From positions 1 to 42,510 of the forward strand of contig JACMLN010000169.1 of the NCBI GenBank assembly GCA_014379585.1: a stretch of 42,510 nucleotides of DNA, in the 5' to 3' direction. The notes under the pieces were generated by a model. It had not been told where the DNA came from and made no database searches. It worked only from the letters and a program-made list of their open reading frames with translations. This DNA is from Gloeobacterales cyanobacterium ES-bin-313. GTDB taxonomy: Bacteria > Cyanobacteriota > Cyanobacteriia > Gloeobacterales > Gloeobacteraceae. The translations under genes and the position numbers were made by a program. Below are positions 1 through 42,510 of the stretch, piece by piece (positions within the stretch are counted from its first letter, which is position 1; the number at the start of each line of letters is the position of its first letter).

Positions 1-701
1 AAGAGATCAAAGCAGCCATCCATCAAGAGACTGGATTAACTGCCTCTGCCGGGGTTTCCTGCAACAAATTCTTGGCAAAGATGGCCTCTGGAGCCAATAA
101 ACCCAATGGCCTCTTTGTGATCCTTCCCGACGAGGCAACAGCTTTCGTCGAGACACTACCCATCGGCAAATTCCACGGTGTTGGTGCAGTAACAGCGGCA
201 AAAATGCAGCAGCTCGGTATCCAAACAGGGGCAGACCTTCGAGAGCGTTCCCTGGAGGAATTGGTCGGTCACTTTGGTAAGAGTGGCCATTACTTCTATG
301 GAATCGCCAGGGGCATCGACGAGCGGGAAGTCAATCCGAACCGCATCCGCAAGTCCCTGGGTGTGGAAACGAGTTTTGCTGAAGACCTAGAAGACCAAGA
401 TTTGATGCTTATTGAGCTAGAGAAGTTGGTAGTCATGCTTAAGCAAAGGCTCGATAAGCATGGGGCTTCTGGCACTACCCTCACCCTCAAACTCAAATAT
501 GCCGACTATCGGCAATTGACGCGCAGTCGAACGGTTGGAACTGCAATCACAGATATCGAAACAATCCGCTCTATCGCCATGACACTCTTCAGTCTCCTCG
601 AAGTCGATCAACAAAAAGTCAGACTCCTCGGCCTCACCGTGTCTAATTTACGTAGTGAACAGAGCATTGATGACGGGATTCAACTGCGGTTGGAAGTCTG
701 A
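1..701 (+). CDS. dinB: DNA polymerase IV (Y-family), 3' part, truncated by window edge
   Basis: This is the C-terminal two thirds of an error-prone translesion polymerase. The frame is open from base 3 and ends at TGA 699-701. The visible protein starts in the palm domain (EIKAAIHQETGLTASAGVS) and continues with CNKFLAKMASGANKPNG, then the thumb helix-hairpin-helix (LPIGKFHGVGAVTAAKM). It ends with the little-finger domain (GIDEREVNPNRIRKSLGVE, then VRLLGLTVSNL). All of these blocks align with remembered E. coli DinB. About 120 N-terminal residues lie outside the window, including the catalytic aspartates, so activity cannot be judged. The internal ATG at 72 is not the start because homology runs through it. 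The gene is probably monocistronic. Confidence 0.93.
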   Translation, partial: EIKAAIHQETGLTASAGVSCNKFLAKMASGANKPNGLFVILPDEATAFVETLPIGKFHGVGAVTAAKMQQLGIQTGADLRERSLEELVGHFGKSGHYFYGIARGIDEREVNPNRIRKSLGVETSFAEDLEDQDLMLIELEKLVVMLKQRLDKHGASGTTLTLKLKYADYRQLTRSRTVGTAITDIETIRSIAMTLFSLLEVDQQKVRLLGLTVSNLRSEQSIDDGIQLRLEV

Positions 702-889
702 GATGGGGTGGTTTGAGACTGCCGACAGACAACATGCCTTTCTTGCATGAGATGATAGTAGAAATAATATACTTTCCCATGCGACAAATTGGTTTTTTAG
801 GCAACCAGGAAATGACTGTCTCTACTTTTTTTGACAACTTTTACTGCTTCGTGTAGTGTATCAGCACTCAGTCTTCGAGGTGGCTAGCT

Positions 890-1858
890 ATGCGAAGAAT
901 ACTCACTCTTAGCGCAGTTCTTTCTATTTTTCTTATCGGAGTGCTCCCCACCTCTGCGGCAGATTTCTATACAGGTGGGTCCACAAATTCATCAACACCA
1001 ACAGGAAATGTTGCACGCTACAACGGTTCGACTGGTGCTTTTCAGGGCACGCTCGCCAGCGGCCAAGGGCCCTGGTCACTAGCTTTTGCTCCAGACGGGA
1101 CACTCTATGTGGGTTTCGTGAGTAGTAGAAGAGCAAGTTCACCCGATGGATACATCGAACGATTTAACCCAACTAATGGTCAATCTCTTGGTAGACTTCC
1201 TTATGAATCGAGGGTTGTGCCAATCGACATGACCTTCGGCGGGGATGGCAATCTCTATGTTGCTAGCTATGGCATCGGGGTGGATAAAATAGATCCAATT
1301 ACGGGTGCAAATCTCGCTAATTACTATCTCAGTGAAATTGGCGGAATCACAACCAATGGAAATACTCTTCTTGCCACTGGGGGTATCAATGTGGGAAGTT
1401 CATATGAAAGTGGAATTCTGAAATTTAATATGACTACGAACGAGTACGAAGGCGTATTTGCCCAGCAAGAGCCCGTTGGGTTCGGCTACCTCGCTTTTGC
1501 TCCAAATGGCAATCTTTTCAGCACTGAACCAGCTTATGATCAGGTCAGTATTTTTGCAGAAGACGGCTCACTTGTTAACCAGTTTGCTGTTAATTCACCT
1601 GCTGGAATCGCCTTTGGAGCAGATGGCAATGCTTATATTGTCAGCACTGAATCTGATCGCCAAGTAATCAATCGCTACTCTGTAGACGGAACATTCTTGG
1701 ATACCTTTGCGAGTCTCAACGGTTCCTTAAGATATATAGACATCGCTTTTGGACCGAGTGTGAGCGTTCCAGAACCTTCATCTATGCTTGCCACAGTTCT
1801 TTTCGGGGGAGTTGCAATTGGGCTTGCCAGGAGAAGACAGTGCAAGAAAAATGCCTGA
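890..1858 (+). CDS. PEP-CTERM protein with beta-propeller-like repeats
   Basis: A 322-residue exported protein. Residues 1-23 form a signal peptide (RRILTLSAVLSIFLIGVLPTSA). The C-terminus carries a PEP-CTERM sorting signal: VPEPSS at about residue 293, a hydrophobic stretch, then ARRRQCKK. Between them are repeated units of the form LAFAPDGTLYVG, FGGDGNLYVAS, FAPNGNLFST and FGADGNAYIVS, about 45 residues apart. This pattern is typical of NHL/SMP-30-like beta-propellers. An SD (GAGG, 877-880) sits 9 nt before the ATG. PEP-CTERM proteins are normally processed by an exosortase and exported or anchored at the surface. The ligand of the propeller cannot be inferred. The stop abuts the stop of a convergent small ORF. 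Confidence 0.85.
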   Translation: MRRILTLSAVLSIFLIGVLPTSAADFYTGGSTNSSTPTGNVARYNGSTGAFQGTLASGQGPWSLAFAPDGTLYVGFVSSRRASSPDGYIERFNPTNGQSLGRLPYESRVVPIDMTFGGDGNLYVASYGIGVDKIDPITGANLANYYLSEIGGITTNGNTLLATGGINVGSSYESGILKFNMTTNEYEGVFAQQEPVGFGYLAFAPNGNLFSTEPAYDQVSIFAEDGSLVNQFAVNSPAGIAFGADGNAYIVSTESDRQVINRYSVDGTFLDTFASLNGSLRYIDIAFGPSVSVPEPSSMLATVLFGGVAIGLARRRQCKKNA

Positions 1859-2023
1859 CTATAAAGATTGTCTTGGCCGCTTCGAGACAGATCCAGTTTT
1901 GCCTTGCCGATCTTGCCAGGTGATTTCCTCGTACCTCGGACTGGGTTGTTCTAGGGCAAAGGCTCGACGAAGAGCTTGGACTTGCGCTATCTGCTTCTCG
2001 ATACTCAGAACGAAGGCTTCCAT
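1859..2023 (-). CDS. Putative small protein, 54 residues
   Basis: An ATG at 2023 opens a frame that runs to TAG at 1859-1861 and reads MEAFVLSIEKQIAQVQALRR, then a proline-containing linker and a charged tail ending KRPRQSL. It has an amphipathic N-terminal helix and no membrane segment. It starts 31 nt after the stop of the Crp-like gene on the same strand, and its stop abuts the stop of the convergent PEP-CTERM gene. This compact packing is the main argument that it is real. No clear Shine-Dalgarno sequence is visible. I do not recognise a family. It could be a chance ORF. Confidence 0.4.
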   Translation of the reverse strand: MEAFVLSIEKQIAQVQALRRAFALEQPSPRYEEITWQDRQGKTGSVSKRPRQSL

Positions 2024-2054
2024 AGGAATTTAGGTAGAGGGCTTGCAAATGATC

Positions 2055-2705
2055 TTAACTGGACAGTGGGGCAATCAGATTCGACTCAGAGTCGGGTTGG
2101 ATATACATGTGGTAATCCTTGCCCACATGGAAGACTCCCTGTTCTCGTAGTTCCCGCAAGAAGCGTGTCGCTGTCACACGGGTTGTCCCAACAGCATTCG
2201 CAATCTGATAGTGTCTGAGGCGAAAATCAATCCGCACACCTTCAGGGGTCTGCTGACCAAATTCGTGCGCGAGTAAGTCCAAGAAGCCTCGCAAACGGTC
2301 AATCATTAGGCGCTTGCCAGTCATCCACAAAAGGGCTTCGATTTGACGCACAGAGCGAATCATCTGGAGATTGATTGCGTGCAGCAGTTCTGGAGATCGA
2401 TCAATCTCCTCTTGACTGAATTGCAGTAATTCAACGTCCGTCAAGGCAACTGCTTCGTAGGTTTCAAGAAAACTCAACTTCAGCGACAGTGGCATCAGTG
2501 AGCCAAGAAAGCCCAAGATTGATTCATCCCCAGACGGTTGCAGGGTTGAAACTTGGACGTACCCTCGGTAGATAATCCACACACTTTTCGTATCAAGCGG
2601 GATTTGCTTGCCTGCTTTGAAGCTTCTGAGTGTCTTCTGATGACAGTCCCGCACCAGTAAATCCTGCAAGCTTAGATCGTTCTGACTGACTTCCAGCATT
2701 TGCAT
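2055..2705 (-). CDS. Crp/Fnr-family transcriptional regulator
   Basis: A 216-residue regulator with an N-terminal cyclic-nucleotide-binding-like beta-barrel (about residues 10-115) and a C-terminal winged helix. The winged-helix recognition region is RHYQIANAVGTTRVTATRFL, followed by RELREQG. The barrel lacks an obvious cAMP phosphate-binding cassette, so cAMP control is not supported. It resembles cyanobacterial Crp-like proteins with a GFLGSLMPLSL segment in that position. I chose the ATG at 2705 because GAGG lies 8 nt upstream of it. The longer frame from 2786 would begin inside a dispersed repeat (2761-2794) that is not coding elsewhere. It follows a receiver-only response regulator on the same strand. 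A short palindrome (2754-2766) in its leader could be an operator. Confidence 0.85.
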   Translation of the reverse strand: MQMLEVSQNDLSLQDLLVRDCHQKTLRSFKAGKQIPLDTKSVWIIYRGYVQVSTLQPSGDESILGFLGSLMPLSLKLSFLETYEAVALTDVELLQFSQEEIDRSPELLHAINLQMIRSVRQIEALLWMTGKRLMIDRLRGFLDLLAHEFGQQTPEGVRIDFRLRHYQIANAVGTTRVTATRFLRELREQGVFHVGKDYHMYIQPDSESNLIAPLSS

Positions 2706-2753
2706 GTGTGTGACCTCATATGCACAATTAAAATATACTTTTCTAAGCTGAGA

Positions 2754-2766
2754 TGTATCGCATACA
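2754..2766. promoter_or_regulatory. 13-bp palindrome upstream of the Crp-like gene
   Basis: TGTATCGCATACA is a perfect inverted repeat (TGTAT-N3-ATACA) about 50 bp upstream of the Crp-like start at 2705, at the edge of dispersed repeat copy A. Its position fits a dimeric regulator site, possibly autoregulatory. No second copy was found next to the other repeat copies, so its function is inferred only. Confidence 0.3.
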
Positions 2767-2794
2767 GTAATCCCCCGCAGAACCATACCACATT
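2761..2794 (-). repeat. Dispersed intergenic element, copy A
   Basis: On the minus strand the element reads TGTGGTA, then about 10 variable bases, then GGGGGATTACTGTAT. Copies B (3883-3916) and C (5581-5612) share both blocks with the same spacing, give or take two bases. Copy A sits 17 nt after the stop of receiver 1 and forms the leader of the Crp-like gene. Confidence 0.65.
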
Positions 2795-2810
2795 TGGCTG
2801 CGATATTGCT

Positions 2811-3191
2811 TTACCCGAAAGGCACACCTAGCCGTTCTAGAAGTGTGATGAGGGTATCTAAGCTAACGGGTTTGTAAATTACGTCATCCACTCCTGCTTC
2901 AAGACAGATCTCGCGAGTGCATCTCATCAGATCCGCAGTCACAGCAGCAATGGGTATGCGGCATTGTGGTTCGCTCATCTGCCGGATAAGCCGAGTCGTC
3001 TCAAATCCGTCAGGTGGAGGCATTCGTATATCCATCAGAACCATCTCAAAATCAGTCGTTTCAAGAGCGGCTAAGGCTTCAAGGCCAGATTCAACTGCCA
3101 AAGCACAATACCCAAGGCGTGCAAACTGCATAACGGACACTTGACGGCTGATGGAATGATCGTCAACGATTAAGATCACGAGATTGCCCAT
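2811..3191 (-). CDS. Single-domain response regulator 1 (receiver only)
   Basis: A 126-residue stand-alone CheY-like receiver. The acidic pocket is D10 and D11, and the phospho-acceptor is D54 in VLMDIRMPPPDG. T85 (AAVTA) and K107 (IYKPVS) complete the conserved set, so the domain should be phosphorylatable. There is no output domain, so it must act through a partner or as a phosphotransfer intermediate. The spacing MPPPDGFETTRLIRQMSEP is nearly identical in receiver 2 (3932-4303), which shows recent duplication. It lies upstream of the Crp-like gene on the same strand, with about 105 nt between them, so the two may be co-transcribed. No histidine kinase is in the window. Confidence 0.9.
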   Translation of the reverse strand: MGNLVILIVDDHSISRQVSVMQFARLGYCALAVESGLEALAALETTDFEMVLMDIRMPPPDGFETTRLIRQMSEPQCRIPIAAVTADLMRCTREICLEAGVDDVIYKPVSLDTLITLLERLGVPFG

Positions 3192-3374
3192 ATTTAAGAG
3201 TGATTCTTTACAAATCTTCTTACATTCTCGAATCCCATTGGTGAAGCTTATGCCAAGATTAGACTAATATTCTGTAAGTACTCAGCACAAAGATACCTAC
3301 GTAGTGCTTCTTGGGATATCAACGAAGAAGAGTAATTCCCTATTTTTCGCCCCCACAATTAACTTTTGGTCACA

Positions 3375-3403
3375 TTGATACTATGCTTATCTGGATGTAT
3401 AGT
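3375..3403 (+). promoter_or_regulatory. Sigma70-type promoter of the cyAbrB gene
   Basis: TTGATA (3375-3380), a 17-bp spacer and TATAGT (3398-3403) form a near-consensus promoter. The predicted transcript start is near 3410, which leaves a leader of only about 17 nt that contains the SD (GAGGAG, 3416-3421) of the GTG start at 3427. Confidence 0.6.
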
Positions 3404-3426
3404 TATTGACAATCTGAGGAGCAAGT

Positions 3427-3819
3427 GTGGCTTTAACAGGCGATGAACTATTGAAATTGATCAAAGAGAATGCTGGTGCAAGTGGCAAGCAGTTAGCCGA
3501 ACAAGCTGGCTACACAACAACCACGAAGACTGGGCAAGTGCGCGTTAAAATGCTCGCCTTCCAAAACGCTGTCCTCTCTGCGAACAAAATCAATTTCAAA
3601 GATGCTCCAAGTGAAAGCAAAGGTGTCCGTGGAGGCCGTAAAGCGTCGTTCTTTATCCAGGTTCAAGGCAATGGAAACTTGTTGATCGGCTCTGCTTATA
3701 CAAAGCGCATGGGACTCGAACCAGGAACCTACTTCACGATTGAACCAGGCCGCAAACATATCAAGTTGATCCAAGAAACGGAATCCGCTTCAGAGAATGA
3801 TACAGTCGCCGCTGAGTAA
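3427..3819 (+). CDS. cyAbrB-family transcriptional regulator
   Basis: A 130-residue protein of the cyanobacterial AbrB-like family (the Sll0359/Sll0822 type of Synechocystis), whose members modulate carbon and nitrogen gene expression. The family-typical N-terminus is ALTGDELLKLIKENAG, followed by AEQAGYTTTTKTGQVRVK. The C-terminal SpoVT/AbrB-like DNA-binding module lies at about residues 78-120 (GNLLIGSAYTKRMGLEPG, then GRKHIKLIQ). In this family the DNA-binding module is C-terminal, the reverse of Bacillus AbrB. The GTG start is supported by GAGGAG 5 nt upstream and by a near-consensus promoter. It is the only plus-strand gene inside an otherwise minus-strand regulatory cluster and separates the two duplicated receivers. 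Confidence 0.93.
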   Translation: MALTGDELLKLIKENAGASGKQLAEQAGYTTTTKTGQVRVKMLAFQNAVLSANKINFKDAPSESKGVRGGRKASFFIQVQGNGNLLIGSAYTKRMGLEPGTYFTIEPGRKHIKLIQETESASENDTVAAE

Positions 3820-3882
3820 TGTCAGTGAATTGCTCTTGATCAATTGTCCTGCTTTCAACAATTTGCTTCTTGGACGCTCTAT

Positions 3883-3916
3883 ATACGGTAATCCCCCACA
3901 GAAATATACCACAATT
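3883..3916 (-). repeat. Dispersed intergenic element, copy B
   Basis: On the minus strand this reads TGTGGTA, then a variable stretch, then GGGGGATTACCGTAT. It lies 16 nt after the stop of receiver 2, matching the position of copy A after receiver 1. No minus-strand gene follows it directly, because the plus-strand cyAbrB gene occupies that place. Confidence 0.65.
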
Positions 3917-3931
3917 TATAACAATTTTGCT

Positions 3932-4303
3932 TCACCCGAGAGCAAGACCAAGATTTTTTAAAAGTGTGGTGAGAATGCCCAAACTTACGGGTTTGACGAT
4001 CAGATCGTTCATCCCAGCTTCAAGGCATTGTGCACGGGTAAAAGTCAGAACACCGGCTGTCACACCAGCAACGGGTATATGACATTTTGGTTCGCTCATC
4101 TGCCGGATCAGTCTGGTTGTTTCAAAGCCATCGGGTGGAGGCATCCGCACATCCATGAGCACCATGTCAAATTCATGATCATCTTCGATTAAAGCCAGAG
4201 CCTCAAGACCCGAAGCGACTGCCAAGGCAGGATATCCAAGCCGTGCGAACTGCAGAACGAATACACGGCGACTGGAGGGGTCATCATCGACGATAAGGAT
4301 CAT
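3932..4303 (-). CDS. Single-domain response regulator 2 (receiver only)
   Basis: A 123-residue receiver and close paralogue of receiver 1. The acidic residues are in LIVDDD, the phospho-acceptor is in VLMDVRMPPPDG, the conserved Thr is in AGVTAG and the Lys is in IVKPVS. I chose the ATG at 4303 (MILIVDDDPSS) because beta-strand 1 of the receiver fold begins there. An upstream in-frame ATG at 4381 would add 26 residues with no family support. A GGGA sequence lies about 9 nt upstream of 4303. The fold is complete and probably active. Like receiver 1 it lacks an output domain and is followed by a copy of the dispersed element, so gene and element were probably duplicated together. Confidence 0.87.
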   Translation of the reverse strand: MILIVDDDPSSRRVFVLQFARLGYPALAVASGLEALALIEDDHEFDMVLMDVRMPPPDGFETTRLIRQMSEPKCHIPVAGVTAGVLTFTRAQCLEAGMNDLIVKPVSLGILTTLLKNLGLALG

Positions 4304-4456
4304 AGGAATTTCCCAGACGGAAGAGAGGTTCTCTCTAGATCTTCCTTCGCGCCCAAATCCCATAGATAAAGTTAATAACAAGGTTTAGACTTAATTCAGT
4401 GAGATGCAGGGATTTTTCTCAAAGCTACTGTCAATGTCAATGCTGGCATTCTATTG

Positions 4457-4764
4457 CTAATCCGAAACCTGTTCAGCCTGTGAAGCCTGAGATGCTTGAT
4501 GCCAACTACGGACAACCTGCTGGGCATTGCCTACAGCACTCCCTGAGGGTCTTGAAGTAGTCGGACGATTCCTGGGTGTTGCATTGGATTTCACGGGATT
4601 GACCGGAGGGACTCCCTGGGAAGAGCAGTTGGCAAGGTTGGGGTCGAAGGACGCTCTTGGGGCTTTTCAGCTAACAACGCCCGTTTGATCTGGGCAAGGC
4701 GCTCCAGATGTACCTGCACTGGTTCGATTTCAAAATCCATCGGTGTTGCTGCTAAAAGATCCAT
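4457..4764 (-). pseudogene. Small hypothetical gene, probably frameshifted
   Basis: The ATG at 4764 opens MDLLAATPMDFEIEPVQVHL, then ERLAQIKRALLAEKPQERP and a proline/threonine-rich stretch, stopping at 4591. One frame over, the reading continues without a stop as SSQGVPPVNPVKSNATPRN, then GNAQQVVRSWHQASQASQAE, and stops at TAG 4457-4459. Both parts have similar composition: a helical N-terminus, a low-complexity linker and a helical C-terminus. A single-base indel near 4620-4650 would therefore join them into one protein of about 102 residues. I do not recognise the family. The alternative is two unrelated chance frames, with only the 57-residue ORF at 4591-4764 expressed. Confidence 0.4.
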
Positions 4765-4912
4765 TATTTTTGATCCACGGCTTATCGCTCTCACTACCCA
4801 AAGGGTTTGGATAGTACTCCTTGAACTGACTCCCCTAAAGCAGTCTAGGCAAATTTCAGAAAGCATTTGGAAACATTCGCGGATCAACTATGGGTAAGGG
4901 AGGAAAGAGTAG

Positions 4913-5533
4913 TCACCCAAAAACTACAGGGGTCAAGTCAGCGTAATACTCGGAGTGATCGCCTTCGTGGTTGTCCATGCCTGGGCGAGTCAGTATGCCT
5001 CTTGGATTGATATACGAAAAGATCTGGCGTGTTGGTCGCTCATGCCAGCCGATGTTGAATGCGCAAAGCTTCGGGTAGAACTCCAATTCATCGTATGGCA
5101 AGTGGTCGTGAATCCACCAGGCGATCGGCTGCCACTCTCCAGTCGCTTCGTAGTGTTCTAGATACTTTGGTACAACGATGCAGGCAACAGCACCCATGCA
5201 GCCATCTTTGTCACGCAGATCCCAGATATGTGCAGCGGCATTCTTTTCATTGCTTGCACAGTTTTCGCCCTTCTCATTGCATACCCGGTTCACTTCCGCA
5301 CTGCGATAGGCTGATCGGATTGTGATCGGGCCGAAGGCAGAAACGATCGGTTCGAGCAACTCATCGCAAAGCTGCTTGCCAGCGGCTATGGCTAAGTCTG
5401 GATCGTCGGGAATATTCGATAGTCCATAGATCGCAGCCACATCGGAGTAGAGAAAATCGCGCAAAAAGAAGTGTTTTGAAAGACGAACTCTGCCGAGGGT
5501 CTCAAGACCTTTGATGCTTGCTGGTTTCCTCAT
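4913..5533 (-). CDS. Peptidase M15-like protein (D-Ala-D-Ala carboxypeptidase fold)
   Basis: A 206-residue protein that reads as an M15-type zinc peptidase, the family of VanY-like carboxypeptidases and phage endolysins. The N-terminal block LSKHFFLRDFLYSD is followed by IPDDPDLAIA. The SAYRS motif is at residues 74-78. A candidate zinc pair is H102 with D105 or D108 in AAHIWDLRD, and the terminal block LPYDELEFYP...GWHE gives H164. The family expects SxHxxGxAxD and WxH, so the middle motif is divergent and the insertion between the two sites is long. There is no signal peptide, so the protein is cytoplasmic or phage-derived. Copy C of the dispersed element is about 50 nt upstream. The family call is by motif memory only. 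Confidence 0.6.
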   Translation of the reverse strand: MRKPASIKGLETLGRVRLSKHFFLRDFLYSDVAAIYGLSNIPDDPDLAIAAGKQLCDELLEPIVSAFGPITIRSAYRSAEVNRVCNEKGENCASNEKNAAAHIWDLRDKDGCMGAVACIVVPKYLEHYEATGEWQPIAWWIHDHLPYDELEFYPKLCAFNIGWHERPTRQIFSYINPRGILTRPGMDNHEGDHSEYYADLTPVVFG

Positions 5534-5580
5534 ACAACTCTAAGAGATTAATCTGACAGTCTTGTTGCTTGAAAAAGGGG

Positions 5581-5612
5581 CATACGGTAATCCCCGCTAG
5601 GAGAGTACCACA
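5581..5612 (-). repeat. Dispersed intergenic element, copy C
   Basis: On the minus strand this reads TGTGGTA, then variable bases, then GGGGATTACCGTATG. It is the most diverged of the three copies. It lies between the macrodomain gene and the M15-like gene and forms part of the leader of the latter. Confidence 0.6.
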
Positions 5613-5720
5613 GCTGTAGTCCCGAAGGACGTGCCATGTGACAAAGTGAATTGCAGAACTGAATGCTTTGGCAAAGCGATTATTGTTGCAGATTGGTCTG
5701 CTGCAGGATCTTCTTGAAGG

Positions 5721-6236
5721 CTAAATCTCCGTTTCTCTGAGTGCTAGCTCATAGGTCTCGTAGATCTCATCGCTGAAACAGCAGAAGATGATCTTTTCAG
5801 GTAGAGCGTTTCCACCAAGAAAAAACAGAGATTCAACTAGGGCAACTCTTGTGGCTTGGTCGATTGGGTACTTGTAGATCCCGCAACTGATTGCTGGAAA
5901 AGCGATTGTCCTGATCCCGTTCTCCTGAGCTAACTTCAGGCTTTCTCTGTAGCAACTTGCGAGCAACTCCTCTTCGTTGTTGTTGCCGCCGTTCCAGACT
6001 GGCCCGACGGAATGGATGATGTACCTGGCAAACAAGTTGTAGCCACTGGTGATTTTTGATTGTCCGGTTTTGCATCCACTGAGCAATCGGCATTCATGAA
6101 CAAGTTCTGGGCCTGCTGCTCTGTGAATTGCTCCGTCTACTCCACCGCCACCTAGCAAAGAGCTATTCGCAGCATTGACGATAGCATCGACCCGTTGGAG
6201 GGTGATGTCACCTTTGACTATTTCTATTCGTTTCAT
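5721..6236 (-). CDS. Macrodomain protein, probable O-acetyl-ADP-ribose deacetylase
   Basis: A complete 171-residue macrodomain of the YmdB/MacroD type, which hydrolyses O-acetyl-ADP-ribose or removes ADP-ribose from proteins. Adenine- and ribose-binding motifs are clear: GDIT near residue 9, [20 protein letters not shown] at 16-35 with the conserved Asn and Asp, and IHRAAGP. The phosphate loop region is HSVGPVW, and ISCGIYKYP is near residue 117. Length and motif order match the stand-alone bacterial family. No SD is obvious before the ATG (the preceding sequence is CCCCCC). There is no adjacent ADP-ribosyltransferase or sirtuin to suggest a toxin-antitoxin pair. Confidence 0.9.
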
Positions 6237-6489
6237 GGGGGGATTTATCTTGGATACTATTCATTTTAATCTCATCTGCGATTTGAGAATTTCAATTCTG
6301 ATCTTGCCCGAATTTAATAGACAATGTCTTAAACCTCAACATTGCTCTCGTCTGAGCTAAGAACCAGAATGCCGCATAAAAAGACTGTCAATAAGGTTCA
6401 GCGTTCTCGACATGAGAGCACGAATTAACCATATACCACTCATGAAGTTGAGATCAAACAACTTACACCACTCGTGAACCTGTCAACAT
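6237..6489. other. Intergenic stretch without a recognisable gene
   Basis: About 250 bp lie between the macrodomain start and the terminator of the next minus-strand gene. The only structure seen is at 6433-6475, where two copies of ACCACTCRTGAA flank a short inverted repeat (AAGTTG, 8 bases, CAACTT). This could be an operator, but nothing ties it to a gene. Confidence 0.4.
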
Positions 6490-6529
6490 CAAAAAATAAG
6501 CTGCCGCAGAGCTTACCGCGACAGCTTAT
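6490..6529 (-). terminator. Rho-independent terminator of the large membrane-protein gene
   Basis: The stem arms are 6496-6507 and 6518-6529 (ATAAGCTGCCGC against GCGACAGCTTAT, 12 bp with one mismatch) with a 10-nt loop. On the minus strand the hairpin is followed by a run of six T, starting 17 nt after the stop at 6547. Confidence 0.8.
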
Positions 6530-6546
6530 GGATGAGGAGGTGTAAT

Positions 6547-8112
6547 CTATGCTTGCTGATCGGAGGACTGCCGGAATATGGGCAGATAGTAGCTCGCTCC
6601 GTAAACCATCAAGGCAATTCCTGTGAGTGTTGCGTTGATCACTTGCTCGTAGCTATTGAGGTTCCAAAGCTGAACCGTCGCTAGTTGCCCGAACGCAATA
6701 GTAGCAAGAAGCAAGCTAATCCGGTTCCAGTAGTTTTCTCGACTCAGCGCATAACGTAGACGCATTCCCGCTGCAGTAATGGTCACAGTCGTCGATGCAA
6801 ACATGCCATCTTGCAACAAGCATGATTCCAGTACTCCCAAGCTGGCAAGCAGTGTGGAGAGTATGCGAATTGACCAAAGTTCGACGGGGTGGATACCGCC
6901 TTCTGATGGCTGGGTCAGCTTAAAATCTACTCCTTGGGCAAAGCAACCGACGACTAGTAGCGCAAACAGATGCAGCACATTGGGTGTTTCAAAGAGGATG
7001 CTGGGCAATGCAAGAAGCAGAGTAGTTCCTAAGTGAGCCAGGCTAATGCGGCGCACGAAGTTTTTTTCGCTCGTCCGGTCTAGCAACACGCTCCAACCGA
7101 CAGCTAATAAGGCTGCGGTCAACATCGGAGCTTCCAAACTTTGCAAGTACAACCCGATGGCAGTGCTCAGTGCGCCACCGCTCAACAACCAGTAGCAATA
7201 GCGACGAACGGAACCCCGTTGTGCTTTGTATACAAAGCCTCGCAACCAAAGCAATCCAGCACAGGTTAACCAAGCTAAAGCGTTTTCACTAGGTGCATTG
7301 GCAAAGAACATGTAACTACAACCACTTACTGCCGCAGTTAATGCACTCAAGTTAGCAACCACTGGCGCTAACTGTTCAGATTTTTCAAGGTTAAAGTCTA
7401 TAGCTAAGGCGATGGAGAAAGCGGTGATCATGAACGTCACAGCACTGAGTAAATTGTCGCTAGCAACAGAGGGTTGTAGAAACAAATAGCCGTACATACC
7501 CCACAAAGCACCAGCATTAATCAGAGGCACTCCCCGACTTGAGAAACGACGGCTGACAAACATGCCGACAATACCCAAAATGCTGATACCGACAAGAGAC
7601 GCGGAACCCATCGGTGCAAGTGCTACACCCCCTAAACAGGCTAAGTTTGCAAAGGCTGCCAAGTAAGATGATTCGTACCGAACCGCTGCAAAGTAAATAC
7701 CAAGACCCGCAACAATCACTAGCCCTAGATGAAAAAGTGGAAGCTGCGTGAAGACGGCAATCGGTTCAAAAGTTCCTGCTCCATAGACAATCAGCCACAG
7801 CCCACTGATTGCACCAGCCCGCAGGATATCGCGCCACCCTGACAAAAGGTTGCGTCGCATCAGCCAGTCTGCTCCTAGCCAATTCCCAATGAGTAGAAGT
7901 GCCATACTACTGAGACGAATCCAGGGATTATTGAAATACACACCTAGGTCAATTTGACGTGCAAGAATCGACGCAATTGTGATGCACAGCAAAAAAGCAC
8001 CACCGCTTGTAATCACTTGACCTGTAAGGCTGCGTTCCTCTTGTGTTGTCTGGCCAGACCAAACTCTTTCTAAAAACGCCTGCGTATCCTTTAGCTTCTC
8101 GAAGATATCCAT
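6547..8112 (-). CDS. Multi-pass membrane protein, DUF2339/DUF2157-like
   Basis: A 521-residue integral membrane protein with a short soluble N-terminus (MDIFEKLKDTQAFLERVWSG) and more than a dozen hydrophobic segments in close succession. It resembles large uncharacterised bacterial membrane proteins of the DUF2157/DUF2339 type, but no diagnostic motif was recognised and no function can be stated. I chose the ATG at 8112 because GGAGG precedes it by 5 nt. The frame extends to 8277, but that extension overlaps a duplicated leader with a hairpin (8121-8134) and would place about 55 non-hydrophobic residues before the domain. The gene has its own terminator, so it is probably monocistronic. Confidence 0.82.
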   Translation of the reverse strand: MDIFEKLKDTQAFLERVWSGQTTQEERSLTGQVITSGGAFLLCITIASILARQIDLGVYFNNPWIRLSSMALLLIGNWLGADWLMRRNLLSGWRDILRAGAISGLWLIVYGAGTFEPIAVFTQLPLFHLGLVIVAGLGIYFAAVRYESSYLAAFANLACLGGVALAPMGSASLVGISILGIVGMFVSRRFSSRGVPLINAGALWGMYGYLFLQPSVASDNLLSAVTFMITAFSIALAIDFNLEKSEQLAPVVANLSALTAAVSGCSYMFFANAPSENALAWLTCAGLLWLRGFVYKAQRGSVRRYCYWLLSGGALSTAIGLYLQSLEAPMLTAALLAVGWSVLLDRTSEKNFVRRISLAHLGTTLLLALPSILFETPNVLHLFALLVVGCFAQGVDFKLTQPSEGGIHPVELWSIRILSTLLASLGVLESCLLQDGMFASTTVTITAAGMRLRYALSRENYWNRISLLLATIAFGQLATVQLWNLNSYEQVINATLTGIALMVYGASYYLPIFRQSSDQQA

Positions 8113-8255
8113 ATTGCCTCCAGGCTTGTGCCTGTAAATGTTGATGCGTCCATATTCCCGACAGTGAATCTGTATATGCGAGGAGTATCTTCTGTGAAAC
8201 TGATAGGAGACGTATGACCCTGAATTCGCATGAAGTAGGGTGAAGTAAAATCGTC
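8113..8255 (-). promoter_or_regulatory. Duplicated leader, copy 1, with hairpin next to the SD
   Basis: This region matches 8923-9058 in several blocks in the same order. On the minus strand the shared blocks are a CTTCACC-type direct repeat near the 5' end, then ACTCCTCGCATATACAGA, then a hairpin ending beside the SD. The hairpin here is CAGGC-ACAA-GCCTG (8121-8134), 8 nt from the ATG. The other copy has TAGGC-AAAA-GCCTA, so the outer base pair changes from C-G to T-A with pairing kept. Confidence 0.6.
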
Positions 8256-8330
8256 CTGTCTGTTGATTTAAAGTCAATTCCTAATCTTTAAAACTTACTG
8301 AAAGAATAGAAGATGAATTGCTTGCATCGA

Positions 8331-8367
8331 AGAAACCCCCGATCACTCTAGGCAGGCAGTGATCGGG
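8331..8367 (-). terminator. Hairpin terminator after the small membrane-protein gene
   Basis: A perfect 10-bp stem (CCCGATCACT at 8338-8347, AGTGATCGGG at 8358-8367) with a 10-nt loop. On the minus strand it is followed by GGTTTCTTC, a weak T-rich tail. It lies about 85 nt after the stop at 8452 and separates that gene from the leader of the next. Confidence 0.6.
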
Positions 8368-8451
8368 AGCATATTGTTGGGTTCTCTAACAAACTTGAAG
8401 GGAAGAGGGGATTACTTGAGTGTGTAGAGTTTTGAATTTTTATTCATTCAT

Positions 8452-8922
8452 TCAGTAGCATCGTGGAGCAAATGCAATGGAGAGTATGACATAGACAGGT
8501 ATCGAAAATACCATGTAGAGAAGGTTAAAAAGAAACACATTGCACGCGGAGTTTTTCCCCAGTCCACTTGGTGAAAGAGTAGTTTTTATGGGCAATTCCT
8601 GTCGATATTTAATGTACCAACAACCAGCAAGGATGAGTATAGTTATACTAACAAGAAAGCCAATGCCCAAAAAGATAACATCAAGATGTTGGCTTGGTGG
8701 ACATGCTGCTCCAAAAAACATGATCGGTTTTTTGGGTTCGAGCATCACTGCAGCAACGATACATAACCACGGTATAGCTGAAAAACGCAATAAATATTGA
8801 GCCAGTGTGGAGTTGGATATTTTAAATCCAAGTACGATGGAGCAAGCAGATAACACTATAATCATCGCGAAAATAACGAGCAAAAACAGTTCGTTCCATC
8901 CATCAGAATGACCAAAAAACAT
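8452..8922 (-). CDS. Hypothetical small membrane protein
   Basis: A 156-residue protein with about four hydrophobic segments (approximately residues 11-32, 43-62, 78-106 and 135-152). Three cysteines lie in or near the loops (ACPPSQH near residue 74, and the C-terminal APRCY). I do not recognise the family. The ATG at 8922 is supported by AGAGG 5-6 nt upstream. Its leader (8923-9058) is a diverged copy of the leader of the next minus-strand gene, so the two membrane proteins are probably under the same control although a terminator separates them. It is divergent from the gene at 9063. Confidence 0.65.
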   Translation of the reverse strand: MFFGHSDGWNELFLLVIFAMIIVLSACSIVLGFKISNSTLAQYLLRFSAIPWLCIVAAVMLEPKKPIMFFGAACPPSQHLDVIFLGIGFLVSITILILAGCWYIKYRQELPIKTTLSPSGLGKNSACNVFLFNLLYMVFSIPVYVILSIAFAPRCY

Positions 8923-9058
8923 ATTGACCTCTAGGCTTTTGCCTATAGCTGTTGATGCACCTATACTCCCGTTAGTGCTTCTGTATATGCGAGGAGTACT
9001 GACTATAGTGCTGTGGGAATGTGAATATCTCTGAACCAGGGTGAAGCAAGGTGAAGTA
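8923..9058 (-). promoter_or_regulatory. Duplicated leader, copy 2, with hairpin next to the SD
   Basis: This is the counterpart of 8113-8255. The hairpin TAGGC-AAAA-GCCTA is at 8932-8945, 9 nt before the ATG at 8922. Two CTTCACC-type half sites one helical turn apart lie near 9036-9056 on the minus strand and are also present in copy 1. That arrangement would suit a direct-repeat-binding response regulator. The region also has to hold the promoter of the divergent gene at 9063. Confidence 0.6.
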
Positions 9059-9062
9059 GAAT

Positions 9063-10151
9063 ATGATCGTCATGGATGTAAATGCATTCTGTAAGGATAT
9101 GGCTACACCTGTTCCGCAACGTTTTGGCCCCGATGTGCTTGACCAGTGGTTTCCCTTGGCGGAGCAGCGTGAATACACCGCTCTTTGGATGGGCAAGGTC
9201 GGTTTAACCCGCCGTCGGGCAGAATGTTTTGTGAGGTTGTGGGGATATTTATCTCTGAAGCAAGTCTTAGAACAAAATCCCCATCTCAAACCACCGATGG
9301 GCGAACTTATCCCAGTGGAGCAGTGGGTTTCTTGTAGCCTCCGCGAGGCAGCAGCTCTGTTCTATGCAGATAAAGATCAAGGTAGCGAACGTGCGGCGGG
9401 ATTGATGATCGATAAGCTCGTCGATTTAGAGCTTTTGCAGAAGTTTTTTGATGGGAATGTCACCTGTTTTCAAGTCGCACCTCAGATTGAAGTAACCCCT
9501 GCAGAGACACCAAGCACTTCTACTTTGTACTGCGATGATTTCGACCCACGCTCTGATGCAATCTCTGTAGCCCAAATGCTCGCTCGCAATTACAACTGGA
9601 TGAACCGTAGTGATAACGCCGCTACCCTCAGGATCACACGGTTGCTACGAGAGTGGGCGGAGCAGTACAAAACTGGAATGCGGGTGTTACGCCTGCAAGA
9701 CAGTCAGCAGGCAGTTGGCTTTTATTTACTCTATCCGACCGATCCTGACTCGGAGGGTTGTTTTTTCAACCCCCCAGCCAAAAGCTTACACCTCGGATTT
9801 GGTGCGGAGGTTGACCCAATCAAGATGGCCAAACCTGGTGATAAGCAGTGTCGCGGCGTCTTAGTGCGCAGTTGGGTGATCGATACACCCTATTTGGAAC
9901 AGGGGCGAGTACCCTTTTTGATCGATATCCAGAATGTATTACAGCAAATGCTGCTCGATTTTCCAATGCTCAGTGACTTGCACACGATGATCATTCATCC
10001 CTCCTACGAAAAGATGGCAATCGTAATGGGCTTTCAACGCACAGGGGCAAAATCTGCAAGCTCGCTGTATTGGATGTACTTGCCGCTTACTCGCTACCTT
10101 GCGCTTGATTTAGATACTCTATTCGCAGCCAAATTTACTGAACTGCATTGA
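9063..10151 (+). CDS. Hypothetical protein with possible C-terminal GNAT-like domain
   Basis: A 362-residue soluble protein. The N-terminal ~140 residues are helical (LTRRRAECFVRLWGYLSLKQ, then SLREAAALFYADKD) and could form a helix-turn-helix unit. A linker rich in Pro and Thr follows. Residues ~185-345 alternate strand and helix in a way that recalls GNAT acyltransferases (VLRLQDSQQAVGFYLLYP; a late segment IIHPSYEKMAIVMGFQRTGA resembles the GNAT motif B end). The acetyl-CoA loop is not clear, so the call is weak. A second ATG at 9072 is equally possible as the start; neither has a good SD. The gene is divergent from the minus-strand membrane-protein gene, with 140 bp between them. Confidence 0.6.
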   Translation: MIVMDVNAFCKDMATPVPQRFGPDVLDQWFPLAEQREYTALWMGKVGLTRRRAECFVRLWGYLSLKQVLEQNPHLKPPMGELIPVEQWVSCSLREAAALFYADKDQGSERAAGLMIDKLVDLELLQKFFDGNVTCFQVAPQIEVTPAETPSTSTLYCDDFDPRSDAISVAQMLARNYNWMNRSDNAATLRITRLLREWAEQYKTGMRVLRLQDSQQAVGFYLLYPTDPDSEGCFFNPPAKSLHLGFGAEVDPIKMAKPGDKQCRGVLVRSWVIDTPYLEQGRVPFLIDIQNVLQQMLLDFPMLSDLHTMIIHPSYEKMAIVMGFQRTGAKSASSLYWMYLPLTRYLALDLDTLFAAKFTELH

Positions 10152-10233
10152 CATCTTTATTTAAATTCTTAACCTAAGCCATTTAAGATTGTGCGTATAG
10201 CCATTACTTGGCTCTTTTTACTTGAGGTGAAAA

Positions 10234-11004
10234 ATGAAAATCTATCCATTGAAAAGTATTCCGTTGGCTGTGCTAACTATTGCGATTGCGAGTTCTGCAC
10301 AGGCGGCTGGGTTGACCAATTTGTCTGAAGGCTTCGACAACGTGAGTGGTTTGCCTCCTGCTTGGGCTTTTGTGAATAATAGTAGCCCGCCCCCTCTCAT
10401 TCCTCCTGCTACCTGGACACAAGGGGATACTAATATCTCAAACTTTGCAGGTCAAAGTGGTGGAATTAACTCATTTACCCAAGTAGGTATTACGAGTACT
10501 TCTGCAGATACTGGCGGCACTGTGAACAACTGGCTGATTACACCTGAACTCGACTTTAGTGGTGGAGGTACATTGAGCTTCTTCGCTCGTACCTTCCTAG
10601 GCAACACTAGAGCTGAGTATATAGAAGTGCGTCAAAGCACTGCTGGTGATAGCACTGATGTAGGTACCAGTGCTACAAGCGTTGGTGACTTTACATCTTT
10701 AATCGGTACGGTCGGAAGCTTGGATGCTGAAATTTCACCAGGGGGAAGTTTTCCAGGAGCATTACCATCCAACAATGCCTGGGCACTTTTCACCTTCACG
10801 ATTTCGCCCACAGCTGGTAGCGGTCGGCTTGCATTCCGTTATTTTGCAACCGATGGAGGTGTCAATGGTACCCAAGCCCAATATGCTGCTCTTGACAGTG
10901 TGAACTATACAGCTGTGCCTGAGCCTACTTCAATCGCTGGACTCCTGATGATTGGTGGTGTTGCTACCGCTTATCGTCTTCGCAAAAAGGTAGTGAAAGC
11001 CTGA
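10234..11004 (+). CDS. PEP-CTERM protein with choice-of-anchor J-type domain
   Basis: A 256-residue exported protein. The signal peptide is residues 1-24 (PLAVLTIAIASSAQAAG, Ala-rich cleavage site). The body has the choice-of-anchor J pattern: EGFDNVSGLPPAWAFVN near the start, NNWLITPELDFSGGGTLSFF in the middle, then a late aromatic strand (RLAFRYFATDGG). The PEP-CTERM signal is VPEPTS at about residue 228, a hydrophobic helix, and RLRKK. A GAGGTG SD lies 7 nt before the ATG. It is probably a secreted or surface adhesin-like protein; the ligand is unknown. Two tandem hairpins follow the gene. Confidence 0.87.
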   Translation: MKIYPLKSIPLAVLTIAIASSAQAAGLTNLSEGFDNVSGLPPAWAFVNNSSPPPLIPPATWTQGDTNISNFAGQSGGINSFTQVGITSTSADTGGTVNNWLITPELDFSGGGTLSFFARTFLGNTRAEYIEVRQSTAGDSTDVGTSATSVGDFTSLIGTVGSLDAEISPGGSFPGALPSNNAWALFTFTISPTAGSGRLAFRYFATDGGVNGTQAQYAALDSVNYTAVPEPTSIAGLLMIGGVATAYRLRKKVVKA

Positions 11005-11027
11005 AAATGGCTTTTTATTCCCTGCTT

Positions 11028-11080
11028 AGAGAGCTGATTTGTACAGCTCTCTCAGATCTGCTGTCAATAGCAAATCTGAG
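11028..11080 (+). terminator. Tandem hairpins after the PEP-CTERM gene
   Basis: The first hairpin is perfect: AGAGAGCTG (11028-11036), a 7-nt loop, CAGCTCTCT (11044-11052). The second starts at once: CAGATCTGCT (11053-11062), a 6-nt loop, AGCAAATCTG (11069-11078), with one mismatch. No T-run follows, so the pair may stabilise the 3' end rather than terminate intrinsically. Confidence 0.55.
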
Positions 11081-11490
11081 TCAACACCTCTAGCCTTTTC
11101 CCTTGATAATGCTGCCGAGTCATAAATCATAAGTAGTATCATCCGGCGCATCAGCGACTACTTGAGCCATACTAATGTCCAACTCGGTGCTTCCTATGGT
11201 GTTTCGCAGCAATCAACTGAGTGCTTCGAATAAGCAGTGTAGTTTGCATGCATCGGGTTTCTTACTGATCGTGGCAAAAAAATCTGTACATCTAAAATTG
11301 TAATCAGCTGATGGCTAAGAAACCTAGTTAGCTCCAGATAAGAGTCAGGCGATGAGTGCTTTCCCACACTCAAGATGTTGCCAAGGATACATATCAATTA
11401 GAGAGGAAAGAATATACTGACATTGAATTCCTATGCTTGGTAGCTACTGGGTAACTCCTCAATTGATAATCCTGTTTAGTTTTCCTCTAC
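11081..11490. other. Intergenic stretch without a recognisable gene
   Basis: About 410 bp lie between the tandem hairpins and the SD of the next PEP-CTERM gene. Only short frames without family resemblance are present on either strand. The stretch is A+T-rich near 11270-11310 and 11400-11420 and presumably holds the promoter of the next gene, but no convincing -35/-10 pair was identified. Confidence 0.4.
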
Positions 11491-11504
11491 AAAGGAGCCG
11501 CATC

Positions 11505-12287
11505 ATGAAGGTAATCAAAAATCTTCTACTTAGTATGACAATTGTGCTATCAGTGTCGGGGGTTGCTAAAGCTGCTGGGGTTGTGGATCAGTCTTTTATA
11601 CCTCCGTCGCCATACACTTCCTACGTTTTTGCAACATCAACAAATTCCGCTGGAGTGAACTGGATAGGGCAAACCTTTACTACTGGCTTAACTGGACAAC
11701 TCAATCAACTTGATTTAGCCATTTGGAAGGATCCAGCTTACGATACGGGCTTAGTTTTAGACATTTTTATTTTAAATGGTACTTCCCTTGGGAGTTTACT
11801 TGGAACCTTGACTCTGCCAAGTTCAGCTGTACCAAATGGAATAGGTAGTTTTGCGATACCTCCAACTGGAAACGTATTAGCACTCAGTGTAGATTTGACT
11901 AGTCTGGGAATAAATGTTGTCGCAGGGCAAGGTTATGCAATTGCAACTGCTGCAACAACAATTTACCAAATACCTTTTACAATTCCCCTTTCAGGGGCTG
12001 GATTAATTTGGTTAGGTAGTAGTCCAACGAGTATTGATAACTATACTGGTGGTCAACAGTTTTCTTCTGTGAATACACCCTCTACAGGATTTACCTTTGG
12101 CCCTGGAGTTGATCTAGGGTTTCGTACGTATGTCATCCCAGAAGCAGTTCCTGAGCCTTCACAGATATGTGGGTTAATTGGATTTGGATTGATGGGTGGG
12201 ACGGCTTTAATAGTACGCCGTCGCCGGAAAACGGCTTTAAGCAATTCCAAATCTGAAAAGCTTGCAATGAGGATGTCCCGTGCTTAA
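11505..12287 (+). CDS. PEP-CTERM protein
   Basis: A 260-residue exported protein. I chose the ATG at 11505 because AAAGGAG (11491-11497) lies 7 nt upstream and the signal peptide starts there (MKVIKNLLLSMTIVLSVSGV, then AKAAG). A longer frame from 11433 would put 24 extra residues before the signal. The body is a beta-rich domain with GQTFTTGLTGQLNQLDLAIW, typical of PEP-CTERM choice-of-anchor jelly rolls. VPEPSQ is at about residue 215, then a hydrophobic stretch and RRRRK. The basic tail is unusually long, with about 20 residues after RRRRK. It is in tandem with the previous PEP-CTERM gene but 500 bp away, so separate transcription is likely. Confidence 0.85.
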   Translation: MKVIKNLLLSMTIVLSVSGVAKAAGVVDQSFIPPSPYTSYVFATSTNSAGVNWIGQTFTTGLTGQLNQLDLAIWKDPAYDTGLVLDIFILNGTSLGSLLGTLTLPSSAVPNGIGSFAIPPTGNVLALSVDLTSLGINVVAGQGYAIATAATTIYQIPFTIPLSGAGLIWLGSSPTSIDNYTGGQQFSSVNTPSTGFTFGPGVDLGFRTYVIPEAVPEPSQICGLIGFGLMGGTALIVRRRRKTALSNSKSEKLAMRMSRA

Positions 12288-12363
12288 TAAAAAGTTGATT
12301 CCCACGGCTTGTACAACGCACCACTACAAGATGAGTGAGGGATCAGAGGTTTACTCACTTGCG

Positions 12364-13773
12364 TCAGATGGGTCGATTGACCTCGAAGCTGAAATCTAAG
12401 ATCAACTTCGGTGCTTTGAACGATTTTGGAAATGGTGGTAGCGGGTCGGCGGCCTTGACTGCAGTTCTAGCAAGATCATCTAAGTTTGGCACACCGCAAC
12501 TTTCCTGGATGCTTACACTTTCAATATGGCCAGAACGCGCAACAGTAATAAGTAAAACGGTTTGAGCCTTTCCACCAGTGCGAGTTAACTCAGTGCTGGG
12601 AACTTTCCAATTCTTGTGAATATTTTCTCGTGCTATTGCCAACCAGTCTTGGATCGTTGTGATACGGCTCTTAACGCTCTTAGATGGAGGTGGTTCTATG
12701 CTTGCCACTTTGGGGGGTGGAGCCTTCCACTGAGACTCAACTTGACGCAACTGTTCGTCATTTATGCCAATGCAGGCCGAATTATTATCTTTGCAAGCAG
12801 GTAAATTCACCTGGCAAGTATATTGTTTTTCTGACATTACATTACAGAGACTCTCGATGTGACCAAGCCCTAAGGCATGGGCCATTTCGTGAATGACCAC
12901 AGCACGCAACTTCAGCGCATTGTTGCGATACTCCACTCCCATAACAATGCGGCCTACTCGGTATTTCTGGTCATTCCTAAAGTAGGCAAGGGCTTTCTCC
13001 GTTGTCCTTGTCAGCAGCACTTTTTTGTTTTCTGTTTCGATGACTAGATCTGCTTTAGCGGGATCGTTCACTAGCGTTAAGAATCCTAGAAGATCCAGTT
13101 TTGCTAGAGTCTCGGGTGTGCCATCCTCTGCGCGGTTCAGCAAAACAGTGTAGCGATCTGCTGTTGCCTTTTCAGGAAGTGAAATCATCAATCTGTTCCA
13201 ATCCAGTACGCCCTGGCGCAGGTTTTCCAGAAACTCAGGTGGTACTGGTTGTGCATCGCTACCTTCAGTACTGACCATCACTGGGTTAATGTACACGTGG
13301 ATCGGAAAATAGCTGCTGTCTAATTGGCGCAACGGCGACTTCGTGTCAGTGAGTAATTTAGAGGCAGTTCGTTTCTTGATTTGCTGGACCCGTTGTTCTA
13401 GAGGCTTCGCCAGATCTAGCTTGCCTTGCTCTATGTACATCTCAGCGAGATAGCTGAGACTCTCAGCCGTCTTCGGATGCTGGAGACCAAAAATCTTTTC
13501 TCTGATCGCCAAAGCACGTTTGAACAATGGCTCCGCTTCCACATACTTGCCTTGTTCACTAAGCCAGTCTGCTTGCTTAGTAAGATCTGCTGCCTCGTTC
13601 TCATTGCCTGTTGCTTCTCTCTCTGGTTGCATAGCAGGAGCGGGCTTTAGAATAACTTGGCCACAGGCTGGAAAAGACACAGTAACTAGATGCATTAAGC
13701 AGGCGAACAGTAAGAAATTTTGAAAGATAATTTTCTGCCGCTGTAGCTGAAGGCAAACAGGCTTCAAGTTCAT
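12364..13773 (-). CDS. Exported TPR / zinc metalloprotease / TonB-C-terminal fusion
   Basis: A 469-residue protein with three modules. After a signal-like N-terminus (residues 1-38), residues ~60-130 are a TPR pair of the Kinesin-light-chain type (QGKYVEAEPLFKRALAIREK). A metzincin-type zinc site HExxHxxGxxH is at about residues 295-305 (IHEMAHALGLGH), followed by a Met-turn-like CNVM. Residues ~370-469 match the TonB C-terminal fold (NWKVPS, then VLLITVARSGHIESVSIQES and a DPLPPFP loop). I favour the ATG at 13773, where the signal peptide begins and a possible promoter precedes. An ATG at 13878 overlaps the K1 stop as ATGA and could give translational coupling, with 35 more residues. The role is unknown; the modules suggest a periplasmic protease that contacts a surface partner. 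Confidence 0.8.
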   Translation of the reverse strand: MNLKPVCLQLQRQKIIFQNFLLFACLMHLVTVSFPACGQVILKPAPAMQPEREATGNENEAADLTKQADWLSEQGKYVEAEPLFKRALAIREKIFGLQHPKTAESLSYLAEMYIEQGKLDLAKPLEQRVQQIKKRTASKLLTDTKSPLRQLDSSYFPIHVYINPVMVSTEGSDAQPVPPEFLENLRQGVLDWNRLMISLPEKATADRYTVLLNRAEDGTPETLAKLDLLGFLTLVNDPAKADLVIETENKKVLLTRTTEKALAYFRNDQKYRVGRIVMGVEYRNNALKLRAVVIHEMAHALGLGHIESLCNVMSEKQYTCQVNLPACKDNNSACIGINDEQLRQVESQWKAPPPKVASIEPPPSKSVKSRITTIQDWLAIARENIHKNWKVPSTELTRTGGKAQTVLLITVARSGHIESVSIQESCGVPNLDDLARTAVKAADPLPPFPKSFKAPKLILDFSFEVNRPI

Positions 13774-13813
13774 AGGAAGTTTTGAGCCTTTGCTCGGAAT
13801 TTTATTTGCAAAT

Positions 13814-13842
13814 ATAACATAGGAAGAGATATAAAATTCCAA
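13814..13842 (-). promoter_or_regulatory. Possible promoter of the TPR/protease/TonB-C gene
   Basis: On the minus strand TTGGAA (13837-13842), a 17-bp spacer and TGTTAT (13814-13819) form an acceptable sigma70-type pair. It would start transcription about 35 nt before the ATG at 13773 and supports that start over the one at 13878. Confidence 0.35.
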
Positions 13843-13874
13843 GGATGAGATGAGGATTTTTTGAATGCTTCGGT

Positions 13875-16049
13875 TCATGGAGAGGGATTTTGGGTGCCTA
13901 TAGGCTTAAAAGTTGCTGTACCTGCTGGAGTTGTGACGCTAATAATTTTGATCATTTCTCCACTCATCAAAATAGCGTTGATTTGGGTATTAGAGTTTAC
14001 AAAAAATAAGCGCGCAGCGATACCGTCGATCATGACTGAGGTCGCTCCCAGCAAGTTGTTACCACTGATGCTGACAGCTTGGGAAAATGGAGCGTCCACA
14101 ATTGCCAAACTCGAAATCGTCGGTCGCGAAGGAACAGCTAAGTTAGGGTTACTTGTAACCGAGGTATCAGGGGTGATATCAGGGTTATACAACTCCGCAC
14201 TGCTGAAAGAAGTGACCCCAGTCAAGAATGCAATGATGTCGTTTCCTCCAACCACCAGAACTTTGCCGTTCTTTAGTAATGTTGCTGTGTGTCTTGCCCG
14301 ATTCTTGCTCATAGAGGCAGTGATAGTCCAAGCGTCAGTTGTTGGGTCGTATAACTCTGCACTGCTTAAATAGCTAACACCGCCCATGCTTTTGCTGTTA
14401 AAGATGCCTCCCCCGGTGACAAGAACCTTTCCACTAGTCAGCAATGTAGCAACTTGACCAAACCTAGGGGTCATCATAGAGCTAGTAGCACTCCAAGTGC
14501 CAGTTTGTAGGTTGTATACCTCTGCACCATTAGAAGAGATGCTGTTATTGTATCTACCTACTATCAAAACTTTGCCATTGCCCAGTAACGTCGCTGTATG
14601 TCCCCACCTAGTTTCGTTCATCGAGACAGTTGTGTTCCACATGTTTGTTGCTGGGTCGTATAACTCCGCACTGCTTAAATCAACTGGGGTTCCGATTTTG
14701 CCACCATTGTTTTGTCCTCCTGCGATGAGCACCTTACCATTTGCTAGCAAAGTTGATGTATGACGGAAGCGAGGAGTTTTCATAGAGGCAGTTGCCGTCC
14801 ACATGCCAGTTTGCGGGTTGTAGATCTCAGAACTGTCCAAGTCAACTGAGCCTGCTCCCCCAGCTATAAACTCCTTGCTGCCAAATACGGTATTTCTGCG
14901 TCCTCCTGTCACAAGGAGTTTACCGTTGGATAGTAACGAGGCTGCGTGCCCCCACCTTGGCGTAGCCATTGAGCCAGTAACGCTCCAAGTTCCTGTAGAT
15001 GAGTCATACAGCTCTGCACTTCCATTGTCAAACCCACCTACAACAAGCACCTTGCCATTATTCAATAATGTCGCTGTATGTTCATGAACCATGGACATGG
15101 AGCCAGTGTTTGTCCAAGTACCAGTCTGAGGGCTGTAGATTTCTGCACTCTTTTGATAACTGCTGCTATTTTGTCCCCCTACCACCAGAACTGTGCCATT
15201 CGGCAACAAGGTCGCCGTGTGGAATTCTCTGCCCTTGCCTAGTTCACCTGTAGCTGACCAAGTTGGATCCACTACGAGTGGGTAGCGTAATCCTTCAGGA
15301 TCTACCGTCAAACGCAAACGCTTGCCTCCTTCGAGTAACTGCAAGTGGACTGCTGAATCACTGCGCCGCCCGCTGCTATCTACTAACCAGGGTCGCTCGA
15401 TAAGTACACCCCTACCCTGAGCGTCTAGAAATGCGACTCCGCGCCCGATAGAATGCATCTGAACTCCCTGCCCTACCCGCACTCGATAGTCAAAGACCCT
15501 CGGGGCAGTGCTATTTCGTAGATACAAAAATTCTTCGCTCCTGCCTAAGTTGACAACTTGAAGGCTATCAGTGCTTGGATAGGCATTTTTATAGACAAGC
15601 GTTTTACCCTGTAGTTCGGCTTTTGATGTTGATGATCCAAGTGGTTGCACCTCGATCCTCACTGCTCCTCGTTCCACAACAATGGAGCCGTTGTAATGCT
15701 TTGGTAAGAATAGTTGCAGCTTGCATCTTTTAGCCATGGACAGCCACGCCTCTTGCTCAGGAGGCTTTAGTCCTGTTGGATGATGAATATCACTGAACGC
15801 TGTTGCTGCAAGCCCTGCGACTGTTTGCTTATCGAAGCGTCGTGTAGTTTGGGTCCACGATACTACACCTTGTAATTGCTGACGAAGGCTTGGGAATTGT
15901 CTAGCAAGGGTACAGATAAGGCAATCTGTTCGAACGTTATCAGAGAATTGATCCGTGAGGGTAGCTGAACGTAGAGGCGCCAGATCCATGAAGACGATGA
16001 GCAAAGCAGAAATCAGACTTAACCATCGCCACGAAAGGGTAGAAATCAT
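13875..16049 (-). CDS. Kelch-repeat surface protein K1 (7 Kelch units, one IPT domain)
   Basis: A 724-residue exported protein of the four-member Kelch family. The signal peptide is MISTLSWRWLSLISALLIVF..., then DCLICTLARQFPSLRQQL with the conserved Cys-x2-Cys. A beta-rich module follows with [35 protein letters not shown] and LRYPLVVDPTW. From about residue 268, seven Kelch units of ~50 residues ([28 protein letters not shown]) would form one propeller. A C-terminal IPT/TIG-like domain begins near PTISSLAIVDAP. The SD GGAG lies 7 nt before the ATG. The 5' leader resembles that of K2 for about 190 nt. The stop overlaps a downstream ATG (ATGA). The ligand is unknown; Kelch propellers usually bind protein or carbohydrate. 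Confidence 0.9.
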   Translation of the reverse strand: MISTLSWRWLSLISALLIVFMDLAPLRSATLTDQFSDNVRTDCLICTLARQFPSLRQQLQGVVSWTQTTRRFDKQTVAGLAATAFSDIHHPTGLKPPEQEAWLSMAKRCKLQLFLPKHYNGSIVVERGAVRIEVQPLGSSTSKAELQGKTLVYKNAYPSTDSLQVVNLGRSEEFLYLRNSTAPRVFDYRVRVGQGVQMHSIGRGVAFLDAQGRGVLIERPWLVDSSGRRSDSAVHLQLLEGGKRLRLTVDPEGLRYPLVVDPTWSATGELGKGREFHTATLLPNGTVLVVGGQNSSSYQKSAEIYSPQTGTWTNTGSMSMVHEHTATLLNNGKVLVVGGFDNGSAELYDSSTGTWSVTGSMATPRWGHAASLLSNGKLLVTGGRRNTVFGSKEFIAGGAGSVDLDSSEIYNPQTGMWTATASMKTPRFRHTSTLLANGKVLIAGGQNNGGKIGTPVDLSSAELYDPATNMWNTTVSMNETRWGHTATLLGNGKVLIVGRYNNSISSNGAEVYNLQTGTWSATSSMMTPRFGQVATLLTSGKVLVTGGGIFNSKSMGGVSYLSSAELYDPTTDAWTITASMSKNRARHTATLLKNGKVLVVGGNDIIAFLTGVTSFSSAELYNPDITPDTSVTSNPNLAVPSRPTISSLAIVDAPFSQAVSISGNNLLGATSVMIDGIAARLFFVNSNTQINAILMSGEMIKIISVTTPAGTATFKPIGTQNPSP

Positions 16050-16238
16050 TAATAGACTCCAAAGTAGAAATGCAAATCAGGTAAGATAAGTAACGCTTTC
16101 TCGAATCAGGCTTGAAGAAGGAATCCTGAACATTCAAACTTCAACGTTTCTAGTTTTAGTGGGGGTTTAGGCTTGTGAAGAGCTTGGCCTACTGCTTAGA
16201 GTGAGTTGGTGGGTTTCTTTGCTGGGAGGTGTGCTTTT
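16050..16238 (-). promoter_or_regulatory. K1 leader, homologous to the K2 leader
   Basis: On the minus strand this region shares ordered blocks with 18404-18602: AGCACACCTCCCAGCAAAGA far upstream, GAGAAAGCGTTACT in the middle, and TTTCTACTTTGGAGTCTA with the SD just before the ATG. The blocks lie at nearly the same distances from both ATGs. The core promoter was not identified. Confidence 0.55.
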
Positions 16239-16270
16239 TAAATAAAGATTCAGAAGAAGCAAATTTGCGT

Positions 16271-16317
16271 AAAAAAGCTAAATGTGTATCGTAGTGTGGT
16301 TAGCACTATAGCGATAC
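16271..16317 (-). terminator. Possible terminator after the overlapping gene pair
   Basis: GTATCG-TAGTG pairs with CACTA-CGATAC (16286-16317) as an 11-bp stem with a 3-nt bulge. On the minus strand a run of six T follows about 9 nt after the stem. It lies about 190 nt downstream of the stop at 16505 and upstream of the K1 leader. The rest of 16239-16504 shows no gene. Confidence 0.45.
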
Positions 16318-16504
16318 GTCCTCACTTTTGTCAAGCAAGAATTCCTTGTCTTGTCTGATCTTATTTTCAGTACGGGCAATAAGACCGATCTTTCGAAGCA
16401 GAAGTGGTGTGGTTTGCAGATTTGCTATTTTGCCGTCATCTCATCCAAAAAATGATGCGTAGGCCGATCTGTAAGTGCGCTCAAAATTCGCAATTTCCCT
16501 CTTG

Positions 16505-17242
16505 TTAGTACTTGTTGAAGATTGATCTATTTGAGTTTACTTTCATGAAAACAGAGCCATAGAAATGTTCTTGCTGCATTTGAATTTTCGCATCTGCGAA
16601 AATTGCAGCGATCAAGGCTCGCGATAAATTGCCATTAAAAAGTTGGTGAGATGCTTCTGAAAGATCACTAGTCCCATTTGTTTCGATAAACGCTTCCAAA
16701 AGCTGAACATCGCGCTCCACAGTTTCTTCGTGGGCTTGGGCCTGAATCTCTTTGAGCGTGACTTGTTTTTCTGGTCCAAGGTCTTTTAGCAAATGGTCAT
16801 CTTCTCCAACTAGCCCAGCCTCTCCCACATTCCTTTCAAGCCTAGGCAAAGCCTGCCAATCTTCTCTAGATCCAAGTCTTCTCAGAGGTGCATAGTCTGT
16901 GGTTTGGCGGGCGAGGTCTCGGAAAATTGCAAAGATGTCTGCAACCGGACTGGGTGGAGATTCAAGCAATTGCCATTTGAGTTTTAGAAGACGTGCTGAC
17001 TCGTAGAAGGCTCGACCTGCTCTGGGTAAATCCGCTTGTTTCCAGAGCACCCGGTCAATTCTGGCCAGGACTTTGTCAATCTGAAAATCCTCTGGGGGCA
17101 AACACTCCAGGTATTCGAGCAGGTCAGCGACAAAATCCGACCCATTATCGTTCCTGATGGAGCGGACAGGGGCGAAGGGGGCACTCCAGACTAGATCTGA
17201 TTCTGGGTTCTGGTTCTGCGAGTCGGGCGATGCGCCAATCAC
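16505..17242 (-). CDS. Hypothetical protein, second gene of an overlapping pair
   Basis: A 245-residue soluble, mostly helical protein of unknown function. The GTG start at 17242 is well supported by GAAGGAG 7 nt upstream, although it lies 98 nt inside the 3' end of the preceding gene in another frame. Features seen are LPPEDFQIDKVLARIDRVLW, DLPRAGRAFYESARLLKLKW and, near the C-terminus, a compact segment ETNGTSDLSEASHQLFNGN followed by AAIFADAKIQMQQEHFYG. The style is that of conserved hypothetical proteins found with the partner gene, but I cannot name a family. The overlap implies translational coupling. Confidence 0.7.
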   Translation of the reverse strand: MIGASPDSQNQNPESDLVWSAPFAPVRSIRNDNGSDFVADLLEYLECLPPEDFQIDKVLARIDRVLWKQADLPRAGRAFYESARLLKLKWQLLESPPSPVADIFAIFRDLARQTTDYAPLRRLGSREDWQALPRLERNVGEAGLVGEDDHLLKDLGPEKQVTLKEIQAQAHEETVERDVQLLEAFIETNGTSDLSEASHQLFNGNLSRALIAAIFADAKIQMQQEHFYGSVFMKVNSNRSIFNKY

Positions 17243-17858
17243 TGAGAACTCCTTCTATCCAAGAGCGGATCTCGGTTGGTTTGAGGTTGAAAAGATGCTG
17301 ATGTCGGGTATCCAAACATTTTTTCTGATTCCATAATTCGATGGTCATGGCATGGGGTGGGGAACTGCGGGTGCCATCGACTGTGTAAAGATAGGCAATC
17401 GCGGCTGTGCCGATCACCCTTGAGATCGGTTGAATGCCTGCTTCGGCTTTTTGGTGAGCTGCAACTAATCTGGCGCGAAGGGCTGCTGATTTTGCCGTTT
17501 GTGCTTGGCCAATGGTCAGTCTTTCTGAGGCTTCACGCAACACAGCGATGGCTTGCTCAACTTCAGCATAGAAAGCTTCGGTAGGATCGAATAACAAAGC
17601 GGCATCGCGTTCCAAGATCGAAGCGACATCAGCGAATTTAGCAGCACAGAGCAAAGCCTCTCCACCGACTTTCTCAATATGAGCTTTGCCGCTTTGCTTC
17701 CGGTAATTGCGGACATGGCGTTCGTTGCGGGAGGCTTTATTTTTGGCATCCCACCTTCGACGGGGGCATTTTTTCGGATCCCAGCAGTCGAACTTGGCTT
17801 TCACCTCCTTGGCTGAGAGCAGGCAGCACTCTTTACATGGACCTGGGGATGAAGCCAT
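17145..17858 (-). CDS. Hypothetical protein with Cys-rich N-terminus, first gene of an overlapping pair
   Basis: A 237-residue soluble protein. The N-terminus has a possible zinc-binding knuckle: GPCKECCLLSAKEVKAKFDC followed by WDPKKCPRRRW, i.e. C-x2-CC and two more Cys. A strongly basic stretch comes next (KNKASRNERHVRNYRKQSGK), which would suit nucleic-acid binding. The rest is helical. The ATG at 17858 has AGAGGA 9 nt upstream; the TTG one codon before it is less likely. The 3' end overlaps the next gene by 98 nt. A 29-bp repeat containing two ATGCGTAT half-sites lies 63 bp upstream and may be its operator. No family is recognised. Confidence 0.7.
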   Translation of the reverse strand: MASSPGPCKECCLLSAKEVKAKFDCWDPKKCPRRRWDAKNKASRNERHVRNYRKQSGKAHIEKVGGEALLCAAKFADVASILERDAALLFDPTEAFYAEVEQAIAVLREASERLTIGQAQTAKSAALRARLVAAHQKAEAGIQPISRVIGTAAIAYLYTVDGTRSSPPHAMTIELWNQKKCLDTRHQHLFNLKPTEIRSWIEGVLSDWRIARLAEPEPRIRSSLECPLRPCPLHQER

Positions 17859-17920
17859 CAATGCAGATCCTCTAGAAGCCTTTTGCAGCGGGTTTCAAGG
17901 CTCATTCATCACAATATCAC

Positions 17921-17949
17921 AGTTATTTTATGCGTATTTTATGCGTATA
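17921..17949 (+). repeat. Direct repeat with tandem ATGCGTAT, copy 1
   Basis: The sequence is AGTTATTTTATGCGTATTTT followed by ATGCGTAT. It matches 21731-21759 in all but one substitution and one inserted A, in the same orientation and 3.8 kb apart, with the Kelch K2 gene between. The two inner ATGCGTAT boxes are one helical turn apart. Confidence 0.7.
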
Positions 17950-18403
17950 GCTTTACCCCTAAACAGCTATTGAGAAGGGAAATACTCAATACTTCGATTG
18001 GATATAGCACGGTGTGAGTAGATGTTCACCAACGAGGGCAAATCTATGGCAGAGGCTTCTCCATGCTGGCTCGACGCTGAACTACCATTAAATTTTGCCC
18101 TTTCCCCTGATCAGACTTTCAAGAGACAATCTCTAGATTTTTCAAGGTTGTTTTGGCTGAGCACCGCACTTCGCTCCCTGACAATCGGCACAGCCTGGAT
18201 TTCTGCAATGGTTTTGAGCAAAGCCTAGACTCTGTCATGATTACGGCTGAACGTCGCACCGACTTTCTGGTGAGTTCCCAAGATCAAAACGAGTCATTGC
18301 GTCTTGACATAAGTTAAAATGCATCGCTGTAGTTCTATACAAGCTGCAACATCAGATCAAGTGCTATTGTCTAAAAATTACTCTTTCTTTCTACCCCCCC
18401 TCA
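17950..18403. other. Intergenic stretch with weak coding traces
   Basis: No confident gene. A frame at 18022-18228 (+) and an overlapping stop-free frame ending near 18318 could be fragments of one decayed gene (the second reads ...VVLAEHRTSLPDNRHSLDF...), but neither has a recognisable domain and the second has no early start codon. Confidence 0.3.
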
Positions 18404-18602
18404 AAGAGCACACCCCCAGCGAAGAAACTCGCAAACTCGCTTTAAGATTCGAGGACAAGCTTTATCTTGTCGCTTAAGACCTACTGAAGCAAGTAACGCT
18501 CAAAACTGAGCACCAACTAACGCTTATCTAATTTGTCTTGAGAAAGTATTACCAATCTGGTTTTTGCCTTGCTGAACTGCCTTTCTATTTAGGAGTCTAA
18601 CC
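18404..18602 (+). promoter_or_regulatory. K2 leader, homologous to the K1 leader
   Basis: It shares ordered blocks with the K1 leader, including GAGCACACCCCCAGCGAAGA (18404 onwards), GAGAAAGTATTACC, and TTTCTATTTAGGAGTCTAA with the SD (AGGAG, 18591-18595), 7 nt before the ATG. An extra feature here is a small palindrome, GACAAG-CTTTAT-CTTGTC, near 18455-18473. Confidence 0.55.
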
Positions 18603-21437
18603 ATGTTCTTTTCCCTCTCACGCCGCTGGTTCAGCCTCTTTGCTACTTTGGTTATTGTTCTTGCAAACTTGACGCCTCTAGGTGCTGCTGCCTTCATAAA
18701 CTCGGTGCCCAAAAGGGGAGCAGCAGATTGCCTGAGCTGTTTGCTTGCTGAACAATTTCCTGGGCTTCGCCAACAATTGCAAGGGGAGATGCCATGGAAG
18801 GTGGTCAAACAGCGCTTCGGCAAGCGCATGGCTGTAGGATTTACGACAACACTTGCGACCAGCATACAACCACCAAAAGATTTGCAGCCGCTTGAAAAAC
18901 AAGCGTGGATGGCTATGACTGAGCGGAAGCAGCTGAAACTGTTTATGCCACGGCAATACAACCATTCCACTATCGTTGAAATGGGGGCGATTCGGCTGGA
19001 AGTAAAGCCCATTGGAGCACAGTCAGTTAGAGCTGAGCTTCAGGGAAAGGTTCTCGTCTACAAGAATGCCTTTCCAAACACCGATAGTCTTCAGGTCGTT
19101 AAGCAGGGTAAGAGCGAAGAATTTTTGTACCTGCGCAACAAGACCGCGCCGAGAGTTTTCGACTACCGGGTACAGGTAGGACAGGGAGTACATGTGCAAT
19201 CTGTGGCAGGCGGCGTTGCATTTTTAGACAGCCACGGCAAGGGGGTACGTATCGAGCGGCCTTGGTTGATCGACAGTACAGGACAACGTAGTGAATCGGC
19301 AGTGCATTGGCAGGTTCTAGAGAAAGGAAAGCATCTTCGGTTAGTAGTCGAGCCTGAGGGATTGCACTATCCGCTGTTGGTGGACCCCACTTGGACCACC
19401 ACTGCTTCTCTCAGTACACCTAGGGCAGGTCACACAGCCACTTTATTGCCCAACAGCAAGGTGCTTGTGGTCGGGGGAAGCAACAGCAGCACTTTAAGCA
19501 GTGCAGAGGTGTACGACCCATCGACAGGTATTTGGAATACGACAGGCTCGATGAGCATAGGGAGATACGGTCACACAGCCACACTGCTAAAAAATGGCAA
19601 GGTTCTGGTAGCAGGAGGAAGAGACAGCGACGCTGTCTCAAGCAGTGCAGAGGTGTACGACCCATCGACAGGTATTTGGAATACAACAGGCTTATTGAGT
19701 GCAGCTCGGTACGCTCACACAGCGACATTACTACCAAATGGCAAAGTCCTGGTTGCAGGAGGAGGAATCGGCGGAAATAGCTTCAGCAGCGCGGAGTTGT
19801 ACAACCCATCGACAGGTACTTGGAGCAACACTACTTCCATGAGTACGCTCAGGGAATCTCACACATCAACCTTATTGAAAAATGGCAAGGTGCTTGTTGT
19901 AGGCGGCAGCTTCTACCGGAACGACGATGGTGGTGGTGCCACTTGGGGCGGTTTGAGCAGTGCGGAGTTGTATGACCCAGCAATAGGCACCTGGAGCGAC
20001 ACTGGTTCCATGAGGACAGTGAGATACGGTCACAAAGCAACGTTATTGAACAATGGTAAGGTTCTCGTGGCGGGGGGACTCGATGTCAGTGGGTTAAGCA
20101 GTGCTGAGCTGTACACACCTGAGACTGGAGTATGGAGCACCACAGGTTCCATGAGTTTAGCAAGGTACGACCACACAGCCACCTTATTAAAAAATGGCAA
20201 GGTTCTCGTTGTAGGAAACGCCTCTGACTACAACAGTACAAACAGTGCAGAATTGTACGATCCTGCAACAGGTCTGTGGCTCAGAACTGCCACCATGATC
20301 GTGCCGAGATCCAGTCACACAGCAACATTACTGAAAAGTGGCAAGGTGCTTGTGGTAGGGGGAGGCGACGGCAGTAGCATTTTAAGCAGTACGGAATTGT
20401 TCTCCCCATTGGCTCGGACCTGGAGTGCCACGAGTTTCATGACCTCAGCTAGGGTGTACCATACAGCGACTTTATTGCTGAATGGAAAGGTTCTAGTAAC
20501 GGGTGGCTTTAACTTCAACATCGGTGGTAGCGGCAATTTGAGTAGTGCAGAATTGTACGATCCGATAACTGGTATCTGGAACACCACAGGCTCCATGAAC
20601 GCAACCAGATACATTCACACAGCCACATTACTCCCAAATGGCAAGGTGCTTGTGACGGGAGGAGTAAGTAGCAACACGAGTGCGGCAGAGTTGTACGATC
20701 CAGCAGTGGGCACTTGGACTTATACATCCTCTATGATTACGAATAGGGAAGGTCACACAGCCACATTACTCCCAAATGGCAAGGTGCTTGTGGTTGGAGG
20801 CAACGTCGGGGAATTGAGCACTGCTGAATTGTACGATGCAACAACAGGTGTATGGAGTAGTACGGGATCCCTTAACACCGTAAGGTACTTTTTCACAGCA
20901 ACCTTATTGAAAAATGGCAAGGTGTTGGTGACAGGAGGACAAAATGGCCTCAGTATTTTCAGTAGTGCGCAAGTGTATGATCCGGCTTTAGGTACTTGGA
21001 GCGATACTGCTTCCATGAATACGGACAGGTCAGGTCACAAAGCAACGTTACTGGCAAATGGCAAGGTACTTGTTTCAGGGGGCTACAACGACAGCGAAAC
21101 TTTGAGCAGTGCAGAAGTATACGATCCAGTTGCGGGCACTTGGAGCACCACAGGTTCCATGAGTACAGTTAGGGAATCTCACACATTAACCTTATTAAAA
21201 AATGGCAAGGTGCTTGTCGCAGGGGGAAGAGGTGATAGTACCGGTACTACAGAGTTGTATGACCCAATAACAGGGACTTGGGGTAGCACTTCTCCCCTGT
21301 TTGTGCTTCGGTACTCGCAAACGGCCACGTTGCTAAAAAACGGCAATGTCCTTTTAGCGGGGGGCGACGGCGGTAGCGATGGTGGCGAACTGGACAGTGC
21401 TGAGATATACGGCTTATTGAGTGTTTCTCCTCCATAG
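18603..21437 (+). CDS. Kelch-repeat surface protein K2 (14 Kelch units)
   Basis: A 944-residue exported protein. The signal peptide ([20 protein letters not shown]...) is followed by [18 protein letters not shown] with the conserved Cys pair. The N-terminal module is shared with the paralogues ([50 protein letters not shown]). From about residue 262, fourteen Kelch units of 46-53 residues run to the end, enough for two seven-bladed propellers. There is no C-terminal IPT domain; the protein simply ends [13 protein letters not shown]. Units 1-2 share a 45-nt block that is identical at 19496-19540 and 19640-19684, a sign of recent unit duplication. AGGAG precedes the ATG. The gene is bracketed by direct repeats at 17921 and 21731. 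Confidence 0.92.
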
Positions 21438-21730
21438 CAAATTCATGAGGATCAAGGTGCCCTAGTGCAAGCGCCCTGGCGTAAACCTCTCTCCAACAAC
21501 CTTTGATATGAGTGGGCTGGACGAATGGATCAAAGAACAACACGCTAAGGGGGTTGCGAGTAGTTAAGTCCCCCAGGGTGGCGTGCCGGGTGAGTAGACG
21601 ATTAGATGATCAGACAATCTTGTCCCTAACCCATCCACACCCTTGAATCAGCACGTTGCTAAATGCACTTGAGCACAAGGTTTCAGCCACTTCCGCCTAA
21701 TCTGGTTGTACCTTGCAAGAGTATACCCCA
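21438..21730. other. Intergenic stretch after K2
   Basis: About 290 bp without a supported gene. A 19-codon frame near 21509-21568 (MSGLDEWIKEQHAKG...) looks like the first helix of a truncated gene but is too short to assign. Confidence 0.3.
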
Positions 21731-21760
21731 AGTTAGTTTATGCGTATTTTAATGCGTATT
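21731..21760 (+). repeat. Direct repeat with tandem ATGCGTAT, copy 2
   Basis: This is the counterpart of 17921-17949 (AGTTAGTTTATGCGTATTTT, then AATGCGTAT). It lies 300 bp after K2 and upstream of a terminator and an insertion sequence. There is no gene next to it that would explain it as an operator. Confidence 0.7.
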
Positions 21761-21814
21761 AAATGAGCAGGTTTCTAAATGCGGTAAATGGGTTTTGAAG
21801 TGGAGAAAAGGGGT

Positions 21815-21853
21815 GTTGATTGCGAAAATGTCTCTTCTCGCAATCAACTTTTT
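21815..21853 (+). terminator. Rho-independent terminator upstream of the IS
   Basis: A perfect 11-bp stem, GTTGATTGCGA (21815-21825) and TCGCAATCAAC (21838-21848), with a 12-nt loop and TTTTT at 21849-21853. It is about 380 nt from the K2 stop, so it could end the K2 transcript or belong to a lost gene. Confidence 0.75.
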
Positions 21854-21978
21854 CATCAACCAACTCTTTCTGATATCATGTAACCGATTGTCCATGAGGT
21901 AACGATGATTGTGCCTTTCAACCAAAACGAACTCCCTCCCGAACCCGTTTCGCTAATGCGGATAACCGTAGTAACGAA

Positions 21979-23740
21979 GCTGTTGGCGAATTCAACAAGG
22001 GCTGAACATTTTTGTTTCTGGCAATAATTTAGGCTACTACTCCGAGTAATTTTGGAGAGCTTGCCATGTCTTTGCAACCCCAGCCTGTTAACCCCGTCCC
22101 GCTTCAGGCTGCCAAAATTGCCAAAGCTGCTTTTCCAAAGGGCAATACGTTCATGCTCTTGCGTGACAAACTCGGCACCCTCTTCACGAATGAAGACTTC
22201 GCGCAGTTGTTTGCCTCCAGAGGACAGCCAGCTTTGTCCCCGTGGCAGCTCGCTTTTGTCACGTTGATGCAATTTGCTGAGGGATTAACAGACCGACAAG
22301 CCGCAGATGCAGTTCGCGCCCGACTTGACTGGAAGTATGCTCTGTCATTGGAATTGACTGACTCTGGCTTCCATTACTCGGTGCTCAGCGAATTTCGTGA
22401 CCGCCTAGCTGGGGACTCTCCAGAAAATCTATTGCTTGACCGATTGCTGGAGGTTTGCCGAGAACAGGGATGGTTGCGCAACCGTGCCAAGCAACGCACG
22501 ACTCCACCCATATTCAAACTGCGGTGCGCACCCTCAACCGCTTGGAAATGGTGGGTGAAACCCTACGCTCGGTACTCAACATCTTGGCGATGGCTGCTCC
22601 GGATTGGCTGCGTACGGTGATCGCTCCCGATTGGTTTGATCGCTACAGTGTGCGAGTGGAAACCTACCGCCTTCCTGCCTCAGACCGTGAGCGAACTAGT
22701 CTAGCTGAGTGTATCGGAGCCGATGGTTACCGTCTACTGGAGACCATCTATGATGACCCATCGGCTCCAGACTGGTTACGGCAATTGACTGCTATGGAGT
22801 TCCTGCGCCAGATGTGGATTCAACAGTTCCATGCCGAATCTGGATGGGTAGTCTATTGGAGGGATCTAAAAGATTCGCCTCCCACTGCGCAATCGCTCCA
22901 TTCTCCCTACGACCCAGATTGCCGTTTTGGCAACAAGCGTTCCACACAATGGGTTGGCTACAAAGTTCATGTGAGCGAAACCTGCCAGCCGGATAGTCCA
23001 CACCTGATCACCCATATCGAAACCACGACAGCCACAAGCAGTGATAACTTGGTGCTTAACAAAATTCACGGTGCTCTCGCTCAGAAGGAATGTCTACCCG
23101 GGGAACATCTTGTGGATACAGGCTACACCTCGGCAGAGCAACTGGTTAGTTGTCAAGCTGGGTACGGTGTCGAACTGATTAGCCCAGTAAGAGCGGATCT
23201 CAGTTGGCAGGCCAAAGCCAATCAGGGTTTCGATGCGACGGCGTTTGAGATTGATTGGCACAACCAAACTGCACGCTGTCCGGCAGGCCAAACCAGCACC
23301 AAGTGGAAGCTTGGTCAGGATGACCATGGTAATCCTCACATCAAGATTCTATTTCGGCAAAAGACCTGCACAGGCTGCGACTTTGCCCCAGACTGCACTC
23401 GGGATAAAACGGGACGTTCTATCACTGTGCACCCACAGGTCGAACATGAGGCGTTGCAACAAGCAGGAGCCAACCAGAAGACGGAAGCCTTCCGTCAAGA
23501 ATATGTGCTACGAGCAGGGGTAGAAGGAACGATTGCTCAGGCAGTGCAAGCATTTGAGATGCGTCGGTGTCGGTATCGAGGTCTTGTAAAAACGCATCTT
23601 CAACAAGTAATCACGGCGACAGCAATAAACTGGGTGCGGATTGCGGATTGTCTGATGGGAGAGCCATTTGCCCGAACGCGCACTTCCCACTTTGCTGCGC
23701 TGGCTGACAGTGCCTAGAGGCTGCTGAATTCGCCAACAGC
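21979..23740 (+). mobile_element. IS1182-family-like insertion sequence (about 1.76 kb)
   Basis: Terminal inverted repeats are GCTGTTGGCGAATTCAACA at 21979-21997 and its complement at 23722-23740, 18 of 19 matching. They enclose one transposase reading region. Length, terminal arrangement and the transposase type fit IS1182. The 4-5 bases outside the ends (ACGAA on the left, GTCAG on the right) do not match, so no target duplication is visible. The element is inactive because its transposase is frameshifted. Confidence 0.8.
22066..23717 (+). pseudogene. IS1182-family DDE transposase, frameshifted
   Basis: The first frame, from the ATG at 22066 (SD GGAGAG), reads VNPVPLQAAKIAKAAFPKGN, then LSPWQLAFVTLMQFAEGLTD, and stays homologous until KQRT near base 22500. 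The protein then continues in the next frame as DSTHIQTAVRTLNRLEMVGE to TAG at 23717. A single missing base at about 22500 (ACG-AC instead of ACG-GAC) explains this exactly. The break falls at the first catalytic Asp (the family's TDST motif). The later DTGYTSAEQL and the RAGVEGTIAQA region, which carry the other acidic residues, are intact. No slippery sequence is present at the break, so programmed frameshifting is unlikely. The full protein would have about 550 residues. Confidence 0.88.
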
Positions 23741-23929
23741 GTCAGTAGTTCGGTCATCCCTAGTCCAACCCTTGTCTTGCATCCAGAATGGTCTTCGCAG
23801 AACTTCCAGAATGAATAGACCATATTAAGAGGTTGCAGGTCGGTTGGCCTAGACTAGGAGTTTTCGCATATTCTCCTCATTTTTAACCTTTAACGATTAG
23901 TAGTTGTACAACACCATGGATTTCGACCA

Positions 23930-26900
23930 ATGCACTGGATAACCCGCTGGCTGGCAGTTTTCTTTCTTGTTGTTGGCATACCTGCAGATGCTCTTTGCCA
24001 AACTGCTCCTACACCGACGGGTCTGCAATTTCGGCTAGAAGAGGGCAACAAAAAGGAGGTGGAGTCTCCACGCCCGCCTGTGCAAACAGCGCCCCTTTCA
24101 GTGCAGCGCGTTCAGGAAATCTTAAGGCGCTTCCCAGTTCTACCAGAGTCGAAACCACGGTTGGTTTTGCCTCAAGAACCTATCCCTCGACCACACACAG
24201 GGAAAACGATTCAGCAGCCTTTTCCCGCCAGTCTCGGCCCCATAGCCTCGATTTCGCCTTTTTCTTTTGGTTCTCCAAGGCGACCAAGATCGGGCGGGGC
24301 GACAAACCAGCCATTGAAAGTTTTGCGGTTTCAGCCTGAGGGTGACGTTCCCCTTGCCCCAAACTTGAGTGTGACTTTCTCAGAACCCATGGTTCCAGTC
24401 ACCTCCCAAGAAAAACTGGCTGCCACCAAACCACCGATTCAACTTAGTCCCCAACCGGAAGGCCAGTGGTACTGGTTAGGAACCCGCACCCTCTTCTTTG
24501 AACCGAAAGACCGTTTCCCGATGGCGACGGAGTACATGGTGAAGATTCCCGCTGGGACAAAAGCGGCAAATGGCCAGGTTTTATCCCAAGGACAAACCTG
24601 GAAATTTCGGACTCCAGCCCCCTCTTTGCATGCCTATTTTCCAAGTGGTATCCGCCAAGCCTTAGATCCAGTGATCTATTTGCGCTTCGATCAAGAAGTA
24701 AAGCCAGAAGCTATACTTTCCCGCCTTCAACTTCGCTCTCAATCAAAAAATTGGCCTCTTAAGTTAGTGACAGCAGCAGAAGCAGAAGCAGATCCGACTA
24801 CCTATGACTCGAAGTCTGGAGATTGGGTGGCATTCAAATCAACAGAAAAATTCCCAAAAGACACAGAATTTACAGTTATACTTCCACCGGGGTTTTACTC
24901 CCGAGAAGGGCCGCGCTCTACTGAAGAAGAGATCAGTTTCCAGTTCAGAACCTACGGAGACTTTCAATTTTATAGCTTAAGCTGCGCTTCAGGTTCGCCA
25001 CCCTGCTCACCAGGAGATCTAAAAGCCTATTTTAGTAATCCAGTGAATGCGCAGTCATTCAATCTAAGTCAGATTCAAATCAGTCCGGATGTGAAAGACC
25101 TGCAAACAATTTTTTCTATCAATAGTCTCTATTTTCGAGGTGCCTTTCAACCAGATACAGAGTATCGCTTTACCTTTGCAAGAGATCTGAAAGACGAGCT
25201 CGATCAAACTTTAGGTTCTGATAAAGTGGCGACTATCCGTACTGCACCCCTCGCACCTCAGCTAGGTTTTGGCAGTTCTCAGGATGTTTTTACTCTATAT
25301 CCCCATAGCCCAAAAAGTATCTCAGTCTACAGTCGTGGCAATCCTAAACTCAGGGTAAGGCTACGGAAAGTCACCCCTCAAGATTGGGAGAATTTTCAGG
25401 TAAGTCGCAATAACAGAACTTCAATTCCAATAGGCGATGAGGTTTTCAATCAAACAATTTCTGTCTCGCAGCAAGATATACTCCAAGAAATTCCCATAGA
25501 TCTCACTCCTGCCTTGAATAAGCAAGGATTTGGGCATGTCGTAGTGATCGTCGAGATAGAAGGAGATGCCAAAAAAAGGCGCATTAATACTTGGGTACAA
25601 TCAACTAATATTGCCTTGGGAAGCTATTCAGATAGGCAAAGCGTTCTGGCTTGGGCAACCAATCTGAGCGATGGTAAACCATTGTCAGGAGTAAATTTGA
25701 GGATGAATAGTGTTTCTGAGATAACTAATCAGAATGGAATAGCTCAATTTTTTCCTGGAATCCGATCTTACGTTTTAACTGCCAACTATGGCGAAGACTC
25801 AGCCCTACTCACTAGAGCTTGGTACTTTTCACTACAAAGTGATAGCCTCAGATGGTATGTTTTCGATGATCGCAAACTTTATCGCCCCGGTGAGATGGTT
25901 CATTTCAAAGGCTGGGTCCGTCGATTAAACCCAAAAGAGAGCCATTTGGCTTTATATAATAACCAGCAAATTCACTATGTCATTAACAGTCAAGGCAGTA
26001 AGCTCACTGAAGGTAATCTGACTACAAATAGCCTCGGTGCTTTCAATTTAAATTTCACTCTACCGAAAGCTGTCAACCTTGGTGAGGCAACTCTTGAACT
26101 TAATTATACCTTCAGACATAACTTCCGAATTGACGAGTTTCGCCGCCCCGAATTTAGTGTTTCAGCGAGTGCTCCTCCTGGGTCATTTCTGATCTCCCAA
26201 AGTGCAGATTTGACTGCTAAAACGAGTTACTACAACGGTGGTGGATTGGCTAAGGTACCTGTTACCTGGCAAGTGACGGCTACTCAGACTAACTACACAC
26301 CGCCTAATTGGGACAAATTTACTTTTGGAACCTGGTTTCCTTGGTGGCAACCAATTTCTAACTATAGCGACCAGACAACGAGTCAAACTTTCAAAAGCAC
26401 TACCGACAGTTCTGGCAAACACAACCTGCGCATACACTTCGATGGGATACAGTTCCCTCGCCCCATGCGGCTTCAAGCCAATGCCACCGTTCAAGATGTC
26501 AACCGCCAAGCGATGAGCAGTTCAACTTTTTTGTTAGTCCACCCCGCCTCGCTCTATGTTGGTTTGCGCAGCGAAAAAACTTTTGTGCAGAAAGGCGAAG
26601 GTTTCACTATCGAGAGCATTGTTACTGATATCGATGGTGAGGTGAGGCCCAATCAAAAAGTGTCCATATCTTTTGTTCGTACTGATTGGGAGTACGAATC
26701 GGGTCAGTGGAAGCGGATCGGAAGAGAGTCACAATTCTGCACAGTTCAATCCGAAAATAGTCCAGTTTCCTGCCGATTTACACTTGATGCAGGTGGTATG
26801 TACCGCGTCATAGCGACGATCAAAGACAATAAAGGCCGCACCAACGAAACGGAATTGACCCTCTGGGTGCCCGGTGGTGCAACGCCTCCGAAGCAAGGTG

Positions 26901-29848
26901 TGCAGCGCGAAGAAGCGACTCTCATTCCAGATCGCAAGATCTATGAACCGGGTCAGACTGCGGAAGTCTTAGTACAGTCTCCCTTCCCAGATGCTAAAGG
27001 ATTATTGATCGTTGACCGTGGGGGTATTGCCTCTCAATCAAACTTTGTTCTTGATGGTACGAGTACAACTTTGCGGATTCCCGTTTCTGAGCAAGATTTT
27101 CCGAGCATCAATCTACGAATCGAGTTAGTAGGGGAGAACTTTCGCACTGACGACAAAGGTCAACTTGACAAAACTTCGCCCAAACGTCCGGCTTTTGCTT
27201 CAGGAACCTTGAAACTTTATGTACCTCCTCTAGCTCGCACTCTATCTGTCACAGCGAAGCCGAAACAGAGCAGTGTCTTACCAGGAAGTACAACGGCTAT
27301 CGATCTTGAAGTCAAAGATGCTAGCGGGAAACCTGTAGCCAACAGTGAAGTCGCCGTCGTTGTTGTCGATGAATCTGTGCTGGACTTGGCGAATTACCGA
27401 CTCGAAAATCCACTACCAACTTTCTATCCAGAACGCTCCGCAACACTTCAAAGTAATGATCTGCGCGAACAGCTGCTTATTCAGACACCATCTCAGGTAC
27501 CGTCTGATATCACTGGTGCGCAATATTTTGATTATGCTGATTTTCTTCCTGAGGTTGAAGCAACTAATACCAGTAGAGCAAGAAATAGCGAGGTTGTATT
27601 TACTAAAGAAGATTTCGTAGCGACAGGTGCAGCTGATGTTGACGTACTTACTAAGCTTGCCTCTGGCTTCTTTGCAATCGATTCTCTTGGATCTCCCTCT
27701 AACCCAATCGTCCTACGCTCGAACTTCAATCCACTTGCGATTTTCGCTCCATCAGTAATCACGGATGCTCAAGGCCACGCTCGAGTTACGGTCAAAATGC
27801 CTGACAACTTGACTCGATATCGAGTGATGGCTGTGGCAGTCAGTGGCAGTGAATTCTACGGCAAAGGTGAAAGTACGCTCACTGCTCGATTACCTCTCAT
27901 GGTTCGACCCAGTGCGCCTCGTTTCCTGAACTTTGGCGACCGCTTCGAGTTACCTGTGGTTGTCCAGAATCAGACCGACAAGCCCCTTAAAGTTGACGTT
28001 GCCCTTCGAGGTACAGGCTTCTTGCTCGCAAAGTCTGGCCAACGGGTGACGGTACCTGCCCATGACCGGGTGGAAGTCCACTTCCCTGCGGAGGCCAATC
28101 AAAGTGGGGAAGCCCGATTCCAAGTGGCTGGTATTTCTGGAAACTACCAAGATGCGGCGGAAATTGTCCTGCCCGTCCAACTTCCCGCTACTGCTGAAGC
28201 TTTTGCCACCTACGGCCAAATCGATGCAGGTAGCATTGTCCAACCGATTCAAACCCCCGATAAAGTGCTCAAGCAAGTGGGCGGGTTAGAAATCTCTACT
28301 TCGTCTACAGGCTTACAAACGCTCACCGATGCCTATCTTTATATTGCCAGTTACCCCTACGGCTGCGTCGAGCAGATCTCGTCGCGGATTATGACAACGG
28401 CTGCGCTCAGGGATGTCTTGAGTGCCTTCAAAGTGGAGGGAATGCCCACAGCTACAGAGATTCAAGGGGGCATGGAACGGGATATTCAACGCCTCGCCAG
28501 TTTGCAAAATCCTAGCGGTGGTTTCGGATTCTGGAGGCTAGAAGACAAAGAATGGCCGTACCTAGGCATACATGTCGCCCATGCCATTCAGCGAGCGAAA
28601 GAAAAAGGCTATTCCGTTCCTACGCAAATGCATGAGCGTTCTTTGCAGTATCTGCGCACCATTGAAAGCCACATTCCTAGTAACTACAAAGAGGATACGC
28701 GGCAATCTTTGATCGCCTACGCCCTCTATGTGCGCAAACGCTTGGGGGACAGCGATCCTGAGCGAGCACGCCAACTCATTCAAAAAGTTGGCCTCAAAAA
28801 GCTTCCCCTCGAATCGATAGGTTGGTTGCTACCTATCCTTTCTGCCGATCCTGCTTCTAAGCGTGAAGTGGCGGCGATTCGGCAGTTACTCAATAACCGC
28901 GTTAGCGAAACGGCGAGTACCGCGCACTTCGTCACTTCCTACGGCGATGGAGATTATCTGCTACTCAACTCGGATCGCAGGACAGACGGGATCATCCTCG
29001 AAGCCTTGATTGGCGATCAACCTCAAAGTGACCTGATTCCTAAAATCGTCAAAGGTCTACAGGCGCACAAACTCCAAGGACATTGGAGCAATACCCAGGA
29101 GAACGCTTTTATCCTGCTGGCTCTAGATCGCTACTTCAATACCTACGAAAAAGTCACTCCCGACTTTGTGGCGCGCAGTTGGCTGGGCAATCAGTTCACA
29201 GGCTCTACCAATTTCCGAGGGCGCTCCACGGATACCTATCAACTGAATATTCCGATGGAGGCTTTGATGCGTAAGTCTGGCATTCAAAATCTAACCCTTG
29301 AGAAAAGTGGTGCTGGTCGTCTTTACTATCGGATTGGTCTGCGCTATGCGCCTGAAAGTCTGAAACTGAAGCCGTTGGAACGTGGGTTCAGCGTGATGCG
29401 TACCTATGAGAGCATCGACGACCCCAAAGATGTTCAACGCGAAAAAGACGGTAGCTGGACGATCAAAGCGGGAGCAAGGGTGAAAGTGCATTTGCGTATG
29501 TATGCGCCGACGCGCCGCTACCATGTTGCCCTTGTCGATCCCTTGCCTGCAGGTCTTGAACCGATCAACCCTGGGCTGGCTGGCTCTCAACCCGACAAGC
29601 CCCCATCCAATCCAAGCGACAACGCCTACAGAAGCTGGTACAGCAGCCATTGGTTCGAGTTTCAGAACCTCCGGGATGCCCAGGCTGAGGCTTTCACCTC
29701 TTTACTTGACGGTGGGGTTTATGAATACAATTACACAGCACGGGCGACAACTCTAGGGGTTTTCGTTGTCCCACCTTCGAAAGTCGAAGAGATGTACCAA
29801 CCAGAAGTTTTTGGTAGAAGTGGAACGGATCAAGTCGTTGTAAAGTAA
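23930..29848 (+). CDS. Alpha-2-macroglobulin family protein, thioester-containing
   Basis: A 1972-residue exported protein. The signal peptide is MHWITRWLAVFFLVVGIPAD (cleavage after ADA; the nearby Cys does not sit in a lipobox). Residues ~127-220 form a Big_5-type Ig-like domain (FSEPM). Macroglobulin domains follow, with the typical DDRKLYRPGEMVHFKGWV near residue 643. The bait-region-side domain ends with VVVVDESVLDL near 1146. The A2M domain is around 1280-1340. The thioester motif GCVEQ is intact at residues 1478-1482, in a helical thioester domain (~1460-1750). Bacterial A2Ms trap proteases covalently in the periplasm. Unlike E. coli YfhM it has no adjacent penicillin-binding protein 1C gene. 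It is probably monocistronic; it follows the IS by 190 bp. Confidence 0.92.
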   Translation: MHWITRWLAVFFLVVGIPADALCQTAPTPTGLQFRLEEGNKKEVESPRPPVQTAPLSVQRVQEILRRFPVLPESKPRLVLPQEPIPRPHTGKTIQQPFPASLGPIASISPFSFGSPRRPRSGGATNQPLKVLRFQPEGDVPLAPNLSVTFSEPMVPVTSQEKLAATKPPIQLSPQPEGQWYWLGTRTLFFEPKDRFPMATEYMVKIPAGTKAANGQVLSQGQTWKFRTPAPSLHAYFPSGIRQALDPVIYLRFDQEVKPEAILSRLQLRSQSKNWPLKLVTAAEAEADPTTYDSKSGDWVAFKSTEKFPKDTEFTVILPPGFYSREGPRSTEEEISFQFRTYGDFQFYSLSCASGSPPCSPGDLKAYFSNPVNAQSFNLSQIQISPDVKDLQTIFSINSLYFRGAFQPDTEYRFTFARDLKDELDQTLGSDKVATIRTAPLAPQLGFGSSQDVFTLYPHSPKSISVYSRGNPKLRVRLRKVTPQDWENFQVSRNNRTSIPIGDEVFNQTISVSQQDILQEIPIDLTPALNKQGFGHVVVIVEIEGDAKKRRINTWVQSTNIALGSYSDRQSVLAWATNLSDGKPLSGVNLRMNSVSEITNQNGIAQFFPGIRSYVLTANYGEDSALLTRAWYFSLQSDSLRWYVFDDRKLYRPGEMVHFKGWVRRLNPKESHLALYNNQQIHYVINSQGSKLTEGNLTTNSLGAFNLNFTLPKAVNLGEATLELNYTFRHNFRIDEFRRPEFSVSASAPPGSFLISQSADLTAKTSYYNGGGLAKVPVTWQVTATQTNYTPPNWDKFTFGTWFPWWQPISNYSDQTTSQTFKSTTDSSGKHNLRIHFDGIQFPRPMRLQANATVQDVNRQAMSSSTFLLVHPASLYVGLRSEKTFVQKGEGFTIESIVTDIDGEVRPNQKVSISFVRTDWEYESGQWKRIGRESQFCTVQSENSPVSCRFTLDAGGMYRVIATIKDNKGRTNETELTLWVPGGATPPKQGVQREEATLIPDRKIYEPGQTAEVLVQSPFPDAKGLLIVDRGGIASQSNFVLDGTSTTLRIPVSEQDFPSINLRIELVGENFRTDDKGQLDKTSPKRPAFASGTLKLYVPPLARTLSVTAKPKQSSVLPGSTTAIDLEVKDASGKPVANSEVAVVVVDESVLDLANYRLENPLPTFYPERSATLQSNDLREQLLIQTPSQVPSDITGAQYFDYADFLPEVEATNTSRARNSEVVFTKEDFVATGAADVDVLTKLASGFFAIDSLGSPSNPIVLRSNFNPLAIFAPSVITDAQGHARVTVKMPDNLTRYRVMAVAVSGSEFYGKGESTLTARLPLMVRPSAPRFLNFGDRFELPVVVQNQTDKPLKVDVALRGTGFLLAKSGQRVTVPAHDRVEVHFPAEANQSGEARFQVAGISGNYQDAAEIVLPVQLPATAEAFATYGQIDAGSIVQPIQTPDKVLKQVGGLEISTSSTGLQTLTDAYLYIASYPYGCVEQISSRIMTTAALRDVLSAFKVEGMPTATEIQGGMERDIQRLASLQNPSGGFGFWRLEDKEWPYLGIHVAHAIQRAKEKGYSVPTQMHERSLQYLRTIESHIPSNYKEDTRQSLIAYALYVRKRLGDSDPERARQLIQKVGLKKLPLESIGWLLPILSADPASKREVAAIRQLLNNRVSETASTAHFVTSYGDGDYLLLNSDRRTDGIILEALIGDQPQSDLIPKIVKGLQAHKLQGHWSNTQENAFILLALDRYFNTYEKVTPDFVARSWLGNQFTGSTNFRGRSTDTYQLNIPMEALMRKSGIQNLTLEKSGAGRLYYRIGLRYAPESLKLKPLERGFSVMRTYESIDDPKDVQREKDGSWTIKAGARVKVHLRMYAPTRRYHVALVDPLPAGLEPINPGLAGSQPDKPPSNPSDNAYRSWYSSHWFEFQNLRDAQAEAFTSLLDGGVYEYNYTARATTLGVFVVPPSKVEEMYQPEVFGRSGTDQVVVK

Positions 29849-29923
29849 GTTCAATGCTAATAGAGTCCTTGTTGGGATGAGTGGCATATAAACATACGAA
29901 TCACAGAGTCTTGATGTCCATTT

Positions 29924-30202
29924 TTAATACTTGCAATTGAGCCAGATAATGGCGCAAAAGACAGTTCTCTCCCGATGAATGATAGTCGTGTGATGGACAC
30001 CAGTAACAGTTCAATGGCGCGGAACCTCAGGCCACCTTGGTACATGGTCAGGCAGTTGCGCTTGACTGCATCCGGTTATCCTTAGGCATGGCAATATTCA
30101 GGAAACTGCTTTCGGCAGTCTTTACAGAAGCAGAGCTGGCCTGCTCCCCGCATGGGGGGTTGTCATCGGAAGTTGGTTAGAGTGGCAGTGTAGGCATTCC
30201 AT
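29924..30202 (-). pseudogene. IS1-family transposase relic (InsA-like N-terminus)
   Basis: Pieces in different minus-strand frames line up in order with an IS1 InsA protein. An ATG at 30202 starts MECLHCHSNQL (zinc-finger half). Then come GQLCFCKDCRKQF (second half), AVKRNCLTMYQGGLRFRAIE, and VTGVHHTTIIHRE of the helix-turn-helix, ending near 29924. At least two frameshifts and one in-frame stop separate them, and the catalytic InsB part is missing. The relic begins 4 nt after the stop of the PEP-CTERM gene on the same strand. No inverted-repeat ends were found. Confidence 0.7.
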
Positions 30203-30206
30203 TAGC

Positions 30207-31046
30207 CTATGATGTAGCGCCCCGCTTTTTGCTGAGTACAGTCTTCCTACGTCGGAATTGAGCACTCACCCCCAGCGCTAGGGCGGCTCCCAGCCAAGAT
30301 GTGGTTACTGGTTCCGGTATAGGTTGGAAGTTTATGTTGTCTACGAGCAGCCCACTTTGAACAGTAGTGTCGTTTCTGTTTGCCACCAGGAACTGTAGCG
30401 TGTAGGTTCCTGCTCCCAATGATAGTGACACCGAGTTAAAACGAGTGTCTGAATCGAAGGACTGGGTTCCTGAAGCAATGAGGGTGCTGCCGAGGACACT
30501 TGCCAGAGGATCGGCCTCCACTGAGAATCCGAAATTTCCAGGAAAGACAACGCATGGTTCATTCTCTACGTTGCACTGTACGTAACCCCCTGGTGAGAGG
30601 AAGTACGAAGCAAAGTCATCGTTAGATGCTGGCGTCCGCAGAGTTTCGTTGGTCAGAAAGTTCCAGCTAAAGTTCAGTGTCCCAGCTGTATCGAGGGTGA
30701 AGGTTTGAGAAATCGCTGACCCTCCAGTCACATTACTAGCAATCAGACTCCCCGGTGTCAGACCCAGAAAAGTTTCCAAGCTAGAGACATTACCTGTACT
30801 GGGGGTAGTCAAAAGGGCTGCGAAGTTCCCGTCTGTGGGAGAACCTGAGCAAGGCGTGGTACTGCCACAGATGGCTGTATTGTCCACAACTGCTTGATTG
30901 CCCGTGCTGAGGGTACTCCAATTTGAAAAGTCACCTGTCTCAAAACTGCCATTCTCCACACCAAAGGCTTGGACTGGGGTCGTGAAGGTACAAAGGCTCA
31001 CCAGCAATAGCCCACTAATTCCTGCACTGATCATGTTGGTTGTCAT
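30207..31046 (-). CDS. PEP-CTERM protein downstream of Kelch K3
   Basis: A 279-residue exported protein. The signal peptide is residues 1-28 (ISAGISGLLLVSLCTFTTPV, QA-F). The mature N-terminus NGSFETGDFSNWSTL is the usual opening of PEP-CTERM jelly-roll domains of the DUF642 or NSF-type group. A beta-rich body includes TAGTLNFSWNFLTNE, and the domain ends with LLVDNINFQPIPEP. IPEPVT at about residue 243, a hydrophobic stretch and RRRK form the sorting signal. GAGGA precedes the ATG. The start is 24 nt after the K3 stop on the same strand, so the two are very likely one operon; a Kelch protein and a sorted surface protein would then be made together. Confidence 0.87.
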   Translation of the reverse strand: MTTNMISAGISGLLLVSLCTFTTPVQAFGVENGSFETGDFSNWSTLSTGNQAVVDNTAICGSTTPCSGSPTDGNFAALLTTPSTGNVSSLETFLGLTPGSLIASNVTGGSAISQTFTLDTAGTLNFSWNFLTNETLRTPASNDDFASYFLSPGGYVQCNVENEPCVVFPGNFGFSVEADPLASVLGSTLIASGTQSFDSDTRFNSVSLSLGAGTYTLQFLVANRNDTTVQSGLLVDNINFQPIPEPVTTSWLGAALALGVSAQFRRRKTVLSKKRGATS

Positions 31047-31070
31047 TTTGGTTGTCCTCGTGAAGGGAAA

Positions 31071-34000
31071 CTATGGGGTAACAGTGAACTTGGTCGGGCT
31101 TGTGTTGAAGCCATTGGGAGTGATCACAACGATTGCCCCACTCCTTGCTCCAGCAGGGACAACGGCTTGAATTTGGCTATCGGAGAGCACAGTGAAGAGG
31201 GCCGAAGTGGTGCGGAATCGCACATTAGTCGTACCAGTGAAGTTTGTGCCGTCGATAGTGACTGTAGTTCCTACAGGGCCGCTCGTCGGGCTGAAGCTCG
31301 TGATGGTTGGTGGGTTGTTAAGTACAGTCAGGCTATTTGTACTGGTGGCACTACCCGTAGGAGTATTGATAGTAATTGGGCCACTAGTCGCCCCAGTTGG
31401 CACTTGCAGATTGACTTGACTGTCTGAGACATACCCGAAGCTAGCACTGAGACCATTCACATTCACTGAGGTGACACCCGTGAAGCCTGAGCCTGTGAGT
31501 GTGACAATCGAACCGACAGCGGCACTCGCGGGACTAAAGCTGGTAATGGCTGGCGCGTTCAGGCCGTATAGTTCCGCACTGCTTTCGTAGCCGCCGATGT
31601 TGCCATTAAATCCCGCTGCTACAAGGAGTGCACCATTGGGCAATAGTGTTGCTGTATGATCGAATCTAGCTTTGTTTAAGGAGCCGGTATTGCTCCATTT
31701 ACCACTTTGCGGATCAAATAACTCAGCACTGCTGAAAGAGGAAAAAACGATATCTCTTCCTCCTGCTATGAGGACTGTGCCATTAGGTAGCAATGTTGCT
31801 GTATGTTGGCTTCTTGCCGTATTCATGGAGCCAGTGGTTGACCAAGTTCCAGTTGATGAATCGTACAGCTCGGCGCTGCTTAAAGGGAAATTACCGCTAT
31901 TTCCCCCTCCTGCGACAATAACTGCTCCACTAAGAAGCATTGTTGCTGTATGTTCAGATCGAGCTATGCTCATCGAGCCAGTGACACTCCAAGCACCAGT
32001 CTGTGGGTCGTACAGCTCTGCACTGCTAATGGTGAAGCCTCCCGCAACAAGAACTTTACCATTTTGTAGCAATGTGGCTGTGTGGAGATATCGAGCCGTT
32101 GTCAAGGAGCCAGTGGTACTCCAGGTACTTGTTGAAGGGTCGTACAACTCCGCAATGCTCAAATAGCCATTGCTGTTTTGTCCCCCCGCCACAAGAACCT
32201 TGCCATTTTTAAGCAACGTCGCTGTGTGACCGCTCCTAGGTGTTGATAGGGAGTTTACGGTGCCCCAGATGCCTGTTGCTGGATCGTACAATTCTGCACT
32301 AGTTAATGCTGCGTTGTTATTTAATCCCCCAGTCACAAGAACTTTACCACTGGACAACAATGTTGCTGTATGAAAAGACCTAGGCGTAGACATTGAGTTT
32401 GTGGTGCTCCATGTGCCTAATAACGGGTCGTACAATTCTGCACTAGTTGATGCTGTGTTGTTATTGAATCCCCCAGTCACCAGCACCTTGCCATTTTGCA
32501 GCAAAGTCGCCGTATGCTTCTGCCTTGCGGTGCCTAGGTTGCCAGTGGTTGTCCAAGTACCTGTTGTCGGTGGATCGTACAACTCTGCACTGCTGGTAGT
32601 AGTGCTGCTGCTGGTAGATCCCCCCGCGATAAGAACTTTGCCATTGGACAAAAAGGTCGCTGTGTGATTTGCCCTAGCTGTGTTCATGGAGCTAGTGAGA
32701 CTCCAAGTTCCTACTATTGGGTCGTACAATTCAGCACTGTTTAAGTAGCTGCTACTCAAGCCTAATACCCCGCCTGCCACAAGAACTTGGCCATTCGGTA
32801 ACAGCGTCGCTGTGTGATCTGTCCTAGTTACGTTTAGGAAGCCAGTGCTGCTCCAAGTGCCAGTTTGCGGGTCATATAGCTCTGCACTGCTATCACTGTT
32901 GTTATTGAGTCCCGCTGCAACGAGAACCTTACCATTGGTCAATAACGTTGCCGTATGACGCCACCTGGCCGTATTTAGAGAACCAGTGGTCACCCAAGTC
33001 CCTGACTGCGGGTCGTACAACTCAGCAGTGTTACCGTTGACGAATCCCCCTGCCACAAGAACTTGGCCATTATTCAGCAATGTCGCCGTGTGAACTGATC
33101 TAGCCGTGCTCATGGAGCCAGCGGTATTCCAAGTTCCTGTTGTCGGGTCGTACAACTCCGCACTGCTCAGATAGATGCCAACAATATTGATGTTAAATCC
33201 CCCTGTAACGAGTACCTTGCCATCGGGCAGTAGCGTCTCCGTCTGAAGTGCTCTGGCCGTGGCCATTGAGCCAGTGGTGCTCCAGGTACTTGTTGAAGGG
33301 TCGTACAACTCCGCACTGCTCAAAAAGCCATTGCTGTTTTGTCCCCCCGCGACGAGAACCTTGCCACTAGGCAGCAACGTCGCTGTGTGTTCACTTCTGG
33401 CTGTAGACATTGAGCCAGTATTGCTCCAGGTGCCAGAACTTGGGTCGTACAAGTCTGCACTGTTGCCAGATCCCCCTGCGACAAGGACTTTGCCATTGGG
33501 CAGCAATGTTGCTGTGTGGTCTTGCCTAGCTGCTGTCATTGAGCCAGTAGTCGTCCAAGAAGGGTCAACGACCAGCGGATAGCGCAATCCTTGAGTCTTG
33601 ACCACCAAGCGTAAATGCTTGCCGCCTTCAAGAATTTGCCAATGCACTGCCGATTCACTGCGTTGACCATTGCTGTCCACCAACCAGGGCTTTTCAATGC
33701 GTAATCCCTGGCTTCGACTATCAACAAACGCAATACTGCCACCCTCAGACCGTACTTGCACGCCTTCTCCTAGCTGCACCTTGTAATCGAATACCCTTGG
33801 TGCTTTGCTGTTGCGTAAGTACAAAAATTCTTCGCTTTTGCCTCGTTGGACAACCTGAAGGCTATCGGTGTTGGGGTAGGCATTTTTATAGACAAGCGTT
33901 TTGCCCTGTTGTTCAGCTTTGACCGACTGTGCTCCAAGGGGCAGCACTTCTACTCGTACTGCTCCTTGTTCAACGATAGTGGTACCGGAGTAGCGTTGTG

Positions 34001-34352
34001 GCAAGAACAATTGCATCTTCCCTCGTGCAGCCATCGCTAGCCATGCCTGTTGCTCAAGAGGCTTCAGTCCTACTGGTGTTTGGCTAGCGGTAGAAGAAGC
34101 TACCGCAGCCAGTCCTGTGACGGTTCGCTTGTCAAAATGTCGAGTGGTGACAGTCCAGGGCACCTCTCCTTCTAGTTGTTGGTGCAGGGATGGAAATTGC
34201 TCTGCTAGCGAACAACTAAGACAATCACCTTTCACCTCTACTGAGAACTGGGTAGTAGTAAAGGCAGCAGCACTCGAAGGCATGAGGTCAATGAAGACCA
34301 ACAGCAAAATGCTCAATAGACTGAAGCAGCGACGCGAAAGGGTAGAGAACAT
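31071..34352 (-). CDS. Kelch-repeat surface protein K3 (14 Kelch units, two IPT domains)
   Basis: A 1093-residue exported protein and the largest member of the family. The signal peptide (MFSTLSRRCFSLLSILLLVF...) precedes DCLSCSLAEQFPSLHQQL with the Cys pair. The shared module ([50 protein letters not shown]) runs to about residue 267. Fourteen Kelch units ([23 protein letters not shown]) follow, then two IPT/TIG domains (APAITSFSPASAAVGSIVTL and PPTITSFSPTSGPVGTTVTI). The start is fixed by alignment with the other three paralogues; only a weak TGAG precedes it. The leader resembles that of K4. It is probably co-transcribed with the PEP-CTERM gene downstream. Confidence 0.92.
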   Translation of the reverse strand: MFSTLSRRCFSLLSILLLVFIDLMPSSAAAFTTTQFSVEVKGDCLSCSLAEQFPSLHQQLEGEVPWTVTTRHFDKRTVTGLAAVASSTASQTPVGLKPLEQQAWLAMAARGKMQLFLPQRYSGTTIVEQGAVRVEVLPLGAQSVKAEQQGKTLVYKNAYPNTDSLQVVQRGKSEEFLYLRNSKAPRVFDYKVQLGEGVQVRSEGGSIAFVDSRSQGLRIEKPWLVDSNGQRSESAVHWQILEGGKHLRLVVKTQGLRYPLVVDPSWTTTGSMTAARQDHTATLLPNGKVLVAGGSGNSADLYDPSSGTWSNTGSMSTARSEHTATLLPSGKVLVAGGQNSNGFLSSAELYDPSTSTWSTTGSMATARALQTETLLPDGKVLVTGGFNINIVGIYLSSAELYDPTTGTWNTAGSMSTARSVHTATLLNNGQVLVAGGFVNGNTAELYDPQSGTWVTTGSLNTARWRHTATLLTNGKVLVAAGLNNNSDSSAELYDPQTGTWSSTGFLNVTRTDHTATLLPNGQVLVAGGVLGLSSSYLNSAELYDPIVGTWSLTSSMNTARANHTATFLSNGKVLIAGGSTSSSTTTSSAELYDPPTTGTWTTTGNLGTARQKHTATLLQNGKVLVTGGFNNNTASTSAELYDPLLGTWSTTNSMSTPRSFHTATLLSSGKVLVTGGLNNNAALTSAELYDPATGIWGTVNSLSTPRSGHTATLLKNGKVLVAGGQNSNGYLSIAELYDPSTSTWSTTGSLTTARYLHTATLLQNGKVLVAGGFTISSAELYDPQTGAWSVTGSMSIARSEHTATMLLSGAVIVAGGGNSGNFPLSSAELYDSSTGTWSTTGSMNTARSQHTATLLPNGTVLIAGGRDIVFSSFSSAELFDPQSGKWSNTGSLNKARFDHTATLLPNGALLVAAGFNGNIGGYESSAELYGLNAPAITSFSPASAAVGSIVTLTGSGFTGVTSVNVNGLSASFGYVSDSQVNLQVPTGATSGPITINTPTGSATSTNSLTVLNNPPTITSFSPTSGPVGTTVTIDGTNFTGTTNVRFRTTSALFTVLSDSQIQAVVPAGARSGAIVVITPNGFNTSPTKFTVTP

Positions 34353-34644
34353 AGCAAAACTCAGGATAGTGAGGCACAGAAGGGCGAGAGCCGTTAGATC
34401 AGGTGTAAAGATTGAGGCGATTGGGGTAAATCGCCCTGGGAAGCTTTGGATTAGTAGCTAAGAAAAAGGAACCAGCGTTTAATCGAGCTATACAACCAGG
34501 CAGATAAGAAGAAATGTATACGATGGAGAGGCGCTTTGGGTGTCTCCTGGAGCACACCTGCGGTAAATCTTCCCTGAATCTTCTTTGTATGCCCACGTTC
34601 TGGCGCAACGATCCGTGCATTATAGGTCTTAAACCCTTGCCCTG
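34353..34644. other. Upstream region of K3 with dispersed repeat
   Basis: The first ~50 bp before K3 are homologous to the K4 leader (shared blocks around GCTCTCGCCCTTCTGTGCCT and CCTGAGTTTTGCTATG on the minus strand). A roughly 50-bp element at 34591-34643 recurs at 37383-37433. No gene is supported here. Confidence 0.45.
34591..34643. repeat. Dispersed ~50-bp repeat, copy 1
   Basis: The core GCGCAACGATCCGTGCATTA, then AGGTCTTAAACCCTTGCCC, aligns with 37383-37433 (GCGCAACGAGTCGTGCATTA, then GGGTCTGAAACCCTTGTCCC), roughly 80% identical by eye. Part of it (34594-34611) also recurs inverted at 34937-34954. Confidence 0.6.
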
Positions 34645-34954
34645 TCAGTTTTTTAGGGAAATGCCAATGGTGAAAGCGTTAGGCCGGAGATCGATATTGA
34701 CCAAGTAAGGTGTCTGGCCTGATTTGTTGATCGAAGCCATAAGCGTTGCTGCTGTTGCCCTCGACGCCCCGGTCTAGTCGCTGCCTGCTCAATGCCTTCT
34801 TGGTGGTGATGATCCGCTGTTGTGCCCCGATGTCGTCCCCGGCGCTGGAGTTGGAGCTAGGTCTGAAGGTGCCATATTGAATCAGAGAGTACTTAAAGGC
34901 TCTTGAAGAGCGGGTTTCAGCCTCTGCCCCCTGACCTCGTTGCGCCAGAACGTG
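34594..34954. repeat. Segment bounded by a perfect 18-bp inverted repeat
   Basis: CACGTTCTGGCGCAACGA at 34594-34611 recurs as its exact complement at 34937-34954, giving a 361-bp segment with terminal inverted repeats. It could be a MITE-like insertion or a scar of recombination between dispersed repeats. The interior carries the fragmentary coding trace at 34645-34990. Confidence 0.5.
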
Positions 34955-34990
34955 AGCCTGCAAGGAGAACGGACTGGCAAAGAGCAGGGT
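34645..34990 (-). pseudogene. Fragment of a possible secreted protein, frameshifted
   Basis: On the minus strand one frame reads like a signal peptide without an ATG (ACLCTLLFASPFSLQAHVLA) and continues AFKYSLIQYGTFRPSSNSSA. A neighbouring frame continues as GQTPYLVNIDLRPNAFTIGI and stops at 34645-34647. The two would join after one indel near 34730. No family is recognised and the gene lacks a proper start, so a decayed gene is the best reading. Confidence 0.3.
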
Positions 34991-35152
34991 ACAAAGGCAA
35001 GCTCGAAGCGGTTCCGTTCAGTTTTAGGGTCACTTATCCCTCTTTGGACAAACTGGGGTGGAATGTTGATTTCTTGTAGTCTGAAACAGTGTGCCCTGAA
35101 AGGCTCCGGAGTGACAGAAGAGGGGTAAATGCCTTCAAATGAGATCTCAGCC

Positions 35153-36889
35153 TCAAGGAACCGGTTGCTGTCGTGTGTTCGACGATGCTATGGGCAGCAT
35201 CTGCTGCAGACGTGTGCCCTCCATCAGCCAGATCACACGTTTCTCTGGAGTGCTGCCGTTGCGCCAGAGGATGTCTGGCCTGCGGTCGCCGTTGTAGTCG
35301 GTGGTGCCAGCGATCTGCCAGTCGGTGTCGCTCAACGTGGGTAGTTCTACTGTCGAGTGCCGAACAGTTCCGTTCATCAGCCACAGCCGGTTGCTGCCGG
35401 TGCCGTAATTGCGCCAGAGGACGTCGGCTTTGCCGTCGCCATCGAAGTCGGCGACGGCCGCGATCTCCCAGGCGAGATCGGCCACCGATGGCAGGACTGC
35501 CGTCTGACCCTGTGCCTTGCCCCCAAGTTGCAGTGTGAGTTGGCCGCTCAAGGGAGATCGCGTCAGAGTGTCAGGTCTGCCGTCTGCGTTGAAGTCGGCA
35601 GAGAAGATGCTCGATAGACCTCTACTCAGAACGAGCGAGGTATCTCCACCCACACTGTTAGCACCGTCGAGAGCGATCTGATAACTGGTACCGACTAGGG
35701 CGTCAAAGGTGACCTGACTCTCAAGAGAACCACCAGCGTTGTTGTTGGCGGCCACGACCGACAAATTGTTGAGTTCGTTGCCGGTGTAGACGGCGAGCAG
35801 CGTGTCGAAGGTACTGTTACGCGTCGAAATGGTGACCCGGCGATTGCGCGAGGGTGTCCAGGTCCACCAGACCGACCTGCCTCCGGGGTTGCCAGCATGG
35901 TTTGGCTCATTTAACTCCTTAGTTGCCCTAGAGGTGTTCACCGTCCGCGATAGCGCTGGGACAACTTGGGATGGCAGAGTGTCGCGAGCTGAAAAATTGT
36001 CGTTGGGCGCAAATGGTCCGAGGCCAAGATTGATCTCGCCAACGGAGCCGAAGAAGCCACCAACGACTATCCGGTACGTGGTACCGGCGATGGCCGTAAA
36101 GGTGACCCGACTGTTACTACCGCTATTAGAATTGTCGTTGCTTGCAACTGGGGTAAGAGCATTGACGGCATTCCCGGTATAGACCGCCAGTACCGTGTCG
36201 AAGTTGCTGCCGAAGGTGTCGATGACCACTGAACCAGTTTCCGGTGCCGTCCAGGTCCACCAGACCGTTCGCGAAGCAGGAAAACCGGCGTGGGCAGGTT
36301 CACCAACCTCCGCACTTGATCCCCGATTCGTGCCGCTGGCGCTGGCTTGCTGACCGACAAGCTCGATAGCGTTGGCGAAGTTATCGTTCGCTGGAGGCTC
36401 TAGCAGTTGCAACTGAAGAGTGAAGCTACCGGTTGAAGGAGTAGAGCTGCCGAAGTTCGCGCTGTCGACGACGATCTGATAGTTAGTACCGGCGGTAGCA
36501 GAGAAAGTAAGTTGCGTTGAGAACGAGACGCTGGCAACCGGCGTTAGGGACAACAGCTGATCGCCGGTGTACGTCGCCAGGATTGGCGAGAATGAGAAGG
36601 CGTTGAGGAGTGTAAGCTCCACCGTACCTGTAGTCGGTGCCGTCCAGCTCCACCAGACCGAAGATGTGCCGGGAGTACTTGCGTGCAACGGCTCGTCCGG
36701 CTGACGAGTCGCACCGACTGTGGTTCCTGGGACAGACAGCAGGGAGCCGCTGAACACCGTGCGCTCCTCAAAGTTGTCGTTGACAGGGCCAACCTGAGCG
36801 AGCAATTGCTCAGGTAAGACATTGGCGCTGATGAGTGCGCCCCCAATAAAAACTGCCGCAGTTACGACAAATGGTACATGAGTATTCAT
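35153..36889 (-). CDS. Secreted protein with three pre-peptidase-like domains and FG-GAP repeats
   Basis: A 578-residue exported protein. I chose the ATG at 36889 because the signal peptide starts there (MNTHVPFVVTAAVFIGGALI) and AGG lies about 9 nt upstream; the frame runs to 36931. Three tandem ~120-residue units begin NDNF and contain VWWTWTAP, FDTVLAVYTG and a late TSYQI/TYRIVV strand. Three FG-GAP/VCBS-like repeats follow near residues 455-560 (DFNADGRPDTL, DFDGDGKADVLWRN, DYNGDRRPDILWRN), each with a calcium-loop-like Asp pattern. The gene is visibly more G+C-rich than its neighbours by eye (not computed), which suggests acquisition by transfer. Likely an extracellular adhesive or binding protein. 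Confidence 0.85.
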   Translation of the reverse strand: MNTHVPFVVTAAVFIGGALISANVLPEQLLAQVGPVNDNFEERTVFSGSLLSVPGTTVGATRQPDEPLHASTPGTSSVWWSWTAPTTGTVELTLLNAFSFSPILATYTGDQLLSLTPVASVSFSTQLTFSATAGTNYQIVVDSANFGSSTPSTGSFTLQLQLLEPPANDNFANAIELVGQQASASGTNRGSSAEVGEPAHAGFPASRTVWWTWTAPETGSVVIDTFGSNFDTVLAVYTGNAVNALTPVASNDNSNSGSNSRVTFTAIAGTTYRIVVGGFFGSVGEINLGLGPFAPNDNFSARDTLPSQVVPALSRTVNTSRATKELNEPNHAGNPGGRSVWWTWTPSRNRRVTISTRNSTFDTLLAVYTGNELNNLSVVAANNNAGGSLESQVTFDALVGTSYQIALDGANSVGGDTSLVLSRGLSSIFSADFNADGRPDTLTRSPLSGQLTLQLGGKAQGQTAVLPSVADLAWEIAAVADFDGDGKADVLWRNYGTGSNRLWLMNGTVRHSTVELPTLSDTDWQIAGTTDYNGDRRPDILWRNGSTPEKRVIWLMEGTRLQQMLPIASSNTRQQPVP

Positions 36890-37787
36890 GATCTTCAACC
36901 TGATGATGGGAAGATTTCGGGTGTTGCGCAACGAAGTAATGATTGGGCTTAGAACCTTTCACTTGGAGCCCGATACTGAGCCGCGCTTGCAAAAGAATTC
37001 TACTTGCCTTTATTACTCCGCTGTGCAACGCCCTTCTAATCTAAAGAACTGATAATGGCCTTATGGATACAATCGCATTGAAGATGAAAACAGTAATCAT
37101 CAAAGATAAGAAGATGGGGGAATTTGGGAAGCAAGAGTAAGTAGAAACCTTCTTTAGAAATCACACGACAATCTTAGAATTGTATGGTTAATAATAGGGT
37201 AAGCTTTAGTTAAATCTTGATTAAATTTGAAATATAATTATCAAAATAGGATGGTGGCTGACATTTAGCGATTTATACTGACTTGATTTAATCTGGAATC
37301 ACTAGCCAAGGGCGGATTAGAACTTGTACTTAACCCTCGGATTGCTGATCAATATCCCATAAACAGTGTGCTTCAGCGGATTACCCACGAGATGCGCAAC
37401 GAGTCGTGCATTAGGGGTCTGAAACCCTTGTCCCATCTACCTTACAGCTATAAACATGGGTGACGCTTTGCGAGTCTACCGATGTCTGAGTCTCAACCCA
37501 CCCCTTTTGCTCAAAGTGCTTGACTGATCAACCAGATTTTTGAAGAAACCGCGCACGGTGCTGGAATCCTTTTTCCTACCTCCCCCAGACTTGTAACGCG
37601 GGACGGCCTGCCCGTCATCCCTGTAAGGAGAGGGGAACTTCTAGGGAGGGTAGTAGGTGGTGGATGGTTGATCGGCGGATCGTCCTACCACCAGGCGCAT
37701 TAACTGAGAGCAGCATCAAGCTTTGTCATCTCGGTGGTTGTGCCTGGTTATTTACTTCGCCCTGTTTCGTAGAAGCACTTCAATTCC
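36890..37787. other. Long intergenic region without a supported gene
   Basis: About 900 bp. 37050-37310 is strongly A+T-rich and may hold promoters for the flanking divergent genes. 37383-37433 is copy 2 of the dispersed ~50-bp repeat. 37530-37730 is G+C-richer, with only short frames. Nothing else was recognised. Confidence 0.4.
37383..37433. repeat. Dispersed ~50-bp repeat, copy 2
   Basis: It aligns with 34591-34643 in the same orientation over its whole length, ending AAACCCTTGTCCC. It stands alone in an intergenic region and is not flanked by an inverted partner. Confidence 0.6.
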
Positions 37788-38993
37788 ATGCTTGGGTACC
37801 TTGATCTTGGTGTCGCAGAAAAACTAACCATGCTCGGTAAAACGATCTCCAATTCTCGCAGTCTCTCTACTGCGCCAGTTGAGAGTCCTGGAGTTAAGCA
37901 AGTAGTATCGATTGGCCTATTGCTTAGGTGTTTAGTCATCGTCAATCTCTGTGCAGGCTGTTCATCACCTGACTATGTGAGTAAAAATATCTCAGATGGA
38001 TTACGTCAAGTAGCGGTATTTCCGTTGTCAATTCCAGTTCCCTGGCTACAAGATGGCATTCCTCTAGGTCGAATGCACTATGGATATGCTGATAAGAGTG
38101 GAAGAATTGTCATTCCCCCTCAGTATGAGGAAGGCGGAGACTTTAAAGAAGGTCTTGCTGCTGTGAAACTCAATGGGAAGTACGGTTTTATCGATCGCTC
38201 TGGAAAATTAGTGATTGCATATCAGTTCGACGATGCGAGGTGGTTCTCTGAAGGGATGGCAGGTGTACGTCTAGGAGACCAGTGGGGATTCATTGACGCT
38301 AGTGGTAAGTTAGCAATTCCACCACGCTTTTCCAGTGTTTGGAACTTCGAGGAGGGTGTTTCTAAAGTCTCAGTAGGGCTACCAGGAAAACCTCATAAAA
38401 CAGCCTTTGTGGACAAGAAAGGCAAATTCGCAATCCAGCCAAAATTTGATGTCGCTGGTAATTTGTCGGAAGGATTGATGGATGTTCAAATTGATGCAAA
38501 GTGGGGCTATAGCAATGCTAGTGGTAAGTTAGTCATACCTACAAGGTATGACGAGGCTCAGCCATTTCATGGAGGGTTAGCTGGTGTGAGAATCGGTGAC
38601 AAATGGGGAGTGATTGACCGTACAGGCAAGATGATTATTAAGCCAGTTTTCGATGAAGTTGACAGCTTCTCAGAAGGTTTGGCAAAGGTTGTGGTGGCAG
38701 ACAAGAAAATAAATGATTCAATGAAAGCAATTCGCTGTGGCAAGTGGGGATTTATCAACCGCTCGGGGAAGTATGTGATTCTTCCGCAATATGACGAAGC
38801 CGAAAACTTCAATGGCGGGAGGGCAAAAGTTTATTTTAGAGATGCAAAAGGGTTTATTTGGTACCAGGATCCCGGCTACGTGGATCACCAAGGAAAGTAC
38901 ACATCTCCCAAAGGTGATCGTACAGGTGCTAATTGGGGTTATGAGCATGATGATTGCGCTGCGTTGCCCTCACCTTCTAATGCTACTCAATAG
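37788..38993 (+). CDS. WG-repeat (KWG-type) protein, probably lipid-anchored
   Basis: A protein of up to 401 residues made of about seven WG units of the form KWGFID.SGK.VI...YD.A..F.EGLA.V, from residue ~95 onward (e.g. KYGFIDRSGKLVIAYQFDDA, QWGFIDASGKLAIPPRF). An N-terminal hydrophobic segment ends VNLCAGCSS, a near-lipobox with Ala-Gly before the Cys but Cys at -3. This suggests a lipoprotein or at least an exported protein. The ATG at 37830 is an alternative start; neither has a good SD. WG-repeat proteins are widespread and mostly without known function. It does not resemble its neighbours and is probably expressed alone. Confidence 0.82.
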   Translation: MLGYLDLGVAEKLTMLGKTISNSRSLSTAPVESPGVKQVVSIGLLLRCLVIVNLCAGCSSPDYVSKNISDGLRQVAVFPLSIPVPWLQDGIPLGRMHYGYADKSGRIVIPPQYEEGGDFKEGLAAVKLNGKYGFIDRSGKLVIAYQFDDARWFSEGMAGVRLGDQWGFIDASGKLAIPPRFSSVWNFEEGVSKVSVGLPGKPHKTAFVDKKGKFAIQPKFDVAGNLSEGLMDVQIDAKWGYSNASGKLVIPTRYDEAQPFHGGLAGVRIGDKWGVIDRTGKMIIKPVFDEVDSFSEGLAKVVVADKKINDSMKAIRCGKWGFINRSGKYVILPQYDEAENFNGGRAKVYFRDAKGFIWYQDPGYVDHQGKYTSPKGDRTGANWGYEHDDCAALPSPSNATQ

Positions 38994-39031
38994 TATTGAG
39001 CCATGTTTCTCCTTGAAGACCCATGCTCTGC

Positions 39032-39708
39032 TCAAAGGTTCTGGAGAAAGGTTTGCAGGTCAGGCGAATGGATAATCGCATCAGCCAACTGTTGAAGCTT
39101 CTCGGTACTTTCGCTAGCTTGAATCTGGGACACAACTTGGGCGCTTAGAGAGCCGAATTTGAGGGTCATGAACTGAAGAAGCATCTCGCGTTGTCCCCTG
39201 AGTTCGCCCTCTTGCCGTCCTTCTTCCATGCCTTCTTGGAAAACACGGGTATTGCGTAGACTGTCAATTTTGAGCATAGTTTCAATCTCCCGACGAGTGA
39301 GGTTAGGGAATTTGGCTACGAAAATGGTTTCGAGCATTTCCATTATCTGCGCTTTGCGTTCTGATGACAGGGGTTCTGCCTTCAGCCGAGGGAGTAAATC
39401 TCCCACTTTTAATTTGAGACTGCGTTTGGGATGGTGAGTAGAGCCAAGACCTGGAAAGCAATTGACCCTTGCTCTCCTTGGTGATCCTCCAAGTAGAATA
39501 CCTTCACTTTGCCACTGGCTTGAAATTCCTGGTAATTGATGGGGAAGCCAGGATCCATGGAGTGGCGAGCAAATAGAATAGCCGCTTGCCAATCGCCATC
39601 AAAACGCTTGCGGTGAATGTAGATAGCAATTTGAGCGAATAGTCTTCGGTAGATGGCGTTGTCTTTTTGGAACTGGCATTCTAGGAAGTAGAGGGTTATC
39701 AACAACAT
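39032..39708 (-). pseudogene. Rpn/DUF2887-type nuclease-transposase relic
   Basis: Two minus-strand frames carry consecutive parts of one cyanobacterial Rpn-type (PD-(D/E)XK, recombination-promoting nuclease) protein. The 5' frame, 39708-39409, has FLECQFQKDNAIYRRLFAQI (with the family's E-x-Q motif) and ends AFQVLALLTIP. The 3' frame, to 39032, carries RLKAEPLSSERKAQIMEMLE, then KFPNLTRREIETMLKID and the family-typical EGMEEGRQEGELRGQREMLL. A frameshift near 39430-39480 separates them. About 50 residues are missing at the N-terminus, including the first catalytic Asp region. The gene is therefore inactive. Confidence 0.78.
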
Positions 39709-39788
39709 AAAACATGCGTATCAGGAGTATCTCCAATAATTGGCCGAAGCCGCACATGCTTTTCGATATACAATAGTAAAGCTGGAGT

Positions 39789-40895
39789 ATGTCGTTGTAT
39801 GGGTCAGCTATGCCTTTTGCTGCTGGTGACGTAATTGCTGAACGCTATCAATTGCAAAGGCGCCTTGGTATAAACGGCCCTCGGGAAACCTGGCTTATCC
39901 ACGACCTGCAGCAGGGTTGTGCTTGGGTACTCAAACTCCTTTACTTTGGTGGAGACACCCAGTGGCAGGAACTCAAACTTCTAGAGCGTGAGGCCGAAAC
40001 CCTCCAGTCTCTGCACCATCCTGCCATCCCGCACCACAGCACAGCTTTCTGGAGCGAACGCTTGGAAGGACACTACTTCTGCCTGCTTCAGCAATATATT
40101 CCAGGAATTACCTTGGCCGAACAGTTGCACAGAGGGGTGCGTTACGACCCCAATGAACTGGAACGGCTGATCATCTCCATGTTGAATGTTCTTGAGTACT
40201 TACACAGCCAATCTCCGAGTGTAGTGCATCGGGATATCAAGCCCAGTAATATCCTAATAGGTGAAGATGGTGCGTTTTACTTGATCGACTTCGGAGCCGT
40301 ACAGGCCAAAGCGAGTGGTCGAGGAACAATAACTGTAGTAGGCACCTTCGGTTACATGCCCCCTGAGCAGTTTGCAGCGCAATCGCTCCCAGCATCGGAT
40401 TTATACGCACTTGGGGCTACACTGGTTCATCTAATTAGTGGGGTTGACCCCGTTGATCTCCCTCGCGAGGGTCTGCGGATGCAGTTTGCTGGGAGGATAA
40501 ATCTAGACAAAGGTTGGCAAATATGGCTTGAGCGAATGGTAGAACCAGAGTTAGAGTGGCGCTGGAGCAGTGCCTCAGAAGCATTGGATCAGTTTAAGGA
40601 ACGCGATGGGCTTCCAAGCTCTGAGGCATTTGAGCAGCTGCTGGAACTGGGAGAGACAGGCACTAGCCAATCTGTTGATATTCACCAAAAGAAATATCCA
40701 CTGTGGAAGTTAACGGCAATGGGTGGGATGTATACTTTTATGGTGCTTGCCGTGCTAATGAGTACATTTATCGTCCAGAAGATCTTGAGAATTGATAACT
40801 CGCAACTGACAGTAATTGCTGGCTTCCTAATTTCCTCGTTAATAATTGGAGTAATTGCAGAAGCCTGCAATTATCGCGGTTCCAACCGTCAATAA
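39789..40895 (+). CDS. Membrane-anchored serine/threonine protein kinase
   Basis: A 368-residue Hanks-type kinase. The catalytic Lys is K49 (WVLKLL), the catalytic loop is HRDIKPSN at 147-154 with D149, the metal-binding DFG is at 167-169 and the activation segment ends GTFGYMPPEQ at 185-194. The glycine loop is degenerate (LGINGPRETW), as in several cyanobacterial Pkn proteins, so activity is likely but not certain. Two transmembrane segments at about 308-330 and 338-360 place the kinase domain in the cytoplasm with almost no external domain. A second ATG at 39810 (MPFAAGDVIAERY) is an alternative start. It lies 190 bp upstream of K4 on the same strand. Confidence 0.9.
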   Translation: MSLYGSAMPFAAGDVIAERYQLQRRLGINGPRETWLIHDLQQGCAWVLKLLYFGGDTQWQELKLLEREAETLQSLHHPAIPHHSTAFWSERLEGHYFCLLQQYIPGITLAEQLHRGVRYDPNELERLIISMLNVLEYLHSQSPSVVHRDIKPSNILIGEDGAFYLIDFGAVQAKASGRGTITVVGTFGYMPPEQFAAQSLPASDLYALGATLVHLISGVDPVDLPREGLRMQFAGRINLDKGWQIWLERMVEPELEWRWSSASEALDQFKERDGLPSSEAFEQLLELGETGTSQSVDIHQKKYPLWKLTAMGGMYTFMVLAVLMSTFIVQKILRIDNSQLTVIAGFLISSLIIGVIAEACNYRGSNRQ

Positions 40896-41082
40896 GTTTT
40901 ACCGCAGATGTACTCTATAAAACATGGAGAACTGGCTTTCATAAGGTACATTTCTTCTTGACTACTTATTAAGTCTTGCCTTCGTAAAAGTATTGTGCAT
41001 CTTTTTCTCGAACTATCACTTAGATAAGTACTTTTGCCCAACTGCTCTTGTCCTTCTATGCCTTTCTACCCTGAGTTTTGCC

Positions 41083-42444
41083 ATGTGCTCTACCCTTCCT
41101 CGTCGCTGCTTCCGACTGTTCGTTGCACTGCTGATCGTGCTTATGGATTTGATGCCGTTGAGCGCTACTGCTCTCCAAACCCAATTTGCAGTGGCGGTGC
41201 AAGCAGATTGCCTCAGTTGTACCCTTGCCAAGCAATTTCCAGTTCTTCACCCACAACTGCAAGGCGAAGTGAAATGGGAAACTCGGAAACAGCTAATCGG
41301 TAAGCAAACCGTAGTAGGACTTGAGACGACAGTCGCTTCTAGTAATATCCACCCACCCATGGGACTCAAACCCCTAGAGCAACAAGCGTGGATGGCCATG
41401 GCGCAAAGGGAGCAGATGCACCTATTTTTACCCCACACCTACAACGGCAAAACAGTTGTCGAAAAGGGAAAAGTACGGGTGGAAGTGCAGCCTCTTGGAG
41501 CACAGTCGGCACATTCAGAACGACAGGGTATGGCGCTTGTCTACAAGAATGCTTATCCCAACACAGATAGCCTTCAAGTCGTCAAGCAAGGTCAAAGTGA
41601 GGAGTTTTTGTACCTGCGAAATAGCAATTCTCCAAAGGTTTTTGACTACAAGGTGAAAGTCAGCCAAGGAGTACAGATTCGCGCGATGGAAGGCAGTATT
41701 GCGTTTGTAGACAGCCGAGGTCAAGGAGTACGCATCGAGCGACCCTGGTTGGTGGATAGCACTGGCAAACGCAGTGAGACGGCTGTGCATTGGCAGATCC
41801 TTGAGGGAGGAAAGCGCTTGAGGCTGGTAGTGATGCCTTTGGGATTGCGCTATCCGCTGGTCGTGGATCCGTCTTGGACGACTACTGGCCCCATGAATAA
41901 GGCTAGGTACTATCACACAGCATCACTGCTACCTAACAGCAAGGTTCTTGTAACGGGGGGGACAGACTCCGATGGCAACTATTTTAGCAATGCAGAGTTA
42001 TACGACCTAACATCAGTAAGTCTGAGTTACTACCCTCTTCCATCGTGCCGAATTGTTGATACCAGAAACACTGCCTCATCAAACCTGCCTATCGGTAGTC
42101 CAGTGACTTACACAGTCAACCAAGGAGGTGCTACTGTCGACTACAGCTCTCAAGGTGGAAGTGCTTCAGGCTGTGGTATTCCAACTGACGCTAAGGCTGT
42201 CTTCTTCAACTTTGTTGCTGTTAATGCCTCAGGCTCTGGCCATCTCCAAGCTTGGCCTTTTGGTACCTCCATTCCAACTGCCAGCGTTCTGAACTACGCC
42301 AATCTTCCTGGATTCAACATTGCAAATGGTATTGTCTTATCTGTCTGCGATCCATCAGCAACAACTTGCAGCAAAGATTTGAATGTGCAGGCAAATCAAT
42401 CAACCATCAAGTTGGTCGTGGATGTGGTTGGATACTTTAAATAA
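41083..42444 (+). CDS. Chimeric Kelch-family protein K4 (one Kelch unit plus VDVVGYF domain)
   Basis: A 453-residue exported protein. The start at 41083 (MCSTLPRRCFRLFVALLIVL) is set by alignment with K1-K3; the frame extends to 40993. The shared N-terminal module is complete: DCLSCTLAKQFPVLHPQL with the Cys pair, [39 protein letters not shown] and LRYPLVVDPSW. Only one Kelch unit follows (WTTTGPMNKARYYHTASLLP), and directly after the next SNAELYD the sequence changes to SLSYYPLPSCRIVDTRNT. From there to the end (~140 residues) it is a bacterial surface-type domain with the pattern R.VDTR...AVFFNFVAVN...VDVVGYF. The repeat array has thus been replaced, with the junction at a unit boundary. 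The leader resembles that of K3. Confidence 0.88.
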   Translation: MCSTLPRRCFRLFVALLIVLMDLMPLSATALQTQFAVAVQADCLSCTLAKQFPVLHPQLQGEVKWETRKQLIGKQTVVGLETTVASSNIHPPMGLKPLEQQAWMAMAQREQMHLFLPHTYNGKTVVEKGKVRVEVQPLGAQSAHSERQGMALVYKNAYPNTDSLQVVKQGQSEEFLYLRNSNSPKVFDYKVKVSQGVQIRAMEGSIAFVDSRGQGVRIERPWLVDSTGKRSETAVHWQILEGGKRLRLVVMPLGLRYPLVVDPSWTTTGPMNKARYYHTASLLPNSKVLVTGGTDSDGNYFSNAELYDLTSVSLSYYPLPSCRIVDTRNTASSNLPIGSPVTYTVNQGGATVDYSSQGGSASGCGIPTDAKAVFFNFVAVNASGSGHLQAWPFGTSIPTASVLNYANLPGFNIANGIVLSVCDPSATTCSKDLNVQANQSTIKLVVDVVGYFK

Positions 42445-42510
42445 CCACGAAGCATGGATATTTTCTGTGACTAATTCAACATTAAACAGGGATCATTTGC
42501 TAGGTCTCGT

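Follow-up and report, generated by a model that had tools for sequence, protein, structure and literature searches.

Twin leaders of two orphan membrane-protein genes in a Gloeobacterales cyanobacterium are probably copies of a divergent regulatory region bearing a decamer array

In the 42,510-nucleotide stretch of DNA from Gloeobacterales cyanobacterium ES-bin-313 analyzed here (hereafter the window), two twin blocks of approximately 140 nt were found, each ending exactly at the ATG of a separate orphan membrane gene, gene 1 or gene 2. The explanation that we favor, and regard as probable, is that the two leaders are copies of the divergent regulatory region shared by gene 1 and an uncharacterised gene, X, and that this region works at the DNA level and is not primarily an RNA device. 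Copy 1 occupies the X–gene 1 interval, and copy 2 precedes gene 2 behind a terminator-like hairpin. The features of the locus, in window positions, are listed below.

9063–10151, plus strand: gene X, a 362-aa ORF of an uncharacterised cyanobacterial family, divergent to gene 1
8452–8922, minus strand: gene 1, encoding an orphan 156-aa protein with 4 hydrophobic segments
6547–8112, minus strand: gene 2, encoding an orphan 521-aa membrane protein with about 10 hydrophobic segments
9032–9056, plus strand: array 1, which forms the distal end of leader 1 and precedes gene X; three TGAAG/TGAAC repeats recurring every 10 bp (reading CTTCA on the minus strand)
8221–8245, plus strand: array 2, the same kind of array at the distal end of leader 2, with no adjoining X
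8999–9031, minus strand: 33-nt spacer of leader 1, largely diverged in sequence
8188–8220, minus strand: 33-nt spacer of leader 2
8980–8998, minus strand: identical 19-mer TACTCCTCGCATATACAGA of leader 1
8169–8187, minus strand: identical 19-mer TACTCCTCGCATATACAGA of leader 2
8950–8958, minus strand: identical GCATCAACA of leader 1
8139–8147, minus strand: identical GCATCAACA of leader 2
8932–8945, minus strand: 5-bp hairpin of leader 1, outer pair T-A, loop AAAA
8121–8134, minus strand: 5-bp hairpin of leader 2, outer pair C-G, loop ACAA
8331–8370, minus strand: terminator-like hairpin that separates gene 1 from leader 2 and is followed by a T-rich tail, proposed from sequence and fold

An earlier note on this DNA had described the leaders as matching in ordered blocks, and this was confirmed by a gapless alignment in which 89 of 129 nt are identical (40 differences), followed by a 1-nt indel and then CAATATG, with the start codons at 8922 (gene 1) and 8112 (gene 2). 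The local alignment score was 57, compared with a maximum of 18 among 200 shuffles. Upstream, the homology reaches to about 9062 in leader 1 and 8251 in leader 2 and thus fills the whole gap from the gene 1 ATG to the first in-frame ATG of X, while downstream it stops sharply at both start codons. When the comparison of leader 2 was continued into the start of X, P was 0.30 over 80 nt; a value of 0.01 was found for a 32/30-nt stretch that was picked after seeing the data.

The differences between the two leaders are clustered. Identical positions make up 18/25 of the CTTCA region, 13/33 of the spacer, 19/19 of the 19-mer, 13/21 of the segment that follows, 9/9 of GCATCAACA and 17/22 of the segment of the hairpin and the Shine–Dalgarno sequence (SD); the longest identical run is 19 nt (P = 0.02), and the minimum over all 33-nt windows falls on the spacer (permutation P = 0.001 versus uniform divergence). 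Composition alone predicts about 8.4 identities in the 33 spacer positions, and 13 were observed, with the spacer length equal in both copies. Conservation is higher in the ATG-proximal 78 nt than in the spacer. The blocks had also been read as open in a common frame, from which a leader peptide or a relic of one ancestral gene had been proposed, and neither suggestion found support: the differences by codon position are 12/12/16, which gives no coding signal, the other two frames yield 18 and 19 identical residues against 23 of 41 here, and the proposed frame is interrupted by a stop in leader 1.

The upstream signal common to both genes that the earlier note had suspected was supported, and its 5′ blocks proved to be a repeat array that is conserved before X in many cyanobacteria. 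A covariance model built from both leaders (R1) had matches directly before X at 6 of the 9 distant orthologue loci (E-values 6e-4 to 0.03), and these covered the CTTCA array only, which indicates that the array belongs to X. We define the X-upstream set as 70 regions, 69 derived from X matches (60 retrieved by position, 9 as loci) plus that of this genome, from which fragments, second copies per genome and some lower-ranked matches were left out. Three TGAAG repeats with a period of 10 and a score of at least 12/15 were found in 54 of these regions, so that three or more direct repeats stand in helical register, compared with 1.2 regions expected from shuffles and 1/70 in the opposite-strand control; control periods of 7, 8, 9, 11, 12, 13 and 14 yielded 1, 6, 1, 2, 1, 4 and 1 regions, respectively. 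Array 1 matches at 14 of the 15 positions. A two-repeat pattern gave 37 matches versus 37 in its control and is thus uninformative until the third repeat is added. An iteratively refined profile, with the consensus GAAG-N6-GAAGTAG-NN-TGAAGTAGGGTGAAGTTTTT, recovered the array in 58/70 regions, frequently accompanied by one more repeat, the fourth, and by a T-run, and left 12/70 without an array in the 540 nt examined. The array-bearing genomes come from at least 15 families besides that of this genome (family labels matched by hand), and since related genomes are non-independent, the counts overstate the number of independent observations. Titles and abstract openings retrieved in a literature search contained no description of the array.

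The specificity of the array was assessed with a second model (R2), trained on 46 of the 58 array-bearing regions, all from other genomes; near-duplicates, some weak sites and the region of this genome were left out. In this genome, array 1 ranked first (22.1 bits, E = 6.8e-4) and array 2 second (18.7 bits, E = 0.0079), and the third match had an E-value of 0.298. Within the window, the two copies scored 23.9 and 19.1, compared with 4.6 for the next best site and a shuffle maximum of 15.2. The R2 search took in 19 genomes, and because sites of 11 of the 19 were already in the model, their X matches are top by construction; what this test shows independently is only how the two copies in this genome rank and that stronger sites are absent elsewhere. 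Eleven other genomes searched have both X and the array; in 10 of them, the X site was the top match and no other site scored equally high.

The exception, G276, has a stronger site (E = 2.9e-5) and a third one (0.007) over the start of another ORF. The stronger site is a strong four-repeat array outside X (G276:C1:1585633-1585669), upstream of a small secreted-looking protein, which the same regulator may also control. In G221, a weaker second site (E = 0.011, G221:C2:1843529-1843567) precedes the gene of a large multi-pass membrane protein and is oriented towards it as leader 2 is towards gene 2; the two membrane proteins are unrelated (E = 0.65). In G161, which has X without the array, and in six genomes where X was not found, the best E-values were 0.045 to 0.81.

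Matches to X were found in 100 of 291 genomes of the class, that of ES-bin-313 included, and within its own family in 1 of 5 relatives, as a fragment (G002) that sits at a contig edge behind unrelated upstream sequence and was left out as a comparison. Full-length homologues align from residues 8–36, most from about residue 20, and for this reason the true start of X is probably codon 13, at position 9099, which would make the interval between the true starts somewhat longer than drawn. Searches of Pfam, NCBIfam, PADLOC and PDB returned no credible family for X, and its single-sequence structure model had a mean pLDDT of 40 and was set aside. By eye, the alignment of X suggests a winged helix in the N-terminal part and a GNAT enzyme in the C-terminal part; the family and structure searches gave no backing for a DNA-binding character.

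The two genes behind the leaders were confirmed to be unrelated to each other: the comparisons made found no resemblance beyond chance at either the protein or the DNA level (BLASTP E = 0.59 between the two proteins). No relatives of gene 1 were found in the 290 other genomes of the class, and none of gene 2 in these genomes, in a collection of genome contigs or in plasmids. The terminator-like hairpin at 8331–8370, for which the automatic terminator scan has no minus-strand entry, suggests that gene 2 is a separate unit. Elsewhere in the window, two neighbouring receiver-domain proteins (2811–3191 and 3932–4381, minus strand) are clearly paralogous by eye and have similar upstream regions (score 28 versus a shuffle maximum of 14), and four kelch-like paralogues with similar N-termini (13875–16049, 18603–21437, 31071–34352 and 40993–42444) have upstream regions that are alike in pairs (scores 38 and 30 versus shuffle maxima of 15 and 14). 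The window also contains a putative transposase-like gene as two overlapping ORFs in different frames (22066–23717, plus strand) and a stand-alone macro-domain protein (5721–6236, minus strand; Pfam E = 1.3e-47).

At the opposite end of the leaders, the hairpin described before each ATG is present, 8 nt away in leader 2 and 9 nt away in leader 1, and its outer pair is indeed compensatory, C-G in leader 2 versus T-A in leader 1. It adjoins the SD GAGG at 8928–8931 in leader 1 and the GAGG at 8117–8120 in leader 2, with predicted pair probabilities of 0.89–1.0 and 0.98–1.0, respectively. When alignment columns were permuted, 26% of the permutations retained a 5-bp hairpin with a 3–8 nt loop, and 9% retained one together with a compensatory change; the covariation amounts to a single pair in two sequences, with no third copy. 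The fold energies had z scores of −0.37 and −0.36 against shuffles, that is, the leaders are no more stable than their composition predicts, and the window gave no Rfam match at gathering scores. The pairing of CTCCTC with the SD had been suggested for both leaders; of the two predicted folds, only that of leader 2 contains it. On these grounds, an RNA control element with a covarying hairpin is not established, and the RNA-element reading is weak. The hairpin may help to hold the SD region open or make the mRNA more stable, and we infer that it is part of a translation-initiation context common to both genes; nothing found here points to switching.

Further copies of the leader, which the earlier note had thought worth searching for, did not emerge. 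In the 4.26-Mb assembly, R1 matched only the two leaders, and in 5 genomes of the same family it gave no leader match. With up to 3 mismatches allowed, the 19-mer shortened by its final base matched three places in this genome: the two leaders and one site within a long ORF resembling an ABC exporter. The hairpin–SD pattern with up to 2 mismatches gave 34 matches in this genome, compared with 13 for the reversed control, and the only zero-mismatch matches among the 34 were the two leaders; of 30 loci inspected, most besides the leaders sit within long ORFs. Across a collection of genome contigs, the 19-mer had one match, in a Syntrophales MAG, with flanks unlike the leader by eye; it had none in viral contigs, and the leader block had none in plasmids. 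As far as searched, everything downstream of the array, the hairpin included, is private to this genome.

Under the favored explanation, the array would be a DNA operator with its repeats one turn apart on one helix face, and in many relatives its last repeat would lie at the −35 position of the X promoter. Of 57 sites, 14 have a TATAAT-like hexamer 17–19 nt past the last repeat (at exactly 18 in 10 sites), and a second cluster of such hexamers lies near offset 40 (7 at exactly 40). A regulator that binds there would control X; in this genome its control would extend leftwards to genes 1 and 2 across the fixed 33-nt spacer, whose limited identity with retained length fits selection on phasing. 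Duplication of the X–gene 1 intergenic region would have provided gene 2 with a copy of the array and of the start region. The conserved 78 nt beside each ATG would comprise a core promoter and a short 5′ UTR, with the 19-mer as the putative core promoter or transcript start and the hairpin occupying the position just upstream of the SD. Several observations count against this explanation, among them the 12 X-upstream regions without an array and the hexamer cluster near offset 40: a gapless spacer between just two copies may reflect chance or recent ancestry, the better conservation of the downstream 78 nt would also be expected from an RNA element, and the −10 element of X in this genome is poor (GATGTA or TGTAAA by eye). 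The automatic promoter scan found 3 promoter-like sites versus 2.9 in shuffles, and in f28-type relatives the array is close to the X start codon, a different geometry.

That conservation of the 78 nt, together with the stable predicted stem and its one compensatory pair, would suit a cis-acting RNA in which a 78-nt 5′ UTR with an SD-adjacent hairpin is a translational switch for both genes. We consider this unlikely, given that 9% of the column permutations do as well, the fold energies and the Rfam search are unremarkable, the SD pairing differs between the leaders, and neither this genome nor the 5 family relatives hold a third copy. A neutral, recent tandem duplication of the X–gene 1 intergenic region, with the gene 2 copy kept by chance, agrees with the paralogous neighbours that have similar upstream regions elsewhere in the window, which suggest that local duplication is common here; it is quite unlikely in view of the clustering of the differences, shown by both the 19-nt run and the spacer minimum, and of the fact that array 2 still fits a profile derived from other cyanobacteria.

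Descent of genes 1 and 2 themselves from one duplicated gene, with coding parts diverged beyond recognition, appears very improbable: both products are membrane proteins, and the near-background spacer identity allows for an old duplication, but in the comparisons made no similarity above chance connects the two genes, and the homology ends sharply at the start codon. A mobile element or MITE-like repeat was also considered, on account of a short non-coding block in two copies 811 nt apart, and was rejected; multiple dispersed copies were not found in the genome, plasmids gave no match, and the start codons bound the block, so that we attach almost no weight to it.

Arrays of this general design are known. 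The sites of PhoB, TorR and RpaB consist of repeats one helical turn apart, with the last at −35. Like the HLR1 sites of RpaB, the array is built of direct repeats that recur about every 10 bp before cyanobacterial promoters; HLR1 half-sites are TTACA-like, whereas the repeat here is TGAAG, in three to four copies nearly confined to one gene per genome. The Tor boxes (TorR) and Pho boxes (PhoB) of enterobacteria are repeats of 10 or 11 bp bound by OmpR-family activators; they resemble the array as tandem direct repeats beside or over the −35, but differ in sequence, and the target here is an uncharacterised cyanobacterial gene. By analogy, a response regulator is a candidate for binding the array. 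The hairpin, in turn, recalls SD-adjacent leader hairpins and RNA thermometers in having a short stem immediately upstream of the SD, but it barely overlaps the SD, and its covariation is one pair in two sequences.

X is itself a candidate binder, because the array is nearly confined to it. A more specific proposal, that X is a DNA-binding autoregulator with its own decamer array and that a duplicated array region captured two orphan membrane genes, is put forward only tentatively and is on the whole doubtful; if true, it would be a direct example of the recruitment of new genes by copying an existing operator. The comparison also illustrates that covariation stories built on two sequences can mislead. 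What looked like an RNA oddity becomes a testable DNA element before one uncharacterised gene family, and since the array is nearly unique within each genome, it offers a handle on the function of the X family and on its regulator.

Follow-up and report, generated by a model that had tools for sequence, protein, structure and literature searches.

The four Kelch-repeat genes (K1-K4) of the window, i.e. the whole stretch of 42,510 nucleotides that was analysed, and two further genes of the same genome (K5 and K6) are best explained as a lineage-specific family of paralogues in a deep-branching cyanobacterium of the Gloeobacteraceae. They would encode Kelch beta-propeller proteins that are exported and probably bind a ligand. 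This reading is given a probability of about 0.62. We infer that the propellers are the binding parts and that the proteins are probably periplasmic or surface-bound; as modular exported proteins, they form a family of an ordinary type.

According to this model, a signal peptide would direct export of the protein. It would be followed by a module whose first half (residues ~31-140) is private to the lineage and whose second half (~144-264) belongs to a recurrent type of exported beta-domain. The last strand of the module, VDP(T/S)W-TTG, would complete the truncated last Kelch repeat and thereby close the ring, and the C-terminal TIG or VDVVGYF domains may serve as stalk, attachment or additional binding parts. 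Old duplications would have been followed by recombination between paralogues, loss of repeats in K4 and exchange of tails, all under purifying selection.

Gene set and copy number

The window corresponds to a whole contig (C195) of a 4.26-Mb genome assembled in 198 contigs (Table 1). The genome contains six copies of the N-terminal module: those of K1-K4 in the window, one in K5 (contig C56, 7 Kelch repeats and a K4-type tail) and one in K6 (contig C111, 14 Kelch repeats, twin of K2). No Kelch_4 domain was found outside K1-K6 among the matches listed for the genome. The initial annotation had described K1-K4 as sharing an N-terminus, carrying 7, 14, 14 and 1 Kelch repeats and differing by their C-termini; this anatomy and the positions given for it are accurate, and the expected multiplicity of linked paralogues is borne out by six copies, four of them linked. 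The most likely start codon of K4 is the ATG at 41083 rather than the upstream TTG at 40993, because ~30 nt located 5' of the ATG can be aligned in all six copies. A Shine-Dalgarno-like GGAG or GAG lies within ~30 nt ahead of the ATG in most of them.

Table 1. Position of the K genes, their modules and associated features in the window
Feature	Position	Strand	Description
K1	13875..16049	-	724 aa; signal peptide, N-module 1-264, 7 Kelch repeats, one diverged IPT/TIG
K2	18603..21437	+	944 aa; signal peptide, N-module 1-264, 14 Kelch repeats, no C-terminal domain; twin: K6
K3	31071..34352	-	1093 aa; signal peptide, N-module 1-266, 14 Kelch repeats, two TIG domains
K4	41083..42444	+	453 aa; signal peptide, N-module 1-265, 1 Kelch repeat, VDVVGYF domain; relative: K5
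N-module of K1	15258..16049	-	
N-module of K2	18603..19394	+	
N-module of K3	33555..34352	-	
N-module of K4	41083..41877	+	
VDVVGYF domain	42031-42441		in K4; other matches on contigs C56, C47, C114, C90, C22, C117, C113, C120, C36 and C190
Segment duplicated at contig C111	17975..21680	+	83.6% identity over 3.76 kb; K2/K6 and flanks
Frameshifted transposase	22066..23717	+	DUF772 + DDE_Tnp_1_6; sole full-length copy in the genome

N-terminal module

The shared N-terminal region spans 264-266 residues with its signal peptide, of which ~235 belong to the mature protein. Its identity reaches 58-67% among K1-K4 and 55-88% across K1-K6, the closest pairs being K2/K6 (88%) and K4/K5 (79%). In K1-K4, the motif D-C-L-x-C is invariant, and YPL(V/L)VDP(T/S)W is found at the end of each module. 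The signal peptides of K2, K3, K5 and K6 carry a Tat-like SRRxF motif; that of K4 has PRRCF and that of K1 lacks the first R.

Pfam detects only DUF7948 (PF25778) on the module, below cut-off and over the second half. Four of the six members match (best E 0.0045), and K3, whose match is confined to the second half of the profile, scores 14.7 bits for a gathering cut-off of 27. The profile-profile match between the module and DUF7948 is also weak. A tblastn search of the module against plasmids gave weak matches, all in its second half and mostly to actinobacterial DNRLRE-type proteins; the module aligns at two places inside single Streptomyces proteins. The corresponding actinobacterial domain sits in proteins annotated with DNRLRE, RHS/YD, LamG and PA14 domains. 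A profile of twelve actinobacterial sequences aligns with module residues ~144-264 over 121 columns with a probability of 94.7, compared with at most 19.3 for 100 column-shuffled controls and 0.1 for the reversed module. Furthermore, all six modules outrank all of 3000 shuffled modules against this profile. These comparisons show that residues ~144-264 belong to a recurrent type of exported domain, which in actinobacteria is located ahead of DNRLRE, RHS, LamG and PA14 domains. The domain that caps SBBP propellers in Gloeobacter, DUF7948, may be a more distant relative.

Residues 31-120 match neither the actinobacterial profile nor DUF7948, and the first half of the module (~31-140), which includes the CxxC motif, looks private to this lineage. 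The initial view that the module has no known family name thus holds for residues ~31-140 only and is superseded for ~144-264 by the actinobacterial domain. A sequence search of the module against solved structures retrieved mainly designed beta-trefoils over ~33 residues, which were taken as chance matches, and the AlphaFold model of the module is weak (pLDDT 43).

Kelch arrays and ring closure

The arrays consist of tandem repeats of ~45-55 residues in which GG, Tyr and Trp occupy fixed positions, and score above the Pfam cut-offs for Kelch. A repeat-derived HMM detects 7, 14, 14, 1, 7 and 14 of them in K1 to K6, respectively. The initial annotation had considered the arrays as variable; the counts sit instead at 7 or 14, apart from K4, an apparent remnant with its single repeat. 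Variability within the unit is found in the loop that follows the GG pair (2-23 residues), the remainder having a length of 39 residues in 44 of 51 units. In Kelch propellers whose structure has been solved, such loops line a binding face.

In K1-K6 alike, the final Kelch repeat is cut off after its first part, and the module end, (V)DP(T/S)W.TTG.M or a slight variation of it, aligns with the second half of a repeat. The array therefore has complementary ends, as in shared-blade propeller closure. At the sequence level, VDP(T/S)W thus supplies the half that the truncated last repeat lacks; it belongs to the propeller and is probably the strand that closes it. A more far-reaching proposal, in which the module would serve as a cap for assembly, nucleating propellers of 7 or 14 blades and closing them, with closure acting as a filter on gene and blade recombination so that mainly whole-propeller changes survive, is unlikely.

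Seven repeats would form one propeller and 14 most likely two tandem propellers (7+7), because the family includes 7-repeat members and because there are precedents: repetitive WD40 arrays peak at 7 and 14 blades, and the 14 blades of WRAP fold as two 7-bladed propellers (PMC9218822). The multiple-of-7 rule was noticed after the fact and has about four independent lineages behind it. AlphaFold gives a weak model of K2 (pLDDT 55.7), which splits closer to 265-516 plus 522-940 than to 7+7. Acquisition of 14 repeats by duplication of a whole propeller was considered and rejected, as repeats i and i+7 show no clear excess of identity; if such a duplication happened, its trace has been erased.

Alternatively, the K proteins might be copper-radical oxidases or other Kelch enzymes (galactose oxidase/GlxA type). 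In favour of this, GlxA is both their best NCBIfam match and the first hit in the fold search. However, the score (143 bits) is far below the GlxA cut-off (800), and generic Kelch repeats explain these matches. Moreover, the Kelch regions are entirely devoid of Cys, and therefore the Cys-Tyr cofactor cannot form. A copper-radical oxidase is thereby refuted at its cofactor residues, and an enzymatic identity of this kind is very improbable overall.

C-terminal domains

The diverged IPT/TIG domain of K1 was detected with an in-family HMM (E 8e-13) and was not called by Pfam. The VDVVGYF domain that ends K4 and K5, for which Pfam has no name, gives 11 matches in the genome, carried by about ten varied exported proteins. 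Its partners, named by eye, include an SGNH-hydrolase-like protein, a propeller-like protein, TIG arrays and other exported repeats. Searches of 58 relatives found no copy of this domain; distant relatives of it are present in Streptomyces proteins, some of which have PKD or LamG annotations. Exported proteins throughout the genome have therefore genuinely exchanged tails, and the earlier proposal of a constant exported N-terminal region combined with exchangeable C-terminal parts is supported by the fusion of the K4/K5 tail to several other exported proteins.

Duplication, recombination and selection

Pairs of modules other than the twins display a dS above ~1.6 and, where computable, an omega of 0.10-0.17. 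Module omega is 0.21 for K2/K6 and 0.29 for K4/K5, and the Kelch segments of K2/K6 range from 0.24 to 0.41 at the segment level. With omega values of 0.1-0.4, these old copies evolve under purifying selection; segment-level omega gave no sign of diversifying selection, and no hypervariation was seen. K-gene GC and GC3 match those of the neighbouring genes, so that composition gives no signal of horizontal transfer.

K2 and K6 lie with their flanks in a duplicated segment. Their dS is 0.07 in repeats 12-14 and 0.10 in the first half of the module, and rises up to 0.94 in repeats 1-4. When synonymous-type sites were shuffled 5000 times, 2 shuffles were as uneven, which indicates recombination or conversion between the two genes.

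These patches are among the observations that could favour the view of the initial annotation, namely a surface-diversification system, serving recognition or adhesion, in which a constant export module drives interchangeable propellers that would vary fast from one strain to another. The six paralogues, four of them linked, the exchangeable tails and the unusual likeness of two non-adjacent repeats of K3 (2 and 10, 86% nucleotide identity) point in the same direction. However, purifying selection acts throughout, Kelch counts stay at 7 or 14, and the twins K2 and K6 have both kept 14 repeats, which mostly match in register from repeat 5 on. Nor was any reverse transcriptase, recombinase or silent cassette found among the window ORFs scanned, or any slippery tract in the K genes by a tandem-repeat finder. 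The key signs of an actively varying surface system were thus not found, and fast diversification of this kind is quite unlikely.

K4 has six repeats fewer than K5; a single repeat is left between its module and its tail. Mis-assembly of K5 was ruled out as the origin of K4, since their differences (dS ~0.3) are spread over module and tail. No single donor stands out clearly for the repeat that remains, which gives no exact deletion breakpoint. As a single repeat cannot form a propeller, K4 could be a deletion relic within a slowly decaying family of which only K1-K3, K5 and K6 function. Against this, its module and tail are open and constrained (the tail with an omega of 0.13 versus K5), which suggests either residual function or a recent deletion. 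The decay of the family holds a small but real probability.

Neighbourhood of the K genes

The K genes had been placed among mobile-element remnants. The frameshifted DUF772/DDE transposase downstream of K2 agrees with this description, which is otherwise weak. A remnant of a DUF2887/DUF4351 protein is found at 39032-39592. Intergenic stretches (34591-34646 and 37394-37621; L008 4230-4475) are 77-86% identical to a stretch of contig C111 and possibly represent a dispersed element. On the same contig, the DNA located upstream of K6 is 82% identical to positions 16759-16993, within a region (16505-17861) occupied by two overlapping ORFs in different frames and without Pfam match.

The window also includes two receiver-type response-regulator genes (2762-3278 and 3883-4403), which are near-tandem duplicates with 69.5% nucleotide identity, and a direct repeat of ~79 bp (82% identity, 8110-8187 and 8920-8998) that adjoins two membrane-like ORFs. 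Four exported proteins with PEP-CTERM-like ends are encoded at 890-1858, 10234-11004, 11433-12287 and 30207-31046.

Distribution and relationships with known systems

The full module was found neither in 58 relatives by protein search nor, by profile search, in 389 other genomes of the class sample; this order is thinly sampled, with nine genomes. Two pattern scans of 84,980 GTDB 220 species genomes, by short patterns that can miss diverged copies, retrieved none, and none was found in viral contigs. Matches in the phylum sample (E 0.01-0.08) are short and partial, and several are broken by stops. The K proteins match no defence family in PADLOC, and a search of the available literature found nothing on DUF7948 or on Gloeobacter Kelch proteins.

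A comparable layout is seen in the DUF7948-SBBP proteins of other Gloeobacteraceae, in which a true DUF7948 ending in PLVIDP directly precedes an SBBP propeller, followed in one case by a TIG domain. In contrast, the K modules remain below the Pfam cut-off, the K repeats are Kelch and not SBBP, and the genome studied here has no true DUF7948. The unnamed actinobacterial domain resembles the homologous module residues ~144-264 in its YPVxIDP end and in its occurrence in proteins with exchangeable exported domains; it differs by the lack of the CxxC-containing first half, and no Kelch is annotated in the examples listed. Other Kelch proteins of Gloeobacteraceae (~350-630 aa) also combine Kelch repeats with apparent signal peptides, but their N-termini are unrelated and their repeats far more diverged.

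The K arrays can also be compared with the highly repetitive beta-propellers, which include WRAP and Kelch-type members (Pereira and Lupas 2022, PMC9218822). Both have tandem similar blades and peaks at 7 and 14 (WD40 in the latter), and partial arrays are read there as fragments. However, K blades average ~50-67% identity, K3 being the highest, and most arrays fall at or below the 60% line of highly repetitive propellers: mean identity by offset is mostly 0.61-0.67 in K3, mostly 0.56-0.63 in K2, 0.51-0.60 in K1, 0.52-0.61 in K5 and 0.53-0.57 in K6. Furthermore, the K proteins begin with a signal peptide and an N-terminal domain, whereas highly repetitive propellers are fused instead to a STAND ATPase.

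Biological significance

The K family would at most be a candidate for surface recognition. If the module did act as an assembly cap, the binding surfaces of these exported proteins would diversify slowly and under the control of structure, in a way peculiar to this lineage of cyanobacteria. The genome also holds a VDVVGYF tail domain that has no name, is absent from the relatives searched and is spread over about ten exported proteins, and an unnamed domain of actinobacterial exported proteins is now linked to a cyanobacterial family. Finally, with 1, 7, 7, 14, 14 and 14 blades behind one constant cap, the K proteins form a small natural series that bears on how blade number is set, and a test bed for ring closure by a preceding domain.
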